Of a stretch of DNA of 64,000 bases, positions 1 to 64,000 are shown piece by piece. This DNA comes from Longitalea arenae (GTDB lineage: Bacteria > Bacteroidota > Bacteroidia > Chitinophagales > Chitinophagaceae). A program made the position numbers and the translations under genes. Location: the NCBI RefSeq assembly GCF_016924755.1, contig NZ_JAFFJX010000004.1, positions 124,001 through 188,000 of the forward strand. Reading direction: 5' to 3'. The first letter of the stretch is position 1, and every line of letters begins with the position of its first letter. Under the pieces are notes generated by a model. That model did no database searches. It was not told where the DNA came from and was given only the letters and a program-made list of their open reading frames with translations.

Positions 1-158
1 GACCATACGGTAATGCCCATACCGGTACAAAACATATAATACACACTATCCTGTTTTATCATCACCGGATCATGTGCGGGAATGTGCTTTGTTTGGGCAA
101 ACGCGATGGCCGGGCACAAAAACAAAACAATGGAAATGTAAATAATCAGATCTTTCAT
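1..158 (-). CDS. GH43-like glycoside hydrolase, N-terminal fragment (cut by window edge)
   Basis: Only the first 52 codons lie in the window; the gene continues leftward past base 1. The ATG at 158 opens a clear signal peptide (residues 1-21, ending AIAFA-Q). This is followed by a motif HDPVMI with Asp30, then VYYMFCTGMGI. That is the first beta-strand and catalytic-base motif of five-bladed GH43 arabinanase/xylosidase-type enzymes, closely resembling the HDPSTLIKDG...MFTTGNGI start of the next gene upstream. It is the most distal visible gene of the arabinan operon. The assignment rests on about 30 mature residues, so family is likely and exact activity unknown. Confidence 0.65.
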   Translation of the reverse strand, partial: MKDLIIYISIVLFLCPAIAFAQTKHIPAHDPVMIKQDSVYYMFCTGMGITVW

Positions 159-179
159 GCAGGGATTGCTTGTAATGGA

Positions 180-308
180 GGATTTCTGATTTTGCGATTT
201 CTGATTTCGGGATTTTGATTTACAGTTTAAGAGATTTTGGGATCTCCTCAGCTCTAAAGCTGATAGATCCCAAAATCTCTACATCGCGAAATCTAAAAAT
301 GTTATAGA
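180..308. repeat. 8-bp word array (GATTTYGN type) with perfect hairpin
   Basis: The gap between two GH43 genes is filled by variants of GATTTCTG/GATTTCGG. It contains a perfect 16-bp inverted repeat (230-245 pairing with 265-280) with a second 5-bp stem inside its loop (249-253/258-262). It lies just downstream of the 309-1991 stop codon. Confidence 0.8.
230..280 (-). terminator. 16-bp perfect stem-loop after GH43 gene
   Basis: The arms AGAGATTTTGGGATCT and AGATCCCAAAATCTCT pair perfectly 28 bases after the stop codon of the upstream GH43. No U-tract follows on the minus strand, so it may be an mRNA 3'-end stabiliser or attenuator rather than a classical intrinsic terminator. Confidence 0.45.
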
Positions 309-1991
309 TTACTCGACTATCAATTTCTTCATGATCGTTCTCTCATCACTTACCACTTGTATGGTATAGATGCCGGTTGTATGCGGCACAGGCACCTGTA
401 CTATGTTTGCAGACAATTGCCTGTTCGTATATACCAGCCTGCCATCGCTCGTGTAGATGTTGGTGACAATATACTTTCCAGGCGAGCCGGGAACAATATT
501 CAGGTATTTGCCCCTGGCTACCGGGTTTGGATAAATACTTCGCCCTCGTTCATCGGTCAATACCGGTTGCAGCTGGTTAACTGCTTCCCTGGCCGCAGGT
601 GTTGCAATCAACCATTTCTGGCAATTGCAATCGGAATAATCCTGCAAGCTCAACCTGGTTCCGGCAGTCGTGGAAGAACCGGCAATACTCACGATCCTCG
701 TACCTGAGGCCGGTGTAATAATATGCGAACCGTCTGCCAGGCGCTCAACCTTGTATTTCTGACAGTTATTGTTCAGCCAGGCATACAACTGCATTTGCGT
801 TCCCGCCGCCGTTCCGCAATTGATCACATCGGCTGAAAGACCACCGAGCGCATTGTTGATGCGGTAGTATCCATTGCCCACCGGAACAAAATCCCATTTC
901 TGACAGTTGATATTCGCCCAGGTGCCTTGTGCAATGCCCTGGCCCGATGCGCCGGTACAACCCCAGGCATCCCATACCAGGTTACTGTGTTTATTGGTAA
1001 CCCGGTATTGCCCCGCAGCGATCCAGTCACGGGTAATAAAAGGCCAGCCACCGCTAAAGCCCATGTTGGCAATATCTAATTTGGCATTCCCATTATCGTT
1101 GCCATCATAATAATGCATGGAAACAAAGTTCGATCCGTTCTCTGTCAGCAGGCCTAAATGGCCCGGACCGATATAGCGGCCTGAAGCTCCTAACGCCAGC
1201 GAACCACCGCCGTTGCGCATATCGGTACCGTTCTTGTCAACATAGGGCCCCGTAATACTCGTTGAGCGTCCTACAACAATATAATAGGAACTGCTGGTGC
1301 CATTGCAACAGGTTCCACGATTGGCAAAGAGGTAATAATAACTGCCGTTCTTCACAATACAGGGAGCTTCCCAGTCGGCGCCATTACCGCCGGCAATTCG
1401 GGTAACAGCGGCACCGCTTTTTACTTTGCCTGTTGAGGGGTCCAGTTCAACAATACCGATACCTCCATGCCAGGAACCATAAGACATGTATAACCTGCCA
1501 TCTGAATTCCTGAAGATAGCCGGGTCTATCGCATTGATATCACCGGCAGCGGAAGATGAAACCACTTTTCCGAGGTCTGTCCATACGTAGGCCGATGAAT
1601 GCTGATCGAGCGTAGGTGATGTAGCCACACCGATGGCAGATACCGAAGACCCGAATGTTGAACAGGAATAATAGATATAGTATTTCCCGTTCATGTAGAT
1701 ACAATCGGGCGCCCAGAAGGTCCCGTTGAACCCTGGTACCGCGGCGTTGATCCACGATGGCCAGGTTCCAGCCGGAAATACTGTTTTGGGACCGGATGTC
1801 CATTGATACAGGTTGTTCGAATACGCTGCATAAATGCCATTACCAGTGGTGAACATCCAGTACCGGCTTCCGTCTTTGATGAGCGTGGAAGGATCATGTG
1901 ATTGATAGGCGCCGCCCAGGGCGCTGGCTTGTTCGGGCTGCGATAGCATCAGCATTCCCAAAACAAGCAGATAAGGTAAGTCTTTTTTCAT
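309..1991 (-). CDS. Secreted GH43 arabinan endo-1,5-alpha-L-arabinanase-type enzyme with ricin-type lectin and T9SS tail
   Basis: This 560-residue protein probably cleaves internal alpha-1,5 bonds of arabinan. Residues 1-24 are a signal peptide. The GH43 five-bladed propeller spans about 30-335, with the three expected carboxylates: Asp33 (HDPS), Asp156 (IDPA) and Glu208 (WEAP). A ricin-B-type beta-trefoil follows (about 335-470), recognised by three QKW/QKY blocks (NCQKWDF, NCQKYKV, NCQKWLI). The last ~75 residues (YPNPVARGK ... MKKLIVE) are a type A sorting domain for type IX secretion, so the enzyme should be surface-anchored or released. It lies 29 bases after the GH51 gene in the same operon. 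Exo- versus endo-action cannot be settled from sequence. Confidence 0.9.
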   Translation of the reverse strand: MKKDLPYLLVLGMLMLSQPEQASALGGAYQSHDPSTLIKDGSRYWMFTTGNGIYAAYSNNLYQWTSGPKTVFPAGTWPSWINAAVPGFNGTFWAPDCIYMNGKYYIYYSCSTFGSSVSAIGVATSPTLDQHSSAYVWTDLGKVVSSSAAGDINAIDPAIFRNSDGRLYMSYGSWHGGIGIVELDPSTGKVKSGAAVTRIAGGNGADWEAPCIVKNGSYYYLFANRGTCCNGTSSSYYIVVGRSTSITGPYVDKNGTDMRNGGGSLALGASGRYIGPGHLGLLTENGSNFVSMHYYDGNDNGNAKLDIANMGFSGGWPFITRDWIAAGQYRVTNKHSNLVWDAWGCTGASGQGIAQGTWANINCQKWDFVPVGNGYYRINNALGGLSADVINCGTAAGTQMQLYAWLNNNCQKYKVERLADGSHIITPASGTRIVSIAGSSTTAGTRLSLQDYSDCNCQKWLIATPAAREAVNQLQPVLTDERGRSIYPNPVARGKYLNIVPGSPGKYIVTNIYTSDGRLVYTNRQLSANIVQVPVPHTTGIYTIQVVSDERTIMKKLIVE

Positions 1992-2020
1992 TTGGCAAGT
2001 TTTGAATGGTTAATAAAACA

Positions 2021-3997
2021 TCATTCCAACTTTACCCGCAGCACACTGAATGAATACGGTGAACTGTTCAAAACGATCTTTTTACCTTTTATATTAATGG
2101 TTGATTCAACAGGTGCTACGTTGGTTGGATGCTCGAATGAATTCAAAGCGGTGAGCTCCGACTGCATCACGGTCAGTTTTCCCTTGGCAGCGATCTTTTT
2201 TACGCCATCCAATTGTAAGGTATTGACCTGTGGTTTGTCAGCAGCGTTTACCACTTTAATGATCAATTCATTGGTAGCCGCATCGATACAGGCCGAAGCA
2301 TAGAGGCTGTCCTGCCCGGCGACTACATCATTGTTCAATGTAATGGGTACTACTTTGGAACCTTTGTTCAGGGAGAATAATTTCTGTACATGGTAATCAG
2401 GCGTTCCATAGGACTGCAGGTTGTTCACCCAAATGAGATCAGGCGCCCATTGCCAGCCGTCCACATGTGCAAAGAGCGGTGCATAAGAAGCCATCTGTAC
2501 CACATCGGCATTGCGTTCGAGACCGGTCATAAAAGCGGCTTCTGACAAGGCTGCCAGCCAGGTATTCCGGTTGTGGCCAACCGTTTTGTCAACATGCGAT
2601 GCATATTCGCCACCGAAGACCTTGGAGCCGGTGCGGGGATAGCTGTCATACCTTCTCGCATTTTGCAGGAAAAATTCAGGCTTGCGATAATAGTGTTCGT
2701 CTATAAAATCTGCATTCATCTTGCGCAGCTCGCCATTCAGGTAATCGAAACGCTCGCCATTGGGATCCGTGCCTGAGCTGCAGATCAGCTTGATATTGGG
2801 ATATTTTGCCTTAATGGCCGTCTGGAATGCTTTCAGCCGTTCAATATATTGCGGTCCCCAGTTCTCATTGCCGATGCCCATCATCTTCAGATTAAATGGC
2901 GCCGGATGGCCCATATCGGCTCTTACCTTGCCCCATTTCGTGCTAACATCGCCGTTGGCAAACTCAATGAGATCGAGCGCATCCTGGATATAAGGATCCA
3001 GCGCCTGCATGGGAACCACCTCTGCTGAATTGAACTGGCAGGCCATGCCGCAGTTCAGGATGGGCAGTGGTTCGGCGCCAATATCTTCTGCCAGTTGAAA
3101 GTATTCAAAGAAACCAAGTCCAAAGGTTTGGAAATAATCAGGGGCCGCCCGGTGCGGGAACTCGATATTCCACCGGTTCATCATCAACTGCCTTTCTTCA
3201 ATGGGGCCCACCGTGTTCTTCCAGCGGTAGCGGTTGGAAAGGTCAAATCCCTCCACGATACAACCGCCCGGGAAACGGATAAAGCCTGGTTTCATATCGG
3301 CCAGCAATTGTATCATATCGGCACGCATGCCACCGGGGCGGTTCTTCCAGGTATCAGCGGGAAACAGGGAGATCATATCCAGGTCTACCGTACCATTGCC
3401 TTCAAACCAGATATTCAGTTTTGCTTTCAGTACAGTTTCCCTTGCATGAAAACTTACGGCTGCTTTCTTCCAGTTGTCGCCTGCTTCGGGCAGCGACAAT
3501 ACGGTATCGCCAATAACCTTTTTTAATGTGTCTATTAGTTCGATATGCAATTTCGTGTGTGCCTGAGGTTGGCGATACATCACAGAAAAATCGTACCGCA
3601 CCCCTTTTTTAATACCCATGCCGCGAAAACCTTCATTGGTCAGTCCCAGGTCGCCTTTGGCGGCATTGTTCATGGTAATGCGCAAAAAACGGGGATTGCG
3701 GGTATTTTCATCGGTACGGTTGATCACCAGCAATTCGCCTTCTACGAATTTCTTGCGGTTCACCGTCCAGCCCATCAATGGTTTAAAGAACTCAAATGAA
3801 CGGTTCTTCACCAGCTCGGCGTAAATACCGCCATCTGCGCCCAGGTTGATATCTTCAAAAAACACGCCCCACATGGTGGGCTGAATGGTGGCCGTTGGCT
3901 GTGCGGCTTTCACTACCAGGGTATGGTTTTGTTGGGAAAATACTGGCATGCTCAGCACTGCCACTATCAATAATACAAGCGTTGATCGTTTTATCAT
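2021..3997 (-). CDS. Secreted GH51 alpha-L-arabinofuranosidase
   Basis: 658 residues, signal peptide 1-21 (VFSQ). The mature start matches the longer, Bacteroidota-type GH51 enzymes: WGVFFEDINLGADGGIYAELVKN, then an inserted carbohydrate-binding-like beta domain (about 80-215). The (beta/alpha)8 barrel follows, with GFIRFPGGC, acid/base Glu378 in GIGNENWG and nucleophile Glu464 in FGGEYASH. A C-terminal beta domain ends the protein. It removes terminal arabinofuranose from arabinan or arabinoxylan side chains, working with the neighbouring GH43 enzymes in the periplasm or at the surface. It is about 145 residues longer than the second GH51 at 36048, which lacks the insert. Confidence 0.92.
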   Translation of the reverse strand: MIKRSTLVLLIVAVLSMPVFSQQNHTLVVKAAQPTATIQPTMWGVFFEDINLGADGGIYAELVKNRSFEFFKPLMGWTVNRKKFVEGELLVINRTDENTRNPRFLRITMNNAAKGDLGLTNEGFRGMGIKKGVRYDFSVMYRQPQAHTKLHIELIDTLKKVIGDTVLSLPEAGDNWKKAAVSFHARETVLKAKLNIWFEGNGTVDLDMISLFPADTWKNRPGGMRADMIQLLADMKPGFIRFPGGCIVEGFDLSNRYRWKNTVGPIEERQLMMNRWNIEFPHRAAPDYFQTFGLGFFEYFQLAEDIGAEPLPILNCGMACQFNSAEVVPMQALDPYIQDALDLIEFANGDVSTKWGKVRADMGHPAPFNLKMMGIGNENWGPQYIERLKAFQTAIKAKYPNIKLICSSGTDPNGERFDYLNGELRKMNADFIDEHYYRKPEFFLQNARRYDSYPRTGSKVFGGEYASHVDKTVGHNRNTWLAALSEAAFMTGLERNADVVQMASYAPLFAHVDGWQWAPDLIWVNNLQSYGTPDYHVQKLFSLNKGSKVVPITLNNDVVAGQDSLYASACIDAATNELIIKVVNAADKPQVNTLQLDGVKKIAAKGKLTVMQSELTALNSFEHPTNVAPVESTINIKGKKIVLNSSPYSFSVLRVKLE

Positions 3998-4046
3998 TCT
4001 ATTTAATGCTTAGTTATTAACTTCATTAGTAATTGAGTTATTCGGT

Positions 4047-4083
4047 ATTGAGTGCTCTCAACTTATTAACCTGGCCACTCAAT
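4047..4083 (-). terminator. Intercistronic 8-bp stem-loop
   Basis: ATTGAGTG (4047-4054) pairs with CACTCAAT (4076-4083) just after the stop codon of the GH43 lipoprotein gene. The gap also repeats GTTAATAAGTT-like words. It has no U-tract; it could tune mRNA decay between cistrons. Confidence 0.3.
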
Positions 4084-4093
4084 AACTTATTAA

Positions 4094-5578
4094 CTACTTC
4101 TTTTTCCCCCAAACCGCAACTCCTTCGTTGTTCAAGCCAGTAAACACCAATGTAGTACTTTTCTTATTCTCCCAATCACGTTCCCTGGAAACATATACCT
4201 TATCCGTGTAAGCGCCATTATTCCATTTTAATGCAAGCCAGGGTGCGGTATAGGTCCAGCTGTTGGCAGCCGCCCCATTGATCTTTCCGTCGCCATTCAG
4301 CGTGATCGTAGTTGCCACCTGCAGGTTGGCATCCACCTGTTCCGCTGAATAGCCAGGCACCACTTTATATCCCAGTACGATCTGTTCCCATTCACCGCTT
4401 AACTCAGTTGGCGTGATCGTGCTTTGGGTTGTATTGGCATAACGTTCCGGAGAAACCACCGGCCAGCCATCGGTCGTCCAGAAGATGCTGCGCACATGCA
4501 GGTCCATGAAGTATTTATCAACCGATGGCCTGCCCTGGTGTGCCATAAAGTAGGCGCCCCCGCTCTCAAAAACGGAACAATGCGATACGCCCTGCCAACC
4601 GCCATGCCCCTGGAACTGGTAAGGCGCCAGGATCATGGGAATATTATCTTCCTCGATATTCATATCCCGGCCTTTAAAATCCAGGAACGGTCCCTCTGGT
4701 GAGCTCGCCCGGCCTACCCGTACATTGTATTTTGTTTCCAGCCAGTCATAGGCGATAAACAGGTAATACTTGTTCTGTTGACCGTTATAAATGACTTCGG
4801 GTCCTTCGATATTTCCGTTTACAACGCCTCCGGTAAAACCACGTTGGGCGATCCGTTTCCCCTTGTCGCCGCTGGTGGCGGCCAAACCAGTGCCTGCATT
4901 GAGCTTCAGTACATAAATGCCATCGAAGGCCGATCCATAATACATCCAGTGTTCACCGCCCGGGGTAACCACCACCGTAGGATCAATGGCATTGGTTTGC
5001 ACTGCCGGAAAATCATTGCGGGAAGTGACCACCAGTCCCTGCTCCGTCCAGGGACCTTCCGGTGCAGTGGCGGTAGCCAGCCCGATCACACTTAAGCGCA
5101 AAGTTGGCGACGACAGCGAATAATACAGCCGGTACTGGTTATTCACTTTCATGATATAGGGCGCCCATAGCGACTGAAAGGGCGTGCCGCCCGCCTGGGT
5201 AATAAAATTGGCGCCCATGGCAGGCAGAGTGTTAAAGGCCCAACCAACAAATTGCCATTGAACGAGGTCCTTTGATCTTCTTATCTGAATGCCTGGCCGC
5301 ACGGTTGTACCATAGGCTGCATCGGTACTGAAGCAGAAATAGTAATCCCCGCTTTTCACAATGGAAGGGTCATGTACATTGTATGGCCCCCATTGGGCAT
5401 AGTACGCAAAGGGCGCTATCGCTGCGTAGGTATCTGTAATGGAATTAATGTCGAAGGCCGGCCCCGGTGGCGGTGTGCCCGGGTTCACCGGTTCATCGTC
5501 TTTCTTTTTCTCACAACCGGCAATCCCGATGAACACCACCGCAAACAGCAATCGTATGTTGTAGCTGAAAATATGCAT
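4094..5578 (-). CDS. GH43 arabinan-degrading surface lipoprotein
   Basis: 494 residues. The N-terminus has a lipoprotein signal with lipobox IAGC (Cys22), followed by a charged and Pro-rich linker (EKKKDDEPVNPG), typical of surface-exposed Bacteroidota lipoproteins. The GH43 propeller occupies about 60-390, with Asp70 (VHDPS), Asp199 (AIDPT) and Glu258 (IEGPE) as presumed catalytic residues. The final ~95 residues, starting WEQIVLGYKV, match the small beta-barrel seen at the C-terminus of endo-1,5-arabinanases. It is the first hydrolase after susD, so it is the likely outer-membrane enzyme that cuts arabinan for import by the SusCD pair. Confidence 0.9.
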   Translation of the reverse strand: MHIFSYNIRLLFAVVFIGIAGCEKKKDDEPVNPGTPPPGPAFDINSITDTYAAIAPFAYYAQWGPYNVHDPSIVKSGDYYFCFSTDAAYGTTVRPGIQIRRSKDLVQWQFVGWAFNTLPAMGANFITQAGGTPFQSLWAPYIMKVNNQYRLYYSLSSPTLRLSVIGLATATAPEGPWTEQGLVVTSRNDFPAVQTNAIDPTVVVTPGGEHWMYYGSAFDGIYVLKLNAGTGLAATSGDKGKRIAQRGFTGGVVNGNIEGPEVIYNGQQNKYYLFIAYDWLETKYNVRVGRASSPEGPFLDFKGRDMNIEEDNIPMILAPYQFQGHGGWQGVSHCSVFESGGAYFMAHQGRPSVDKYFMDLHVRSIFWTTDGWPVVSPERYANTTQSTITPTELSGEWEQIVLGYKVVPGYSAEQVDANLQVATTITLNGDGKINGAAANSWTYTAPWLALKWNNGAYTDKVYVSRERDWENKKSTTLVFTGLNNEGVAVWGKKK

Positions 5579-5644
5579 TACTTATTCAGTTGACAAGCGG
5601 AAAATGTCATTTGCACAATTATAAATATTTCTTCCTTTGTGAAC

Positions 5645-5705
5645 GACCTGTAAGGTGAACTTTATTTTTTTAGGAATGTAGTGGGGCGAGCCCACCTGAC
5701 AGGTC
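5645..5705 (-). terminator. Post-susD hairpin, possible attenuator
   Basis: GACCTGT-A-AGGTG (5645-5657) pairs with CACCT-G-ACAGGTC (5693-5705), giving 12 pairs and one mismatch. A small GTGGG/CCCAC hairpin sits in the loop. It lies 16 bases after the susD stop and before the GH43 gene, where partial termination would make SusCD more abundant than the hydrolases. Confidence 0.45.
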
Positions 5706-5721
5706 TTTTCCCCAAACCGGG

Positions 5722-7254
5722 CTAATACCCGCTATTCTGCCGCAGGTTCTTGTTCACATCCATTTCTGCCTGCGGAATGGAGAAGAACTCGCGGCCGGGT
5801 ACATAACTGTTGAACTCAGGATCATGGGATTTGAGCTCGGCGAGTTTGGCAGGATTTTGTAACCAGCCCCAGCGGCGGATATCATCAAAACGGTGTCCTT
5901 CCAGCGCAAATTCCAGGGCCCGCTCATGGGCAATGCGTTCGCGCATCTGCTCCTTTGACAATGCTGCAAATTCCCCTTCCCGGTCGGGCAGGTTAGCGCG
6001 GTTGCGCACGCGTTGAATTTGTTTGGCGCACTCCGCCCGGTTGTCGAGTTCATTCTGGCATTCAGCATACATCAGCAGCACATCCGAATACCGCATCAAC
6101 CGTTCATTGATGCCCGAACGCCAGTCTTTCTCATCGGGTATATTCTTGTCACCATTGCCATATTTCTTTACGCCCAGTTTATTGAGCTCGGCAGCATATA
6201 CGGTTTGAAAGGATTGTCCGTATAATTTACAACCCGGATAATTGTAATAAATGGTGGCGCGCAGGCGGGGATCGTCTTCACCGCTTATTGTCTTTTCTTT
6301 TTTAAATTCATCTACGATCCATTGGGTGGGTGCGGCGTCATTCCAGCCAAAAGGCGCAGGAGCAAACGTAATGGCCCGGGCGGTTGTTTTACTCCAGTCA
6401 GAGCCCGGTGAACTGATCCACCCCAGTGTAGTGCCACCAACCTCGCGGCTGAACTGCACCTCAAAAATAGATTCCTTGTTGTTCTCAAAGGCATCGGTAA
6501 AATTATCGCCATAGTTGGCCATGAGATCGTAAACACCCAGATCCATTACTGCTTTAAATTTTGCAGCAGCCAGTTCGTATTGCTTATTGAACAGATAACT
6601 CTTTCCGAGGAAAGCCAGGGCAGCGCCTTTGGTTGCCCTGCCCAGATCGGCGCCTCCATATGAAGCCGGTAACAGTTTGGATGCTTCATCAAAATCCTGG
6701 TATACCTGGTTCCATACATCCTCGGGTGATACCTGGCCCGGAAAGTATTCCGATGAATTTTCGTAGAACTTCGTCACCAGCGGAATATTATTGAAGAAGG
6801 TCACCAGGTAATAATAGTTCAGGCCGCGCAGGAACAGCGCCTCGCCTTTCAGGCGGTTATACAGGTTCTGATCTTTGAAAGGAACTTTGTCTAGATTATC
6901 CAGTACGAAATTGGCACGGGTTACACCGCCATAAAAAGCGATCCATAACCATTGCTGCATGATGGAATTATTGAACAGCTTGAAAGAGCCGGTATTGGAT
7001 AATACATCCCAGGGGCTGGGACTCATGATATCATCACCACGCAGATCGAGGGCGCATTGCGCAAAGCGCAAAAAAGTGCCGTCATAGTATAATGATTGAT
7101 AAACGGCATTTACCGCCATTACCGCATCGTTCTCATTTTTCCAGAAGGTAGCAGTTGTCTGCTGATTGGGGTTCGTAAGATCCAGGTAATCTTTTCCGCA
7201 GGAAATACCGGAAACAGCAATCGCAGCAGTTAATATGATTCGTTTGATGTTCAT
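5722..7254 (-). CDS. SusD/RagB-family glycan-binding lipoprotein
   Basis: 510 residues with lipoprotein signal and lipobox SGISC (Cys19), then KDYLDLTNPNQ, the usual SusD start. Helical TPR-like repeats carry the typical motifs VMAVNAVYQSLY, EALFLRGLNYYYLV (about residues 137-150) and, near the C-terminus, ERALEFALEGHRFDDIRRWG. It ends with PQAEMDVNKNLRQNSGY, also family-typical. It should cap the SusC barrel on the cell surface and bind oligosaccharide, here inferred to be arabino-oligosaccharide from the adjacent GH43 and GH51 genes. susC ends 32 bases upstream on the same strand. Confidence 0.95.
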   Translation of the reverse strand: MNIKRIILTAAIAVSGISCGKDYLDLTNPNQQTTATFWKNENDAVMAVNAVYQSLYYDGTFLRFAQCALDLRGDDIMSPSPWDVLSNTGSFKLFNNSIMQQWLWIAFYGGVTRANFVLDNLDKVPFKDQNLYNRLKGEALFLRGLNYYYLVTFFNNIPLVTKFYENSSEYFPGQVSPEDVWNQVYQDFDEASKLLPASYGGADLGRATKGAALAFLGKSYLFNKQYELAAAKFKAVMDLGVYDLMANYGDNFTDAFENNKESIFEVQFSREVGGTTLGWISSPGSDWSKTTARAITFAPAPFGWNDAAPTQWIVDEFKKEKTISGEDDPRLRATIYYNYPGCKLYGQSFQTVYAAELNKLGVKKYGNGDKNIPDEKDWRSGINERLMRYSDVLLMYAECQNELDNRAECAKQIQRVRNRANLPDREGEFAALSKEQMRERIAHERALEFALEGHRFDDIRRWGWLQNPAKLAELKSHDPEFNSYVPGREFFSIPQAEMDVNKNLRQNSGY

Positions 7255-7286
7255 TGTTTACAGTTTTGTTGTTACTCCCTTGAGGC

Positions 7287-10200
7287 TTATAATCCGATTT
7301 GCAATCCGAACAGAAAGGAACGGGGATTGGGCAATCCGCCTGCTTCATTGGCCGTAAACGGGCGGTTGGGATAAGATCCATTATCTATTGCCCGGTCGAA
7401 CAAGCCATTGTTATTCGCAAAGTCTGGATCGAAACCCGTGTATTTTGTAAATGTGACCAGGTTCTGTGCGGTGACGTATATCCTGAGGTTAGACAGGTGT
7501 GCTCTTTGCAGGATCTGTTGCGGCAGGGTATAACCCAGCTGTAAAGTAGTAATGCGAAAGAAGCTGCCATTCTCTAACCAGCGGGCGGAAGCACGGCCAT
7601 TCTTATTGGGATCGAACATAACGACGCGCGGAACATCCGTATTTGTATTGGTGGGCGTCCAGCGATCCAGCAATTTGGTTCCATAGTTATCCCAGCCGGC
7701 GCCGCTTTCAATACCGGCGCGAATGCTGTTGAAGATCTTATTTCCGGAAACACCTGAAGCTACTACCGACAGATCGAATTGTTTATAAGAAACCGAAGCA
7801 TTTAAACCATAATACAGATCAGGAATGGCGCTGCCTAGGTAAGTACGGTCATCATCATCGATCTTTCCATCAGGCGCACCGGTGAGCTTTCCGTTCGCAT
7901 CACGGCCATTGAGGTCTCTGAAGCGGTAGTCGCCCGGACGGGTCAATTCTTCCTGGTACCGTTTAATAGGGCTCTTGGCATTCAGGGCATCTATTTCTGC
8001 CTGGTTCTGGAATAAACCATCGATCACCCAGCCATACAACTCCCCTACTTCACGGCCTACTTCTGTTTTGGTCAAATTGCCATACCCGTAAATGGGATTG
8101 TCGCCATAACCCAATGATAATACTTCATTGCGGAGGGTAGAAACATTGGCGTTGATGTTATAAGAAAAACTGCCTTTTTTATCAGCATACCCTAACTGGA
8201 ACTCAAAGCCCGAATTCTGGATAGATGCGCCATTTACCACCGGTGATTCGCCGGGATATACGCCGGTTGAACCGGGGATCTGCACGCGTAATAAAATGTC
8301 TTTACCAGTGTTGTGAAAATATTCGGCTGAGAAAGTGAGTTTTTTAAAGAGCTCTACGTCGATACCAATGTTCCGGCTGATCATGGTTTCCCATTTTATA
8401 TCCGGCACGGCAAAAGTGGTTTGGGTAGCACCAAGGGCCAGCTGGTTGCCAAAGACCGCATGCGCATACGAGTTAATAAAAGCCTGGTATTGATAATCGC
8501 CGATCTCCTGGTTACCCAGTTCGCCATAAGACGCCCGCAGCTTCAGCTGATCTACATAAGCAGGCAAAACTTTTTGAAACCATTGCTCATTGTGTAGTTT
8601 CCATCCCAATGCCAGTGAAGGAAAATTTCCCCAGCGGTGTTGCGGTGCAAACCTAGATGAACCATCACGGCGGAGCGTAGCTGTTAACAAATACCGGTCG
8701 TCATAGATATAATTCACCCGGCCGAAATAAGAAGAAAGCCGGCTTTTAAACAGATCTCCGGTAGCGGTGATGCCTGAGGTGCCATTGCTTAATACCGGTA
8801 AATACGGTTGGGTAAATCCTTCTGCATGGGAAAAAGTGCGCGACAGGTTACTTTCCAGCGTTGATTGTCCAACCATGGCATTGACCGAATGGCGGCCAAT
8901 GAGTCTATCGAAGGTCAGGGTATTTTCTATCGTTCCGGTATTGCCAGATCCCCGCCAATCATTGAGCTTGGCAATATTGTTCACATAGAACCAGCCGAGG
9001 TCATGTATGGGCTCAAAATAGAAATCGCGCCAATCTGTTCTTTCGTAGCTTAGACTTAATTTGTACTTCAATCCTTTTATAAACTCATACTCGCCGTAGG
9101 CATTGCCGATAAAGCGAAAGCGTTCGGTCTTACTGTCGAGCACATTGTTGAAACCGATGGGATTGGCGGTGTAGGAACCATGGATGGTTTGACTGGCGCT
9201 GCTAAAGCCATCCCGGGTAGTGGAGTCGTAAACCGGTAAAGTAGGAATAGCATTCACTATATAACCGAGTATATTACCGGTGTGCAGAAAGGTCATAAAG
9301 CGCTGGTCGATCTTTGCATAATTGAACGACTCGCCAAACTTGAAGCGGCCCTGTTTGAAGTCGGTATTGATACGAAATGAATAGCGGTTATAGGTGGGGC
9401 CTTTACCGGCTACTGTACCGGTATGATCGAAATAATTGATAGATACATAGTATTTGGCGGCATCGGTGCCACCGGAAATACCTACTGTATGTTCCTGGAT
9501 ATTGCCGGTCTTAAAAGCTTCTTCCTGCCAGTTGGTATTGATGTCTTTTACAAACAGGCTCGAGTTGGGATCATTGGCCGGTTTTACCAGTTGAACCGGA
9601 TCGGCATTGGCGCTTGCTTCGTTTACCAGCTGCTGATATTGCTGGGTGTTGGCTACATCATAACGTTTTACAATATGCTGCACGCCGTAATAGCCATTAT
9701 AATCCAGTTTGAATTTGCCTGATTTACCACGTTTCGTCGTGATGATAATAACGCCGTTGGCAGCCCGTGAACCATAAATAGCAGCGGCGGAACCGTCTTT
9801 CAATACCTGGATGGTCTCAACATCTGCGATCACCAGGTCATTCACAGGGGCTTGCACGCCGTCAATGATATACAAGGGATTATTATTGGAGAAATTTCCT
9901 ATGCCACGGATCTTGATCGCCGGTGCCGCACCCGGTTGTCCGCCACTGGTCACACTAACGCCCGCTACCTGGCCCTGCATGGCTTTCAGCACATCGTTGC
10001 TTGCGATCTTGTTCAACACTTTTGGATCAACGGTGCTGATAGAACCGGTAAGGTCTTTTTTGCGTTGGGTTCCATAGCCAATGATCACCACTTCTTCCTG
10101 CTCCGTAATATTTCTTTTCAATACTACATTGATCTCTGTTCTGCCGCTGATGGGCACTTCCGTAGTTTGCATATCTATCGACGAGAACACCAGGGCACTT

Positions 10201-10724
10201 GCTTCCTGCGGTACTTCCAACTTAAAAAAACCTTTCTCATTGGTAATGGTGCCTACGGAAGCCGAGCCTTTTACATATACCGAAACCCCGGCCAGCGGCG
10301 TACCCGCTTCATTTGTTACAATACCACTGATCGAAATGGCGGCCAGGCCATGCGTCTCCTTTGAGATCACGATCACTTCATTATCTATAAGGTTAAAATG
10401 CAGGCCCGTTTCTGACAGCGCTGTTTTTAAGACAGAAGATACAGGTGTTTCTTTTACGGTAATGGTCACCAGGAAATCATGCGGCAGAATATCATTGCTG
10501 TAGGCAAAGCGGTAATCGGTCAGTTTTTCAATACTTTTAAACAATTGCGGTATGGATGCATTCTTCAACGATAAGGTAATTTTCTCCTCCTGGGAAAGTC
10601 CTTTGGCCGATACATGCAGGCAACCAATAATTAATAAAGCAGTCGTTAGTTTCATAATCCTTACAACTTTGGCGAATGCCGTGTAAAGAAAGGTATCCAC
10701 CGCTGGCGGATGATTTTTTTTCAT
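7287..10724 (-). CDS. SusC/RagA-family TonB-dependent oligosaccharide transporter with STN signalling domain
   Basis: 1145 residues, an outer-membrane importer. A signal segment (about 24-45, MKLTTALLIIGCLHVSAKG) follows a short basic leader. Residues ~50-115 form a secretin/TonB short N-terminal (STN) domain, the part that in FecA-type receptors talks to a FecR anti-sigma factor. Next comes a carboxypeptidase-regulatory-like beta-sandwich (ISGIVTNEAGTPLAGVSVYVKG), the plug (GYGTQRKKDLTGSIS ... IRGIGNFSNNNPLYIIDGV) and a 22-strand barrel to the C-terminus. The STN domain and the fecI/fecR pair directly upstream indicate substrate-triggered transcription of the locus. The start at 10724 is the usual one for this family in Chitinophagaceae. 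Confidence 0.95.
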   Translation of the reverse strand: MKKNHPPAVDTFLYTAFAKVVRIMKLTTALLIIGCLHVSAKGLSQEEKITLSLKNASIPQLFKSIEKLTDYRFAYSNDILPHDFLVTITVKETPVSSVLKTALSETGLHFNLIDNEVIVISKETHGLAAISISGIVTNEAGTPLAGVSVYVKGSASVGTITNEKGFFKLEVPQEASALVFSSIDMQTTEVPISGRTEINVVLKRNITEQEEVVIIGYGTQRKKDLTGSISTVDPKVLNKIASNDVLKAMQGQVAGVSVTSGGQPGAAPAIKIRGIGNFSNNNPLYIIDGVQAPVNDLVIADVETIQVLKDGSAAAIYGSRAANGVIIITTKRGKSGKFKLDYNGYYGVQHIVKRYDVANTQQYQQLVNEASANADPVQLVKPANDPNSSLFVKDINTNWQEEAFKTGNIQEHTVGISGGTDAAKYYVSINYFDHTGTVAGKGPTYNRYSFRINTDFKQGRFKFGESFNYAKIDQRFMTFLHTGNILGYIVNAIPTLPVYDSTTRDGFSSASQTIHGSYTANPIGFNNVLDSKTERFRFIGNAYGEYEFIKGLKYKLSLSYERTDWRDFYFEPIHDLGWFYVNNIAKLNDWRGSGNTGTIENTLTFDRLIGRHSVNAMVGQSTLESNLSRTFSHAEGFTQPYLPVLSNGTSGITATGDLFKSRLSSYFGRVNYIYDDRYLLTATLRRDGSSRFAPQHRWGNFPSLALGWKLHNEQWFQKVLPAYVDQLKLRASYGELGNQEIGDYQYQAFINSYAHAVFGNQLALGATQTTFAVPDIKWETMISRNIGIDVELFKKLTFSAEYFHNTGKDILLRVQIPGSTGVYPGESPVVNGASIQNSGFEFQLGYADKKGSFSYNINANVSTLRNEVLSLGYGDNPIYGYGNLTKTEVGREVGELYGWVIDGLFQNQAEIDALNAKSPIKRYQEELTRPGDYRFRDLNGRDANGKLTGAPDGKIDDDDRTYLGSAIPDLYYGLNASVSYKQFDLSVVASGVSGNKIFNSIRAGIESGAGWDNYGTKLLDRWTPTNTNTDVPRVVMFDPNKNGRASARWLENGSFFRITTLQLGYTLPQQILQRAHLSNLRIYVTAQNLVTFTKYTGFDPDFANNNGLFDRAIDNGSYPNRPFTANEAGGLPNPRSFLFGLQIGL

Positions 10725-10797
10725 ACCTTTAGAAAGTTTAAAGATGAATAATGGAAACAGGCCAATACAATCACGTTAACCTGTTTCGGCTTTAAGC

Positions 10798-10821
10798 AGG
10801 GGAATGTTGCCGCATTCCCCT
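10798..10821 (-). terminator. Stem-loop overlapping the fecR stop codon
   Basis: AGGGGAATG (10798-10806) and CATTCCCCT (10813-10821) form a perfect 9-bp stem with a 6-base loop that includes the fecR stop codon. A weaker 8-bp stem follows at 10754-10761/10780-10787. The pair separates sigma/anti-sigma transcription from the structural genes. Confidence 0.5.
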
Positions 10822-11920
10822 ATTTATATATCACAATATGTTGCTCGTCTTCAAACCGGTAGTTGAACTTCTTCGATGTCTTCAATATATTCAGCACCTG
10901 GTCAATTTTCTCCTTTTTAAAAGTGGCGGTAAAGTGGTATAACCTGATGTCGTTCGATTCAAACCGGATGTTCACATTGTACCATCGGTTCAGTTGATAG
11001 GCTATTTCTTCAAATGCTTCATCTTCAAATGTGAGATTGTTCTGCACCCAGGCAATTTCTTTTACCTCCCCATTGTCTGATTTTTTTACGGGTGTTATCA
11101 GGGCCTGTTCCTGCCTGTTGTCAGCCGCGGTGGCCGCAGCGCCTGCTTCATTATCCTGCTTAGGCTCCTTCCACAGTACTTTCTCATCCGGGTGCAGGAG
11201 CAGCTTCCGGTTATTATCTTTTTTCAGGGTCACTTCTACCAGGCCCCGCACCAGCACGGCCTCGGTCTTCTGTTCGTCGTTGTACGATTTTACATTGAAG
11301 GCAGTGCCCAGGGCCTTTACATCCATACTCGGTGTGTGCACAATAAAGGGAACAGCTGCATTATGCTGCACTTCAAAAAATGCTTCCCCTTTCAGGAATA
11401 CCTCACGGGTTTTTGTTGCGTAATCTTCATTCAGGGTTATTTCACTGCCGGCATTCAGGATCACCTGGGTGCCATCGGGAAATTGAAAACTTTTGCGCTC
11501 GCCGGGTTTACATACATATTGTGTAGAGTGAAACCGGGGGGGTGATGTACTTTGTGTTTTCCAGAGCAGGTAAAGTCCAATGGCAACCACTGCCAGGGCG
11601 GCTACCGCCATGGAACCAAATCGCCGGTACAGGCGGTTATGCGTTGGTACCGTCCGGTTCAGATCGATCACCGGCGCTTCGTCACTGCCGGCCATTTTTT
11701 GTTTCAGGTTCCCCAGCTGTTCTTCCATATCTGCCTGCGCCAATGCCGAGAACAATAGGCGGTATTCCAGCACGGCTTCTTCTATCAGCGCTTTCTTGGC
11801 CGGATTGGCCGCTATATAGCTTTCCCAGTAATGAACGTCCTGTTCATTGGTGCGAAGGCAATAATTGATGAAGCTCTCATCCTTTAACAGGTCTTCAACG
11901 GTGCCGTACTTATGTTGCAT
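10820..11920 (-). CDS. FecR-family anti-sigma factor
   Basis: 366 residues. The cytoplasmic N-terminal ~100 residues are helical and would hold the sigma factor. One membrane helix lies at about 102-120 (FGSMAVAALAVVAIG). The periplasmic FecR domain follows (about 140-245: KPGERKSFQFPDGTQVILNAGS, VFLKGEAFFEVQ, FIVHTPSMDVKALGTAFNVKSY). A DUF4974-type C-terminal domain (FEDEAFEEIAYQLNRWYNVNI ... NYRFEDEQHIVIYK) resembles the STN fold. It should receive the loaded-receptor signal from the STN domain of SusC and release or activate the sigma factor encoded 52 bases upstream. Confidence 0.93.
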   Translation of the reverse strand: MQHKYGTVEDLLKDESFINYCLRTNEQDVHYWESYIAANPAKKALIEEAVLEYRLLFSALAQADMEEQLGNLKQKMAGSDEAPVIDLNRTVPTHNRLYRRFGSMAVAALAVVAIGLYLLWKTQSTSPPRFHSTQYVCKPGERKSFQFPDGTQVILNAGSEITLNEDYATKTREVFLKGEAFFEVQHNAAVPFIVHTPSMDVKALGTAFNVKSYNDEQKTEAVLVRGLVEVTLKKDNNRKLLLHPDEKVLWKEPKQDNEAGAAATAADNRQEQALITPVKKSDNGEVKEIAWVQNNLTFEDEAFEEIAYQLNRWYNVNIRFESNDIRLYHFTATFKKEKIDQVLNILKTSKKFNYRFEDEQHIVIYK

Positions 11921-11972
11921 TTCCGCGCTTTTATAAGTAGAGTGCGCGGACCGTTTTTTTTACCCGTCTTTT

Positions 11973-12611
11973 TTACAATAATTTTTCAACCAGGGAAATA
12001 AAAGCAATACCGAGCAGAACAAGTGATTGAATGCCAGAAACAACAGTGGGTTGTATGAGTCTTTGTTTTATTTTGTACAATGCTTCATGGATCTTGTTAT
12101 AGACCGTGCGGTGCGTGAGCCCTGTTTTCTGGGTGATGGCTTCATAGCTCATCCCTTCGTAGAATTTAAGCATGATGAGCTCGCGTTGCCGGGCCGGCAG
12201 CTCATTGATGAGGGCCATGAGGTTCCTGCGCATGGCTTCATTGTCATTTTTTATAATAAGGGTCTCTTCCCAGGAACTTTCAAATCCCTCTTCTTCCTTT
12301 TTGCTCCAGGCTACTTCCAGGTTCACCGTGCGGCGGGCTTTTACCCAATCGCCCGTTAAGCGGCGTAAGAATGAAATGATGAGGTAACTGCGAACATTTT
12401 TGGCTTCCAGCAGCGTATGCCGTTTTTCCCAGAGATACAGGAATTGCTGCTGTATTACATCTTTCACGAGATCGCTGTCGTGGATGTGCTTAAGGCCGAT
12501 AAATAACAAGGTGTGATAATACCTGGTGTACAGCTCGTATAAAGCTTCTTTATCACTTTGCAGCAGGCGTTGCCAACAAAGGTTGTCGGTATGAATAGCA
12601 GTTGTGGTCAT
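11973..12611 (-). CDS. ECF-type RNA polymerase sigma factor (FecI-like) of the arabinan locus
   Basis: 212 residues. Region 2 spans about 20-90 (YELYTRYYHTLLFIGLKHIHDSDLVKDVIQQQFLYLWEKR). Region 4 spans about 135-190 (LPARQRELIMLKFYEGMSYEAI ... VYNKIHEALYKIKQRL). A final hydrophobic stretch (about 190-208, SLVLLGIAFISLV) is often seen in Bacteroidota ECF factors paired with FecR. It heads the leftward run and should direct RNA polymerase to the susC promoter when FecR is triggered. The start ATG at 12611 fits the family length. Confidence 0.92.
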   Translation of the reverse strand: MTTTAIHTDNLCWQRLLQSDKEALYELYTRYYHTLLFIGLKHIHDSDLVKDVIQQQFLYLWEKRHTLLEAKNVRSYLIISFLRRLTGDWVKARRTVNLEVAWSKKEEEGFESSWEETLIIKNDNEAMRRNLMALINELPARQRELIMLKFYEGMSYEAITQKTGLTHRTVYNKIHEALYKIKQRLIQPTVVSGIQSLVLLGIAFISLVEKLL

Positions 12612-12720
12612 TGATGGCAGTCAAATCGTTCCAATAAATTTAAATGTATTGACCACATTTAAAAAATATTTTTCTAACCGCCTCAATAAGAAGGAAAAAG
12701 GTATGGCATACACCAAATAA

Positions 12721-12757
12721 ATGTGCCATTCCGCCGCTGAGTGGTGGAATGGCACAT
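12721..12757 (-). terminator. Strong 15-bp hairpin after kduI
   Basis: ATGTGCCATTCCGCC (12721-12735) and GGTGGAATGGCACAT (12743-12757) pair over 15 bases with one G-U pair and a 7-base loop, 61 bases past the kduI stop. The minus-strand sequence after the stem is TTATTTGG, a weak U-run. Flanking GTATGGCATACACC and GGTGTACCATAC could extend the structure. Confidence 0.65.
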
Positions 12758-12818
12758 CCTAAGTTCAGGTGTACCATACTTTAAACGGTGGCACACCTTA
12801 TTTAAATAGTATAGTATA

Positions 12819-13649
12819 CTAGCGAAGTTCTGTAATAGCGCAATGATCCATATCGCCATAATCGAGGTTCTCCCCTGCCATACCCCAGATAAAGGTATAG
12901 TTGGAAGTACCGGCGCCGGAGTGAATGCTCCAGTTGGGCGAGATCACAGCCTGCTCATTCTGCATCCAGATATGGCGGGTTTCCTGGGGTTCGCCCATGA
13001 AATGACAAACGCTCTGTCCTTCGGGTATTTCAAAATAGAAATACACTTCCATACGGCGGTCGTGGGTATGAGCCGGCATCGTGTTCCATACACTGCCGCT
13101 CTTTAGTTCCGTCATACCCATTTGCAACTGGCAAACTTCCAGCACACTGCTTACGATCAGTTTGTTGATCGTGCGGTGATTGGCGGTAGCCGGACTGCCC
13201 AGTTCCACCACCTCGGCATTCGCCTTTGAGATCTTTTTGGTGGGATAGGTATGATGTGCCGGCGCTGCATTGATATAGAATTTGGCAGGTTTGCTTTTAT
13301 CGGCAGAAGTGAATTGTACGTGCTGTGCTCCCTTACCAATGTATAATGCTTCTTTATAATCCAGCTCATAGCTTTGTCCATCGGCGGTAACGGTTCCCTT
13401 GCCACCTACGTTGATGATGCCCATCTCTCTTCTTTCCAGGAAAAATTTTGCTTTCAGTTTCTCGGGATTGGGCAGCGCTACCGCTTTTGTTACAGGCATA
13501 ATGCCGCCGGCAATATACCGGTCGTAATGGGAAAGCGTAAAATGCGCCTGGTCTGCTTCAAATAATTTATCTATCAGGAAAGCCTTGCGCAAAGCAGCGG
13601 TATCCATTTGCTTTGCTTCGTTCGGACTTATTGCTAATCTGTTATCCAT
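12819..13649 (-). CDS. kduI: 5-dehydro-4-deoxy-D-glucuronate isomerase KduI
   Basis: 276 residues, close to the ~278 usual for KduI. It converts 5-keto-4-deoxyuronate, made from unsaturated galacturonides, into 2,5-diketo-3-deoxygluconate. The double-cupin fold is visible. The zinc-site motif [15 protein letters not shown] provides two His and one Glu, and the second half has [18 protein letters not shown] with a further His. kduD follows upstream in the same direction, so the two consecutive steps of cytoplasmic pectin breakdown are encoded side by side. The two genes are separated by a 212-base gap containing a word array. Confidence 0.95.
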
Positions 13650-13722
13650 AATTCTCTAATTGTATAATAGTCATTGATGAGTAAAGTTGCGTTTTTACGT
13701 GCAGCTTATGACCATGATTTGT

Positions 13723-13858
13723 GAATGTGCTAATTTACTAATGTGCTAATGTGCTAATAGAATGCACTCCTTAATGCTTGCTTTCGCGTAAATTTTTATT
13801 TTACGAACATTCCGGCTTGATATATTAGCACATTATCTAATTAGCAAATCAGCTAATT
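13723..13858. repeat. 8-bp ATGTGCTA word array in inverted halves
   Basis: The left half carries ATGTGCTAAT-type words (13723-13759) and the right half their reverse complements TTAGCACAT, TTAGCAAAT and CAGCTAAT (13823-13858). The halves can fold together. The right half ends 4 bases from the kduD stop codon. Confidence 0.75.
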
Positions 13859-13861
13859 GTT

Positions 13862-14632
13862 TTATCTCCCCATCCAGCCGCCGTCAACGGTAATAATGGT
13901 TCCGGTAACATAATCAGAAGCCGGAGAGGCCAGGTATACAGCAGCGCCCTTCATATCATCGCCTTCGCCCCAACGGCCGGCAGGAATACGCGCCAGGATC
14001 GACTTCGCACGCTCGGGATCATTACGCAATGCTTCCGTATTGTCTGTTGATATATAACCGGGCGCAATGGCATTCACCTGTACGCCTTTCGAAGCCCATT
14101 CGTTCGAGAGGGCCATGGTAAGGCGGGCAATAGCGCCTTTGCTGGCCGCATAACCAGGCACCGTAATACCACCCTGGAAACTCAATAAAGAAGCGGTGAA
14201 GATGATCTTACCACTTCCGCGCTGGATCATGTCCTTACCAAATTCGCGGCTTAAAATAAACTGGGCATTGAGGTTCACGTTGATCACTTCGTCCCAGTAT
14301 TCATCCGGGTGTTCGGCTGCGGGTTTACGCATAATGGTACCGGCGTTGCAGAACAGGATATCAACGGGCGCATTTTCTCCTTTCACCTTGTCGATAAAAG
14401 TATAGATGGCTTTACGATCATTGAAATCGGCCTGGTAGGCTTTAAAAGAACGGCCGGTAGCTTCCACTTCCTGCTGCACTTTACTGCCTGTTAATTCCAG
14501 GCTCGCAGATACCCCGATAATGTCTGCGCCTGCTTCGGCCAGTGCAACTGCAATTGATTTACCGATGCCTCTTTTACAGCCTGTAACCAGTGCGGTTTTT
14601 CCTGCCAATGAAAATTTTGAAAGAATGCTCAT
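13862..14632 (-). CDS. kduD: 2-dehydro-3-deoxy-D-gluconate 5-dehydrogenase KduD
   Basis: 256-residue classical short-chain dehydrogenase. It reduces 2,5-diketo-3-deoxygluconate to 2-keto-3-deoxygluconate with NAD(P)H. The cofactor motif TGCKRGIG (residues 17-24), NAG near 96-98, catalytic Ser148, Tyr161 and Lys165 (YAASKG) and a C-terminal ITVDGGWMGR are all present. SDR sequence alone would not fix the substrate; the neighbouring kduI and GH28 genes, together with the N-terminal FSLAGKTALVTG pattern typical of KduD, make this assignment strong. Confidence 0.9.
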   Translation of the reverse strand: MSILSKFSLAGKTALVTGCKRGIGKSIAVALAEAGADIIGVSASLELTGSKVQQEVEATGRSFKAYQADFNDRKAIYTFIDKVKGENAPVDILFCNAGTIMRKPAAEHPDEYWDEVINVNLNAQFILSREFGKDMIQRGSGKIIFTASLLSFQGGITVPGYAASKGAIARLTMALSNEWASKGVQVNAIAPGYISTDNTEALRNDPERAKSILARIPAGRWGEGDDMKGAAVYLASPASDYVTGTIITVDGGWMGR

Positions 14633-14743
14633 AATGATTTTAGTTAACGGAATTCAATGATATTCCAGGTGAGTCTCCCGGTACAGCGGCTGCTGCCGGG
14701 CATATAAACAGGGCTGCAATTTCCTGCATGAGGGGTAGACTAC

Positions 14744-14751
14744 CAAATTTA
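14744..14751 (-). promoter_or_regulatory. Candidate -7 box upstream of kduD
   Basis: The minus strand reads TAAATTTG, a full match to the Bacteroidota -7 consensus TAnnTTTG, about 110 bases before the kduD start. No convincing TTTG -33 element is seen at the expected distance, so support is weak. Confidence 0.3.
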
Positions 14752-14802
14752 ACCGGGAGTGATGTCTATTTGTCTGCCGTTCACTAACTTAGAAGGCAGC
14801 GA

Positions 14803-16341
14803 TCATTGTTTCCAGATCATGATCGCTTTGGGTATCCCGAAAGGAACCTGAAGACCAGTGAGCCGGGGCATTTTCACATCCTTTAATACGATGACCGGTG
14901 TTGAGCTGGCTGTTGGTATGTGTAAACCCTCGGCCTGCAATTGTTGTACATCGTCAAAGATCATGGCCGGTCTGAAATCGTTTTTTTTATATTGCATTTT
15001 TACGTTCCTGAGCTGAATGCCGCTGGCATGCCGCACGTACAATCCCCAGCAGGGCAGTTCGCCGAACATGGAGAATTCGGGATAGTCCCCGGCTTTTTCG
15101 GGTACCTGGTGCAGGGAGTCAAGCGCAAAAAACGCCACCTCTTTACTGCCGCCACCTTCATATGTAACAGTGATATTTTCCAGCGAAACATTCTCTACCG
15201 GGTGACCGGGTAAACCGGTGATGGAAGCAGGAAAAACATTGTGCGGATAGTTGACTACCGGTCCTTCCATTTCATACCCTTTATCGGGTTTACCGGCCGG
15301 CACTTCTACCTGTACGTTAGCTATTTTAATATTCCGCACCTTTCCAACGGGCGCTGTTGTTTTGCGGTGACCGAGCCTTATGAAGATGGCATTGCCGGTA
15401 TTGGTGGCCCTGATGTTCTCAATGGTAACATCTTCCAGGATACCGCCGTCGACCGACTCCAGGGCGATGGCCGAGCGATAGGTATCGTAGATTTTTATAT
15501 TATTTATCCGCACCTGTTTGAACCCGCCATGAGAAGCGGTGCCGAACTTCAATGCACTGGCGCTGGAGCGCACCACGCAATCACTGATCTCGATATTTTC
15601 ACAAAAAGTATCGGGGTTACCCGATTTCAAACAAATGCCGTCATCATCGGCATTAACATTACACCGGGTCACCTTCACATTGCGGCAGTCGTCGATATCA
15701 ATCCCGTCGTTATTATAATAGGCCGTGCTCTGCACGCGGATGCTGTCAATGACCAGGTTGGTGCATTCGCGGTAGGTTTGCACCCAGCAGGCCGCGTCTT
15801 TGAACAATACGCCTTTAATGCTCACCTGGTCGCAGTTCTTGAAGGTGAGCAGGTGCGGACGGTTGAACTCGGCTGAGCGCAACTGCCCCCAGGGATTCAC
15901 CGTTTGCCATTGGGGATCCTGCAGGGTTCCTTCTTTCAACATACGGTCTACATCCTGCACCACTTCGCGGCCGCGGCCATCGATGGTACCGGTGCCCGTA
16001 ATGGAAATATGATGCTGCTTATCGGCAACGATCAACGCAGATGCCCGCACAGTACCATAATCGCTTCGTTTGGTGCTGCCCAGTAAGACGGCATTGGCCG
16101 ATACATGCAATTCAACACCAGAACGCAACTGAATAACTCCGGTGACGAATTTACCCGGCGGGATCAATACTTGACCGCCACCGGCAGCCGATGCGCTGTC
16201 AATGGCTTTTTGAATAGCAGCCGTATTATAGGTTATGCTATCCCCCACGGCACCAAAGGAAGTGATGTCCAACACCTTCTTTTGAGCGAAGAGGCTGGAA
16301 GCAACAATCATTAGTAATAACAAACTGGCAGTTCTTTTCAT
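14803..16341 (-). CDS. GH28 polygalacturonase-family enzyme
   Basis: 512 residues, secreted (signal peptide 1-19, MKRTASLLLLMIVASSLFA). The frame opens at a TTG at 16362, but the ATG at 16341 starts the signal peptide directly and is preferred. The right-handed beta-helix shows the GH28 sites in order: NNDGIDIDD (residues 210-218), ADDDGICLKSG (231-241), SHGG (270-273) and a following VRI. These correspond to the NTD, DD, GHG and RIK blocks, the His block being the least canonical. The enzyme probably removes galacturonate from homogalacturonan or rhamnogalacturonan fragments, feeding KduI/KduD. The GH92 gene ends 17 bases upstream. Confidence 0.9.
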   Translation of the reverse strand: MKRTASLLLLMIVASSLFAQKKVLDITSFGAVGDSITYNTAAIQKAIDSASAAGGGQVLIPPGKFVTGVIQLRSGVELHVSANAVLLGSTKRSDYGTVRASALIVADKQHHISITGTGTIDGRGREVVQDVDRMLKEGTLQDPQWQTVNPWGQLRSAEFNRPHLLTFKNCDQVSIKGVLFKDAACWVQTYRECTNLVIDSIRVQSTAYYNNDGIDIDDCRNVKVTRCNVNADDDGICLKSGNPDTFCENIEISDCVVRSSASALKFGTASHGGFKQVRINNIKIYDTYRSAIALESVDGGILEDVTIENIRATNTGNAIFIRLGHRKTTAPVGKVRNIKIANVQVEVPAGKPDKGYEMEGPVVNYPHNVFPASITGLPGHPVENVSLENITVTYEGGGSKEVAFFALDSLHQVPEKAGDYPEFSMFGELPCWGLYVRHASGIQLRNVKMQYKKNDFRPAMIFDDVQQLQAEGLHIPTASSTPVIVLKDVKMPRLTGLQVPFGIPKAIMIWKQ

Positions 16342-16358
16342 ATGGTGATGTATGGATG

Positions 16359-18614
16359 TCAATACCGCGATCCCGGTCTGTTAGCAGGAAGTTTACCAAA
16401 ACTTTGACTGGGTTTACTGCCCATCACTACGCGCAAGGTTCCTCCCTTCATAATATCCTTATGGAAAATATAGGTATTCGGCCAGGGCTTTCCGTTCAGC
16501 GTTACGCTTTGGATGTAAATATTCTTCGCACTGTTCCCGACTGTCTCTACGGTAAACTTCTTTCCGGCCGGTAACTGAATGCTGGCTTTATCGAAGAGGG
16601 GACTGCCCAATACATAAACGCCGCTGGCAGGAAATACCGGGTAAAATCCTAAAGAAGAAAAGATGTACCAGGCCGACATCTGGCCGCAATCTTCATTACC
16701 ACTGATGCCATCGGTGCTGTCGAGGTATTGTTCCTTCAGAATGAAACGCACTTTCTCCGCCGTTTTCCAGGGCGCGCCGGCGTAGGTGTACAGGTATGTG
16801 GTATGATGCCCGGGTTCATTACCATGCGCATACTGACCGATCATACCTGAAATATCAGGCGGCGATTGCGGATCGAATTCTATTTTCAATTGGAAGAAAG
16901 TATCCAGGCGATTGATAAACGCTTCATCACCACCCAGCAGTTTTATCAGTCCTTCCACATCCTGTGGCACCAGCCAGGTATATTGCCAGGCATTGCCTTC
17001 ACAATAATCGTCGATCCAGGGATGGCTGGTGCGGCCCGGACCAAAGGTCTTATTCCATTCGCCCTGTTCATTTTTTCCACGGAAGAATTTGGTAGTGCTG
17101 TCGAAATAATGGCGATAATACAAGGCCCTTTTCGCAAACAGCGCCGCATCTTCCGGTTTGCCCATTTGTTTTGCCATCAGGGCAATGCTGCCATCGCTGA
17201 TGCAATACTCCATGGCCTTGGCCACCGATTCCTGTACTTTATTGTGCGGAATGTATTCGAGGGATTTTACATAATCCAATCCAAACTCATTGCGCAGGGA
17301 GGTATTTTTTACTGCTTCAAATGCCAGCGCAGTATCAAAACCCCGATAGCCCTTCAGGTAGGCCTCCGCTACGATCTGAACACCACTCATGCCGGGCATC
17401 AGGTTGGTCTCATTACCTGCCAAATGCCAGATGGGCAATTTTCCCTGCTGCTGATAAATGTGCAGCATGGTATTCACCATATCATTCACCCGCCCGGGCT
17501 GCGTGATGGTATACAATGGATTCAATGCGCGATAGGTATCCCAGAGGGAAAGTATCGTATAATTCTGAAAGCTGTCTTTATGCACATTTTTATCGGGCCC
17601 GCGGTATTCACCATTCACATCATTGAAGGCAGCCGGATCGATCATCGTATGATACAGGGCCGTATAGAATATTTTTTTCGTAGTAGCGTCCTTGGTGTTG
17701 ATCACGATCTTTCCCAACTCCCGGTTCCATTTGGCATCTGCATCCTTCACCACTTTATCAAAATGCCAGTGCGGGATCTCGGCATTGATATTTGCCAGCG
17801 CGTTGGCCGAACTCACCGGCGAAATGCCCACTTTAAGAAATACGGTGGCAGGCGCTTTGTCAAAACTGATGAATCCTTTGATCCCCTCTCCTTTTGCTGA
17901 TGATGATGCCAGCTTATTGTCATTGTCATAAATGTCAAACTGCTGGATGGGGGCTGATATGCGGATGGCAAAATACAAGCGCTGATCCGGCGCCCAGCCC
18001 TTTGAGAACCGGTACCCGTAAAGCGTAGAATCATCCACTTTTTCGATATACGTTTCTGTCGCTTTATCGCCAATACCCTCTTTCAGATCGATCAGGATGC
18101 GGGCGCCCCCGCCGGCGGGAAATTTGTATTGGTGAAAACCTACCCGCTCGGTAGCTGTCAATTGTACCTGGATATTATAATCATCGAGGGTCACCGCATA
18201 ATAACCGGGTCTTACTTTTTCTCTCTTATGTGAGAAGCGGGAAGAACAGCCAGCGCCTGGCTGCTCCGGTGTTACCTTACCGGTTTTTATAGCGCCGGTG
18301 AATGGCATAATGAGCACATCGCCCAGGTCGGGCATGCCGGTTCCGCTTAAATGGGTATGAGAAAATCCTTTGATGATGCTGTCGGTATAATTGTAACCCG
18401 AGCACCAATCCCAGCCGCGGAATACATTGTCTGGACCCAGCTGCACAGCGCCAAAAGGCACATTGGCGCCCAGGAACACATGCGCATGGCCTGCCGTACC
18501 GATGTACGGGTTTACAAGATCAGTAAATCGTTGTGAAAATGAAACAGAATGGAAGAATACCAAACAAAAAACCGGAAGGATCTTCTTGATTACCCTGCAA
18601 AAACTACCTTTCAT
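16359..18614 (-). CDS. GH92 exo-alpha-mannosidase-type enzyme
   Basis: 751 residues. The frame can be read from a GTG at 18671, but the ATG at 18614 begins a good signal peptide (MKGSFCRVIKKILPVFCLVFFHSVSFSQ). GH92 hallmarks follow: DLVNPYIGTAGHAHVFLGANVPFGAVQLGPD, WDWCSGYNYTD, GFSHTHLSGTGMPDLGD, GNEPGHHTTYLYTYAG and GNEDCGQMSAWYIFSSLGFYPV, the last holding the presumed catalytic Glu/Asp. These calcium-dependent inverting enzymes trim alpha-mannose from N-glycans or mannans. A mannosidase in front of a pectinase is unusual and may point to glycoprotein use, a theme repeated by the PNGase F-like gene at 54190. Confidence 0.93.
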   Translation of the reverse strand: MKGSFCRVIKKILPVFCLVFFHSVSFSQRFTDLVNPYIGTAGHAHVFLGANVPFGAVQLGPDNVFRGWDWCSGYNYTDSIIKGFSHTHLSGTGMPDLGDVLIMPFTGAIKTGKVTPEQPGAGCSSRFSHKREKVRPGYYAVTLDDYNIQVQLTATERVGFHQYKFPAGGGARILIDLKEGIGDKATETYIEKVDDSTLYGYRFSKGWAPDQRLYFAIRISAPIQQFDIYDNDNKLASSSAKGEGIKGFISFDKAPATVFLKVGISPVSSANALANINAEIPHWHFDKVVKDADAKWNRELGKIVINTKDATTKKIFYTALYHTMIDPAAFNDVNGEYRGPDKNVHKDSFQNYTILSLWDTYRALNPLYTITQPGRVNDMVNTMLHIYQQQGKLPIWHLAGNETNLMPGMSGVQIVAEAYLKGYRGFDTALAFEAVKNTSLRNEFGLDYVKSLEYIPHNKVQESVAKAMEYCISDGSIALMAKQMGKPEDAALFAKRALYYRHYFDSTTKFFRGKNEQGEWNKTFGPGRTSHPWIDDYCEGNAWQYTWLVPQDVEGLIKLLGGDEAFINRLDTFFQLKIEFDPQSPPDISGMIGQYAHGNEPGHHTTYLYTYAGAPWKTAEKVRFILKEQYLDSTDGISGNEDCGQMSAWYIFSSLGFYPVFPASGVYVLGSPLFDKASIQLPAGKKFTVETVGNSAKNIYIQSVTLNGKPWPNTYIFHKDIMKGGTLRVVMGSKPSQSFGKLPANRPGSRY

Positions 18615-18718
18615 GCCGATGAATTTACAACAAATGAAAATATTACAATAATTTGTTGCAAGATAGTGCACCTAAAGGAGGGAATGTAATTGGCTATGGG
18701 TAGAAAAAGGATAAATAT

Positions 18719-18764
18719 GTTACCGGTCACCGCTTCCCTGTAGCTGGAAACCGTAACCGGTAAC
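18719..18764 (-). terminator. Word-type hairpin downstream of the glycerophosphodiesterase gene
   Basis: GTTACCGGT (18719-18727) pairs perfectly with ACCGGTAAC (18756-18764), 20 bases past the stop codon at 18784. Both arms are members of the GGTTACC word family seen in other gaps. No U-tract. Confidence 0.4.
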
Positions 18765-18783
18765 TGGTGTATTAGATCTCAAC

Positions 18784-19692
18784 TCATTTACCTATTTCTG
18801 CAAAGTAATTCGGGTAATCAGTTATAATGCCATCCACACCGTCGGCGATCAGGCGCTTCATTTTTTCTTTGTCGTTTACCGTCCATGGAACCAGCTTCAT
18901 GTTTTTGCTGTGGCAGAAATCGGCCATGGCTTTTGTCACCAGGTTGAATTCCGGGCTATAAATATGCGGGTAGAATCCGAGACTTTTGAAATTACTGTCG
19001 AGGTTCTTGCCCGTGGTCAGGTAGCCGATCACGACCTGCGGATACTTCTTGCGCACATATTGCAGGGGCCGTACATCAAATGATTGAATATAAAAGCGGT
19101 TACCAATATTCCGGCCTTTTACATCTTCCATTACCGCATCTACGACTTCGGCGGGTGGTGCATTGTATTTGAGGCTATCGAAGCGTATGGATGTTTTCAG
19201 TTCGATATTATAGATCGGCTTCGGCAGCTTATTTGCGGTCACATAAGCTTCTACAGAATCTATCAGCTCGCCCAGCAGGGGCAGGCCTACTTTTATTTTC
19301 TGTTGCTGCGGCCAGGCAGGAAAGGGTTTTGAACCAACATCAAATTTTTTGATGTCTTCATAATTCATCTGGTACCACACATATTTTTTAGCATCTGCTT
19401 TGGCTATTTCACTGCCATCGTTATAGAGTGTATGCGCAATGTTTGGAAAAGGATCATGCGAGATCAGCACTTTTTTATCTTTCGTAAGATATACATCCAC
19501 TTCAATACAATTGGCGCCCACTTCCACTGCTTTTTTCATAGACGGAATGGTATTCTCGGGCATTAAGCCGCGGGTGCCCCGATGCCCTTCCTTGTAAAAG
19601 GCAGGATAGTTTTCAGGCATGGAGAGCTTCCTGGAGGCGGTGCAGGCTGCCACACAGCCTGCGATCACAGATAATACGACAATACGTTTCAT
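18784..19692 (-). CDS. Glycerophosphodiester phosphodiesterase lipoprotein
   Basis: 302 residues with lipobox VAAC (Cys17). The TIM-barrel GDPD motifs are clear: GHRGTRGLMPENTIPSM with the first catalytic His, EVDVYLTKDKKVLISHDP with metal ligands and the second His, and NIELKTSI. The C-terminus LVPWTVNDKEKMKRLIADGVDGIITDYP is family-typical. It should release glycerol-3-phosphate and an alcohol from deacylated phospholipid headgroups in the periplasm. Its start codon overlaps the channel gene stop by one base, implying translational coupling with glycerol uptake. Confidence 0.93.
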   Translation of the reverse strand: MKRIVVLSVIAGCVAACTASRKLSMPENYPAFYKEGHRGTRGLMPENTIPSMKKAVEVGANCIEVDVYLTKDKKVLISHDPFPNIAHTLYNDGSEIAKADAKKYVWYQMNYEDIKKFDVGSKPFPAWPQQQKIKVGLPLLGELIDSVEAYVTANKLPKPIYNIELKTSIRFDSLKYNAPPAEVVDAVMEDVKGRNIGNRFYIQSFDVRPLQYVRKKYPQVVIGYLTTGKNLDSNFKSLGFYPHIYSPEFNLVTKAMADFCHSKNMKLVPWTVNDKEKMKRLIADGVDGIITDYPNYFAEIGK

Positions 19693-20438
19693 TATACGGT
19701 CTTATTTAAATAGTTCAGAAGCATGAATAACAAAGCTGCAATGATGGCGCCGATGATGGGACCAATAATAGGGATCCATGCATATTTCCAGTTGCTGCTG
19801 CCTTTATGTTTAATAGGTAATAAAGCATGTACGATCCGCGGGGCCAGGTCACGGGCGGGGTTAATGGCATAACCGGTTGTTCCACCCAGGGAAAGGCCAA
19901 TGGCCCAAACCAGGAAGGCAACGGGAATAGCCCCCAGTGAACCAAGCCCGATAGGCGATTGCGGATTCTTGATCTCTGCTTCTGTAAAATAGAACACCAC
20001 AAATATGAGCACGAAGGTGCCAATGATCTCGCTCAATAAGTTAAAGGTATTGTTCCTGATCGCTGGTCCGGTACTGAACACGGCCAGCACGGTATCAGGA
20101 TCGCTGGTCTGATTGAAATGATCTTTATAAATGCACCATGCCAGGAAGGCGCCCAACATAGCGCCCAGCACCTGCGCCAGGATGTACATGGGCACTTCAC
20201 TCCACTGAAATTTTTCTGCAATGGCCAGGCCTATGGAAACGGCCGGATTCAGGTGTGCGCCGCTGTAGGGGCCGGCAATAACAACGCCTACAAATACAGC
20301 CAGGGCCCAGCCGGTGGTGATCACCATCCAGCCACCGGCATTTCCTTTGGTTCCTTTCAGGATCACGTTTGCTACAACGCCTGTTCCCAGCAAGATCAAG
20401 AACATAGTGCCGATGAATTCGGCGGTAAATGGTGACAT
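19692..20438 (-). CDS. glpF: Glycerol facilitator / aquaglyceroporin
   Basis: 248 residues, about six membrane helices plus two half-helices. The first NPA is at 64-66 (HLNPAVSIG), the second at 193-195 as NPARD. The Asp after NPAR is characteristic of glycerol-conducting members rather than water-only channels. The frame opens at a TTG at 20444; the ATG two codons later (MSPFTAEFIGT) is the family start. The gene sits between the phosphodiesterase and glycerol kinase genes, consistent with glycerol import coupled to phosphorylation. Confidence 0.92.
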   Translation of the reverse strand: MSPFTAEFIGTMFLILLGTGVVANVILKGTKGNAGGWMVITTGWALAVFVGVVIAGPYSGAHLNPAVSIGLAIAEKFQWSEVPMYILAQVLGAMLGAFLAWCIYKDHFNQTSDPDTVLAVFSTGPAIRNNTFNLLSEIIGTFVLIFVVFYFTEAEIKNPQSPIGLGSLGAIPVAFLVWAIGLSLGGTTGYAINPARDLAPRIVHALLPIKHKGSSNWKYAWIPIIGPIIGAIIAALLFMLLNYLNKTV

Positions 20439-20494
20439 AAGCAATCTTTTTAGGTTAAACCCGCTATGTTTATTGTTTTAAGGTTCTCATTTTT

Positions 20495-20682
20495 GTTACC
20501 GGTTACCGGTTACCGGTTGCAAGTTTCAAGTTCCAGGTTCCTGGCTACAAGTTCCAGCTTGCCGTTATCAACCCCTGCAACTTGCATCCTGTAACCCGGA
20601 ACCGCGATTATCACATTATCACATTAGCCCATCAGCACATCAGCACATCAGCACATCAGCACATCAGCACATTAGCTAATTA
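20495..20682. repeat. Mixed 7-bp and 8-bp word array between glpK and glpF
   Basis: The section near glpF has GGTTACC words (20495-20518). Then come CAAGTTCCAGGTTC words with an inverted counterpart (CTGCAACTTGCATCCTGTAAC), and last five tandem CAGCACAT words. The array runs directly into the glpK stop codon at 20683. Confidence 0.8.
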
Positions 20683-22167
20683 TCACTCTTCCGCCCACGC
20701 TTTTGCCGCCCGGATCGCTTTCTGCCATCCCTTCGTCAACGCAATGGCATTGCCGCTTTCCGGTGAAAAGTTTTTATTGAGCTTCCATTGCTTTTTGATC
20801 TCATCCACATTTTTCCAGTAGCCTACGGCCAGTCCGGCCAGGTAAGCCGCACCAATGGCAGTGGTTTCCGTGATCTCAGGCCTTATAACGGTTGCCTGTA
20901 ACACATTGGCCTGGATCTGCAAGAGCAGGTCATTGGCGGTAGCGCCGCCATCGACCCGGAGTTCTTTAATGGGCGAACCTGCATCGGCCTGCATGGCGGT
21001 TAACACATCCATGGTCTGCAGCGTTATGCTTTCCAGGGCTGCGCGGGCAATATGGGCGGCTGTTGTACCTCTTGTGATACCTACGATGGTGCCGCGGGCA
21101 TGCTGATCCCAGTAGGGAGCGCCCAGTCCGGCAAAAGCGGGCACCAGGTATACGCCACCGTTATCAGGAACCTGTTTGGCCAGTTCTTCCACCTGGGAAG
21201 AATGGGTAATGATGCCGAGGCCATCGCGCAGCCATTGAACTACGGCGCCGCCGATAAAGATACTGCCTTCCAGGGCGTATTGCACTTTGCCATCGATCTG
21301 CCAGGCAATGGTTGTTACCAGGTTATTTTTTGATACGATCGGTTTGTCGCCGATATTCATCAACATAAAGCAACCGGTGCCATAGGTATTTTTCACCATG
21401 CCGGGTTCTGTGCACATTTGCCCGAACAGCGCCGCCTGCTGATCACCCGCAATCCCGGCAATAGGGATCTGCGCAGCCAGGATCTGTGCGTCGGTATGCC
21501 CGAACACTTCGCTCGACGAGCGTACTTCCGGTAACATGGATGCGGGCACATCCAGTAATTGCAGCAGCTCTTTATCCCATTGGCAGCTATGAATATTGAA
21601 AAGCATCGTGCGCGATGCATTGGTAATATCGGTTGCATGTACTTTACCGCCGGTCAGCTTCCATACCAGCCAGGTATCAATAGTACCAAAGGCCAGTTTT
21701 CCTGCTTCGGCTTTTTTGCGGGCGCCTGCAACATTGTCGAGGATCCACCGGATCTTGGTGCCGGAAAAATAAGCATCTACGATCAACCCGGTCTTTTCCT
21801 GTATGAGGTTACCCGATTGTATTTTGAGCTCATCGCAAAAGGCGGCGGTACGCCGGTCCTGCCATACAATGGCATTATGCACGGGAACGCCGGTCTCTTT
21901 ATCCCATACCACGGTTGTTTCGCGCTGGTTGGTAATGCCAATGGCAGCAATATCGGTTGCTTTCAATCCGGCCTTGCTTACCGCTTCCACGGCTACGGCC
22001 AGTTGGGTGCCCCAGATCTCCCCGGCATCATGTTCTACCCAACCGGGCTGCGGATATAACTGCGTGAATTCTTTCTGGGCGATAGAGATAATGGAACCTG
22101 CCTGATCGAAGATGATGGCGCGTGAACTGGTTGTTCCCTGGTCGAAAGACAAGATGTATTGAGGCAT
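20683..22167 (-). CDS. glpK: Glycerol kinase
   Basis: 494 residues, usual length for GlpK. It phosphorylates glycerol with ATP to sn-glycerol-3-phosphate in the cytoplasm. The FGGY-family ATPase fold is evident: phosphate-1 motif [15 protein letters not shown] (7-21), glycerol-site [12 protein letters not shown], the PGW segment [37 protein letters not shown] and [13 protein letters not shown]. The near-universal [12 protein letters not shown] closes the substrate site. It lies in the glycerol gene run, between the channel and an esterase. Confidence 0.96.
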
Positions 22168-22223
22168 GTTTACTTCGTTATTATCGTTAGTTATTACATT
22201 TATGTAGATCGATCTAAAGTACG

Positions 22224-22306
22224 TGTTACAGGTTCCAGGTTTCAGGTTCCAGGTTGCAAGAGTAAAGAACCTGCATAAAAGGCCCTGTAACTTGTAACCT
22301 GTAGCT
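22224..22306. repeat. 7-bp CAGGTTN word array
   Basis: The glpK-proximal side has CAGGTTC/CAGGTTT words in tandem (22229-22258). The esterase-proximal side has inverted versions (CTGTAACTTGTAACCTGTAG). This is a stem-capable arrangement between the SGNH gene stop and the glpK start. Confidence 0.75.
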
Positions 22307-22339
22307 CCTGCCTATGTCCTCATGAACGGTATTGAACTT

Positions 22340-23014
22340 TTACAAATATGGTTTCAGCACAGCTGCCCAAACCCTGTACCCCTCTGCATTTAAATGCAGG
22401 CCATCCATGGTATAGCGTTTATCCAGCTTTTTGTCGGCATTGAGAAAATGCGGGTGCAGATCGATCACCGTGATGTTCTCTGCTGCCCCTATTTTCTTCA
22501 GCTCTGCATTTACATATGCAATATGTTCATCTTTGTTATAATGCTTTTTAAACTGGGTGAACTCGTTGTTAACGGGCAGGAGTGTATGAAAATAGATCTT
22601 TGTTTTGGGCGACTCCGCCTTGATCTGCCTGATGATGCGGCGGTAATTGTTCACGATCAGCGAATCGGGTATATTATGCTGAATATCGTTAATACCGATC
22701 AATATAAAAACTTTCGCAGGTTGCCCTTCTGTTATTTCTTTCAACCGTTCGAGCACGCCGTAGGTGATATCACCGCTGATGCCGCGGTTGCGTGCATGGT
22801 TGTTCTGTAATAATTCTGCCCAGTCGACGCCCTGCGTAATACTATTGCCCAGGAAGATGATATCTTTTGTTGAATTGGGATAGTTCTTGAACAATCCATA
22901 TCTCAGGGCATAAGCGGCCGGACGGATAGTGCTATCTACTTTGGCCTCCTGCGCCGATACCACCAGGCACATCATTAAGGTTCCTGTAACCAGTCCAATC
23001 ATCCGTTTTTTCAT
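22340..23014 (-). CDS. Secreted SGNH/GDSL-family hydrolase
   Basis: 224 residues, signal peptide 1-21 (VVSA-QE). All four SGNH blocks appear: GNSITQG (Ser nucleophile), GISGDI (Gly), IGINDIQ (Asn) and DGLHLN (Asp-x-x-His). The protein resembles carbohydrate or acyl esterases of the GDSL lipase type. Its position inside the glycerol run suggests it deacylates a lipid or acylglycerol so that glycerol can be taken up; that role is inference from context only. Confidence 0.85.
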   Translation of the reverse strand: MKKRMIGLVTGTLMMCLVVSAQEAKVDSTIRPAAYALRYGLFKNYPNSTKDIIFLGNSITQGVDWAELLQNNHARNRGISGDITYGVLERLKEITEGQPAKVFILIGINDIQHNIPDSLIVNNYRRIIRQIKAESPKTKIYFHTLLPVNNEFTQFKKHYNKDEHIAYVNAELKKIGAAENITVIDLHPHFLNADKKLDKRYTMDGLHLNAEGYRVWAAVLKPYL

Positions 23015-23029
23015 ATGTGCTATTGCAAA

Positions 23030-23105
23030 TTTTGAGATTTTTAGATTTTGGGATTTCTTTTGTTCAATCAGTTCCTGTTTTTACAAAATCCGAAAATCAG
23101 TGATT
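23030..23105. repeat. 8-bp GATTTTGN word array
   Basis: TTTTGAGATTTTTAGATTTTGGGATTT-like words are followed by inverted AAAATCCGAAAATCA. They fill the gap between the phosphoesterase stop (23132) and the esterase start (23014). Confidence 0.6.
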
Positions 23106-23131
23106 GCGATTCAACAAATATATTTGTTTTG

Positions 23132-24550
23132 TCAGGCGTTATAATCTGCCGTATATTTTTTCCCGAACCGGTCCGTAGCAACCACCTTCACGTTCTTTGA
23201 ACCGGCCGGAATAACCGCATTGAACAAGTGATCTGTTTTCTTTGGTTCGGCAAACCCGCGGGGTTTAGGCAATTGAGGGCCCTGATACAAGGCAACCGCC
23301 TGCAGATCGAAGCCTTTTTCCTGTTTCAAAGCATCGTATTTTACGCCATCTACCCAGCATTCCAGCTGCCAGGCCGGATCATAGTTCCATACATTCACCT
23401 GCAGCTTTTTACTGGCGGCATCTTCATCCTTTACGATCATGCTTAACTGGTGGCCGGCTTCTTTACCGGTAGACTGATAATACCAGCTCAACTCGGTTCC
23501 TTTTACCGAATACACGCCATAACCCGAGGGCGTACCGTCGCCACAAATGGGTCCGGTCCACCAGGCGCCGCAAACGGTACCATGGTTATGCTCAAATATA
23601 TCGTGTTTTATTACATTTCGATGGTAGTGGGTATGGCCCGACATGATATGCACATTACGGCCTTTTAACACCGCATATAATGCTTCATTGTTCTTTACTT
23701 CATTATGCACGGGGATGTGCACACAAACGATCACCAGGTGATCATTGGGCACGAAAGCCAGGTCCTTCTGCAACCAGGCCAGTTGTTCTTCGGAAATATA
23801 ACCGTCATATTCCCTGTCTTTACCCAGGTAACGCACATCATCCAGCACTACATAATGCACTTTGCCGCGGTTGAAGGAGTACCAGGTGGGACCATAATAT
23901 TGCTGAAAGGTATCATCTGACACCTCATCACCGCCCTTGTTATAATCCATATCGTGATTGCCGATACATTGAAAGAAAGGAATGCCCATTTTTTCAACGG
24001 CTGCATTGTAACTGGGAAATAATGCATGATTATCCCAAACAATATCGCCCACGGTAATACCATGCAGCAGGGCGCCATTGGCTGCCTGCACAAATTTTTG
24101 CACGTCTGGCACTGATTCGGCCATCATGCGGTTAACATCCTTTTCTGATTTTACCTGCGGATCGGCCCAGATAATGAACTGGTGATTGGTATCATCTACC
24201 GTCAGCGCTTCCAGTTCAAAGTCGATGCCTTTGCGTTTATTAAGATCTTTTACCAGGCGGTAATGGCGGGAAAGTCCTTTTTCATGGTTAAACGCATAAC
24301 CGGCAGGGGTAGATACGAAAATGGCCGTGGCATTGGGATGCAGTTCCATTTCATATTTTCCTGACCGATCGGTGCTTACCACCGAATATCCATCACTTAC
24401 CACTACGTCTTTCAGGCCTTTGCCTTTTGCTTTTACGGAACCCTTGATCTTCTTTCCGAGCGGAAGAAATGCTTTCGCCGGCGCCAAAGGGGTCAATGCC
24501 CATCCTGCAGTCAGCCAACCAAGCGAGGCAATGAATTTGCGTCTTTTCAT
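23132..24550 (-). CDS. Calcineurin-like phosphoesterase, three-domain secreted type
   Basis: 472 residues. The N-terminus MKRRKFIASLGWLTAGWAL has a twin-arginine-like motif and hydrophobic core, so export of a folded metalloenzyme is plausible. A beta-sandwich N-domain (about 35-115, VVSDGYSVVSTDRSGKYEM) precedes the phosphoesterase core. Its metal motifs read IWADPQVK, HGITVGDIVWD (a divergent GDxxD), IGNHDMD, CVHIPVH and SGHTHYH. A C-terminal beta domain (about 370-472) completes the architecture known as metallophosphatase N/C. The substrate is unknown; position beside glpD and a GDPD suggests phosphodiester or phosphate removal from glycerolipid products. Confidence 0.88.
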   Translation of the reverse strand: MKRRKFIASLGWLTAGWALTPLAPAKAFLPLGKKIKGSVKAKGKGLKDVVVSDGYSVVSTDRSGKYEMELHPNATAIFVSTPAGYAFNHEKGLSRHYRLVKDLNKRKGIDFELEALTVDDTNHQFIIWADPQVKSEKDVNRMMAESVPDVQKFVQAANGALLHGITVGDIVWDNHALFPSYNAAVEKMGIPFFQCIGNHDMDYNKGGDEVSDDTFQQYYGPTWYSFNRGKVHYVVLDDVRYLGKDREYDGYISEEQLAWLQKDLAFVPNDHLVIVCVHIPVHNEVKNNEALYAVLKGRNVHIMSGHTHYHRNVIKHDIFEHNHGTVCGAWWTGPICGDGTPSGYGVYSVKGTELSWYYQSTGKEAGHQLSMIVKDEDAASKKLQVNVWNYDPAWQLECWVDGVKYDALKQEKGFDLQAVALYQGPQLPKPRGFAEPKKTDHLFNAVIPAGSKNVKVVATDRFGKKYTADYNA

Positions 24551-24572
24551 TATACAGATTAGTTTTCAGTCG

Positions 24573-24846
24573 TGATTGGTCAATGGTCAATGGTCAATGG
24601 TGAATGGTCAATCCGCTCTGCGGGGATTACGCTTTCCATATTCCAGCATTCTTGTTTTTCGGCTACCAGAGACGCCATCATCACGGCGCTGGTTGCAAGC
24701 AGTGCAAGAATGGCCCGGACAAACGTTTGCGTTTTGCTTTCGACTTCGGCCTTTAGGGTTCAGCCTTTTGCTTTCAGCGCCTGTCCGCTTTTGGCGGATT
24801 CAGCGTTTTGCTTCAGCCTTCCGCTTTCAGCACATAGCCTTCCGCC
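24573..24846. repeat. 7-bp GGTCAAT array plus GCTTTCAGC-type words
   Basis: Five tandem GGTCAAT/GGTGAAT words (24578-24612) lie beside the phosphoesterase start. At 24736-24846 a second family (CCTTTTGCTTTCAGC, CCTTCCGCTTTCAGC) runs into and across the 3' end of glpD, so the last codons of glpD are written in repeat words. TCCGC-TTTTG-GCGGA forms a small hairpin near 24785. Confidence 0.65.
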
Positions 24847-26393
24847 AGCTTTGTAAACGAAGCGACCTGCTCCTTGATCCAGCGGTCATCTTTTTGTAAG
24901 ATCTTTGCGATAATAGCTGCCACCGGTTCCGCCATGCGAATGCTTTCGCGGGCATCCAGCAACAGGGCCCGGGTGCGGCGGCTTAATACATCTTCTACCG
25001 TGCGCGCCATTTCATGCTGCACCGCCCAAATGACCTGCGCCTCGTGGATCTGCAGGCTGGTACTCAGCCATTCATTTGAATGTCCGTTCATCAACGCTTT
25101 TACCTGTTCTTTATCACTGCCGTAAAAATACAGGGGATCGTTCTGGTTAACCGTGGCTACAGCCCCATGAATCGCCAGATTACGCGTAGCTGTTTTCTTA
25201 TGCGGCCATTGCAATTCCTGCTCGATGCGGTTCACCATATCTTCCCCCATTTTGCGGAAGGTGGTCCATTTACCGCCTAAGATCGTAAAGAGCTTCGAGG
25301 GTGTTACCATGATCTTATGGCTGCGCGAGATCTCTTTTGTTTTCTGGTTGCCCCCCTGTGGCGCAGCCAGGGGCCGTAAACCGGCAAACACACTCAGCAC
25401 ATCACTTCGTTTAGGCTGCTGCACAAAGTAGCGGGATGCGTTCTCCAGGATAAATGCAATTTCCTTTTCCAGGGCCTGGGGTTCCAGGGATGCTTCTTTC
25501 ACCGGCGTATCGGTGGTGCCCACGACCACCTTGCCATGCCAGGGCACGGCAAACAGCACACGTCCATCACTGGTAGCAGGGATCATGAGGGCATCGCTGC
25601 TGGGATAGAATTTTTTATCGAGCACCAGGTGAACACCCTGGCTGGCTGTAATACTTTTTGTACCGGTGGGGTTATCCATTTGCAGCACTTCATCAACAAA
25701 CACTCCCGTGGCATTGATCACGGCTTTGGCTTTACAAACCCAGGAACGGTTGGTTTCTACATCGGTGATCTTTGCACCTCCAATTTGCCCTTTGTCTTTC
25801 ACCAGACCCGTTACCTTCATATAATTAAGGGCCACGCCGCCCTGTTCAATGATCGTTTGCACCAGGTTAATGGCCAGGCGGCTGTCATCGAACTGACCGT
25901 CATGATAGAGCACACCGCCTACCAGGCCTTCAGATCTTATATTGGGCAATTTTGCCAATGCTTTGGCGCGCGGAATAAAAACAGAAGATCCCAGGCTCAG
26001 GCGGCCCGAGATCCAGTCGTATAATTTCAGACCGATGGTGTATTTCAGCCGGTCCCAGAATGTATAGATCGGAATAATAAAAGTCTGGTTCTTTACCAAA
26101 TGCGGAGCGTTACGCCATAAGAGGCCTCTTTCGATGCTGGCTTCTCTAACCAATTGAATATCACCTTGTGCCAGGTAGCGCACGCCACCATGTACCAGTT
26201 TGGTGCTGCGGCTGGATGTGCCTTTCGCAAAATCGGCCTGTTCTACCAGCAATACAGAGTATCCCCTGCTAACTGCTTCAAGCGCAATGCCTAAGCCGGT
26301 TGCCCCACCCCCAATGACGAGCAGGTCCCATACCTTTTGAACATCCAGTTGGTTGATCAGGGTATCACGGTGTTGTACGGTTTCCACTTCCAT
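24813..26393 (-). CDS. glpD: Aerobic glycerol-3-phosphate dehydrogenase
   Basis: 526 residues. It oxidises glycerol-3-phosphate to dihydroxyacetone phosphate with FAD, passing electrons to the quinone pool at the inner membrane face. The dinucleotide motif VIGGGATGLGIALEAVSRG is at about 26-45, and the GlpD signature GTSSRSTKLVHGGVRYL follows. VPWHGKVVVGTTDTP and GGKWTTFRKMGEDM are also family motifs. The C-terminal helical domain ends in repeat-derived codons (YVLKAEG). It is divergent from the DeoR-type regulator at 26883 and is probably controlled by it. Confidence 0.95.
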   Translation of the reverse strand: MEVETVQHRDTLINQLDVQKVWDLLVIGGGATGLGIALEAVSRGYSVLLVEQADFAKGTSSRSTKLVHGGVRYLAQGDIQLVREASIERGLLWRNAPHLVKNQTFIIPIYTFWDRLKYTIGLKLYDWISGRLSLGSSVFIPRAKALAKLPNIRSEGLVGGVLYHDGQFDDSRLAINLVQTIIEQGGVALNYMKVTGLVKDKGQIGGAKITDVETNRSWVCKAKAVINATGVFVDEVLQMDNPTGTKSITASQGVHLVLDKKFYPSSDALMIPATSDGRVLFAVPWHGKVVVGTTDTPVKEASLEPQALEKEIAFILENASRYFVQQPKRSDVLSVFAGLRPLAAPQGGNQKTKEISRSHKIMVTPSKLFTILGGKWTTFRKMGEDMVNRIEQELQWPHKKTATRNLAIHGAVATVNQNDPLYFYGSDKEQVKALMNGHSNEWLSTSLQIHEAQVIWAVQHEMARTVEDVLSRRTRALLLDARESIRMAEPVAAIIAKILQKDDRWIKEQVASFTKLAEGYVLKAEG

Positions 26394-26407
26394 TTTATAA
26401 CAGAAAC

Positions 26408-26490
26408 TTTCGTTTTATTTCAATTTTTTCTATTTGCAATATTAACGAAACAAATTGAAAGCACGAAGATAATATTTTGAAACTTTCAAA
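26408..26490. promoter_or_regulatory. Candidate operator region for the DeoR/GlpR-type repressor
   Basis: Upstream of glpD, TTTCGTT (26408-26414) is inverted as AACGAAA (26444-26450). A perfect TTTGAAA-C-TTTCAAA palindrome lies at 26476-26490. DeoR-family repressors often bind inverted TTCG-containing boxes, so these are reasonable operators for the regulator transcribed from 26883. Binding itself is inferred. Confidence 0.4.
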
Positions 26491-26549
26491 GGCCTGCCGC
26501 AGGTAGATCAATTCTTTCCTTTCGCCAGTTCATTTCCGGCGTATTTTGT

Positions 26550-26658
26550 TTAAAACTTCATCTCATAGCCATAATAAAGACGTTTGGTGTGAATGGCCGG
26601 TACTAGAGTGCACCCATTTAATATCCAGGTATCGCACCTGAGGCTGGACTGCATCGAA
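26550..26658 (-). pseudogene. Remnant of an outer-membrane beta-barrel protein C-terminus
   Basis: On the minus strand one frame reads FDAVQPQVRYLDIKWVHSSTG. After a shift of frame, IHTKRLYYGYEMKF follows and then TAA. The joined sequence looks like the last strands of a Bacteroidota porin-type barrel ending in an aromatic residue. Stop codons lie immediately upstream, so it is a decayed 3' fragment in the glpD-glpR gap. The call rests on appearance only. Confidence 0.35.
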
Positions 26659-26882
26659 TCAGATCCGGTAATCTATTGTTCTTTTCAACTGGTTTATTCC
26701 CGGATGTCTCATACATGCACGGGATATATACGGAATAAGTACGGAACATTACCGGAGATGACCTGAAGTAGACCCGGCCAAGGTGTGAAGCTGTACAGTA
26801 AGTTCCCTGGCAATCAAAGAAGTTTAAACTACCGTACATGTACAAGCATCTCACAATTTTCATTTAATTTGGTACATCAATT

Positions 26883-27650
26883 ATGATCTCACAAACTGAA
26901 CGCCACCAATTTATACTGAACAAACTGAGTAAGGAAAGTTTCGTGAACGTACTGGAGCTTTGTAAGGAGCTCGATGTTTCTTCCGTAACCATCCGAAAGG
27001 ATCTGAAACTGCTGGAGGATAAAAACCTGCTGTTCCGGACGCATGGCGGGGCTACGCTGAACAACCCTTACACGATTGACCGGCCGGTCAATGAAAAGGA
27101 GAAATTGCAATCAGCAGAAAAAATGAAGATCGGTTTTACCGCAGCGCAGCTGATCAGGGATAACGATTCCATTATTATTGCTTCGGGCACCACTGTACTG
27201 GCCCTGGCCAAGAATTTTCCGGCCAAACAAAATGTTACCGTCATTACCGCCTCGCTGCCCGTAGCGCAGGAATTGAATAAACATCCTGATATCGAGATCA
27301 TGCAACTGGGAGGCATCCTGCGAAAAAGTTCTTCTTCGGTGACCGGACCTTATGCGCAAAAGATCCTGACCGATTTCTTCTGCAGCAAATTATTCCTGGG
27401 TGTGGATGGTATTGACCTCGAGTTTGGCCTTACCACAACCAGTGTAATGGAAGCGCATCTGAACCGGCAAATGATCGATGTATCCCAAAAAGTGATCGTG
27501 CTCTCGGATTCCACAAAATTCGGCAAACGTGGTTTTGGCCGCATATGCGGACTGGAAGAAGTTGATCAGATCATTACCGACAGCGGCATCTCCGAACATT
27601 TTGTAGCCCAGTTTGAAAGCAGGGGGATTGAGGTCACTATTGTTAATTAG
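26883..27650 (+). CDS. DeoR-family transcriptional repressor, probable glycerol regulon regulator
   Basis: 255 residues. The N-terminal winged helix shows RHQFILNKLSKESFVNVLELCKELDVSSVTIRKDLKLLE, with the DeoR signature, followed by RTHGGA. The C-terminal domain has the phosphosugar-isomerase-like fold: IIIASGTTVLALA, ITASLPVAQEL, MQLGGILRKSSSSVTGP, FLGVDGIDLEFGLTT and VLSDSTKFGKRGF. Such proteins are relieved by a phosphorylated sugar or polyol. Divergence from glpD and proximity to glpK point to glycerol-3-phosphate as effector (inference). Its stop codon TAG is the first three bases of a word array. Confidence 0.9.
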   Translation: MISQTERHQFILNKLSKESFVNVLELCKELDVSSVTIRKDLKLLEDKNLLFRTHGGATLNNPYTIDRPVNEKEKLQSAEKMKIGFTAAQLIRDNDSIIIASGTTVLALAKNFPAKQNVTVITASLPVAQELNKHPDIEIMQLGGILRKSSSSVTGPYAQKILTDFFCSKLFLGVDGIDLEFGLTTTSVMEAHLNRQMIDVSQKVIVLSDSTKFGKRGFGRICGLEEVDQIITDSGISEHFVAQFESRGIEVTIVN

Positions 27651-27930
27651 CTGATGTGCTAATGTGCTAATTTGCTAGTGAAAACACAAATAGCTAATTT
27701 TCTAATGTGCTAATGAAAACACAATTAGCTGATGTGCTAATTAGCTAATGTGCTAATTAAAAACCAATACAGATGAATTAGCAAATCAGCACTTTGACAT
27801 TAGCACATCGACATTAGCACATCAGCACATTAGCACATCAGCACATTAGCACATCGACATCAGCACATCAGCACATCAGCATATTAGCACATCGACATTA
27901 GCACATCATCACATTAGCACATCAGCACAT
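27648..27930. repeat. Long 8-bp word array between convergent genes
   Basis: The array reads TAGCTGAT, GTGCTAAT, ATGTGCTA and so on up to ~27765, then switches to reverse-complement words (TTAGCACAT, CAGCACAT) to the end. GATGTGCTAATGTGCT (27653-27668) is exactly complementary to 27824-27839. The left end contains the GlpR-type stop (TAG) and the right end contains the ECF sigma stop (TGA). Confidence 0.9.
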
Positions 27931-28464
27931 GGACATTCTTTCTTTCATCAACCTCAACGCGGCCACCATATGGTTCTCCACCGTGTTTTTTGACAATTGC
28001 AATCTGTCTGCAATCTCCTTGTAAGAGCTTCCCTCTTCCCTGCTCATGGTAAAGATGCGTTTTTTTTGCGGCGGTAAGCGGTCAAGCGAATTTCTATATA
28101 AAGACTCCAGTTCTTTGTGCAGGATGCGGCTGTCGGTAATGAAATAAGAAGGTGGCTCCACGGCTGTTTGGTCCAGTGAAACCGTACGCAGGTTCTGTTT
28201 GCGCAAATGATCGATCAGGCGGTTCTTAACCGATTTATACAAGTAGGCTGATAAAGAGAGATTGCTGTTCAGGCGGTCGCGCTTTTGCCAAACAGCCAGC
28301 ATAACGTCCATCACTATCTCTTCCGATGCGCTGCTGTCAGGGATCAGCTTCAGGGTGTAACTGTACAGTTTAAAAAAATAACGATCAAATAATATACGGT
28401 ATGCATTTTCATTACCGGTACGCCATAGTTCGATCAAATGGCTATCAGGTGTGTTCAGGTTCAT
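27922..28464 (-). CDS. ECF-type sigma factor, orphan
   Basis: 180 residues. Region 2 (about 23-90) includes YRILFDRYFFKLYSYTLKLIPDSSASEEIVMDVMLAVWQKR. Region 4 (about 125-175) includes LPPQKKRIFTMSREEGSSYKEIADRLQLSKNTVENHMVAALRLMK. No FecR gene is adjacent, so its target and partner are unknown; the AraC regulator divergent at 28603 is the nearest candidate. The last residues SMC and the stop are encoded by the neighbouring word array, suggesting array growth or recombination changed the extreme C-terminus. Confidence 0.88.
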   Translation of the reverse strand: MNLNTPDSHLIELWRTGNENAYRILFDRYFFKLYSYTLKLIPDSSASEEIVMDVMLAVWQKRDRLNSNLSLSAYLYKSVKNRLIDHLRKQNLRTVSLDQTAVEPPSYFITDSRILHKELESLYRNSLDRLPPQKKRIFTMSREEGSSYKEIADRLQLSKNTVENHMVAALRLMKERMSMC

Positions 28465-28602
28465 ATCAGATGGTTTACAATCGTTTTATTGCTGTTGAAC
28501 CGATAAATAACCAATGTGCCCGATAAAATTATTCTTATTATTGTGCCGGCTATTTACCTGATTTGATATTTGCGTTGTACTTTTTGATATTAAAGCAACA
28601 AA

Positions 28603-29478
28603 ATGGTCAATTATTATAAATACCTGCCGGTAAGTGAAGAGGATGAAAGCTGGGGATTAAGTGTTTTGAATACTGGCTGCACACATATTGTTGCAGGAAG
28701 CAGCTATCCCTACGCCACACATCCTGCGCACCATTATTTTAACTGGGAAAAAGGAAGGGTCTTACACGAATTCCAGGTGATTTATATCACCCAGGGCGGC
28801 GGTATTTTTGAATCGAAAAGCAGCGGCCCGCAAACAATTACAGCCGGCTCTGTTATCTTACTGTTTCCCGAGGAAAGGCATCGTTATAAACCCGATGAAA
28901 GAACAGGCTGGGATGAATACTGGGTTGGATGTAATGGCCCCATTGTAGAAAACCTGCTGCATAAAAAATTCTTTACGCCACACCATCCTGTTATACCGGT
29001 AGGTTACCACGAATCACTGGTGCACCTGTTCCAGGAGATCATACATACAACCCGGGAAGAAAAAGCCGGTTACCAACCACTTATTGCAGGAACGGTGTTA
29101 CACCTGCTTGGCAATATATATTCCTTATCACAACAGGAAAAATTTTCCGGACAGGATGTAGAAGCGATCGTTGATAAAGCGCGCTTATTGTTCCGGTCGA
29201 ATATCGATCAGAACTATTCGCCGGTTGATGTAGCGCATGAGCTGCAGATCAGTTATTCGCGCTTCAGAAAAATATTCAAAGAATATACCGGTCTTGCACC
29301 AGGGCAGTTCCAGATCCAATTAAAAATACATAAAGCAAAAGAGCTGCTTACCACTACTACCAAATCGGTAAAAGAGATCGCCTTCGAGCTCAACTTCGAA
29401 TCGAATTTTTATTTCTCCAAGCTATTTAAAGAAAAAACAGGTGTAACACCAGGTGAGTTCAGGAAGGGAGTTAATTAG
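28603..29478 (+). CDS. AraC-family transcriptional regulator
   Basis: 291 residues. The N-terminal half is a cupin-type ligand domain (about 35-130: EFQVIYITQGGGIFES, ITAGSVILLFPEERHRY). The C-terminal ~100 residues hold two helix-turn-helix units: SPVDVAHELQISYSRFRKIFKEYTGLAPGQFQI and SVKEIAFELNFESNFYFSKLFKEKTGVTPGEFRK. Cupin-AraC proteins in Bacteroidota usually sense sugars and activate glycan genes. The nearest same-strand genes are the glycosyltransferase and debranching enzyme, but a 379-base gap containing an array separates them, so its regulon is uncertain. Confidence 0.9.
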   Translation: MVNYYKYLPVSEEDESWGLSVLNTGCTHIVAGSSYPYATHPAHHYFNWEKGRVLHEFQVIYITQGGGIFESKSSGPQTITAGSVILLFPEERHRYKPDERTGWDEYWVGCNGPIVENLLHKKFFTPHHPVIPVGYHESLVHLFQEIIHTTREEKAGYQPLIAGTVLHLLGNIYSLSQQEKFSGQDVEAIVDKARLLFRSNIDQNYSPVDVAHELQISYSRFRKIFKEYTGLAPGQFQIQLKIHKAKELLTTTTKSVKEIAFELNFESNFYFSKLFKEKTGVTPGEFRKGVN

Positions 29479-29857
29479 TTGACAATTTGACAGCGTTGAT
29501 AAGAGCTTAATAAAGTTCAGATAGTTAATAGCGTTGAGAAAGTATTAGTTTCTCTATATCATTAAGGCATGTATTTCATTAGCACATCAGCATATTAGCA
29601 CATCAGCACATTAGAAAATCGGCACATCAGCCAATTGCTTCCCCTGGCATCCGAATTGCGTATTGCTCGGTGGAATTTTAATATAAATACCTTTCATTCA
29701 GAAAGAGTTAATATATAAAATCAGGCGCGTACCTATGCTTTATAATATCCAATATATGCCCCCCTGATGCGATTTTTCCCCAACCACATTTCAGCATGCC
29801 CCTATGCATCCATCGCCGTATAATTTTAATTGAATTAAAAATCAGAAATTATTGGCT
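29479..29857. other. Intergenic region with short word array
   Basis: 379 bases after the AraC gene. At 29578-29636 there are about six 8-bp words (TTAGCACAT, CAGCATAT, CGGCACAT). The rest is AT-rich leader of the glycosyltransferase gene without a clear open frame. TATAATTTTA near 29819 is a loose match to a -7 element. Confidence 0.5.
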
Positions 29858-30925
29858 ATGTTGAAAATTGCACAAATTGCTCCGCTGATCGAATCTGTTC
29901 CGCCAAAATTATATGGCGGTACTGAACGGGTAGTTGCTTACCTCACCAATGCACTGGTAAAATTAGGTCATGATGTAACATTATTTGCTTCAGGCGATTC
30001 CATAACGAAAGCTAAACTGGTCTCTGTTACTCCCACTGCATTACGCCTGAGTAACTCTGTAGACCAGGTAGCGGGTCATATCCTGCAAATACAGGAAGTA
30101 ATGGATCGCGCGCATGAATTTGACCTGCTGCATTTTCACACCGATTACCTGCATTTTCCGGTGATGCGGTTCTGTGATACCCGATCGCTTACCACCCTGC
30201 ATGGCAGATTGGATATTCCGGAATTAAAACCATTGTACAAAAAGTTCAATGATGCCCCGGTGATCTCTATCTCCAATGCACAAAGGCGGCCATTACCCAT
30301 GGCCAATTGGGTGGGCACTGTTTATCATGGTTTACCACTCGACCTCTATAATTTCGGTAAGGGGGAAGGTGATTATGTGGTGTTCCTCGGCCGGTTCTCC
30401 CCGGAAAAAAGGGCCGACCGCGCTATTGAAATTGCACGTAAGGCCAATATGAAGATCAAGATCGCAGCTAAGGTTGATAAGGCCGATCAAAGTTATTTTG
30501 AAAAAGAGATCCGCCACCTGCTCGATCAACCGCATGTAGAATACCTGCAGGAGATCGGAGAAGAAGAAAAAGGTCCATTGCTGGCAAACGCCAAAGCATT
30601 GCTGTTCCCGATCGACTGGCCCGAACCATTTGGCATGGTGCTTATAGAAGCTATGGCCTGCGGCACGCCTGTCATTGCTTATAACCATGGTTCTGTTCCT
30701 GAGGTCATTGAACATGGCAAAACGGGATTCATCGTGAACGATATTGATAAAGCCGCTGAAGCCTTGAAAAATATTCATTTGATCAGCCGCTCCGCCTGCC
30801 GTGAGACCTTTGAAAAAAGGTTCAGCGATCTTGTAATGGCTGAAAACTATGTTCGCTTATACGAAAAAATGGTATTCAAACAACCCAAACTTACGTATTC
30901 CTTAACGCCAGCGTATAGAAAATAA
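29858..30925 (+). CDS. GT4-type glycosyltransferase
   Basis: 355 residues in two Rossmann domains (GT-B fold). The frame can be read from a TTG at 29852, but the ATG at 29858 (MLKIAQIAPLIESVPP) is the family start. The N-domain glycine loop is YGGTERVVAYLTNAL. The donor domain begins VVFLGRFSPEKRADRAIEIA and carries the E-x7-E motif EPFGMVLIEAMACGTPVIA, with Glu residues contacting the nucleotide sugar. It is 24 bases upstream of the debranching-type enzyme, suggesting work on a shared alpha-glucan or compatible-solute pathway. The acceptor is not predictable. Confidence 0.88.
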   Translation: MLKIAQIAPLIESVPPKLYGGTERVVAYLTNALVKLGHDVTLFASGDSITKAKLVSVTPTALRLSNSVDQVAGHILQIQEVMDRAHEFDLLHFHTDYLHFPVMRFCDTRSLTTLHGRLDIPELKPLYKKFNDAPVISISNAQRRPLPMANWVGTVYHGLPLDLYNFGKGEGDYVVFLGRFSPEKRADRAIEIARKANMKIKIAAKVDKADQSYFEKEIRHLLDQPHVEYLQEIGEEEKGPLLANAKALLFPIDWPEPFGMVLIEAMACGTPVIAYNHGSVPEVIEHGKTGFIVNDIDKAAEALKNIHLISRSACRETFEKRFSDLVMAENYVRLYEKMVFKQPKLTYSLTPAYRK

Positions 30926-30949
30926 TAACCGGACACAAAACACTGGATC

Positions 30950-33130
30950 ATGAAAAAGCACGACACCCTGGTGAAGCTGCATGATGATAAATACTACATA
31001 CTGGCCTCTTCTTCGTATGCAGATGATCGTGTGCTTACACTGAATTACGGCGATACTTTCGGCATTTTTGACCGCTGGGGGGATATCAAACAATTTGGTA
31101 CCTGTGTGCAGGGTATTTATCACCAGGGCACGCGGTTCCTCAGCGATATGGAACTGGAGCTGAACCATTACCGGCCCATGTTGCTTAGCTCCAATATCAA
31201 GAACGAGAATGAAATGATGTCGGTTGATCTTACCAATCCCGATATCAACGACGAGCAGAACATGGTCATTCCCAAAGGCACTTTACATATTTCCCGCAGT
31301 AAATTTCTGCAGGACGGCGCCTGCCATGAACTGATCACACTGCATAATTATGGTTCAGACACCCATGAAACGGAACTCGCCATCAGCTTTGATGCCGATT
31401 TCCGTGATATTTTTGAAGTAAGGGGCATCACCCGGAAACAAAGAGGTTCTGTACAGATCCCGGTGGTATCGGCCAAAAACCATGTCTTACTTTCTTATAA
31501 AGGGCTCGACAATGTGGAACGGCAAACCAACCTGCATTTTGATCCGGCGCCTGCCGTTATAAAGGAGAACAGGGTCTATTATAAAATAAAGCTGGGTCCC
31601 CAGGAAACCTACAGCATCAACTGCACTTCCGTTTTTTCAGTACATACCACTCGCATTCAGTTCGACTCTTATTCGGCTGCATTCAATAAGATCAGAACGG
31701 GCATGGAAAAAAGCAAAGAACTGATCGCCGATATCTTTACCGATAACGAGCAGTTCAATAACTGGATCAACCGCTCGAAGAATGATCTGCTGTCATTACT
31801 GGTGCAAACGCCGTATGGAAGTTATCCTTATGCAGGTGTGCCCTGGTATAACACCGTGTTTGGCCGCGATGGCACATTTACCGCCCTGGAAACATTATGG
31901 GTAGCACCCGATATTGCCAAAGGCGTTTTATTATACCAGGCTAAAAGGCAGGCCAAAGAAGTATTGCCATTACAAGATGCCGAACCGGGTAAGATCTTAC
32001 ATGAGATCCGGACAGGTGAAATGGCCGAGACGGGTGAAATTCCTTTTAAATTATATTATGGCAGCATTGATACCACGCCTTTATTCATCGTGCTCGCGGG
32101 GCATTATCTCAAACGTACCGATGACCTGGTGACCATACGCGAGATCTGGGATAATATTTTACAGGCACTAACCTGGATCAAAGTGTACGGCGATATGGAT
32201 GGCGACGGTTTTGTAGAATACGAGCGAAAGGCAGAGAGCGGTTTGGCCAACCAGGGCTGGAAAGATTCACATGATTCCATTTCGCATGAGAATGGTGAAC
32301 TGGCCTCCTTTCCCATAGCATTATGCGAAGTGCAGGGGTATGTATACGATGCCAAAAAACAGGCGGCTTATATTGCTGCCCGCCTGGGCCATATCGAAAT
32401 GGCAGATCAATTGAAAAAAGAAGCAGAGGAACTGAAACAACGTTTCAATGAGGTGTTCTGGGATGAGGAATTAGGCACGTATATCCTGGCGCTGGATGGT
32501 GATAAAAAGCCCTGCCGGGTTGTATCCTCAAATGTTGGGCATCTTTTATATTCCGGTATTGCCACCCCTGAAAGAGCCGTGCGCACGGTGAATGTACTGA
32601 TGAATGAAGATATGTTCACCGGCTGGGGCATTCGTACCCTTTCTTCGCGCGCAGCCAGGTATAATCCCATGTCCTATCACAATGGATCGGTATGGCCACA
32701 TGATACGGCGCTTGCGGCGTATGGCTTTGCCCGGTACGGAATGATGCAGCAATCATTGCGGTTGATGCAGGGATTATTCGATGCTTCACTTTTTATAGAA
32801 CAGCAGCGATTACCCGAATTGTTCTGTGGCTTTCCATTGCGGCGCGGAGAATCACCGACCGCCTACCCCGTTGCCTGTTCACCCCAGGCCTGGTCGGTAG
32901 CCGCAGTATTCCTCCTGATTCAGGGTTGTTTACGGGTCACTTTCGACGCGTATAACAAGAAGCTTACATTGTACAAACCCATGTTACCTGATTATATTAA
33001 ACAGATCAGGATCTCGAACCTGCGCTTTGGCAATGAAGTGTTCGAACTGGAAATGATCAGGTATGAACATGATCTGGGCATCCATCTTATTAAAAAGCCA
33101 GTGGGTTGGGAGATCGTGGCGATAAAATAA
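30950..33130 (+). CDS. Amylo-alpha-1,6-glucosidase / glycogen debranching-type enzyme
   Basis: 726 residues, no signal peptide, so cytoplasmic. The N-terminal beta domain (about 25-235) has the debranching-enzyme N-terminal pattern (YGDTFGIFDRWGDIKQFGTCVQGIYHQGTRFLSDMEL). The (alpha/alpha)6 barrel (about 250-690) includes PYAGVPWYNTVFGRDGTFTALETLW and AESGLANQGWKDSHDSISHENGELA, with acidic residues suited to an inverting glucosidase. SYHNGSVWPHDTALAAYGFARYG follows. It should hydrolyse alpha-1,6 branches of limit dextrin or a related glucan. Co-transcription with the GT4 is likely. Its stop is followed at once by a word array. Confidence 0.88.
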   Translation: MKKHDTLVKLHDDKYYILASSSYADDRVLTLNYGDTFGIFDRWGDIKQFGTCVQGIYHQGTRFLSDMELELNHYRPMLLSSNIKNENEMMSVDLTNPDINDEQNMVIPKGTLHISRSKFLQDGACHELITLHNYGSDTHETELAISFDADFRDIFEVRGITRKQRGSVQIPVVSAKNHVLLSYKGLDNVERQTNLHFDPAPAVIKENRVYYKIKLGPQETYSINCTSVFSVHTTRIQFDSYSAAFNKIRTGMEKSKELIADIFTDNEQFNNWINRSKNDLLSLLVQTPYGSYPYAGVPWYNTVFGRDGTFTALETLWVAPDIAKGVLLYQAKRQAKEVLPLQDAEPGKILHEIRTGEMAETGEIPFKLYYGSIDTTPLFIVLAGHYLKRTDDLVTIREIWDNILQALTWIKVYGDMDGDGFVEYERKAESGLANQGWKDSHDSISHENGELASFPIALCEVQGYVYDAKKQAAYIAARLGHIEMADQLKKEAEELKQRFNEVFWDEELGTYILALDGDKKPCRVVSSNVGHLLYSGIATPERAVRTVNVLMNEDMFTGWGIRTLSSRAARYNPMSYHNGSVWPHDTALAAYGFARYGMMQQSLRLMQGLFDASLFIEQQRLPELFCGFPLRRGESPTAYPVACSPQAWSVAAVFLLIQGCLRVTFDAYNKKLTLYKPMLPDYIKQIRISNLRFGNEVFELEMIRYEHDLGIHLIKKPVGWEIVAIK

Positions 33131-33246
33131 ATTTCTGATTTTGAGATTTCTGATTTCGAGATTTCTCATTTCGGGATTTCTGATTTCGGGATTTCTGATT
33201 TTGAGATTTTAAATCCTGAAATCAAGAAATCAGAAATCTCAAAATC
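33131..33246. repeat. 8-bp GATTTCTG word array forming a 21-bp perfect stem
   Basis: The whole gap between convergent genes is array. Bases 33137-33157 are exactly complementary to 33226-33246, giving a 21-bp stem whose loop holds further pairing words. One arm starts 7 bases after the debranching gene stop; the other touches the isomerase stop codon. It is suited to act as a bidirectional 3'-end structure. Confidence 0.9.
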
Positions 33247-34680
33247 CTAACACACCTGCACAACCTCCATACCCAATAACAGCCCTAACTTTTTTATCTT
33301 CGAGACTATGTGCCCCACCCCAACTGCACAGTGGTGAGCGGGGCCATAACTGTTCCAGTCATTTACAAATCGGCGGGCGCCAATGGAAAACTTATAACGG
33401 CTATTGGTATTGCCTATTTCCAGTATGGGTCCGGGAACAGAAGCGCCTTCAGCAGTTAAGAGCATGAGCTTTCCATCGCCCTGCTGCACTACCGACAACA
33501 AGGTAACCGGCCCGTTCTTCACCGACATTTCTACAGATAGTCCCCTGCCCACTTTACCGTGGTACACATACAAGGGACGCACTTTGGTCTTTCCTTCTGC
33601 AATGGCAATATGGCCCGGACCATCATGACCCATCAACACCACATCTTCATTAAAGTCCATGGCATAGTATTCCGTAAAGGAGCCGCCGGCCCCAAAACTA
33701 TCCATGATCTTCATCGCCTGCGCATTTTTGATCTCATATTCCCCGGCCACAGGAACATTGTTGGCCGTAAGTAATGAATTACCGAGAATAATCGAGCTGA
33801 TGGTATCTTCATTCTCGGCATTGCCGGTTCCTTTGTAATAATAGGCCATGGAACCAAGCTGATATAAAGCAACCAATTTATCCAGCGCTACGGAGGTACG
33901 CGCGGCGCGTATCAATTCTTCCGTAGAACAATCTGCCTGCACATCAAAAGTGGACTTGAATAAAGCCACCCGCTTTTCGATGGCTTCCGCTGCTACTTCC
34001 CGCCGCAAGGCCGCCAGCTCGTCTACTTCTATCAATTCAATATGACCGCCGAAGAAGCGGTATTGCTGGGTAAGGTCAGTATAAATATCGAGCATGCCGC
34101 TGTAGTAATGTCCCATACAACCCAGGCGGTTAAACGCCATGGTGTGGGCCACTTTAGCGGCTTCCACCCATTCGAGGATCTCCTTCCAGCATTCCGGATC
34201 TTTATTCAACATGCCGGTTACCTGGTAAAACTGTATCCCGGTACGGAGGAACACATTCGCGATCTCCGGTACCGGGCAGGCCGAACAATAAGCCAGCCAT
34301 TCACCCGTCATGCGCGTACGGTCGTTCATCCGGTTGAAGCTTGTATAATCGATGGCCGCTTCAGGTGATAAATTCAGTACGATCACCGGCACTTTCGCCT
34401 GTTGCACCACCGGCAATACGGTTGACGAAAGGGCATAGGTTGTTACATACAGAAAAATAATGTTTACGCCTTCAATACGAAACCGGTAGCCGGCTTCGAA
34501 GGCTTTATCTGCAGTGTCTACCAGACCGGCATTTACGATGTTGGGATGCAGCGTGGCAATTTGTGTATGCACCTGCTGCAGGTAAACTTCCAGTCTTTTT
34601 TTCAAACCTGCAAACTGGGGCCAGTAGGTATCCAATCCAATACCAAACAATCCGATCTTAAAAGGGGGCGTTCTTGTCAT
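33247..34680 (-). CDS. L-fucose/L-arabinose isomerase-family protein
   Basis: 477 residues, cytoplasmic. The start KIGLFGIGLDTYWPQFAGLKKRL and the blocks GVNIIFLYVTTYALSSTVLP, VIVLNLSPEAAID and LGCMGHYYSGMLDIYTD match the arabinose/fucose isomerase superfamily, in a branch distinct from classical AraA. The C-terminal half has AENEDTISSIILGNSLLTANNVPVAGEYEIKNA and FTEYYAMDFNEDVVLMGHDGPGHIAIAEGK, where the Glu and His could bind the metal. With a GH51 and an aldose epimerase nearby, isomerisation of L-arabinose to L-ribulose is the likely role; L-fucose or another aldose remains possible. A terminator separates it from the epimerase gene. Confidence 0.75.
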   Translation of the reverse strand: MTRTPPFKIGLFGIGLDTYWPQFAGLKKRLEVYLQQVHTQIATLHPNIVNAGLVDTADKAFEAGYRFRIEGVNIIFLYVTTYALSSTVLPVVQQAKVPVIVLNLSPEAAIDYTSFNRMNDRTRMTGEWLAYCSACPVPEIANVFLRTGIQFYQVTGMLNKDPECWKEILEWVEAAKVAHTMAFNRLGCMGHYYSGMLDIYTDLTQQYRFFGGHIELIEVDELAALRREVAAEAIEKRVALFKSTFDVQADCSTEELIRAARTSVALDKLVALYQLGSMAYYYKGTGNAENEDTISSIILGNSLLTANNVPVAGEYEIKNAQAMKIMDSFGAGGSFTEYYAMDFNEDVVLMGHDGPGHIAIAEGKTKVRPLYVYHGKVGRGLSVEMSVKNGPVTLLSVVQQGDGKLMLLTAEGASVPGPILEIGNTNSRYKFSIGARRFVNDWNSYGPAHHCAVGVGHIVSKIKKLGLLLGMEVVQVC

Positions 34681-34776
34681 GCTGCTGTGTTATACTTTTT
34701 CAATGACAGTTTCTTATGTTGTGTTGAATAATACGTAAAAAGAGCATCCTTACCACCAGTTTTATTGTAAAAAAGA

Positions 34777-34805
34777 AACCCCGTCCTGCCTGGCGGGACG
34801 GGGTT
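34777..34805 (-). terminator. Intrinsic terminator after the aldose epimerase gene
   Basis: AACCCCGTCC (34777-34786) pairs with GGACGGGGTT (34796-34805). The minus-strand continuation TTTCTTTTTTA supplies a U-tract. It is a textbook rho-independent terminator 20 bases past the stop codon at 34826. Confidence 0.85.
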
Positions 34806-34825
34806 GATAAATATCTGATACGTTT

Positions 34826-35968
34826 CTATTGTACCGACACTTTATACTGGGTTACAGTATGGTATTTTTGTCCGGGTTGTAAAATAGTTGAAGGGAACTT
34901 GGGTTTATTGGGTGAATCGGGAAAGTGCTGGGTTTCCAGGCACAATGCGGTGCGCAATTTTACCGGTTTACCACCACTCGCAAAAGTACCATCGAGGAAA
35001 TTGCCGCTGTAGAACTGGAGACCGGGTTCTGTAGTAAACACTTCGAGCTTACGGCCGCTGACACTGTCGGCCAGGGTAGCCACCAGTTGCAGCGAGCTGT
35101 CCTTACGATTCAATACAAAATTATGGTCATAACCACCGGGCACGGCGTCGATGCGGGCGCCAATGGTCTCTGCCTTGGTAAAATCGAAAGGTGTACCCTT
35201 TACCGGCTTGATCTCACCCGTTGGGATCAACGTAGTATCTACCGGGGTATAATGATCGGCATTGATCTGCAAGGTGTGATTCAAAATGGTATTCTCCGTG
35301 CTGCCCGTGAGATTGAAGTAACTGTGGTTCGTTAAATTAACAGGTGTGGCTTTGTCGGTTTCTGCGGAATAATCGATATTCAGTACATTCTCATCCGTTA
35401 AGGTATACACAACCGTTACTTTCAGGTTACCGGGAAAACCTTCCTCCCCATCTTTGCTCAGGTAAGTTAAGGTCAGTGAAGGCGTACTGTCGGCAGCGGG
35501 TGTTGCATCCCACACCACTTTATCGAAACCTTTATTACCACCATGCAGATTGTTCTTTCCGTTATTCGCAGCCAGTGTATAGGTCTTGCCATTGAGTGTG
35601 AATTTGGCATCGCCGATACGGTTGCCATAACGGCCGATAATAGCGCCGAAATAAGGCGGCTTTTTCAGGTACTCATCCAAACTTTCCATTCCGATCACCA
35701 CGCTTGACTTGTTGCCATTTTTATCAGGCGTGATCCATGAAGTAACAATACCGCCGTAGTTGGTGATGCTTACCGTTTGGCCGTTTTTATTCGTAAGGGT
35801 GAATAACTGTACTTTTTTGCCGTCAGTTTCACCCCAGTCTTTTGTTGTTACACCTGCTTTGATCATTTCCTGGTTATTTTCTGTTGAAGGTTGGTTGTTT
35901 TCGCCACCGCATGATGCTAAGCTTGTGACCAGCGTTAGCATGGCGACATGGCAAATCAATCTATTCAT
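34826..35968 (-). CDS. galM: Aldose 1-epimerase (mutarotase) lipoprotein
   Basis: 380 residues with lipobox LASC (Cys20), so anchored in the periplasm or on the surface rather than cytoplasmic. The beta-sandwich has GalM motifs: SITNYGGIVTSWITPDKNG, IIGRYGNRIGDAKFTLNG, NNGKNNLHGGNKGFDKVVW (catalytic-site His), VNLTNHSYFNLTG (second His) and, near the end, a Glu-bearing LCLETQHFPDSPN. It interconverts alpha and beta anomers of aldoses released by the hydrolases. It lies downstream of a GH51 gene on the same strand, so arabinose is one probable substrate. Confidence 0.92.
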   Translation of the reverse strand: MNRLICHVAMLTLVTSLASCGGENNQPSTENNQEMIKAGVTTKDWGETDGKKVQLFTLTNKNGQTVSITNYGGIVTSWITPDKNGNKSSVVIGMESLDEYLKKPPYFGAIIGRYGNRIGDAKFTLNGKTYTLAANNGKNNLHGGNKGFDKVVWDATPAADSTPSLTLTYLSKDGEEGFPGNLKVTVVYTLTDENVLNIDYSAETDKATPVNLTNHSYFNLTGSTENTILNHTLQINADHYTPVDTTLIPTGEIKPVKGTPFDFTKAETIGARIDAVPGGYDHNFVLNRKDSSLQLVATLADSVSGRKLEVFTTEPGLQFYSGNFLDGTFASGGKPVKLRTALCLETQHFPDSPNKPKFPSTILQPGQKYHTVTQYKVSVQ

Positions 35969-36047
35969 GGGAGATCCGTTATTAAGTTTACAATCGGGTT
36001 CTTTGAAAATTTGTCAAATATCTGATATTTTCCCTATCACCGGTACA

Positions 36048-37589
36048 CTATTTTAACTCCAGTACCACTACAGAAAAAGGCGGCATTTTTACATTCAGGC
36101 TTTTACCTTTCAAGGTAGCGCCCTGGAATGCGGCCGGTTTGATCTTAGCAGGCTCCTCAAAGGTATTATGGTCCTGTAATTTGGCGGATGTAAGAATACG
36201 GCCGCTTACTGTTTTGTAATTTCCTCCTTCGAGGTTGATCGCAAGATCCTGCGTGGCTTTAGGATCGATATTCACCAGCGAAATATGCATGGCGCCGTTG
36301 GAATCCAGGGAAGCAGATGCAGACAGGGCTGGTAATTTTTCATTGCCGAGCTTATAATCGTTGCTTTTGATCTTTAAGGGGATCAGTTTGGCGTCCTGAT
36401 GTACATTATACATTTCCATCACGTGATAAGTTGGCGTGAGGATCATTTTTTCTTCCTTGGTTAAAATAACAGCCTGCAGCACATTCACGGTTTGGGCCAG
36501 GTTGGCCATACGAACCCGATCGCAATGATTATGGAAAATATTCAGGGTGGCACCGGCGATCATGGCATCGCGCATGGTGTTTTGCTGATACAGGAAACCG
36601 GGGTTCGTACCTGCTTCCACATCGTACCAGCCACCCCATTCGTCCACTACCAGGGCTACACGCTTCTGCGGATCGTATTTATCCATGATGGCCGAATGTT
36701 TTATCACCAGTGAATCCATGAAGAGCGCCGATTTCATGGTTTGAAAATATTGCTGTTCGGTAAAATCAACGGCCGGGCCTTTTTTATTCCATTCAATGAC
36801 CGAGTAATGATGCAGGGCCAAACCACCCAGCATATTATGCGGGATCTTTTTCATCAGTACTTCTGTCCAGTTATAATCTTTTGAATTGGCGCCGGAAGCA
36901 ATGCGGAAAATTTTGGTCTCGTTCGACCAGCCGGTCATGAAGGTGGCGTATTTGCGGTAAACATCTGCATAATATTCGGGGGTCATATTACCGCCGCAGC
37001 CCCAAGCTTCATTACCAACGCCCCAATAGGTAACGTTCCAGGGTTTCTCGCGGCCATTTTGCCGGCGCAGGTCCGACATAGGACTTTTGCCGTCGAAGTT
37101 CACATACTGAACCCAGTCGATGAGTTCCTGCACGGTACCACTGCCTACATTACCGGCGAGGTAAGGCTGCGTACCTATTAGTTCGCACATATTTAAAAAA
37201 TCATGTGTGCCGAAACTGTTGTCTTCGGTAACGCCGCCCCACCAGGTATTTACCATGCTGGGCCTTTTGTCTTTAGGACCGATACCATCTTTCCAGTGAT
37301 AGGTATCGGCAAAACAGCCACCGGGCCAGCGCAGGTTGGCGATCTTTAATTTTTTGAGCGCGTCAACTATATCAGTACGCACCCCGTTGCTGTTGGGGAT
37401 CTTCGTGTTTCCCTCCCCTACATAGAAACCGCCGTAGATACAATGGCCTAGATGTTCAGCAAAATGGCCATAGATCTGGCGGCTGATAGTAGTTTTTGCA
37501 GCGCTTACATTAAAGGTCAGGTTGTTTTGGGCAAGCATGTTAAAAGCGATCAGCGTTGTACAGGTTAAAAGCAAAGCAAAGCGTTTCAT
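36048..37589 (-). CDS. GH51 alpha-L-arabinofuranosidase (short form)
   Basis: 513 residues with signal peptide 1-20 (FNMLA-QN). Catalytic motifs are WGVGNEAWG with acid/base Glu194 and [13 protein letters not shown] with nucleophile Glu317. [33 protein letters not shown] and the C-terminal beta domain follow the AbfA pattern. Unlike the enzyme at 2021-3997 it has no inserted beta domain. It likely releases arabinose from short arabino-oligosaccharides in the periplasm, upstream of the epimerase (80-base gap) and the isomerase. Confidence 0.93.
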
Positions 37590-37781
37590 GAAAGAGCTTT
37601 AAGTTGAATAATTAATGAATGTATAAAGAATTGATGGTTTATAGAAAGGACTATACATGGCAGCATGGTGATCGTTATTTAAAAGTATAAGTTAGCCGGC
37701 CTGGCCGGAACTGTGAAACTAAGATAAAACAACATATCTGTCAAAATCACACTTAATTATTTTTTGCCCGCGCTCTCCTAA

Positions 37782-38210
37782 AGTTAGCAGTTCACAGTTC
37801 TCAGTTGGCAGTTGGCAGTTCACAGTTCAAAGTTCAAAGTTGACCGTTCACAGTTCTCAGTGGCAGCCTGCAACCGCGCTGAGCGCTGCAACCCCGCTGA
37901 CCGGTACAAGCCCTGCAACTTGCAACCTGCAACCTGTAACACCCCCCTCCTAGCCCATCGCCTATTCGTTACTCCTAACAACCACGCCGAACGGAACAAG
38001 CCCTGCAACTTGCAACCTGCAACCTGTAACACCCCCCTCCTAGCCCATCGCCTATTCGTTACTCCTAACAACCACGCCGAACGGAACAAGCCCTGTAACC
38101 TGCAACTTGTAACATTTGCCCATTGCCAATTGCATATTGCCCATTGGTTACTCCCTGCAACCACGCTGACCGGGACAAGCCCTGCAACCTGCAACCTGTA
38201 ACCTGTAACA
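37782..38210. repeat. 7-bp word arrays with a 90-bp tandem period
   Basis: CAGTTNN words (37782-37860) are followed by CTGCAAC/TTGCAAC words organised in a 90-bp unit. Copies start at 37906, 37996 and 38086 (the third partial), and a diverged fragment occurs at 38160-38205. Long open frames across this stretch are repeat translations, not genes. This is the only large array in a divergent gap (GH51 and fdhD). Confidence 0.9.
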
Positions 38211-38226
38211 TCCGCCTCCCTGCCCA

Positions 38227-38260
38227 TTGGCTAACCCCTTCTCCCTTTTCACTAACTTTG
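38227..38260 (+). promoter_or_regulatory. Promoter of fdhD, nearly leaderless
   Basis: TAACTTTG (38253-38260) matches the Bacteroidota -7 box TAnnTTTG exactly, with TTGG (38227-38230) 22 bases upstream as a -33 element. The ATG of fdhD is only 4 bases after the -7 box, so the transcript should start at or next to the start codon. Confidence 0.6.
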
Positions 38261-38264
38261 TTGT

Positions 38265-39080
38265 ATGCGATCAACGGCCCATATTAAAATTAAAAAGATC
38301 AATGCCGGAAAACAAACGGAGGTTGATGATGAACTGGCCGTGGAAGAACCACTCGAAATTCAGCTGGGCTGGCAGGATGCAAGCGGCTATGAACAAAAAA
38401 CCATTTCCGTTACCATGCGCACGCCCGGCCATGATGCCGACCTGGCCACCGGTTTCCTGTTCACCGAAGGCATTCTGCAACATATCGACCAAATAAAACA
38501 TATTCTTGCCCAGCCCACCAGGATACTGGTTACACTGGCGCCGGGCGCGCTGCCCCAATTGCAACAGGCTGAACGCAACTTTTTTACCAGCTCCAGCTGC
38601 GGCGTTTGTGGCAAAACCGGTATCGATGCTATTAAAACGAAACCGCCCTTCAGCCAGGAGCCCGATGGACTGGTTTTGCCTGCCGGCTTATTTTACGGAA
38701 TGCAGCAAAGCCTGCAGCAAAAACAGGTGGTATTTGAGACTACGGGTGGACTGCACGCTGCTGCCCTGTTCGACACTGAAGGTACCTGCAGCCTGCTGCG
38801 CGAAGATGTAGGCCGGCACAATGCGGTTGATAAAGTGATCGGGGCGGCCTTTCAAAACCGCCAACTGCCATTACAGCAACATATTTTGCTATTGAGCGGG
38901 CGGGCCGGTTTCGAACTGATCCAGAAAGCGGTGATGGCCGGCATTCAGGTGATTGCTGCCGTAGGTGCTCCCTCAAGCCTGGCCGCAGCACTTGCCAAAG
39001 AACATGATGTTACCCTGATCGGCTTTCTCCGGCAGGACAGGTTCAATATCTATACCGGGGAACAGCGGATCAATATATAG
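38265..39080 (+). CDS. fdhD: Formate dehydrogenase accessory sulfurtransferase FdhD
   Basis: 271 residues, cytoplasmic. FdhD moves sulfur from a cysteine desulfurase to the molybdenum cofactor of formate dehydrogenase-type enzymes. The active-site pair is in TSSSCGVCGKTGIDAI (C-x-x-C). ATGFLFTEGIL, GGLHAAALF, REDVGRHNAVDKVIGAA and LLSGRAGFELIQKAVMAGI are strong family blocks. The oxidoreductase served by it is encoded directly downstream at 39303, so the pair forms a functional unit although no other cofactor genes are nearby. Confidence 0.96.
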   Translation: MRSTAHIKIKKINAGKQTEVDDELAVEEPLEIQLGWQDASGYEQKTISVTMRTPGHDADLATGFLFTEGILQHIDQIKHILAQPTRILVTLAPGALPQLQQAERNFFTSSSCGVCGKTGIDAIKTKPPFSQEPDGLVLPAGLFYGMQQSLQQKQVVFETTGGLHAAALFDTEGTCSLLREDVGRHNAVDKVIGAAFQNRQLPLQQHILLLSGRAGFELIQKAVMAGIQVIAAVGAPSSLAAALAKEHDVTLIGFLRQDRFNIYTGEQRINI

Positions 39081-39295
39081 TTTGTAGTTTGTGGTTTGTG
39101 GTTTGTGGTTTGTGGTTCGACATTCATGGTTTAAATTAATAACCGAACCCAGCATTGGATATGTTGCCAACCGCCAACTAAGAACTCTGAACTAAGAACT
39201 GCTAATGCCAACCGCCAACTAAGAACTCTGAACTAAGAACTGCTAATGCCAACCGCCAACTAAGAACTCTGAACTAAGAACTGTGAACTAACAAA
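39081..39295. repeat. GTGGTTT array and a 41-bp nested tandem repeat
   Basis: GTGGTTT words (39083-39118) start at the fdhD stop. At 39166-39288 there are three copies of a 41-bp unit (starts 39166, 39207, 39248), itself made of 7-bp words (GCCAACC, GCCAACT, AAGAACT, CTGAACT, AAGAACT). Confidence 0.9.
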
Positions 39296-39302
39296 TCATA
39301 CC

Positions 39303-41609
39303 ATGAGCGACTCAACCGAACATATTCCCGGCGCAGAAAACCCTGAACAGTTCACTGGCTTATCGCTGGGCCCTGTACAAAAATCAGCGGCCGGACTGCC
39401 GGCGATCGCAGAAACCATTAAGCAGGTGGTTGGTGAAGCCGGTATCAGCCGCGGTTGGAAAGCCCTTGCCCACCTGAATAAAAAAGACGGGTATGATTGT
39501 CCGGGCTGCGCCTGGCCCGACCCCGATGATGAGCGCTCAGCCCTGGGTGAATATTGCGAGAATGGTGCAAAAGCCATTGCCGAAGAAGCAACCCTGAAGA
39601 AATTAACACCTGAATTCTTTGCACAGAACAGTGTATCCGAATTAGCCGCCCTCAGCGATTATGAAATTGGCCGCAAAGGCCGTATTGCGCAGCCCATGTT
39701 CCTGCCAGCAGGCGGTACACATTATGAACCGATCTCCTGGGACGAAGCTTTCCGGAAGATCGCTACCGCGTTAAATAAGCTCAACACGCCCGACGAAGCC
39801 ATTTTTTATACCTCGGGCCGCACCAGTAACGAAGCGGCTTTTCTATACCAGCTATTCGTGCGGGCCTATGGCACCAACAACCTGCCCGACTGCAGCAATA
39901 TGTGCCACGAAAGCAGCGGCGTGGCCCTGGGCGAATCCTTGGGCATTGGCAAGGGCTCGGTGAAACTGGAAGATTTTTATGAAGCCGAAGTGATCATCAT
40001 ACTCGGACAAAACCCCGGCACCAATCACCCCCGGATGTTAACGGCCTTACAAAAGGCCAAAGCCAACGGAGCCCGCATCATTGCGGTGAACCCGCTGCCC
40101 GAGACCGGGTTAATGCGCTTCAATAATCCCCAACAGCTGAAGGGTTTACTGGGTGTAGCTACTCCGCTAACGGATATTTTTCTGCCCGTCACCATCAATG
40201 GCGATATGACCCTGTTGAAAGCCATTGAATACCTGTTATGGCAATACGAAGAACAGGAACCCGGCCGCGTCTTCGACCGCAGCTTTATTGAGCAAAACAC
40301 CGAAGGCTATGAAGCCTTTATCAATGACCTGCAGGCACAAAAGCTGGAACACTTATCACAGGTATGCGGTATATCCGTGCCGCAATTGCAGGAAGTAGCT
40401 GGGCTGCTGAAGTACAAAACAAAGATCATCGCCTGCTGGGCCATGGGCCTCACCCAACATACCAATGCAGTAGATACCATTAAAGAAATTGTAAACCTGT
40501 TATTGCTCAAAGGCAGTATCGGCAAAGCCGGTGCAGGAACCTGCCCGGTACGCGGGCACAGCAATGTGCAGGGCGACCGCACCATGGGCATTTATGAGAA
40601 ACCGGGTCAGCCATTACTCGATGCCATTGCCCGGAATTTTCAATTCAAACCACCACAGCACCATGGCTACGATGTGGTAGAAGCCATTAAAGCCATGTTT
40701 GGCGGTAAAGCCTCGGTATTTATTGCCATGGGGGGAAATTTTTTATCTGCAACACCCGACACCAATTATACGGCCGCGGCCCTGCGCAAATGCGCGCTTA
40801 CGGTACACGTATCTACAAAGCTTAACCGAAGTCACCTGGTACATGGGCGTGAAGCGCTGATATTACCTACCCTGGGCCGCAGCGATAAAGACCTGCTGAA
40901 CGGGGAAGAACAGTTTGTGTCGTGCGAAAATTCCATGGGCGTTATACAATTGTCAAAAGGGGTATTGGCGCCGGTGAGCGACCAGTTGTTGAGTGAGCCG
41001 GTGATCGTATGCCGGCTGGCCAAGGCTACTTTAGGTGAACGCAGTACGATCGACTGGGATAAATACCTGCAGCATTACGATCTTATACGCAACGATATCG
41101 AACGCACGATCCCCGGTTTTTCCGATTACAATAAAAGGGTTCGGCAGCCGGGCGGTTTTTATTTACCCAATTGTAACCGCGAAGGTTCTTTCAATACCGC
41201 ATCAAAAAAAGCGCATTTCAATATTGCGCCCATAACTACCATTCAATTAGCCGGCGATGAACTGCTTATGATGACCATTCGCAGTCATGACCAGTTCAAT
41301 ACAACCATTTATGGGTTGAACGACCGCTACCGGGGCATTTATAATGAACGGCGGGTAATACTCATGAACCAGCAGGATATGGAACAGCGAAACCTGGAAG
41401 CCGGCGATGTGGTGGATATCTATAATCATACTGACGGTGTTGAACGGGTAGCCCATAAATTCCTGGTGGTACCCTATCCCATCCCGGTACGATGCACGGC
41501 AACTTATTTTCCGGAAACCAATGTGCTGGTGCCGGTAAACAATGTGGCGAAGAAAAGCAATACGCCGGTATCGAAGGCAGTAGTTATTACGGTAAAGCGG
41601 AGTTTATAG
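39303..41609 (+). CDS. YdeP-type molybdopterin oxidoreductase (FdhF-like)
   Basis: 768 residues, cytoplasmic, no Tat signal. The N-terminus carries DCPGCAWPDPDD (Cys66, Cys69) and EYCENG (Cys85), the reduced cluster motif of the YdeP/FdhF-like subgroup. The molybdopterin fold includes FYTSGRTSNEAAFLYQL, and PDCSNMCHESSG places Cys201 where E. coli FdhF has selenocysteine, so this is a Cys-ligated enzyme. ILGQNPGTNHPRML and MGGNFLSATPD bind the two pterins, and the C-terminal beta-barrel has TIRSHDQFNTTIYG. The reaction is not known for the subgroup; proximity to fdhD supports a sulfurated Mo centre. Confidence 0.9.
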   Translation: MSDSTEHIPGAENPEQFTGLSLGPVQKSAAGLPAIAETIKQVVGEAGISRGWKALAHLNKKDGYDCPGCAWPDPDDERSALGEYCENGAKAIAEEATLKKLTPEFFAQNSVSELAALSDYEIGRKGRIAQPMFLPAGGTHYEPISWDEAFRKIATALNKLNTPDEAIFYTSGRTSNEAAFLYQLFVRAYGTNNLPDCSNMCHESSGVALGESLGIGKGSVKLEDFYEAEVIIILGQNPGTNHPRMLTALQKAKANGARIIAVNPLPETGLMRFNNPQQLKGLLGVATPLTDIFLPVTINGDMTLLKAIEYLLWQYEEQEPGRVFDRSFIEQNTEGYEAFINDLQAQKLEHLSQVCGISVPQLQEVAGLLKYKTKIIACWAMGLTQHTNAVDTIKEIVNLLLLKGSIGKAGAGTCPVRGHSNVQGDRTMGIYEKPGQPLLDAIARNFQFKPPQHHGYDVVEAIKAMFGGKASVFIAMGGNFLSATPDTNYTAAALRKCALTVHVSTKLNRSHLVHGREALILPTLGRSDKDLLNGEEQFVSCENSMGVIQLSKGVLAPVSDQLLSEPVIVCRLAKATLGERSTIDWDKYLQHYDLIRNDIERTIPGFSDYNKRVRQPGGFYLPNCNREGSFNTASKKAHFNIAPITTIQLAGDELLMMTIRSHDQFNTTIYGLNDRYRGIYNERRVILMNQQDMEQRNLEAGDVVDIYNHTDGVERVAHKFLVVPYPIPVRCTATYFPETNVLVPVNNVAKKSNTPVSKAVVITVKRSL

Positions 41610-41756
41610 TTGCCGGTTGCCGGTTACCGGTTGCCGGTTGCCAGTTACCGGTTGCCAGTTAGCGGTTGCCGGTTACCAGTTGCCGGTTGCCGGTTACGCG
41701 TTGCCGCAGGAACCACAAACCACAAACAACAAACAACAAACCACAAACAACAAAAT
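41610..41756. repeat. GGTTRCC array joined to AACMACA array
   Basis: About twelve GGTTGCC/GGTTACC/AGTTACC words start at the base after the oxidoreductase stop (to ~41700). Then AACCACA/AACAACA words (41709-41755) run to the stop codon of the convergent PEBP gene. The second block is the reverse complement of the GTGGTTT words at 39083. Confidence 0.9.
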
Positions 41757-42245
41757 TTATCTCCTCATATACCGACCAACCAATTCCCCATAAGCCAGCA
41801 CATGTCCGTTCATAGCTCTTTCCAACTCATTCCTGCTGCATTCGTGGGGCAACTTCAATTGGGTATCCAGTGCATATACTTTGAAATAGTAGCGGTGAAC
41901 GCCGTAAGGCGGGCAGGGACCGCCATATTTATTCTGCCGGAAATCATTGACGCCCATCTCTTTAAAGCAGGTGTTCTCTTTTATGTGCGAGCTCACGGGA
42001 ATATTCCAGGCCAGCCAGTGCACCCAGGGCCTTATAGGCGCATCGGGATCATCCATGATCAGGGCCAGGCTTTTGGCGCCCGATGGAATGTCGTGGATCT
42101 CCAGCGGCGGGTTCACATTAGCGCCGTCACAGGTAAAACGGGAAGGAATCAACTCGTTTGAAAGAAATTCAGGGCTGCTTATATGCAAATGGGCTATATC
42201 GCGGAACGTTTGTCGGGGCGGTGTTTGGCTGGTAGTTATTTTCAT
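41757..42245 (-). CDS. YbhB/YbcL-type phosphatidylethanolamine-binding (PEBP) protein
   Basis: 162 residues, no signal peptide. The PEBP fold is shown by FTCDGANVNPPLEI, the ligand-pocket motif MDDPDAP, WVHWLAWNIP and GPCPPYGVHRYYFKVYALD. These match the bacterial Raf-kinase-inhibitor-like proteins. The molecular role in bacteria is unclear; small-ligand or peptide binding has been suggested. The gene points toward the oxidoreductase, with a word array filling the gap. Nothing in the context links it to a pathway. Confidence 0.9.
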   Translation of the reverse strand: MKITTSQTPPRQTFRDIAHLHISSPEFLSNELIPSRFTCDGANVNPPLEIHDIPSGAKSLALIMDDPDAPIRPWVHWLAWNIPVSSHIKENTCFKEMGVNDFRQNKYGGPCPPYGVHRYYFKVYALDTQLKLPHECSRNELERAMNGHVLAYGELVGRYMRR

Positions 42246-42663
42246 GGCTATACTTTTAATTAAGTTTTAGCAATCCATCTTCCGGAGTATAACCCCTTAA
42301 TCTGCTGCTTTTATCAAATATATTATCCCACTTAAATTTTAACAATGACGGTGGTCACCGATTAATGGTGATTGCCGCAATAAGGAAACTGGGTATCTTT
42401 TGCTATAAATCAATCAGCTAACACATTTTTGGCGATGCGGGCCCAATAACTTTTCGTGCATCGCCGTTATTATGTAAGTGATACCCACCATTAAACCTCA
42501 TTAAACCTAGCTATTGCCCCTACGTCATACATAATAATGATTAGTGGCTGGTATATTAACCAGTAACAAGATGGATTACAGGTCAATATGCTTGCAAACC
42601 GCTCTCTGGAGGTTGTATTATTGTGATGTGGTTTTCAATTTCCTTCACTATTAAATCACTGTT
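42246..42663. other. Non-coding region with one hairpin
   Basis: 418 bases between divergent genes. GGCGATGC (42431-42438) pairs with GCATCGCC (42458-42465). No open frame of note, no word array. It presumably holds the promoters of both flanking genes, but no clear -7 box is visible. Confidence 0.4.
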
Positions 42664-43389
42664 ATGTCCAGCTATCCTTTCAACAGCAGCTTCACCAAAC
42701 AATTCAGACAGGAACAACCCGTTTCCTTTTTCGCAGAAGAAAAACCCTTCCAGCATATCGTCATCAGCAACTACGGCCGGATGAAGGAAGCTGCATTGAA
42801 CGCCCTTGGGCAGTCACTGAATGAACAGTTGTTTGATAATGCCATCATTTACCGCCTCTTTACCAAGCTTACGCAAAAAGACACGCAGGATACTGTACGG
42901 CTTTCCGCTTTCATTGAAAAAACCTATGAGGAATTAACGGCCCATGCCAATGCGGAACCCTTCACTGCCCACTATTACAAACACCTTATTGAATTAATCG
43001 GCTCTTTCCTTGAGCTGGTGAATGAATACGATCTCAACGGCCAGGAATTATTAATGGGCAACCTGAATGCCTGTTATTCCAATGAGAACAGCTTTGCCGT
43101 TAACCAGTCGGTTGACAGTGAAGAAATAGCTACCATGCACCGCATCATTGAAGATTTTATGTATCAGATCGGTGAGTACTACCAGTATTTTCATATTCTG
43201 TTGCAGAAAGAAACTGAGCAGGAAGAAAACAAAAGCCGGGTTCAGGTCATGTCGCACGTAGCTTATTACCTCGACACACTGATCACCTGCACCGAAAAGC
43301 TGATCATCAATATAGAAACAACACTCGATATGCTGCTCGAATGGGAAACAGCCCTTCAGAACAGAGAATCACAATCGTTATTCAATTGA
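42664..43389 (+). CDS. Uncharacterised helical protein
   Basis: 241 residues, not recognised. It has no signal peptide or membrane segment and is predicted by eye to be mostly alpha-helical, with many Glu, Gln and His. The segments RLSAFIEKTYEELTAHANAE and HYYKHLIELIGSFLELVNEY alternate hydrophobic and polar residues like helical bundles, and a later run (TEQEENKSRVQVMSHVAYYLDTLI) could be a coiled coil. It is convergent with the 121-residue unknown at 43421, 31 bases away. Codon use resembles its neighbours, so it appears native. Confidence 0.65.
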   Translation: MSSYPFNSSFTKQFRQEQPVSFFAEEKPFQHIVISNYGRMKEAALNALGQSLNEQLFDNAIIYRLFTKLTQKDTQDTVRLSAFIEKTYEELTAHANAEPFTAHYYKHLIELIGSFLELVNEYDLNGQELLMGNLNACYSNENSFAVNQSVDSEEIATMHRIIEDFMYQIGEYYQYFHILLQKETEQEENKSRVQVMSHVAYYLDTLITCTEKLIINIETTLDMLLEWETALQNRESQSLFN

Positions 43390-43402
43390 TCACCCAGCCC
43401 TG

Positions 43403-43432
43403 CCATTCACCATTGACCATTCACCAGTAAAC
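43403..43432. repeat. Short 7-bp ATTCACC/ATTGACC array
   Basis: Three to four words (ATTCACC, ATTGACC, ATTCACC) fill the convergent gap and extend over the stop of the 43421 gene. They are the reverse complement of the GGTCAAT family at 24578. Confidence 0.6.
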
Positions 43433-43786
43433 TGCCACCGATTCACAGTGCCGCTTCAGGTCATGCTCCATCACCCTTGAGACAAGGTGCATGCGCACAT
43501 AGCTTTTACTGATACCGGTAAACGCACAGAATTCATCCACGGTAATAGGGTCCCGCTTTGTTTTACTGTAAAATTGACGCAGGTTCTGTAACAACTGCCG
43601 CGCATCGGCATGATTTAACCGCATGATCTTGGTAACGTCAACGGTATGAATGTACCACTGTTTAAAAAATGGTTTTGTAGCCAATGGGATCTTACTGAAA
43701 GAGGGAAGTATTTGCGAGCGGACACGTTTTTTGTTAATGGTGGTTTGTTGAGCTGTAACGGATTGTTTCTGGGCAGCAAAGGTCAT
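43421..43786 (-). CDS. Uncharacterised small basic protein, possible DNA-binding
   Basis: 121 residues. The first ~35 are low-complexity and basic. The remainder, IMRLNHADARQLLQNLRQFYSK ... DPITVDEFCAFTGISKSYVRMHLV, resembles small Bacteroidota proteins in which a short helix-turn-helix-like unit is followed by an EFC-(x)-(F/Y)TG motif. I do not recognise a named family. The final codons overlap the ATTCACC-type array. Function unknown; DNA binding is only a suggestion from the basic charge and helix spacing. Confidence 0.6.
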   Translation of the reverse strand: MTFAAQKQSVTAQQTTINKKRVRSQILPSFSKIPLATKPFFKQWYIHTVDVTKIMRLNHADARQLLQNLRQFYSKTKRDPITVDEFCAFTGISKSYVRMHLVSRVMEHDLKRHCESVAVYW

Positions 43787-44013
43787 CTGATCAATCTTTT
43801 AATGGTTTTGCCAATAGTGGCTTTGCAGCTCGCTAATCAGAATGCCTTCCAGGGTATCTTAAACTCCCTTATGGTACGCGTAAGGGAATGACTAATTTAC
43901 AACTTTTAGGTACACACGCAGCATAAATCGGCTGATAATTGATAATAATCAATCTATTAACGGCTTTTCTTCTACTAAAAATTTCGTTAACAATTTTCTT
44001 CCCGGCCCGGCTG

Positions 44014-44046
44014 TTTGCAGAAAGCATGCGGAAGAATTTTCTTTTG
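44014..44046 (+). promoter_or_regulatory. Candidate promoter of the trehalose synthase fusion
   Basis: TTTG (44014-44017) is followed after 21 bases by TTCTTTTG (44039-44046), one mismatch from TAnnTTTG, 38 bases before the ATG. Spacing fits Bacteroidota -33/-7 promoters; the mismatch keeps confidence low. Confidence 0.3.
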
Positions 44047-44084
44047 GCATAAAAATTATGTGGATTGTATTATAACCGGTAATA

Positions 44085-47000
44085 ATGAAATCCACAACAC
44101 CTGTATTAAACGATAAATTGCACTGGTATAAAGATGCCATCATTTATGAATTACACATTAAAGCGTTCTGTGACAGCAACGGCGACGGCATGGGTGATTT
44201 CGGCGGTCTGCTGCAAAAGCTGGATTATTTGCAGGAACTGGGAGTGAATGTGATCTGGCTGCTGCCATTTTATCCTTCGCCGCTGCGTGATGATGGCTAC
44301 GATATCGCCGATTACTATAATATCAATAGCTCCTATGGCAACATCAGCCAGTTGAAGACCCTGCTCGATGAGGCCCATCAGCGGAACCTGAAGATCATTA
44401 CCGAACTGGTCATTAACCACACTTCTGATCAGCATCCCTGGTTTCAACGGGCACGCACCGCACCCAAGGGCTCACCGGAAAGGGATTTCTACGTATGGAC
44501 TGATGATCCCACCCAATACAAGGACGTGCGGATCATTTTCCAGGATTTTGAAGCGTCGAACTGGACCTGGGACCCGGTTGCCGAACAATATTACTGGCAC
44601 CGCTTTTTTCATCACCAGCCCGATCTGAACTACGACAACCCGCTGGTACAGCAGGAAGTGTTCAACATTATCGATTATTGGTGTAATATGGGCGTTGATG
44701 GTTTCCGGCTCGATGCCGTGCCTTATTTGTTCGAACGCGAAGGCACCAATGGCGAGAACCTGCCGGAAACCCATGCTTTCCTGAAACGGTTACGGGCACA
44801 TGTAGATGCGAAGTACCCCGGCACTGTGCTGCTTGCGGAAGCCAATATGTGGCCCGAAGATTCGGCCTCCTATTTTGGCGAGGGCGATGAATGCCATATG
44901 AACTATCACTTCCCCGTAATGCCGCGCATGTTCATGGCGCTGCAAATGGAAGACCGTTATCCGATCACCGATATCTTCGATCAAACACCCGCTATTCCAC
45001 CCACCTGCCAGTGGGCTATTTTCCTGCGCAATCACGATGAGCTTACGCTGGAAATGGTTACCGATGAAGAGCGGGATTATATGTATAAAGTGTATGCAAA
45101 AGACCCCAAGGCGCGCATTAACCTGGGCATCCGGCACCGGCTGGCGCCCCTGATGGAAAATAACCGCGAAAAGATCGAATTGCTCAACTCCCTGCTGTTC
45201 TCCCTGCCCGGTACACCCGTTATCTATTATGGCGATGAGATCGGCATGGGTGATAATTTTTATTTAGGCGACCGGGATGGCGTACGCACGCCCATGCAAT
45301 GGTCGCCCGACCGCAATGCCGGTTTTTCCAGTTCCAATCCGCATCAGCTTTACCTGCCCCTGATCCTCGATCCGGAGTATCATTACGAGTCGGTAAATGT
45401 AGAAATGCAGCGCCGCAATACTTCCTCGCTGTTCTGGTTCATGAAACGCATGATCAACATGCGCAAAAAGCACCGGGCCTTTGGCCGTGGCGATCTCACG
45501 TTCCTGAACGTGGACAATCCCAAAGTGCTTGCCTTCCTGCGGAAGTATGAAAACGAAACTTTGCTCATTGTAGTGAACCTGTCGAAATTTGCGCAGGTAG
45601 CCGAAGTTCCCCTCGAAGGTTATAAAGGATTTGCCCTTATAGAACTCATGAGCCGGAATAAATTCCCGGCCGTAGGTAAGGCTGAGACATACTTTTTTAC
45701 CCTGGGCCCGCACACCTGGCTCTGGTTCTCGCTTGAAAAAGCACATCCCGAAATAGATGATCAAAAAGCAATTCCACTGCTGCAGGTAAAGAAATTCGAG
45801 GATCTCGTTAGTAAATCAACCCGCACAGAACTGGAAAATGCCGTATTGGCGGCGTACCTGAAGCAATCCAAATGGTTTACCGGCCGGGCGCGCTCTGTTT
45901 ACAATATAGAGATCATCAACCATGTGCCCATACCACTCGAACCGCACGACGCTTTACTACTACTGATAGAAGTTACGTATGAAAGCGGTTTACCGGAATT
46001 ATACCAGCTCATAATAACCTTTGCTCAAAATGCGGTAGCCAGAAAGCTGGAAAGCAGTTTTCCCCAATCCATCATCGCCCATATGCATGTGGGTGAGCAG
46101 GAAGGCATGCTGGTAGATGCGCTGTTTGTCACCGGTTTCCAGCAATGGCTTTTTCAGCATATAGCCCGCAATGAAACCCTGGCAGGCAGGGATAATAACA
46201 AACTGCGTTTCTTCAATAACGGCACCATCGGTACTTATGCCGCACAACATGACGACATCCGGTCAAAAATGCATGAAGGGAACCGGTATCAGACTGCCAT
46301 TACCTATGATAACAGTTTCTTCCTGACCTTTTACCGGCGGGTGGATTACTATATCAATCCCGACGCAGAGATCACGCATTTCCTGAGCGAACAGTCAAAG
46401 TTCCCCTATGTGCCCACTTTCCACGGCGCCATTGAATGGAGCATGGAAAAAGGCATGATCACGATGGGCATGATACAAAAGATGGAAGAGAACCACGGTA
46501 ATGGCTATACTTATATGCTGGAGCGCGTGTACAATTATATTGAACGGATACTGGCCATGAACCAGGACAACCTGCCTACCTGGGAACACCAGGGCAGCCT
46601 TACCGATCCGGTGGCCTTTGAGCAATTGCCGAATGAACTGAGGGACCTGCTAAGCAGCCGCGCTGCCGATCAGGCCCGCCTGATCGGTACCCGCACCGGA
46701 GAAATGCACCTGGCGCTGGCCTCCGGTATATCGCTGAAAGATTTTAAACCGGAAGAATTTTCATTACACTACCAGCGGTCGCTGTTCTCGGCCATGGTAT
46801 CACTGGTGCGGGAAGTATTTCAGAACCTGAAAAGAAATTTGGATAAAGTACCCGCCTCCCTGCGTGCCGACGCTGAAGAACTGCTGAAACGGCGCGATGA
46901 TGTATTGAACGTGTTCAAAAAGATATACACCAAAAAACTGGATGTACTGAAGATCCGCATCCATGGGAATTACACCTTAAGCCAGGTATTGCTTACCGGA

Positions 47001-47402
47001 AGGGATATTTCGATCAAAGGTTATGGCGGCGATCCGCTTCGCCCCTACAGCGAACGCAGATTAAAAAGATCTCCGCTGCACGATGTGGCCACCATGCTGC
47101 GCTCATTTCATAACGCGGTATATGAAGGATTCCAACAGAACAATCATATCGTGAAAGAAGATCTGTCGAAGTATATTCCCTTTATTCGTTTATGGGCGCA
47201 TTATATGACCGGCTTTTTCATGAAAGCATATCTGGATACGGTCAGCGGCAGCCAGTTTGTGCCTGCCGACAAATCTGATTTCCGGGTGCTGATACAAACC
47301 TTTTTACTGGAGAAATCACTGCTCGACCTGAACCATGCCTTGAACAATGGATTCACATCGATGGTGGTGCCTATGCGGACGATAAAGGCAATCGTGAAAT
47401 AA
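44085..47402 (+). CDS. treS: Trehalose synthase (maltose alpha-D-glucosyltransferase) fused to a degenerate maltokinase domain
   Basis: 1105 residues, cytoplasmic. The first ~555 are GH13 trehalose synthase (HWYKDAIIYELHIKAFCDSNGDG, GFRLDAVPYL with nucleophile Asp210, LLAEANMWPED with Glu252, RNHDEL with Asp318), interconverting maltose and trehalose. The rest is a maltokinase-type domain, commonly fused in bacteria so that maltose becomes maltose-1-phosphate for GlgE. Here the kinase motifs are broken. The catalytic loop expected as HGDxHLGQ reads HGNYTLSQ (Asn962), and the metal motif DFEGEP reads GYGGDP (979-984). Surrounding scaffold (RPYSERRLKRSPLHDVATMLRSF) is intact. The TreS part is therefore likely active, the kinase part probably not. 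Confidence 0.92.
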   Translation: MKSTTPVLNDKLHWYKDAIIYELHIKAFCDSNGDGMGDFGGLLQKLDYLQELGVNVIWLLPFYPSPLRDDGYDIADYYNINSSYGNISQLKTLLDEAHQRNLKIITELVINHTSDQHPWFQRARTAPKGSPERDFYVWTDDPTQYKDVRIIFQDFEASNWTWDPVAEQYYWHRFFHHQPDLNYDNPLVQQEVFNIIDYWCNMGVDGFRLDAVPYLFEREGTNGENLPETHAFLKRLRAHVDAKYPGTVLLAEANMWPEDSASYFGEGDECHMNYHFPVMPRMFMALQMEDRYPITDIFDQTPAIPPTCQWAIFLRNHDELTLEMVTDEERDYMYKVYAKDPKARINLGIRHRLAPLMENNREKIELLNSLLFSLPGTPVIYYGDEIGMGDNFYLGDRDGVRTPMQWSPDRNAGFSSSNPHQLYLPLILDPEYHYESVNVEMQRRNTSSLFWFMKRMINMRKKHRAFGRGDLTFLNVDNPKVLAFLRKYENETLLIVVNLSKFAQVAEVPLEGYKGFALIELMSRNKFPAVGKAETYFFTLGPHTWLWFSLEKAHPEIDDQKAIPLLQVKKFEDLVSKSTRTELENAVLAAYLKQSKWFTGRARSVYNIEIINHVPIPLEPHDALLLLIEVTYESGLPELYQLIITFAQNAVARKLESSFPQSIIAHMHVGEQEGMLVDALFVTGFQQWLFQHIARNETLAGRDNNKLRFFNNGTIGTYAAQHDDIRSKMHEGNRYQTAITYDNSFFLTFYRRVDYYINPDAEITHFLSEQSKFPYVPTFHGAIEWSMEKGMITMGMIQKMEENHGNGYTYMLERVYNYIERILAMNQDNLPTWEHQGSLTDPVAFEQLPNELRDLLSSRAADQARLIGTRTGEMHLALASGISLKDFKPEEFSLHYQRSLFSAMVSLVREVFQNLKRNLDKVPASLRADAEELLKRRDDVLNVFKKIYTKKLDVLKIRIHGNYTLSQVLLTGRDISIKGYGGDPLRPYSERRLKRSPLHDVATMLRSFHNAVYEGFQQNNHIVKEDLSKYIPFIRLWAHYMTGFFMKAYLDTVSGSQFVPADKSDFRVLIQTFLLEKSLLDLNHALNNGFTSMVVPMRTIKAIVK

Positions 47403-47667
47403 TATGCTGATGTGCTGATTTGCTGATGTGCTGATGGAATACAGTTCCAATAATCAACGAGAAACGATGTGCTGATCGGGAACAATGTGCTAATTTGCTG
47501 ATGTGCTGATGTGCTGATGGAATACAGTTCCGATAATCAACGAGAAACGATGTGCTGATCGGGAACAATGTGCTAATTTGCTGATGTGCTGATGTGCTGA
47601 TGGTATACAGTTCCGATGATCAAGGGGTTTTTAATTAGCAAATCAGCACATTAGCAAATCAGCTAAT
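47403..47667. repeat. 8-bp ATGTGCTG array with 83-bp tandem period
   Basis: Starts at the treS stop codon. The marker ACAGTTCC recurs at 47441, 47524 and ACAGTTCC at 47607, i.e. a period of 83 bp. Inverted words (TTAGCAAAT, CAGCACAT) close the array at 47634-47667, abutting the terminator of the opposite-strand transcript. Confidence 0.9.
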
Positions 47668-47893
47668 AAAAAAGAGCGGTCCTTTCGAACCGCCCCCGTC
47701 TAACGTTGGTAGCTTGTGTTATTACTAACCGCGATGCTATCAGCGTTTGCTTAACCAATTCAGGTCTTCGAGTTAAGATAACAGAATGTTTTTTCTGTTT
47801 TTCCGGACAGTTAGTTTTCTGTTTCCGTTCTTGCCTCTTTTCAAACAATAGCGAAACAGTGTTACTAATTTTCCTGCTTAACTGATCACCCAT
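47663..47893 (-). CDS. Doubtful 76-codon basic frame, possibly a small RNA locus
   Basis: A 76-residue frame rich in Lys and Arg (ERKQKTNCPEKQKKH) without recognisable homology. A strong intrinsic terminator lies inside its last ten codons, so a transcript ending there would lack a stop codon. Either the frame is not a gene and the locus makes a small RNA of ~200-300 nt, or the terminator is inefficient. Kept as a candidate only. Confidence 0.2.
   Translation of the reverse strand: MGDQLSRKISNTVSLLFEKRQERKQKTNCPEKQKKHSVILTRRPELVKQTLIASRLVITQATNVRRGRFERTALFY
47668..47695 (-). terminator. Intrinsic terminator on the minus strand
   Basis: On the minus strand GGGGGCGGT-TCGAAAGG-ACCGCTC is followed by TTTTTTATT. 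The stem is short (5-6 bp) but GC-rich, and the U-tract is strong. It implies leftward transcription from the 47700-47960 region. Confidence 0.65.
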
Positions 47894-48137
47894 CGATTAA
47901 TCTGATATAAATGTACACCCAAAAGAAAACGGAAACAATGACCGCCATCATAACACAAATATTTCTAAACCAATGATCCTAATCAAGATCGTGTTACTAA
48001 TTTAATTTGTATCTGCTTAATCGTCATTCAATTGTATTTTACTTTCAACAAGGTGGCCAGTAAAATCGTTATTGATACAATTGAAGTGATATTTATTGGT
48101 AAATTACTGGCAAATTCATCCGGTTTCGGCAAAGTAT
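47894..48137. other. AT-rich gap with a 13-bp direct repeat
   Basis: GTGTTACTAATTT occurs at 47859-47871 and again at 47991-48003; a looser copy (GTGTTATTACTAA) is near 47717. Otherwise the sequence is AT-rich without an array or an obvious gene. It separates the candidate minus-strand transcript from the 48138 gene. Confidence 0.4.
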
Positions 48138-48782
48138 ATGACAACATTCTGGACAGAAGATAGCATCCTGACCAATCAAAGCGATTCCACACCGCCTGCT
48201 GAAATATTCGATGCCTTTTGTCAGGCCATCGGGTTTTACTATCAGCAGAAGGGATACAAGTACACTAAAAGCCGGCCTAAAGTAAAAATAGAATCCAGGG
48301 ACCTTTTTGTAGAGATCAATTTCTGGAGCTCCAGGAGCAATATGGCAGGCAGCAATGTAGGCCTGGAAATATTGCCCTATGTAGGTTCCAAAAAATTAAA
48401 AAAATGGATCAAGACCAATAAGACCGGCCGCAACGAATATATTTACGGTCCTACCAAATACGATTTCCGTTTTCAGAATATCTACGGCGCCACCGTCGAT
48501 TTTTTCCTCGACCTCATTCTTAAGATCGATAAATACATCGCTTCCAACCTGAATATAGAGGACAACGCAAAATTCATAAACCGGCTGCTCGCCGAGAACA
48601 ACAGCGACATCATCACCGATAATTTTGCCTGCTACCTGGCCATGACCAATGACCCGCGCTTAGCCGACTTCATCGATGATCACCACGAAGGCATTGGCGA
48701 AGAGTTGAGTAATAAGTTACGTGCCCTGGCTCCCCCGGCGCCCCTGAAGGGCGAAACCAATGTGTCGAATTTTGGCATCTAG
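48138..48782 (+). CDS. Uncharacterised cytoplasmic protein
   Basis: 214 residues from the ATG at 48138; the frame also opens at a TTG at 48096, which would add 14 residues of ordinary-looking sequence. The N-terminal ~100 residues (PAEIFDAFCQAIGFYYQQKGYKYTKSRPKVKIESRDLFVEINFWSSRS) have the alternating pattern of a mixed alpha/beta domain, somewhat like DUF4304-type proteins, but I cannot confirm it. The C-terminal half is helical. No signal peptide. Its stop is 13 bases before a word array. Context gives no functional clue. Confidence 0.6.
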   Translation: MTTFWTEDSILTNQSDSTPPAEIFDAFCQAIGFYYQQKGYKYTKSRPKVKIESRDLFVEINFWSSRSNMAGSNVGLEILPYVGSKKLKKWIKTNKTGRNEYIYGPTKYDFRFQNIYGATVDFFLDLILKIDKYIASNLNIEDNAKFINRLLAENNSDIITDNFACYLAMTNDPRLADFIDDHHEGIGEELSNKLRALAPPAPLKGETNVSNFGI

Positions 48783-48795
48783 CATAGAGGATGCT

Positions 48796-48905
48796 GATTT
48801 CGAGATTTTGAGATTTTGAGATTTCGAGATTTCGAGATTTCGAGATTTTGAGATTTACCTGACATGCAAATCTCACCCGATCACAAATCAGGAAATCTCA
48901 AAATC
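48796..48905. repeat. 8-bp GATTTYGA array with inverted arm
   Basis: Nine tandem GATTTCGA/GATTTTGA words (48796-48855) are followed by an inverted block. Bases 48812-48825 are exactly complementary to 48892-48905. The array fills the gap between convergent genes (stops at 48782 and 48925). Confidence 0.9.
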
Positions 48906-48924
48906 GGAAATTTCTCCAGCGTTG

Positions 48925-49563
48925 TTAAGGCAAAACTTTCACCTGGATATTCTTGTAGTAAACTTTACTGTTTGGGTCATGTCCCTGCAAGGCGAAGGTT
49001 CCGCTCGATAATGTGCGCCCGTTCATATCCGCCGGCCGTTGCACATTTTTGGGTTCGGTGTATTCTACGACCGTTCTTCCGTTCACTTTCACGGTCACTT
49101 TTTTATTCTGCACAATGATCTCTTCGGTAAACCATACATTGTCTTTTACCAGCACATCTTTTACGTCACTAACTGCATATAAACTTCCGGTGCGGCGCCA
49201 GTCGGTATGCGAATTATTTACCTGTACTTCGTATCCTTTTTTAGGCCAGTCGCTTTCCTGGTAGGCAGTATGAAAATAGATCCCTGAGTTTGATCCGGGC
49301 GTGGTCATCACATCTGCTTTAAAATGGAAATTTTTGAAGTTGTGGCCCTGCACAGGGCCATCGTAAAACAGGTGGGCCACATTTCCATGAGCAACGATCC
49401 TTCCGCTATCCACAGAAAAGGTAGCGGCGTTCTGGCCCACCTTCCAGCCGGTGAGCGTTTTTCCATCGAACAGAGAGATCCATTGTTTCGACCCCTTTTG
49501 AGCAAGTGCGGAAACAGCCAGCAAACAGCCGGAAAACATTAAGAGGTATGATAATCTTCGCAT
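48925..49563 (-). CDS. Secreted DUF1080 (3-keto-disaccharide hydrolase-like) protein
   Basis: 212 residues, signal peptide 1-21 (VSALA-QK). The concanavalin-like sandwich begins WISLFDGKTLTGWKVG, the DUF1080 signature, and includes NFKFKADVMTT-like strands (KNFHFKADVMTTPGSNSGIYFHTAYQ), GYEVQVNNSHTDW and LQGHDPNSKVYYKNIQVK. Members of this large family bind or hydrolyse 3-keto-glycosides. No ketoglycoside dehydrogenase is near, so the substrate is not suggested by context. It is transcribed away from the convergent word array. Confidence 0.88.
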   Translation of the reverse strand: MRRLSYLLMFSGCLLAVSALAQKGSKQWISLFDGKTLTGWKVGQNAATFSVDSGRIVAHGNVAHLFYDGPVQGHNFKNFHFKADVMTTPGSNSGIYFHTAYQESDWPKKGYEVQVNNSHTDWRRTGSLYAVSDVKDVLVKDNVWFTEEIIVQNKKVTVKVNGRTVVEYTEPKNVQRPADMNGRTLSSGTFALQGHDPNSKVYYKNIQVKVLP

Positions 49564-49688
49564 GCTTATCGTTTGCGTGAAGGTAAGGGTTTAGCAAACG
49601 AAAAGTTGTTACGGGTTCCCAGTCGCGGGTTTCCGGGCCAGAAAATTTAAGATACGTGACAGTTCTCAGACTGCCCTGATTTTTTGGC

Positions 49689-49714
49689 CCGGCACCCGGT
49701 AACCGGTAACCGGC
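49689..49714. repeat. Short GGTAACC array at the aldo/keto reductase stop
   Basis: CCGGTAACCGGTAACCGGC runs directly into the stop codon at 49715. It is the GGTTACC family in reverse orientation. Confidence 0.6.
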
Positions 49715-50713
49715 TCACCGCTCCCCTACCCAATGTGGATATATCGGGATCTGCTCGCTCACGGCATCGAGCTTCGCCAAATGCTCGGGCGCCAGGCGCC
49801 AGCCGGTAACCTCCAGGTTCTGCAGCAACTGTTCTTCATTGCGGGCGCCAATTACGACATTCGAAACAGTGTTGTTGTTCAGCAACCAGTTGATGGCAAT
49901 CTGCGAAACCTTTTTGCCTGTTTCCACAGCGATCTGTTCCAGCACATCGATCACCTTGTACAAGTATTCATCGGCCACAGGCGGTGCCCCCACCAGTCCC
50001 CCGGATTTCACGCGGCCCTCCGGCAAGGGGCTGTCCCGCCTGATCTTTCCGGTTAAACGGCCCCAGCCCAGCGGACTCCATACCATTAGTCCGAGCCCCT
50101 GGTCCTGCAGCATGGGCATTAACTCCTGCTCATAATCTCTGCCAATCAGAGAATAATAGCCCTGGTAAATAACATATTTTTCCAGGTTATTCCGTTCAGC
50201 AACCGCCAGTGATTTCATCAGCTGCCAGGCAGTGAAATTCGATGCGCCGATATATCTTACTTTTCCACTGCTCACCAGGTGATCTAATGTGCGCAGGGTT
50301 TCTTCCACCGGCGTTTCTTTATCATATCCATGCATAAAGTAAACGTCGATATAATCAGTGCCCAGTCGTTTCAAACTGTCTTCAGCCGCTTTTATCAGGT
50401 GATAACGGGACGAGCCTTTGTCATTTGGCTGCTCCCCCATACTGAATGTAGCTTTGGTGGATATAATTACTTTATCGCGGCGGCCTTTGATAGCGGCTCC
50501 CAGGATCTCTTCCGATGCGCCCTGCGAATACACATTGGCGGTATCAAAGAAGTTCAAACCTCTTTCCAGTGAAATGTCTATCAGCCGGGTGGCTTCTTTG
50601 GCGTCTGTTTCGCCCCAGCGTTTGAAAAATTCATTGGTGCCTCCAAATGTGCCTGTTCCCAAACTTAATACCGGTATTTTTAAACCCGACTTGCCTAAAT
50701 TCCTGTATTCCAT
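49715..50713 (-). CDS. Aldo/keto reductase
   Basis: 332 residues from the ATG at 50713 (MEYRNLGKSGLKIPVLSLGTG); the frame extends to a GTG at 50773, but the extra 20 residues are not family-like. TIM-barrel motifs: FFDTANVYSQGASEEILG with the catalytic Asp/Tyr, KVIISTKATF with the Lys, YFMHGYDKETP with the His-containing active site, and IGASNFTAWQLM. NVVIGARNEEQLLQNL binds NADP. The pattern resembles the general-stress or potassium-channel beta-subunit type. It is 90 bases downstream of a Crp/Fnr regulator on the same strand, which may control it. Confidence 0.93.
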   Translation of the reverse strand: MEYRNLGKSGLKIPVLSLGTGTFGGTNEFFKRWGETDAKEATRLIDISLERGLNFFDTANVYSQGASEEILGAAIKGRRDKVIISTKATFSMGEQPNDKGSSRYHLIKAAEDSLKRLGTDYIDVYFMHGYDKETPVEETLRTLDHLVSSGKVRYIGASNFTAWQLMKSLAVAERNNLEKYVIYQGYYSLIGRDYEQELMPMLQDQGLGLMVWSPLGWGRLTGKIRRDSPLPEGRVKSGGLVGAPPVADEYLYKVIDVLEQIAVETGKKVSQIAINWLLNNNTVSNVVIGARNEEQLLQNLEVTGWRLAPEHLAKLDAVSEQIPIYPHWVGER

Positions 50714-50803
50714 GTTGTAGATTTTCATACAAAATTCACAACATGGCAGCGGGGCTGAAAGGACAATTGTCACGAATTCACTGTGATAAAGATCACGCAG
50801 GCG

Positions 50804-51364
50804 CTAGGCAAGGCGGCTCAGCGTTTCCCGGGTTACACCCAGATAAGAAGCGATCAGCGTTTTGGGCACGCGTTGAAACAGGCCGGGATATTGTGCCAGC
50901 AAACTCTCATAACGTTCTTTAGCGCTTCCACTGATAAGGCATTGGATCCTTCGCTGCAAAAGAATACTGTCTTCCGTGGTTTTCTTTCTGAAAAAGGTTT
51001 CCATTTTCTGCAGCTCGCGGCAAAGTTTTTCCCTTTTGTCGAGGCTAATGAACAGCGTCTCGCTGTCTTCCAGGCAATCTATTTGTAAAGTGGCGGGCGT
51101 TTGATGATGGTAAGCCTGCAGATCGGTGATCCACCAGTTTTGCATGGCAAATAAAAGGATGTGCTCCCTGCCTTCAGCATTTATGTGTGCCGATTTCATG
51201 AGTCCGCTGAGCAGGAAATAGTCGTTATATACCTGCTCACCTTCACGGATAATGATCTGGTGTTTCTTAAACCTTTTGGCCGTGAAATGAGCCAATACAA
51301 GATCGTATTCCTCATTGGTGAGGGGCACTATCCGTTCAATATGTTGCCGCAGGATATTACTCAT
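50804..51364 (-). CDS. Crp/Fnr-family transcriptional regulator
   Basis: 186 residues. The cyclic-nucleotide-binding beta-roll spans about 20-115 (FTAKRFKKHQIIIREGEQVYNDYFLLSGLMKSAHINAEGREHILLFAMQNWWITDL). A long dimerisation helix follows. The C-terminal helix-turn-helix ends PKTLIASYLGVTRETLSRLA, slightly shorter than many homologues but with the recognition helix present. No iron-sulfur cysteines are seen, so it is not an oxygen-sensing FNR. Effector unknown. The likely target is the downstream aldo/keto reductase or its own promoter. Confidence 0.88.
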   Translation of the reverse strand: MSNILRQHIERIVPLTNEEYDLVLAHFTAKRFKKHQIIIREGEQVYNDYFLLSGLMKSAHINAEGREHILLFAMQNWWITDLQAYHHQTPATLQIDCLEDSETLFISLDKREKLCRELQKMETFFRKKTTEDSILLQRRIQCLISGSAKERYESLLAQYPGLFQRVPKTLIASYLGVTRETLSRLA

Positions 51365-51445
51365 GAACTTTTGAATCTGTCAATAACAGTGAGGGCCGGT
51401 AATTGTTCAGGCTTTGGCACACTTTGAAAGGGTGGCACAGCTGCT

Positions 51446-52696
51446 TTATCTGTTGCTGCTCCTGATCACCACAAAATTAGCCAGCCATTGAAAAGCAATA
51501 AAACCAAAAAAGAACACATAAGCGAGGGTTTCAAATACCGGGTGGCGGGCAAAAGCGGTTGCCAGTGCCGCCACGCCAAGCACCGCCATGGCAATCGTAT
51601 AAATGAATAATGTATTGTATTTTGACGGAATGAACATAACGCTGAGCGGAACCATCATGATGAGCCCGTATGCCGCCACAAAAAGATAACGTACATCAGA
51701 CTGGAAAAAATACAAAATCAGGCCGGTTGTAAAAACAAGCAGGCTGATGGCTACAAAGTTTGAACTTATTTTCTCCTTACGGTCGAGCAGGAATTTTCCG
51801 TAGGGATTGAATCGTAGGAAGAGATTGCTCAGCGGTTTGATCACCCAGGTGGAGAAAGCAAACAGCACCAATAGAATGATCAATGGTACCAGGAATGGCT
51901 CCAGTTTGGGATTGGCTTCGGCCAGCGCATTAAGTGCACGCGTGCCAAAGTACAAGCCAAGGATAACGAACCATTGGTATTTGGCGGATAGATTACCTAT
52001 CCAGAAGGAGTATTTCAGGAAAAGCCGGTACACCGGGTTGGTGGCTTTGAGTGCTTCGATCATTCCTTTTTGCGCATAATCGAAATCGGGATCATTCTTC
52101 AGTGCTTCTTTAAAATGCTTCAATGCTTTTTTATGATCGCCTTTTTCCAGTAAACCCCAGCCATAATTGGCATGCGTATAGGCATTGTTAGGGTCGTTCC
52201 GCAATGCGCCTTCGATCGTTTGAAACGATTCCTCTTTCCGGTTAAGTTTTATTAATACCGTACTTCTTACGTTCAGCGCCAGCAGGTTCTCGGGATCAAT
52301 TTCCAAAGCCTGGTTGGCCAGCCTTAGTGATTCTTCGTATTGCTTACGCGCGAGTTTTATGTTGGCAGACCAGGCAAAGAAATCGGCCGTATAAGGATCC
52401 AGTTCTATGGCTTGCCTGATGCTGGCTTCGGCATCGTCATATTTATCTTTCTGAATATCTACACGGGATCTAATAAAATACAAATGCGCCGTATCCGGAG
52501 AAAGCCCGATGGCATCTTCCACAACACTTTCCGCCTGCTCGAGGCGGTCCTGCTGCAGGTTCAATTCAGCCAGCAGGGCCAGGTAATGAATATTGGTAGG
52601 CTCCTGGGCCAGTAACTGTCTCAAGATCTTTTCCGCTGCGTCGTACTTCTTCTGTTGAATGAGGATCCCCACTTTGGATAGACTATACTCCGTCAT
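51446..52696 (-). CDS. TPR protein with C-terminal membrane domain
   Basis: 416 residues. The first ~215 form about six tetratricopeptide repeats (AEKILRQLLAQEPTNIHYLALLAELNLQQ, AEASIRQAIELDPYTADFFAWSANIKLARKQYEES, ALKHFKEALKNDPDFDYAQKG). The rest has about five to six membrane helices: WFVILGLYFGTRAL, LVPLIILLVLFAFSTWVI, FVAISLLVFTTGLILYFF, YLFVAAYGLIMMVPLSVMFI, FIYTIAMAVLGVAALATAF and ETLAYVFFFGFIAFQWLANFVV. No signal peptide, so the repeats face the cytoplasm. It starts one base after the AAA+ ATPase gene ends, implying a tight two-gene unit. It may tether the ATPase to the inner membrane. Confidence 0.85.
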   Translation of the reverse strand: MTEYSLSKVGILIQQKKYDAAEKILRQLLAQEPTNIHYLALLAELNLQQDRLEQAESVVEDAIGLSPDTAHLYFIRSRVDIQKDKYDDAEASIRQAIELDPYTADFFAWSANIKLARKQYEESLRLANQALEIDPENLLALNVRSTVLIKLNRKEESFQTIEGALRNDPNNAYTHANYGWGLLEKGDHKKALKHFKEALKNDPDFDYAQKGMIEALKATNPVYRLFLKYSFWIGNLSAKYQWFVILGLYFGTRALNALAEANPKLEPFLVPLIILLVLFAFSTWVIKPLSNLFLRFNPYGKFLLDRKEKISSNFVAISLLVFTTGLILYFFQSDVRYLFVAAYGLIMMVPLSVMFIPSKYNTLFIYTIAMAVLGVAALATAFARHPVFETLAYVFFFGFIAFQWLANFVVIRSSNR

Positions 52697-52697
52697 A

Positions 52698-54014
52698 TCA
52701 CTTTTTAATTTTTAAATAGGAAAGAATGTCATCATATAAACCGGAATCATTGGCGAACATCGCAAAATTCTTCGCGGTCATGAACCATTCCTGGGTACTT
52801 GCCTTATGTTTTTTTACGGCATTCAACAGATCCTTTGTTTCAATAGGTTTTGGTATCCCGTCTGTAAAGGAAGATTCCAGTTTTAATTCAATGGCGATAT
52901 CGATAATGGCATCAATGTCTGCGCCGGAATAATGCTCCGTTTTCTTAGCCAGCTGCCCGTAGTCGATGCCCTCCGTTGGTTTATTCTTCAGCTTCAGCTT
53001 TAAAATAGACTCCCGGGTCGTTTCATCCGGCGGTGGAACAAAAACAATGCGGTCGAAGCGGCCGGGTCTTCTGAAAGCAGGATCCAGGTTCCAGGGCGTA
53101 TTGGTAGCACCAATGATCAGCACACCTTCGTTGCTCGCATCAATACCATCCAGTTCCTGCAGGAACTGGTTGATGAGGTGCCGGCCGGCAGATTGTTTCA
53201 TATCGCTTCTGCTGGCGCCTAAAGCGTCAATTTCGTCAATGAACAAAATGCAGGGTGTATTGTACCGGGCCAGTTCGAAGATCTCGTGCAGGTTCTTTTC
53301 GCTGTTGCCCACCCACATATCCAGGATATCATTGAGGCCAACGCTGATGAATTTTGCATTCACCTGTCCGGCCGTAGCTTTTGCGAGAAATGTTTTACCG
53401 CATCCGGGCGGGCCATATAATAAAATGCCACCGCCTATCTTTTTGCCATAGGCTTTATACAGTTCGGGATGCATCAGCGGTTTGATGATCTTTAATTCTA
53501 TTTCTTTCTTCACCGCATCCATGCCGCCCACATCGCTGAAATTGATGTTGGGCTTTTGCAGAAAACGGCTATCGTACACTTCTTCCTCCGCTTCTTCATC
53601 GTTTACCGGGCTGCCGCCTTTTACCCGCAAATGCTTATCGAGCTCTTCATCGAAACAATTGGGATCAATGGCTAACGCTTTTTTATAGGTCTCAATAGCG
53701 CGGGCAATCGAATTCTCCTTCAGTAATGCCTTTGCATAAAGGGTAAGCGCCTCCACATCGGGGCGGCCGCTTTCAATAAATTCTTCGAGGATAACATTAC
53801 AGGCAGAATAATTGCCTTTCCTGTAAAAGACCTTTGCCAAACCGATCTTGGCCTTCGTATCGTTTGAAGATCTCAGTACCAATGTATATTCAGCTTCTGC
53901 TTCTTCAAGGCGGTTCAAACCCAGCAAGGTATCAGCCAGCAATAACCTGAGCGGTGTATTGTTGGGCGAATGCTTCAATGCCTCCCGCAAACTATCGATG
54001 GTATGCTCGTTCAT
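52698..54014 (-). CDS. AAA+ ATPase with N-terminal TPR region (CDC48/Vps4-like core)
   Basis: 438 residues from the ATG at 54014; the frame opens at a TTG at 54122, but the preceding 36 codons look non-coding. TPR-like helices occupy 1-140. A linker (about 140-165, DEEAEEEVYDSRFLQ) leads to FSDVGGMDAVKKEIEL. Walker A is GPPGCGKT (201-208, Lys207), Walker B ILFIDEID (Asp260, Glu261), sensor 1 IIGATNTPWNLD and arginine fingers FRRPGRFDR. The C-terminus ends FAMFANDSGLYDDILSYLKIKK. The core resembles archaeal/eukaryal CDC48-type unfoldases, so protein remodelling is likely. Client and role unknown; it is coupled to the membrane TPR protein. Confidence 0.88.
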   Translation of the reverse strand: MNEHTIDSLREALKHSPNNTPLRLLLADTLLGLNRLEEAEAEYTLVLRSSNDTKAKIGLAKVFYRKGNYSACNVILEEFIESGRPDVEALTLYAKALLKENSIARAIETYKKALAIDPNCFDEELDKHLRVKGGSPVNDEEAEEEVYDSRFLQKPNINFSDVGGMDAVKKEIELKIIKPLMHPELYKAYGKKIGGGILLYGPPGCGKTFLAKATAGQVNAKFISVGLNDILDMWVGNSEKNLHEIFELARYNTPCILFIDEIDALGASRSDMKQSAGRHLINQFLQELDGIDASNEGVLIIGATNTPWNLDPAFRRPGRFDRIVFVPPPDETTRESILKLKLKNKPTEGIDYGQLAKKTEHYSGADIDAIIDIAIELKLESSFTDGIPKPIETKDLLNAVKKHKASTQEWFMTAKNFAMFANDSGLYDDILSYLKIKK

Positions 54015-54189
54015 TATGAATTTTGTATTACAGTCGACGTAAATATTTGCTAACAGAACGTTAAATCCATACGCAGGATTCAGATCGCAAAAGCGACGTT
54101 CTAAAACGGGTGAAATATACAAAATAGCTTGTAACCACCCTTGTTTTACCAGCTAATATTCGTTTTTCACATGATGATGCGGCCTTTTT

Positions 54190-56130
54190 CTATTCAGGCA
54201 TTCTGGCAACCACCCTGATCCGTTTATTAAATACCAGTTTATCCTTTACAAAAACCTTTAAATAATAACGCTGGGGAGGCCGGTAAGAAAGATCATACTG
54301 AAAGCTGGCTGCTTTGAGCTGGTGATATTGATGTTCTTCTATTACGGCATTATCACCACCATCGGCTACGATTTGAACAAGCGGGTCTTGCGGCTCATTG
54401 CTGAAATAATCCAAAACGACTTTACCTTTTGTCATAGTCGGAAACAAGCCAACTGAAACCTCGCTGACGGGCTTCGACCACTGCGTGCTGTCGGACGACA
54501 CCATAAATGCATAATTCACCTGGCTGCCAAAATCCGAGTCAAAATGCTGCAGGGCCTGCCCTTTTGTATTCAATATGCGGCAAAGGCCACGGCCTGCTTT
54601 CACGGCATACCAGAATTCGAGGCCATTGTGAGCTGTATCCTGCACTTCGAACCGGTAACATCCTGGCTGCAGCCTCACCGTATCGTTATATATGCTGTCC
54701 TTTTGTAAAGTACCCAGCGCACGTTCAAACACAATTTCTCCCAATGCATTTTTAATACTGTAGCTATTGTCTGCCGGCCGGTTATTGGTTTTAAATTGTA
54801 TAACCATCCTGCCTTCATGTACAGGAACGCTTTCGAAATAACTGAGCTGCTTATTGTCGGCGGGATAGCCGTCTTTCCTGCCATTGGGTAATTCCAGGCT
54901 CACTGTAAATGCATTCAAACCACTGGTAAAATTGATTGTGCCAGGCAGTGTCACCTGCGCCGTTTGATTGAACGCAAGATCTCCTTTCCACTTATACACC
55001 TGCGTGGGAAATCCTTTTGTTCCATACCTGATCTGGCAGCTGGTTAAAGGAGCAGCGCCATTGTTCTTTATGACAATAACCGGATTGCTGCAGGCCGGGT
55101 TCTGCCGCCGGTAGATATCTGTGGTTGAAGGCACGATAACCTCTTCCAGGGAAGCGTCGGTGGCTGATACCGGCGATCCATATTCTACCAGGTACGCAAA
55201 TATGTTCTCAATTACATTGCGATCGCTCGTTTGATAGGGTTCCATCTGCAGATCCACTACATTCTCCTGGTTCGTGAGAAGGGGCTGGTCTGTGATTTCC
55301 GGCTGATTCAGATAACCGGGGCACCAGTTGGCGCGGTCGAATGGCCAGGTACCGGCCTGAGGATACAAAGGATTATCACCGCATTCTTTCCAGATATTTG
55401 TTTTTCTGACCAGTTTATTATTCCACCAGATCTCTCGGTAACGTTTACAAAACTCGCCACAGCCCAAACTATCCATGCCGTGGCCTGTTTGCAATACATA
55501 CAAACGGGCTGTAGTGCTTTTGGCGGTGGGCCTAAACCGGTATGGACTTAATTCTTTTTCTATCGGAGCGCTTGCACTGCCGTATTGAAATGCGGCATTA
55601 TACACCGGGTGAAATGCCAGTGGTTGGGCAACAGCCGGTCCTTTGATGAAAGCAAAATCGAGTTGTATTTTCCAGCCCCGGTCTTTATTTTCTTCATAGC
55701 CGGAATGAATGTATTCGATCTCCACGCTGTCTCTAAGTATGAGGCTGAGATCAGTAAGGTCTACCTGCCATTGAAAATGCCATCCTTTTGAAAAAGCGCC
55801 GCCGTAGGGTGTGAGCATTTGGGCAATGGTATAGTTCAGCGCTGTTCTGCTTGAACCGGCCCGCTGCTTCAATACGATGCGGTCAGAATAGTCCCAATCG
55901 GCACATCGCATGGAATCGGGACAGCCGAACTTTACATACAGCATGATCTTCCTGATGGGTACTTCATTACCGGGGAAGCGTGTCCAGCGGCTATAGGCGT
56001 TTACGCCTTTTGATGGATCTGTAACTACTTTATTGTACGACACTACCACATGTGAAGTATCGGCGGCCATGGATGGAAGCGCGAACGACATCACCATTAA
56101 TAAAAAAGGAATCGCTTTTTGCATACTCAT
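54190..56130 (-). CDS. PNGase F-like secreted protein
   Basis: 646 residues, signal peptide 1-22 (PSMA-AD). Residues ~30-345 resemble peptide-N4-(N-acetyl-beta-glucosaminyl)asparagine amidase F. IRKIMLYVKFGCPDSMRCADWDYSDRIVLK aligns with the active-site strand, Asp80 matching catalytic Asp60. CGEFCKRYREIWWNN carries Glu226 matching Glu206. FDRANWCPGYLNQPEI ends the core. The third expected Glu (118 in PNGase F) is not obvious. The C-terminal ~300 residues are beta-rich, finishing with an SVGLFPTMTKGKVVLDYF segment like a type IX sorting domain. It may remove N-glycans from host or prey glycoproteins. It is the last gene of an ABC transporter run. Confidence 0.8.
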   Translation of the reverse strand: MSMQKAIPFLLMVMSFALPSMAADTSHVVVSYNKVVTDPSKGVNAYSRWTRFPGNEVPIRKIMLYVKFGCPDSMRCADWDYSDRIVLKQRAGSSRTALNYTIAQMLTPYGGAFSKGWHFQWQVDLTDLSLILRDSVEIEYIHSGYEENKDRGWKIQLDFAFIKGPAVAQPLAFHPVYNAAFQYGSASAPIEKELSPYRFRPTAKSTTARLYVLQTGHGMDSLGCGEFCKRYREIWWNNKLVRKTNIWKECGDNPLYPQAGTWPFDRANWCPGYLNQPEITDQPLLTNQENVVDLQMEPYQTSDRNVIENIFAYLVEYGSPVSATDASLEEVIVPSTTDIYRRQNPACSNPVIVIKNNGAAPLTSCQIRYGTKGFPTQVYKWKGDLAFNQTAQVTLPGTINFTSGLNAFTVSLELPNGRKDGYPADNKQLSYFESVPVHEGRMVIQFKTNNRPADNSYSIKNALGEIVFERALGTLQKDSIYNDTVRLQPGCYRFEVQDTAHNGLEFWYAVKAGRGLCRILNTKGQALQHFDSDFGSQVNYAFMVSSDSTQWSKPVSEVSVGLFPTMTKGKVVLDYFSNEPQDPLVQIVADGGDNAVIEEHQYHQLKAASFQYDLSYRPPQRYYLKVFVKDKLVFNKRIRVVARMPE

Positions 56131-56165
56131 AGCTGCAAAGAAAAGCCTTTAGCCGGAATACCGGA

Positions 56166-56726
56166 TCAATGCATACATCCTAAATACATTTCCTGCTTCA
56201 CCGTTTTTACGGTTGGGATTTTATCTTTCAGCAGGGAAGCGACACTATCTGCCTGGCTTTTTAAAGAATAGATCCCCGCGATGCTGACCATTTGCAGCGT
56301 GTCGGCTTCGTTATCGATGAAACCGTTCGACATTTCAATACTTACGAAATGCTGGTCATCAAAAGGCCTTCTTGGAAAATATTCTCCCCGGTACATTTCA
56401 TCCTCCGAATCCTCGGCTACAATTATGCCCTTGCCTGATTTGTATACTCTGTCGAGCATCCGGAATTTGGTTCCCAGCATAGCGGCAACATTTGTGGACA
56501 GATCCTTCAGGGAATCATAATTGTTCCCCCGGGCAACTTCCACCAAGAAGAAGGTGCCGCTTTCTTCGTCAGCTGCACCGATTGGAGCATCCATCGCACT
56601 GTCTTTTGCCAAAACAGGAGCAGTGGTTTTTATGGTATCGCTTTTGTCGCTCCTTATAGCAGCAGTGGGTTTCTGCCCACAGGAGAATAATACTATTGCC
56701 AATAAACCAGGAAATAACTGTTTCAT
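56166..56726 (-). CDS. Uncharacterised lipoprotein
   Basis: 186 residues from the ATG at 56726 (MKQLFPGLLAIVLFSCGQK, lipobox LFSC); an in-frame ATG at 56753 would add nine residues before the signal. After a ~45-residue linker rich in Asp, Ser and Thr there is one compact domain (about 55-186), starting FFLVEVARGNNYDSLKDLS and ending KIPTVKTVKQEMYLGCMH. The final segment is vaguely like SPOR-type repeats, but I do not recognise a family. It sits 35 bases from both the membrane-protein gene and the PNGase F-like gene, so co-expression is likely. Confidence 0.65.
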   Translation of the reverse strand: MKQLFPGLLAIVLFSCGQKPTAAIRSDKSDTIKTTAPVLAKDSAMDAPIGAADEESGTFFLVEVARGNNYDSLKDLSTNVAAMLGTKFRMLDRVYKSGKGIIVAEDSEDEMYRGEYFPRRPFDDQHFVSIEMSNGFIDNEADTLQMVSIAGIYSLKSQADSVASLLKDKIPTVKTVKQEMYLGCMH

Positions 56727-56761
56727 AAAACACATCTTTAAACTTACCGTCATTTTAAAAA

Positions 56762-58261
56762 CTAATTCTCCGGCAGGGCGTACCAGCGGCGGTATACTTT
56801 GCCGATATAGGTAGCCAGCAGTGCAAGGAATAAAATGCCGCCGCCAATCTCAGCCAACAGCAGATGGATATACATATTGGGCAATTCTGTTGAAAGCCCC
56901 TGTTCGCTAAGCTGATCCTTCTTCAAGGCATAATATAATGCTACGATCAACAAAGGGAATATCGGAACAACAAATACAAACAGGTTGGTCATGATACCGG
57001 TTATGACATTTCTCTTTTTAGTGGTCCAGGTAGCCGTGGAACCCACAAAAAACAAGATGGTGTACATGATCATCCACATCAAAAAGACGGTCTCGTCGCC
57101 ATGCGAAAACGACATCATCAATGCCGTGAAGATGGTCAACAGCACGCCGGCCAGCAGTGACAGGAAAAATGTGCGCACAGTGGTATGTCTGAATATAAAG
57201 ATCAGCAGCGTGATACCTAAGGTGAAATAATAGAACAGGCGCACATATTCGGCCATCCGCCTTTCCGACCAGCGGTATTTCTTTGAAACAACATGATCGA
57301 TATTTCCGTCGATATAACTCACTTTATACTTCTTGCTGATCTTGTCAAAAACAGATGCCCGTTCATTTATTTCCGTATCGGCAGATGATCTTCCGCTTCC
57401 AGGATAATCATACTTATTGAATAAAGCACCAAGCTCTTTACTGATAAGCGCCCTGTCGGCCGCTGGCGGATGCCGCAGCGCTTTATCATAGATCTGGAAG
57501 GAGGTCAGGATCTTTTCTTTCGTATACTCATCTGCCAGATAGCTGTCGATAAAGGTGAGGTGTGGTTCATCGTAATGCAGGTACATGGTATCATTTAACC
57601 TGACCAGGCTGTCGGCACTTCTTACCAGGTTATCAAAGGCTGTCGTATCCATTCTTATATAACCGTACGGTCCCGTTTTTACCGGGGTGGTAGCAGTCTC
57701 GTAAGCTGCTTCGTCATATTTGCTGTCAACGGCCGGCACGGGCAGATCCTTAACTCTTACAACGGTATCATAATTCCATGGCTGCTGCAGCGCGTTATAT
57801 TCCAGCTGGCAGATCTTAAGGTTCATGGCATTGATATCGCGCACGATCTCTTCATCGCCGAATGCCAGGTTTGCACGCACACTTTCAACAACCGGATGAA
57901 CATAGGTAAACAGAATAATGATACCGGTGGCTATGAAATATAAAAAGAAAGCACCCAGGCTGTAGAATGGATGAATGATCCCATATTTCTTAAATACATT
58001 GAAGCGCAAAAGGTAAATGAGCCAGACCGTAAGCGCTATGATCGTGATCATGATGACAAAACCTAACCAGCTATCGGAGGTAGAATAATCTCTTACATCA
58101 TTCTGTTCCAGGAAGCAAATGCCTGCCAGGAGCAGCATGAACAAAATTCCGTAATACACCACCAGGTGGGCGCGTGTACTCCAGATCCCCGGTTTATGCA
58201 GCAATAATTTTTCGTCGGCTTTTTTCAGGAACCCTGGCACCAGGGGTCTTTTTAAGTTCAT
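56762..58261 (-). CDS. Polytopic membrane protein paired with the ABC ATPase
   Basis: 499 residues. Three N-terminal membrane helices lie at about 31-51, 66-86 and 99-121. They are followed by a ~215-residue soluble region (VVESVRANLAFGDEE ... GNIDHVVSKKYRW), presumably periplasmic. Five more helices follow (LFYYFTLGITLLIFIF, TFFLSLLAGVLLTIFTALMM, FLMWMIMYTILFFVGS, NLFVFVVPIFPLLIVALYY, LLLAEIGGGILFLALLATYI). The arrangement is like an ABC exporter permease with a large insertion, and the ATPase gene ends only 10 bases upstream. Not a recognised named family; the permease role is inference from context. Confidence 0.7.
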   Translation of the reverse strand: MNLKRPLVPGFLKKADEKLLLHKPGIWSTRAHLVVYYGILFMLLLAGICFLEQNDVRDYSTSDSWLGFVIMITIIALTVWLIYLLRFNVFKKYGIIHPFYSLGAFFLYFIATGIIILFTYVHPVVESVRANLAFGDEEIVRDINAMNLKICQLEYNALQQPWNYDTVVRVKDLPVPAVDSKYDEAAYETATTPVKTGPYGYIRMDTTAFDNLVRSADSLVRLNDTMYLHYDEPHLTFIDSYLADEYTKEKILTSFQIYDKALRHPPAADRALISKELGALFNKYDYPGSGRSSADTEINERASVFDKISKKYKVSYIDGNIDHVVSKKYRWSERRMAEYVRLFYYFTLGITLLIFIFRHTTVRTFFLSLLAGVLLTIFTALMMSFSHGDETVFLMWMIMYTILFFVGSTATWTTKKRNVITGIMTNLFVFVVPIFPLLIVALYYALKKDQLSEQGLSTELPNMYIHLLLAEIGGGILFLALLATYIGKVYRRWYALPEN

Positions 58262-58271
58262 GGGTAAAGTA

Positions 58272-59402
58272 TTAAATGAAGCGTTTGGTAGAATGGGTAA
58301 TGTCGCGGAAATAGGAAATGGAAATCTTGCCTGCCACTAGTTGCGACAGCAAGGCCTGGGCCGCTAATTCCTTTGAAGTAATGGTATAGAAACCACCATT
58401 GAATTGCAGCTCGCCCTGCCCGTTCAACACGCTGAGCAGGGATTCCCTGCTGGCCGTGGTTTCCAGTTCTATCACAAAGGCGCTGGCCGTTTTTTCCTGT
58501 TCACCGGTCCTGAACAAACAGGTACCCTGTTTAATAAGCAATACGGTGTCAGCGATCTTCTCCACTTCATGCAGCTGCTGTGAGCTTAACAGGATACCCA
58601 TGGGGTTATGCACCGATTTGGCCATGAACCGCAGATCGGTGAGAATGCTTTGCTGTGCATTGATGTCGAGGTTGGCCAGCGGTTCATCGAGTATCAATAA
58701 GCGCGGCTTTTGTAACAAGATGCGGGCAATTTCAAAGCGGGTGCGATAGCCACTGCTAATTTGGTTCCAGGTAAGGTGTGCATAGGGCGTAAGGTCGAGC
58801 CGTTCGAGCATGAAGTCAACCATTACTCTATTTTCTTCACCTTTTACGCCTGAAATAGCAGCGGAGAAATGTAGATTGTCTTTTAACAATCCATACCAGC
58901 GCGGAATACGTTGCGGAATAAACGCCAGGTGATGTTTTATATCATAATGATCAGGCGCTTCCAGTTGCGCAAAATGCAATTCACCCGAGTCCAGGGCCAG
59001 CTGGCCGGCCATACAACGCAAGAGGGTCGTTTTGCCGTTACCATTTTCTCCTACTATCCCAAGTACATCGCCGGTATTGATCTGTAAACTGATGGGTTGT
59101 AAACTGAAATTGCCTGCCGAATAGGTTTTGCTGATCTCGCGGGCGCTTGCCAGCATTTTCGGCTCATATGTAAATCTTTCAGTAACGTGATCGATCTTTC
59201 CCAACAGTGTAGTGGCCGCTTCAAAGAAAGCCGCAGGCAATTCGGTGGTCTTGAACTCATGATACATTTTGCTCACCGTGATGGCTTCTTTCAGTAACGA
59301 CATGTCTGCGGTATCAAGGGAGGCGTCGAGTATTCTGCGTACAGCTAATGAATGATCGTTATGCCGGAGGTACGAATGAATTTCTGCAATTCTTGTATGC
59401 AT
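58272..59402 (-). CDS. ABC transporter ATPase with N-terminal helical extension
   Basis: 376 residues. Residues 1-80 are helical (MHTRIAEIHSYLRHNDHSLAVRRILDA), with no counterpart in ordinary ABC subunits. The nucleotide-binding domain has Walker A GENGNGKTT (Lys124), Q-loop FIPQRIP, a degenerate signature ISSGYRTR (usual LSGGQ) at 215-222, Walker B LLILDEP (Asp239, Glu240) and an H-loop-like LLSSQQLHE lacking the His. A ~85-residue C-terminal domain follows. The missing switch His and altered signature resemble Bacteroidota gliding or multidrug-type ABC subunits; slow or regulatory ATP use is possible. It leads the run to the membrane protein, lipoprotein and PNGase F-like gene. Confidence 0.85.
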   Translation of the reverse strand: MHTRIAEIHSYLRHNDHSLAVRRILDASLDTADMSLLKEAITVSKMYHEFKTTELPAAFFEAATTLLGKIDHVTERFTYEPKMLASAREISKTYSAGNFSLQPISLQINTGDVLGIVGENGNGKTTLLRCMAGQLALDSGELHFAQLEAPDHYDIKHHLAFIPQRIPRWYGLLKDNLHFSAAISGVKGEENRVMVDFMLERLDLTPYAHLTWNQISSGYRTRFEIARILLQKPRLLILDEPLANLDINAQQSILTDLRFMAKSVHNPMGILLSSQQLHEVEKIADTVLLIKQGTCLFRTGEQEKTASAFVIELETTASRESLLSVLNGQGELQFNGGFYTITSKELAAQALLSQLVAGKISISYFRDITHSTKRFI

Positions 59403-59529
59403 AGGGTTTTAAAGGTTGGTATAAAGATGCGGCAAAAAACGCGAAATTGGAATAGCAAACGCTAAAGCATCTCCGCTTATTTTCATAAATTAGCACTAAT
59501 TTAGAAAATAGATAATCTATTTTTATCAT

Positions 59530-59769
59530 ATGAAGCTCTTGCCTGCCAAAACCCTGCTGCTAATACCTGCACTTCATTTCTGCCAGGTCAGTTTTTGTCA
59601 AAAGAAATTCTCATCACCAGATACGTCTGCTATCAGGCAGTCACTTAATGAGGCGCTGCTGCTCAGCAAAAAGAATTATGATTCTGCTGTTAACAAATGC
59701 CATGTCATACTGCAATTGACAGAGAAGCATCATTTAAAATTACTTTCAGCAAAAAAGTATCACCATTAA
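59530..59769 (+). pseudogene. Truncated secreted protein fragment (signal peptide plus TPR-like start)
   Basis: 79 codons: signal peptide (LLLIPALHFCQVSFCQ) and then SAIRQSLNEALLLSKKNYDSAVNKCHVILQLTEKHHLK, like the first repeat of Bacteroidota TPR-containing sensor kinases or regulators. It stops abruptly at 59769, far too short for such a protein, so it is probably the 5' stump of a deleted gene. A short exported peptide cannot be excluded. Confidence 0.35.
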
Positions 59770-60043
59770 TCCCATATTGGCCAGTGAGAACCGGGTGTTG
59801 TTAAAGTTCTATATTAATGTGAACACCAACCATAAGGACAATGATCTGGCAGCATTGGGTTTTCATGGGATGAACCGCACAGAGACCATTGACAAAATGT
59901 TACATGAAGTATTTGCAGGTTCAGACCAGATGCAAAGCAGACCGAATGACTATAAGTACGGAACTTATATGACCGGCCGTTTCTGCTCCAATACCGACCG
60001 CATGCATTGCTTCTATGCGTTATTCACCATTACCAATATGTAG
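59756..60043 (+). pseudogene. Gene fragment of unknown family
   Basis: A second frame, shifted by one base relative to the preceding stump, reads SITINPILASENRVLLKFYINVNTN and continues to ALFTITNM at 60043. It looks protein-like, with alternating strands and few rare residues, but has no ATG near its start (first in-frame option is a TTG at 59777) and no family I recognise. It is best read as a 3' remnant joined to the stump by deletion. Confidence 0.35.
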
Positions 60044-60066
60044 AGTCGCTTAACAAATCACTTGCA

Positions 60067-60111
60067 AAATGGCAATGAACCATCCGCCTGCCGGCGGGTG
60101 GTTTGCCATTT
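60067..60111 (+). terminator. Long GC-rich stem-loop after the gene fragments
   Basis: Left arm 60067-60088 (AAATGGCAA, two-base bulge, AACCATCCGCC) pairs with 60093-60111 (GGCGGGTGGTTTGCCATTT) around a 4-base loop. U-tract weak. The strength suggests that transcription once read through the fragments from the left. Confidence 0.6.
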
Positions 60112-60227
60112 GTCTCCACCGAATACCGGTAACCATCACAGTTCTTTGAAATAGGGATTTTTACCTTCATTGGAGCATTATTCAGTATCTTACATAGTAA
60201 GCTGCCATAAAACCAGTCTTCAGCTCC

Positions 60228-61139
60228 ATGAGAAAAAGCATCTTCCTGTTCATTGTTTCACTAAGCTGCCTGCAAATGTCAAAAGCACAAAAACATTGCT
60301 CTGTGGATGCCGATACCGGCATCATAGCCCAGGGGGCCACACCGGTGCTTATTGCCAGGACATTCAGTTTTACCGAAGGTCCGACGCCAGACAAACAGGG
60401 AAACATCTATTTTACTGATCAGCCCAACAATAAGATCTGGAAATATGGAACCGATGGCAGCTTGTCTGTTTTTCTCGACAGCGCCGGCAGATCGAACGGA
60501 TTGTTCTTTGACAATAAGGGCAACCTGCTCTCCTGTGCCGACGAACATAACCAGCTTTGGTCGATAAGCAAGGATAAAAAGATCACCGTACTGGTGAATG
60601 ATCTGGATGGCAAAAAGTTGAATGGCCCTAATGATCTGTGGGCATCTCCCAAAGGTGATATCTATTTCACCGACCCTTATTACCAGCGCAGCTGGTGGAC
60701 CAGGACCAAACCTGAATTGGAAAAAGAAAAAGTGTATGTGCTTCGCCGCGGCAGCAAAACGCCGGTACCGGTGATAGACAGTCTGCAAAAACCCAATGGC
60801 ATTACAGGTACGCCCGACGGCAAAACGCTGTACGTGGCAGATCTCAAAGGAAACAAGACCTATAAGTACGCGATCAATAAGGACGGGTCTTTAAGCAATG
60901 GACAACTATTTGTACATATGGGCTCCGATGGCATGACGATCGATAACAAAGGTAATTTGTATCTCACCGGCAGAGGTGTTACCGTTTTTAACAATCAGGG
61001 CCAGCAGATCGCGTTTATTCCCATAGAGGAGAAATGGACCGCCAATGTCGCCTTTGGCGGCAAACAAAGAAATAAGTTATTCATTACAGCATCTGAAGCA
61101 GTTTATGTGTTGGAGATGAAAGTGAAGGGTGTGGAGTAG
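60228..61139 (+). CDS. SMP-30/gluconolactonase-family secreted lactonase
   Basis: 303 residues, signal peptide 1-20 (QMSKA-QK). Six-bladed propeller with FSFTEGPTPDKQGNIYFTDQPNNKIWKY (metal-binding Glu), RSNGLFFDNKGNLLSCAD, LNGPNDLWASPKGDIYFTDPYY (Asn/Asp site), KPNGITGTPDGKTLYVAD and GSDGMTIDNKGNLYLTG (metal Asp). It would hydrolyse sugar lactones such as gluconolactone in the periplasm using a divalent cation. It stands alone on the plus strand and the next small frame starts 43 bases after its stop. Confidence 0.92.
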   Translation: MRKSIFLFIVSLSCLQMSKAQKHCSVDADTGIIAQGATPVLIARTFSFTEGPTPDKQGNIYFTDQPNNKIWKYGTDGSLSVFLDSAGRSNGLFFDNKGNLLSCADEHNQLWSISKDKKITVLVNDLDGKKLNGPNDLWASPKGDIYFTDPYYQRSWWTRTKPELEKEKVYVLRRGSKTPVPVIDSLQKPNGITGTPDGKTLYVADLKGNKTYKYAINKDGSLSNGQLFVHMGSDGMTIDNKGNLYLTGRGVTVFNNQGQQIAFIPIEEKWTANVAFGGKQRNKLFITASEAVYVLEMKVKGVE

Positions 61140-61182
61140 CCGGATTGGCCTGTGCCGGGCATATGAGTTGCATATGTGTAAC

Positions 61183-61461
61183 ATGGAAAAACAAATAATC
61201 ACTGTACTGTTAAATAATAAGCCCTATCATCTTACTTTGGAAGTGGAACAAACAGGCAATGAAAGGATCTACAGGGTTTCAGATAACCAGCAGGGAGGCA
61301 GTTTGACAGATTTTATTCCTGATCCGCTTGAATTCAGTGTAGATGGAAAAGTAAAGATCACCGATCGCATCCGTACGGTGGAAGGACAGGAAATTGCGCG
61401 TGAAATATGGAAGGCGATCAAAGATCAGTTTGATGAGCCGGGCAAAAAAGAGGAACCATAG
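61183..61461 (+). CDS. Small uncharacterised protein
   Basis: 92 residues from the ATG at 61183 (MEKQIITVLLNNKPYHLTLE). The same frame runs back to a GTG at 61129 and another ATG at 61174, but the extra residues (WSSRIGLCRAYELHMCN) look non-coding. Beta-rich pattern in the first 75 residues, then a basic/acidic tail (KDQFDEPGKKEEP). No family recognised. Convergent with the DUF1206 gene, 18 bases away. Confidence 0.6.
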   Translation: MEKQIITVLLNNKPYHLTLEVEQTGNERIYRVSDNQQGGSLTDFIPDPLEFSVDGKVKITDRIRTVEGQEIAREIWKAIKDQFDEPGKKEEP

Positions 61462-61479
61462 GGTCACGTAAATATATCA

Positions 61480-62346
61480 TCAATCCCGATCCACATCATA
61501 GGCAATCCCTTGTGCAAACATGAACAGGCCATAACAGATCGTTGCAAGGGCAACGATTATAAAATAAACATGCCCCACATGGTCGCCGATAAAGTCGAAG
61601 GCCTGATCAGTATTCAGCACATAGCGTGCATTTTCCACTACACCTGCTTTCACAAAGAAAAATCCGATGATGCCAAGAATAATGCCCCTGCCGAAATAAC
61701 CTGCCCATGCAAGCACATGTACGATATGCTGGAAATAAGTTGGAAAGCGTTCAATGTCAACCCGCTCGCGGTACCCCCGGGTGATACCATAAAATAGCTG
61801 AATAATTGCCGTAACTGCATATACCAAGCCAATTGTTAAAACCGGCCACTGGCCATATTGCCGAAGCATATGCTGAACCATTTCCTGTTCTTCGCGGGGT
61901 TTTCCATCCGTTTGATAATGGCTGGTTCCCAGTAAGACCCGGACGGCAGCATATACTATCAGAATATCTGCTACGGTACTTAGTGCGATACCAATTCTCT
62001 TAATGAGCCCTTTGAACTGCTTCCCGTAATCATAGGGATCTGTAATGGCCTCGTAAAAACGCCAAAGCACATAACACAAAGTACCTAACAGTATAAGCCA
62101 GATGATTATTTTGCCAATAATATATTCATCAAGAATGGCCAGCAGGCTGCTTTCATCTGCGCCACCATGCCGCACTTTAAGAAACGACAGGATGGCGATC
62201 ACGCCAATAGCGCCATAAATGATACCGGTAGCAATGCAGCCGTAGATGGGTAAAAAGTGGATAACCTGTCGTTTGCTTTTGGTGTTCTTCACACGGGCAC
62301 TGCTCATACAATAATTACGATTTTTCGATACTTTTAATAGCTGCAT
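61480..62346 (-). CDS. DUF1206-family integral membrane protein
   Basis: 288 residues; an internal ATG at 62307 (MSSARVKNTKSKR) is an equally plausible start. The family repeat of two helices occurs three times: YGCIATGIIYGAIGVIAILSFL with IIIWLILLGTLCYVLWRFYEA; LIKRIGIALSTVADILIVYAAVRVLL with WPVLTIGLVYAVTAIIQLFYGI; and LAWAGYFGRGIILGIIGFFFVKAG with VYFIIVALATICYGLFMFAQG. Aromatic-Gly-Gly patterns in the odd helices are diagnostic for DUF1206. Function of the family is unknown. It lies between a soluble unknown and the ABC exporter, with no clear operon link. Confidence 0.9.
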   Translation of the reverse strand: MQLLKVSKNRNYCMSSARVKNTKSKRQVIHFLPIYGCIATGIIYGAIGVIAILSFLKVRHGGADESSLLAILDEYIIGKIIIWLILLGTLCYVLWRFYEAITDPYDYGKQFKGLIKRIGIALSTVADILIVYAAVRVLLGTSHYQTDGKPREEQEMVQHMLRQYGQWPVLTIGLVYAVTAIIQLFYGITRGYRERVDIERFPTYFQHIVHVLAWAGYFGRGIILGIIGFFFVKAGVVENARYVLNTDQAFDFIGDHVGHVYFIIVALATICYGLFMFAQGIAYDVDRD

Positions 62347-62404
62347 AAGGCCGCTGAGTACGCTGCCTTGTCAATTAGCAATACTTTTCCAAAATACGCC
62401 AAAA

Positions 62405-62445
62405 ATAAAAAACCGGAAATGAAAACTATTGTCCACTTCCGGTTT
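62405..62445 (-). terminator. Intrinsic terminator of the ABC exporter gene
   Basis: AAACCGGAA (62410-62418) pairs with TTCCGGTTT (62437-62445). The minus strand continues TTTTATTTTT after the stem. It lies 20 bases beyond the exporter stop codon at 62465. Confidence 0.8.
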
Positions 62446-62464
62446 CCTGTAAAAAATAACATTG

Positions 62465-64000
62465 TCAGCTTGCCTGAAGACTGTCAGCGCTTCCGTTCAT
62501 TTCTTTCTTTATTCCATAAACCTGCTGCTCCCACAGGAGGGTGTACGCGCCTCCTTTCGCCAGTAAGGCGGCATGGCTTCCCTCCTCAACCACTTCGCCC
62601 TGGTGCAGCACTACGATCTTATCGGCATTCATCACCGTGCCCAGCCTGTGTGCGATCAGTAAGATCGTTTTACCCGTTTTGCGCAAATCGCATAAGGCAT
62701 TTTGAATATGTTGTTCAGATAATGAATCCAACGAGGAGGTGGCTTCATCCAGGATCAACAGCTCCGGTTCTTTATACAGGGCCCTGGCAATCGCAATGCG
62801 CTGGCGTTGCCCACCCGACAGGTTCATCCCGTTCTCTCCAATATTGGTCATAAACCCGTCGGGCAATGCTTCAATAAATTCCAGGATACCCAACTGCCTG
62901 CAGATGCTGATCACTTTCTTCATTTCCGGCTCGAATTCGCCCAATGCAATATTTTCAACAACGGACCCTGCAAAGAGGTGCACTTCCTGCGGTACCACAC
63001 TTACCAATGAACGCAAACTGGCCGGATGTATATACTTAATATCAAGTCCGTTGATCTGGATACTGCCCGATTGCAACGGATAGATATTTTGCATTAACGA
63101 TAAGAGGGTCGTTTTGCCACTCCCACTTTCTCCTACGATGGCGGTGATGGTTCCTTTGTCAATGCTCAGGTTCAATCCATTGAACACATTCACGCGGGTA
63201 CCATACCGGAAATGCACATTCTTAAAACAGATATCCCCCATCTGATCCCTGGTAAGCCTGGTGGTATTGGCGGAAGACTCTACTTCGAGGTCCATAATTT
63301 CAAACAGGCGATCGGCAGCAATGATGGCATCCTGCATTAATTTATTCATTCCAATAAGCGCTATTACCGGTCCTGTAAAATAACCCATCAGCGCATAAAA
63401 ACCTAACAGCTCCCCTGCCGTTAACTGGCGGTTCAGCACATAAACACTGCCGGCCCATAAGAGCACGACGGTAAACAAACCGGAAACAAGCTGTCCGCCA
63501 CTGCCTGCCAACAGCGAATTTTTACCGGAATGATAAACAGTCTGCAGCAACCGCACAAAGCGTGTTTCGGTCTTGATATTTGAATATTCCTCCAAGCCAA
63601 AACGTTTAATGGTGCCTATGGCATTCAGCGACTCCACGAGCTGCGCCTCCAATTCTGCGGAATTCTCCATCAGCTTGCGCTGGGTTCGCTTATTGAATTT
63701 ATTAGAAAAGTAATAGACCAGCGCATACAGCGGCACTACGGTGAATAAGATAAGTGCCAGTTTCCAGTAAGCCGTGAACATCAGTGCAAAGGAAAAAATG
63801 AGAATGAAGCCATTCACTGCCAGGTTAATGAGCACATCGTTCACAAAAACCCTGATCTTGACCGCGTCGTTCATGCGCGAAACAATTTCTCCCACGCGCA
63901 TGGTATCGAAGAACTGCTGCGGCAATCGCAATAAATGTTTATAATAACCCAGGATGAGCCGGGCATCTATTTGCTGGCCGGTTTTCATTGTTAATACTAC
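62465..64000 (-). CDS. ABC exporter (membrane plus ATPase domains), N-terminus outside the window
   Basis: At least 511 residues; the frame stays open to the window edge (VVLT before the first ATG at 63988), so the protein is partial. The visible part begins in the transmembrane domain: QQIDARLILGYYKHLLRLPQQFFDTMRVGEIVSRMND, the form found in C39-peptidase-containing bacteriocin/peptide exporters of Bacteroidota. The ATPase has Walker A GESGSGKTT, Q-loop VVPQEVHLFAG, signature LSGGQRQR, Walker B LLILDEATSSLD and H-loop IAHRLGTV. It probably exports a processed peptide; the peptidase domain is expected to the right, beyond base 64000. Confidence 0.88.
   Translation of the reverse strand, partial: VVLTMKTGQQIDARLILGYYKHLLRLPQQFFDTMRVGEIVSRMNDAVKIRVFVNDVLINLAVNGFILIFSFALMFTAYWKLALILFTVVPLYALVYYFSNKFNKRTQRKLMENSAELEAQLVESLNAIGTIKRFGLEEYSNIKTETRFVRLLQTVYHSGKNSLLAGSGGQLVSGLFTVVLLWAGSVYVLNRQLTAGELLGFYALMGYFTGPVIALIGMNKLMQDAIIAADRLFEIMDLEVESSANTTRLTRDQMGDICFKNVHFRYGTRVNVFNGLNLSIDKGTITAIVGESGSGKTTLLSLMQNIYPLQSGSIQINGLDIKYIHPASLRSLVSVVPQEVHLFAGSVVENIALGEFEPEMKKVISICRQLGILEFIEALPDGFMTNIGENGMNLSGGQRQRIAIARALYKEPELLILDEATSSLDSLSEQHIQNALCDLRKTGKTILLIAHRLGTVMNADKIVVLHQGEVVEEGSHAALLAKGGAYTLLWEQQVYGIKKEMNGSADSLQAS

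Follow-up and report, generated by a model that had tools for sequence, protein, structure and literature searches.

Arrays of short words in the spacers of Longitalea arenae

Tandem arrays of degenerate words of 7 or 8 bp were found in intergenic gaps throughout the window, a 64-kb stretch of the Longitalea arenae genome (Table 1). The original prediction counted at least 16 such gaps, a number that was reproduced with 14 gaps at score 14 plus two further arrays, one at 181-221 and a weak one at 43403-43426. A search of the window against Rfam at the gathering threshold gave no match.

Table 1. Arrays and inverted units in the window (F, array of a word; R, array of the reverse-complement word).
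Feature	Position	Strand	Details
Inverted unit, 8-bp GTGCTAAT family	13717..13858	.	F 13717-13758, R 13824-13858
R arm of this unit	13824-13858		3 bp from stop of gene 13862-14632 (-)
F arm, 7-bp GGTTACC/GGTTCCA family	20495..20544	+	
R arm, 8-bp CACATCAG (GTGCTAAT family on -)	20607..20682	-	Flush with stop of 20683-22167 (-)
Inverted unit, GGTTACA family	22220..22303	.	F 22220-22258, R 22284-22303; Longitalea luteola has a homologous unit
F arm, GATTTTGA family	23029..23056	+	
F arm GGTCAAT and degenerate R arm	24561..24778	.	F 24561-24612, R 24737-24778
Convergent stop-to-stop spacer	27651..27921	.	F (GCTAATGT) 27651-27757, R (ATTAGCAC) ~27777-27921; both stop-flush
R-type array, GTGCTAAT family	29577..29631	-	
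Convergent spacer full of GATTTC(T/GA) words	33131..33246	.	F 33131-33209, R 33218-33246
Divergent gap	37782..38227	.	F AGTTCAC 37782-37861; R-type CCTGCAA arrays within 90-bp tandem repeat 37889-38227
	39081..39291	.	F GTTTGTG 39081-39117, stop-flush; R AACTAAG in 41-bp perfect tandem 39165-39283
Convergent spacer, arms from different families	41610..41754	.	F GGTTGCC 41610-41706, R AACCACA 41711-41754
	47401..47667	.	F arrays (GTGCTAAT family) in 83-bp tandem 47401-47623; R array 47633-47667
Inverted unit GATTTCGA	48796..48914	.	F 48796-48856, R ends 48914
GGTTACC array	49688..49713	-	In sense after stop of 49715-50713 (-)

In a sample of 864 kb (489 gaps, 110,727 bp of gap; array score threshold 14) period 7 accounted for 44 arrays and period 8 for 41, the periods 14, 15 and 16 for 12, 2 and 9, and the remaining periods of 3 to 20 combined for 9. 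A single Markov shuffle of each of the 489 gaps produced 2 arrays of any period, and a coding control of 256,647 bp (every third gene) contained 7 arrays, two of them with period 7. In a larger sample, 1.224 Mb of the same genome, 132 of 692 gaps held arrays, 183 in total; by type these were 17 of 124 divergent gaps, 90 of the 468 co-directional ones and 25 of the 100 convergent ones. The original prediction named one divergent gap as the exception, which is correct within the window but not for the genome sample.

Most arrays had also been proposed to start within about 15 bases of a stop codon, with eight sites named, and all eight indeed carry arrays, at 0 bp from the stop (27651, 33131, 39081, 41610 and 20682), at 1 bp (49713) or at 2 bp (47405 and 41754). 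In the larger sample, a stop lies no more than 6 bp away from 33 of 121 co-directional arrays, against 7.8 expected, and from 19 of 33 convergent ones, against 5.3 expected; no simulation was as high in either case. On the start-codon side of co-directional gaps, 8 arrays were found where 8.0 were expected. With a looser cut-off of 20 bp, the smaller sample gave only a weak excess (24 of 76 arrays, 16.0 expected). Other genomes show the same docking, with 7 of 18 arrays in G012 (0.5 expected) and 6 of 15 in G381 (0.8 expected). The sharp excess at stops and its absence at starts, the two fixed periods, the near absence from coding DNA and the motif-like words common to unlinked arrays all support the earlier view that random slippage is not the source.

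Such docking, seen also in G012 and G381, would be expected if the arrays were cis-acting 3'-end elements, with words that bind a putative DNA- or RNA-binding protein which ends transcription or trims or protects the mRNA; selection would then preserve the presence of an array behind the stop and let the identity of its word drift. The fixed and variable positions of the words would suit a binding motif. As a class, flush arrays do not match intrinsic terminators: canonical terminators, with a GC-rich hairpin and a T run, accompany 7 of 51 flush-array stop sides against 116 of 436 array-free ones (p=0.06). Since terminators are somewhat rarer beside flush arrays, a termination role is possible. 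Nevertheless, we consider it rather doubtful that the arrays are 3'-end elements. Flush-array regions show no extra RNA folding on the stop side (mean z -2.17, n=40, against -2.06 in 60 sampled array-free regions), 69 of the 121 arrays in co-directional gaps are in the R sense and just 19 of these are closer to the stop than to the start, and at 27 of the 163 syntenic gaps just one of the two sister species has an array. Of the original designation as 3'-end elements, the excess flush with stops stands, but the unit is a pair of arms of opposite polarity, with R arms mostly on the start side and with members in divergent gaps as well.

Inverted arms, words and a core

The arrays form the two arms of an inverted unit, in which the left arm (F) repeats one word and the right arm (R) its reverse complement. 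With the words fixed from the window, 116 arrays in the sample outside it agreed with this polarity and 24 disagreed, and in loci of four other genomes the agreement was 21 of 21. Successive arrays within a gap of the larger sample were in the order FR 30 times, FF 12 times, RR 8 times and RF never, one case being undecided; a cruder classification of the arrays gave FR 26, FF 7, RR 6 and RF 1. The words behave like motifs and form several families, with substitutions at specific positions, where mostly two alternatives occur, in as many as 43 unlinked arrays per family. Both arms come from a common family in 15 of 23 assignable FR pairs (shuffle mean 6.1, although 15 was also the maximum among 5,000 shuffles) and from differing families in the other 8. 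The arms are not inverted copies of one another, as the best identity was 0.824 within units and 0.822 between units (n=15). In a check on a GAATACAG-like motif noted next to GTGCTAAT arms, the heptamer AATACAG or its complement was present in 10 of 92 array gaps and in 20 of 397 others.

Comparisons within the genus covered 10 members of the GTDB genus Niastella, to which the study genome belongs and in which Longitalea luteola is nearest to it. Reading the centres of the units by eye, followed by a pattern search, gave the core GGCGGCGCAAGATCNNTNATTAAT, with 81 matches spread over all 10 members (3-13 per genome) and none for a reversed-pattern control. In most of the 30 loci that were inspected it lies between F-type and R-type words, and the left words vary by locus. 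This core (GGCGGCGCAAGATC...) is found in all 10 genomes, for one family only, and masked gap-to-gap BLAST (63 own-genome pairs, E<=0.05) retrieved no recurring centre for the other families. Single-strand folding of 12 core loci gave no consistent hairpin. The segment between the two arms of the unit at 24561..24778 looks conserved across species.

The left arm is longer in 16 and the right arm in 12 of the 30 core loci, so there is no general bias in arm length; more than 20 copies were seen in left arms only, at 5 loci. These very long arms would be in line with neutral mutation only, that is, slippage over 7-8 nt and template switching in quasi-palindromes, tolerated in unconstrained spacers. 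Tandem duplications of 41, 83 and 90 bp occur in the same gaps as the arrays, and, according to PMC4679880, an earlier survey had heptamers as the commonest repeat class of this kind in most of its genomes. Mutation by itself is nonetheless a quite unlikely explanation, given that the same word positions vary across unlinked arrays, that the words recur in other bacterial families, and that the core is conserved whereas the arms are not collinear copies.

Turnover and distribution

Of the 163 gaps that are syntenic with the sister species, 38 contain arrays in both genomes, and in 11 of the 38 the words are almost unrelated. By a first count 35 gaps were one-sided, several with a weaker array in the partner; they comprise 27 strict cases, with nothing above score 10 in the other species, and 8 with a weaker array there. 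At the 27 strict gaps homology is kept at 19 of 21 start-side edges and at 5 of 29 stop-side edges; array-free pairs keep it at 24 of 55 stop-side edges. Between the sisters, gain, loss and rewording of units thus alter the stop-side spacer and leave the start side unchanged. The gaps orthologous to 33131..33246 hold GAAGTAG, GAGTTAAC or GGTTACC arrays in four other genus members and none in two others. The presence of arrays in 132 of the 692 spacers, together with their turnover at conserved gene pairs, indicates a major force rebuilding the DNA after genes.

An alignment search of the syntenic gaps returned 9 candidate indels, 3 of them with arrays, but no clean whole-unit insertion, target-site duplication or clean empty site, and no transposition event was seen in the comparison. 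By eye, the window gap at 12612-12818 comes closest to a clean insertion.

Triples of the GGTGAAT type occur in 126 of 244 Chitinophagaceae genomes. Their distribution is patchy, with 1477 matches in G012 against 5 in its congener G126. An identical word recurs in distant Bacteroidota, and words recur in other families of bacteria. It is conceivable, although unlikely, that this reflects a scattered system spanning the Bacteroidota, in which a trans-acting factor would recognise or write degenerate 7/8-nt words and rebuild the spacer immediately after the stop as inverted arrays, the word changing between sisters while place and polarity persist.

Candidate enzymes and known repeat systems

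The arrays have the appearance of a dispersed repeat element of an undescribed kind, which we tentatively read as REP- or foldback-like and probably mobile. The polarity, the FR order, the sharing of families, the core, the one-sided gaps, the patchy distribution and an association with a Y1 transposase argue for this reading. The lack of a target-site duplication or empty site, the lack of a recurring centre in the other families, the non-copied arms, the mixed-family pairs, the array-rich genomes with no Y1 match and the Y1 loci of other genera with no array nearby argue against it. Our preferred reading, which we hold tentatively, is that of short inverted-repeat elements dispersed over spacers and moved in trans, with Y1 as candidate enzyme. 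A unit consists of one array in which a degenerate word of 7 or 8 bp is repeated, a short centre and an array of the reverse complement, and it occupies spacer DNA that would be free of constraint, from a stop codon to the promoter or stop that follows. Like REP/BIME, MITE or foldback elements, it would be non-autonomous and would be moved by a trans-acting enzyme, for which the single-copy Y1 (HuH) transposase is the candidate. Slippage may lengthen the arms, and repeated gain, loss and replacement of units would leave the F arm abutting the stop codon. Mobility by itself leaves the docking at stop codons unexplained.

The Y1 gene is conserved in the genus and encodes a 142-aa protein with the YxxxQxxHH signature of subclass 1.2. 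Words of the GGTGAAT family are found upstream of it, in both orientations, in 9 of the 10 genus members, and none was seen by eye in the tenth. A homolog is present in 47 of 58 array-rich and in 92 of 186 other genomes (p=2e-5, a statistic that ignores phylogeny). Since no match to the protein turned up in eleven of the array-rich genomes, G012 and G050 among them, Y1 remains just a candidate mover. Among 20 Y1 loci from other genera, 17 have no array within 40 bp, and no gene was linked to word families other than the GGTGAAT family. Y1 is a weakly supported candidate for the enzyme that may move the units. A second Y1 gene of ~200 aa, read in four genus members (L198-L201), was set aside, as the surrounding 4.5 kb contain no array of period 7 or 8; a single 15-bp repeat occurs in L201, at a distance from the gene.

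As expected of a tailed end, the F strand is oriented 5'-3' outward from each gene block. This would suit a telomerase-like or other templated polymerase, which would tail 3' ends at breaks in the spacer with 7/8-nt words, after which the tailed ends would be joined. Such tailing would fit the polarity on both sides of the spacer, the common word family in arms that are not collinear, and the DNA altered right up to the stop. A conserved core between the arms would be unexpected, however, and we regard tailing as very improbable. A reverse transcriptase of ~500 aa, present in 9 of the 10 genus genomes, was considered as the generator and rejected: the own-genome copy scores best as retron type XIII, and the gene does not track the arrays. 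G015 has a match to it, yet only one array, CTTT-like, in the 80 kb sampled, whereas G012 and G022 contain arrays without an RVT_1 match.

Foldback transposons such as Galileo have inverted termini in which short tandem repeats flank a small core, as the units here do, but they are eukaryotic, much longer, and encode or derive from DDE-type transposases. Compared with MITE and foldback elements, the units have a shared core in one family only, and no clean empty sites were found for them in the alignment search of syntenic gaps. The STRR heptamers of cyanobacteria are, like the arrays, dispersed 7-bp tandem repeats in non-coding DNA; we know of no description of them with an inverted-arm layout or stop docking. 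The arrays resemble STRR/TAACTGA-type repeats in being intergenic tandem heptamers, but not in the use of a single word upstream of starts.

Direct repeats of the heptamer TAACTGA have been described in Beggiatoaceae, Cyanobacteria and some Bacteroidetes (MacGregor 2015, PMC4679880). As reported there, these too are tandem 7-bp words in intergenic DNA, sporadic in distant taxa, with other heptamer arrays in the same gaps and with shorter, array-free gaps in some relatives. Unlike the arrays here, they consist of one word, mostly just upstream of starts in the best-studied genome; one set after a stop is mentioned, and inverted arms, a core, general stop docking and word turnover do not figure in the relevant parts of that account (PMC4679880). 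The units are palindromic, dispersed, multi-copy and intergenic, as REPs are. In the descriptions of REP/BIME/REPIN and TnpA-REP (RAYT) consulted (PMC6006769, PMC3733652), several families of palindromic spacer elements per genome likewise go with a low-copy Y1 gene and an adjoining element. However, REPs as presented in those sections are 20-40 bp long, most with a GTAG or CGTC tag, stems of tandem words do not feature, and the REP listing gives none for subclass 1.2, to which the signature of the Y1 studied here belongs. The units have longer arms, built of 7/8-bp tandem words, and no GTAG or CGTC tag was noticed by eye in those inspected.

Should the words be read or written by a protein, gene ends would be the site of action of a new sequence-specific system; if there is no such protein, an explanation is still required for the motif-like words and for the docking at stops. 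Finally, false protein annotations derived from repeats are likely to stem in part from these arrays.

Arrays of short words at stop codons

Longitalea arenae has a genome of 7.28 Mb and belongs to the GTDB genus Niastella; among its named relatives Longitalea luteola is closest (93% identity for a 726-aa protein), followed by several Niastella species. From its genome 864 kb including the window was sampled, later enlarged to 1.224 Mb. Genes were called with a purpose-written dicodon script, in which stop codons are reliable and starts less so. Lag-match scoring of 489 gaps found period 7 in 44 arrays, period 8 in 41 and periods 14-16 in 23; the remaining periods between 3 and 20 contributed 9 when pooled. 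Shuffling each gap once gave 2 arrays in total, and 256,647 bp of coding control gave 7, two of these with period 7. The arrays are real and specific. The original prediction had placed arrays flush with stop codons in the window, and all its stop-flush coordinates proved correct. In three gaps, higher-order tandem duplications lie on top of the words (see table).

Of 121 arrays in co-directional gaps, 33 start within 6 bp of a stop codon, against 7.8 expected and a count that none of 2,000 simulations reached; 8 lie this close to a start codon (8.0 expected). Split by sense, arrays that read the left-arm word (F) have a stop within 6 bp in 30/52 and a start in 0/52, and for reverse-complement (R) arrays the figures are 3/69 and 8/69. 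In convergent gaps, 19 of 33 arrays dock at a stop (5.3 expected). The overrun of flush arrays into coding sequence is small (median 1 bp; at least 3 bp in 20 of 53, stop codon included). The stop is TAG at 21/53 flush arrays versus 163/668 gene ends facing gaps, and in some cases the array itself seems to supply the stop codon. In other genomes, the arrays no more than 6 bp away from a stop numbered 7/18 in G012 (0.5 expected), 6/15 in G381 (0.8), 5/11 in G634 (2.5), 1/3 in G423 (0.3) and 0/1 in G186; those equally close to a start numbered 1, 1, 2, 2 and 0.

A canonical terminator accompanies flush arrays somewhat less often (7/51) than it occurs in array-free gaps (116/436; p=0.06); the other array gaps have one in 17/85. 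Folding is no stronger beside flush arrays (z < -2 in 16/40 versus 33/60 array-free). These counts are compatible with the presence as well as the absence of a termination role.

Inverted arms and degenerate words

Many of the 68 gaps inspected pair a left arm of words like GGTTACC, GTGCTAAT, GATTTCGA, AGTTCAC, GGTTTGT or GGTCAAT with a right arm of reverse-complement words. With word orientation set from the window and each family counted once per orientation per gap, the rest of the sample agreed in 116 cases and disagreed in 24 (convergent 24:1, co-directional 83:18, divergent 9:5); loci of four other genomes agreed in 21/21, these being few and short, with rough gene calls. A leave-one-gap-out classifier gave 148 versus 33 (2 undecided), and ordered successive arrays as FR 30, FF 12, RR 8 and RF 0 (1 undecided); a cruder one gave 26, 7, 6 and 1. 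The FF and RR successions may stem from nesting or internal duplication. A sister-species family with AAATCTC on the left runs opposite to these labels.

Six families accommodate 139 of 183 arrays, each word combining nearly fixed positions with two to four variable ones; assignment tolerated at most three mismatches in each word, a rule that caps overall divergence and leaves the choice of positions free. In GGTTACC (223 copies, 39 arrays) positions 2 (98% G), 4 (96% T) and 6 (99% C) are nearly fixed, and positions 1 (G/A), 5 (A/G, some C or T) and 7 (C/A) vary. GTGCTAAT varies at 1, 4 and 6, less so at 2 (43 arrays), and GGTGAAT at 3 and 4. Of the 23 FR pairs with assigned families (7 further pairs were unassigned), 15 have the same family in both arms, against a mean of 6.1 and a maximum of 15 over 5,000 shuffles; in-register arm likeness is no higher within units than between them (0.824 versus 0.822, n=15).

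One family has a conserved core between its arms. The pattern GGCGGCGCAAGATCNNTNATTAAT (up to three mismatches) has 81 matches, 3-13 per genome, in all ten genus genomes, where the reversed pattern has none. Among the 30 loci inspected, the three listed with loci for each genome, most show GGCAAT-, GGCAGA- or GGCAAAA-like words followed by AATTTC or similar on the left, and TCAAAAATCGCGAGC-like sequence followed by ATTCACC, ATTGACC or related words on the right; in some (e.g. L148, L152, L154, L158, L162) the arms are weak or different. In the left arms of L140, L142, L146, L159 and L160 the 7-bp word stands in over 20 nearly identical copies, which points to recent expansion. Masked gap-versus-gap BLAST returned 63 own-genome pairs at E<=0.05, among which reading revealed no recurring centre.

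Turnover and distribution

Gene order is mostly kept across 22 kb in eight relatives, yet the arrays in orthologous gaps frequently differ in their words (see table). Comparison of 424 kb with L. luteola gave 187 syntenic gap pairs, 163 of at least 30 bp. Both species have arrays in 38 of the 163, with at most 14% of 6-mers in common for 11. Under a strict definition (score >=13 in one species, <10 in the other; 0.6% of shuffled gaps reach 10) 27 gap pairs have a one-sided array, 22 in L. luteola and 5 in the own genome; of the other pairs, 8 have a weak array in the partner, 83 have none in either and 7 have weak arrays alone.

Excluding pairs with either gap below 40 bp, the 40-bp edges of strict one-sided pairs are homologous in 19/21 on the start side and 5/29 on the stop side, compared with 55/77 and 24/55 for array-free pairs and 22/35 and 23/41 where both have arrays. 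In the strict pairs stop-side DNA is rarely homologous and start-side DNA mostly is, so array gain or loss alters the sequence right up to the stop codon. The conserved-looking segment between two arms (see table) suggests that such a segment can escape the surrounding turnover. An alignment search of syntenic gaps found no clean whole-unit insertion among nine long indels with matching flanks; three held arrays, two inside existing arrays and one with an R-type array alone.

Coordinates of individual features (window positions unless a locus is named)
Feature	Position	Observation
Gap nearest to clean insertion (by eye)	12612-12818	Complete unit in L. luteola, bounded by matching flanks
Segment between F and R arm	24551-24812	Apparently conserved across species
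Gap with differing words	33131-33246	GATTTC in own genome and L. luteola; GAAGTAG in N. vici and N. yeongjuensis; GAGTTAAC in a Niastella MAG; GGTTACC in Niastella sp. OAS944; no evident array in the sequence listed for N. populi and N. soli
90-bp tandem duplication	37889-38227	80-100% matches
41-bp tandem duplication	39165-39283	80-100% matches
83-bp tandem duplication	47401-47623	80-100% matches
Reverse transcriptase	L118 (own genome, contig C2), 5490-7004	Best PADLOC match RT_XIII (retron type XIII)

GGTGAAT-type triples occur in 126 of 244 Chitinophagaceae genomes, patchily inside genera, and single counts need care as the reversed control is non-zero in some genomes, strongly so in the own genome. 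GGTTACA triples occur in 10/10 genus members and 2/29 others. GTGCTAAT triples occur in 7 of 395 Bacteroidota genomes (24, 9 and 31 matches in three other families; three genomes with one each), all seven with controls of 0.

A full-text search of part of the open-licence PMC literature brought up no recognised description of inverted tandem-word arrays at stop codons; the nearest paper there is MacGregor 2015 (PMC4679880). The arrays are a real, abundant element type without earlier description in the literature searched, best filed with the dispersed palindromic or tandem-word repeats as a variant new to that class.

A Y1 transposase as candidate mover

Each of the ten genus genomes has one Y1_Tnp gene (E near 1e-20), encoding 142 aa in the six with the full protein read; the gene that follows looks aroB-like on reading. 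In nine genomes the gap upstream of the Y1 gene contains words of the GGTGAAT family running both ways; in the tenth, N. yeongjuensis, none is visible by eye. The signature YxxxQxxHH matches subclass 1.2 of Quentin et al. 2018 (PMC6006769), where such proteins are said not to share IS properties. A homolog is present in 47/58 array-rich versus 92/186 other genomes (n=244), leaving 11 array-rich genomes without a match. Only three (G108, G119, G149) of 20 Y1 loci sampled in other genera have a tandem array within 40 bp, and in G149 it is another kind of repeat, of 16 bp. We treat the link between Y1 and the arrays as a lead.

Judged from flanks matched by eye, a Y1 gene occupies one and the same locus in several Chitinophagaceae genera (L180-L189; L217-L232), an unusual place for a transposase. 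Other repeats, e.g. GCCCCATCGGGGC or GCCCTGTAAGGGC, with the look of ordinary hairpins of the REP-like kind, flank some Y1 genes of other genera (L204-L206, L213, L216). A reverse transcriptase match of about 500 aa (see table for the own-genome copy) is present in nine of the ten genus genomes.
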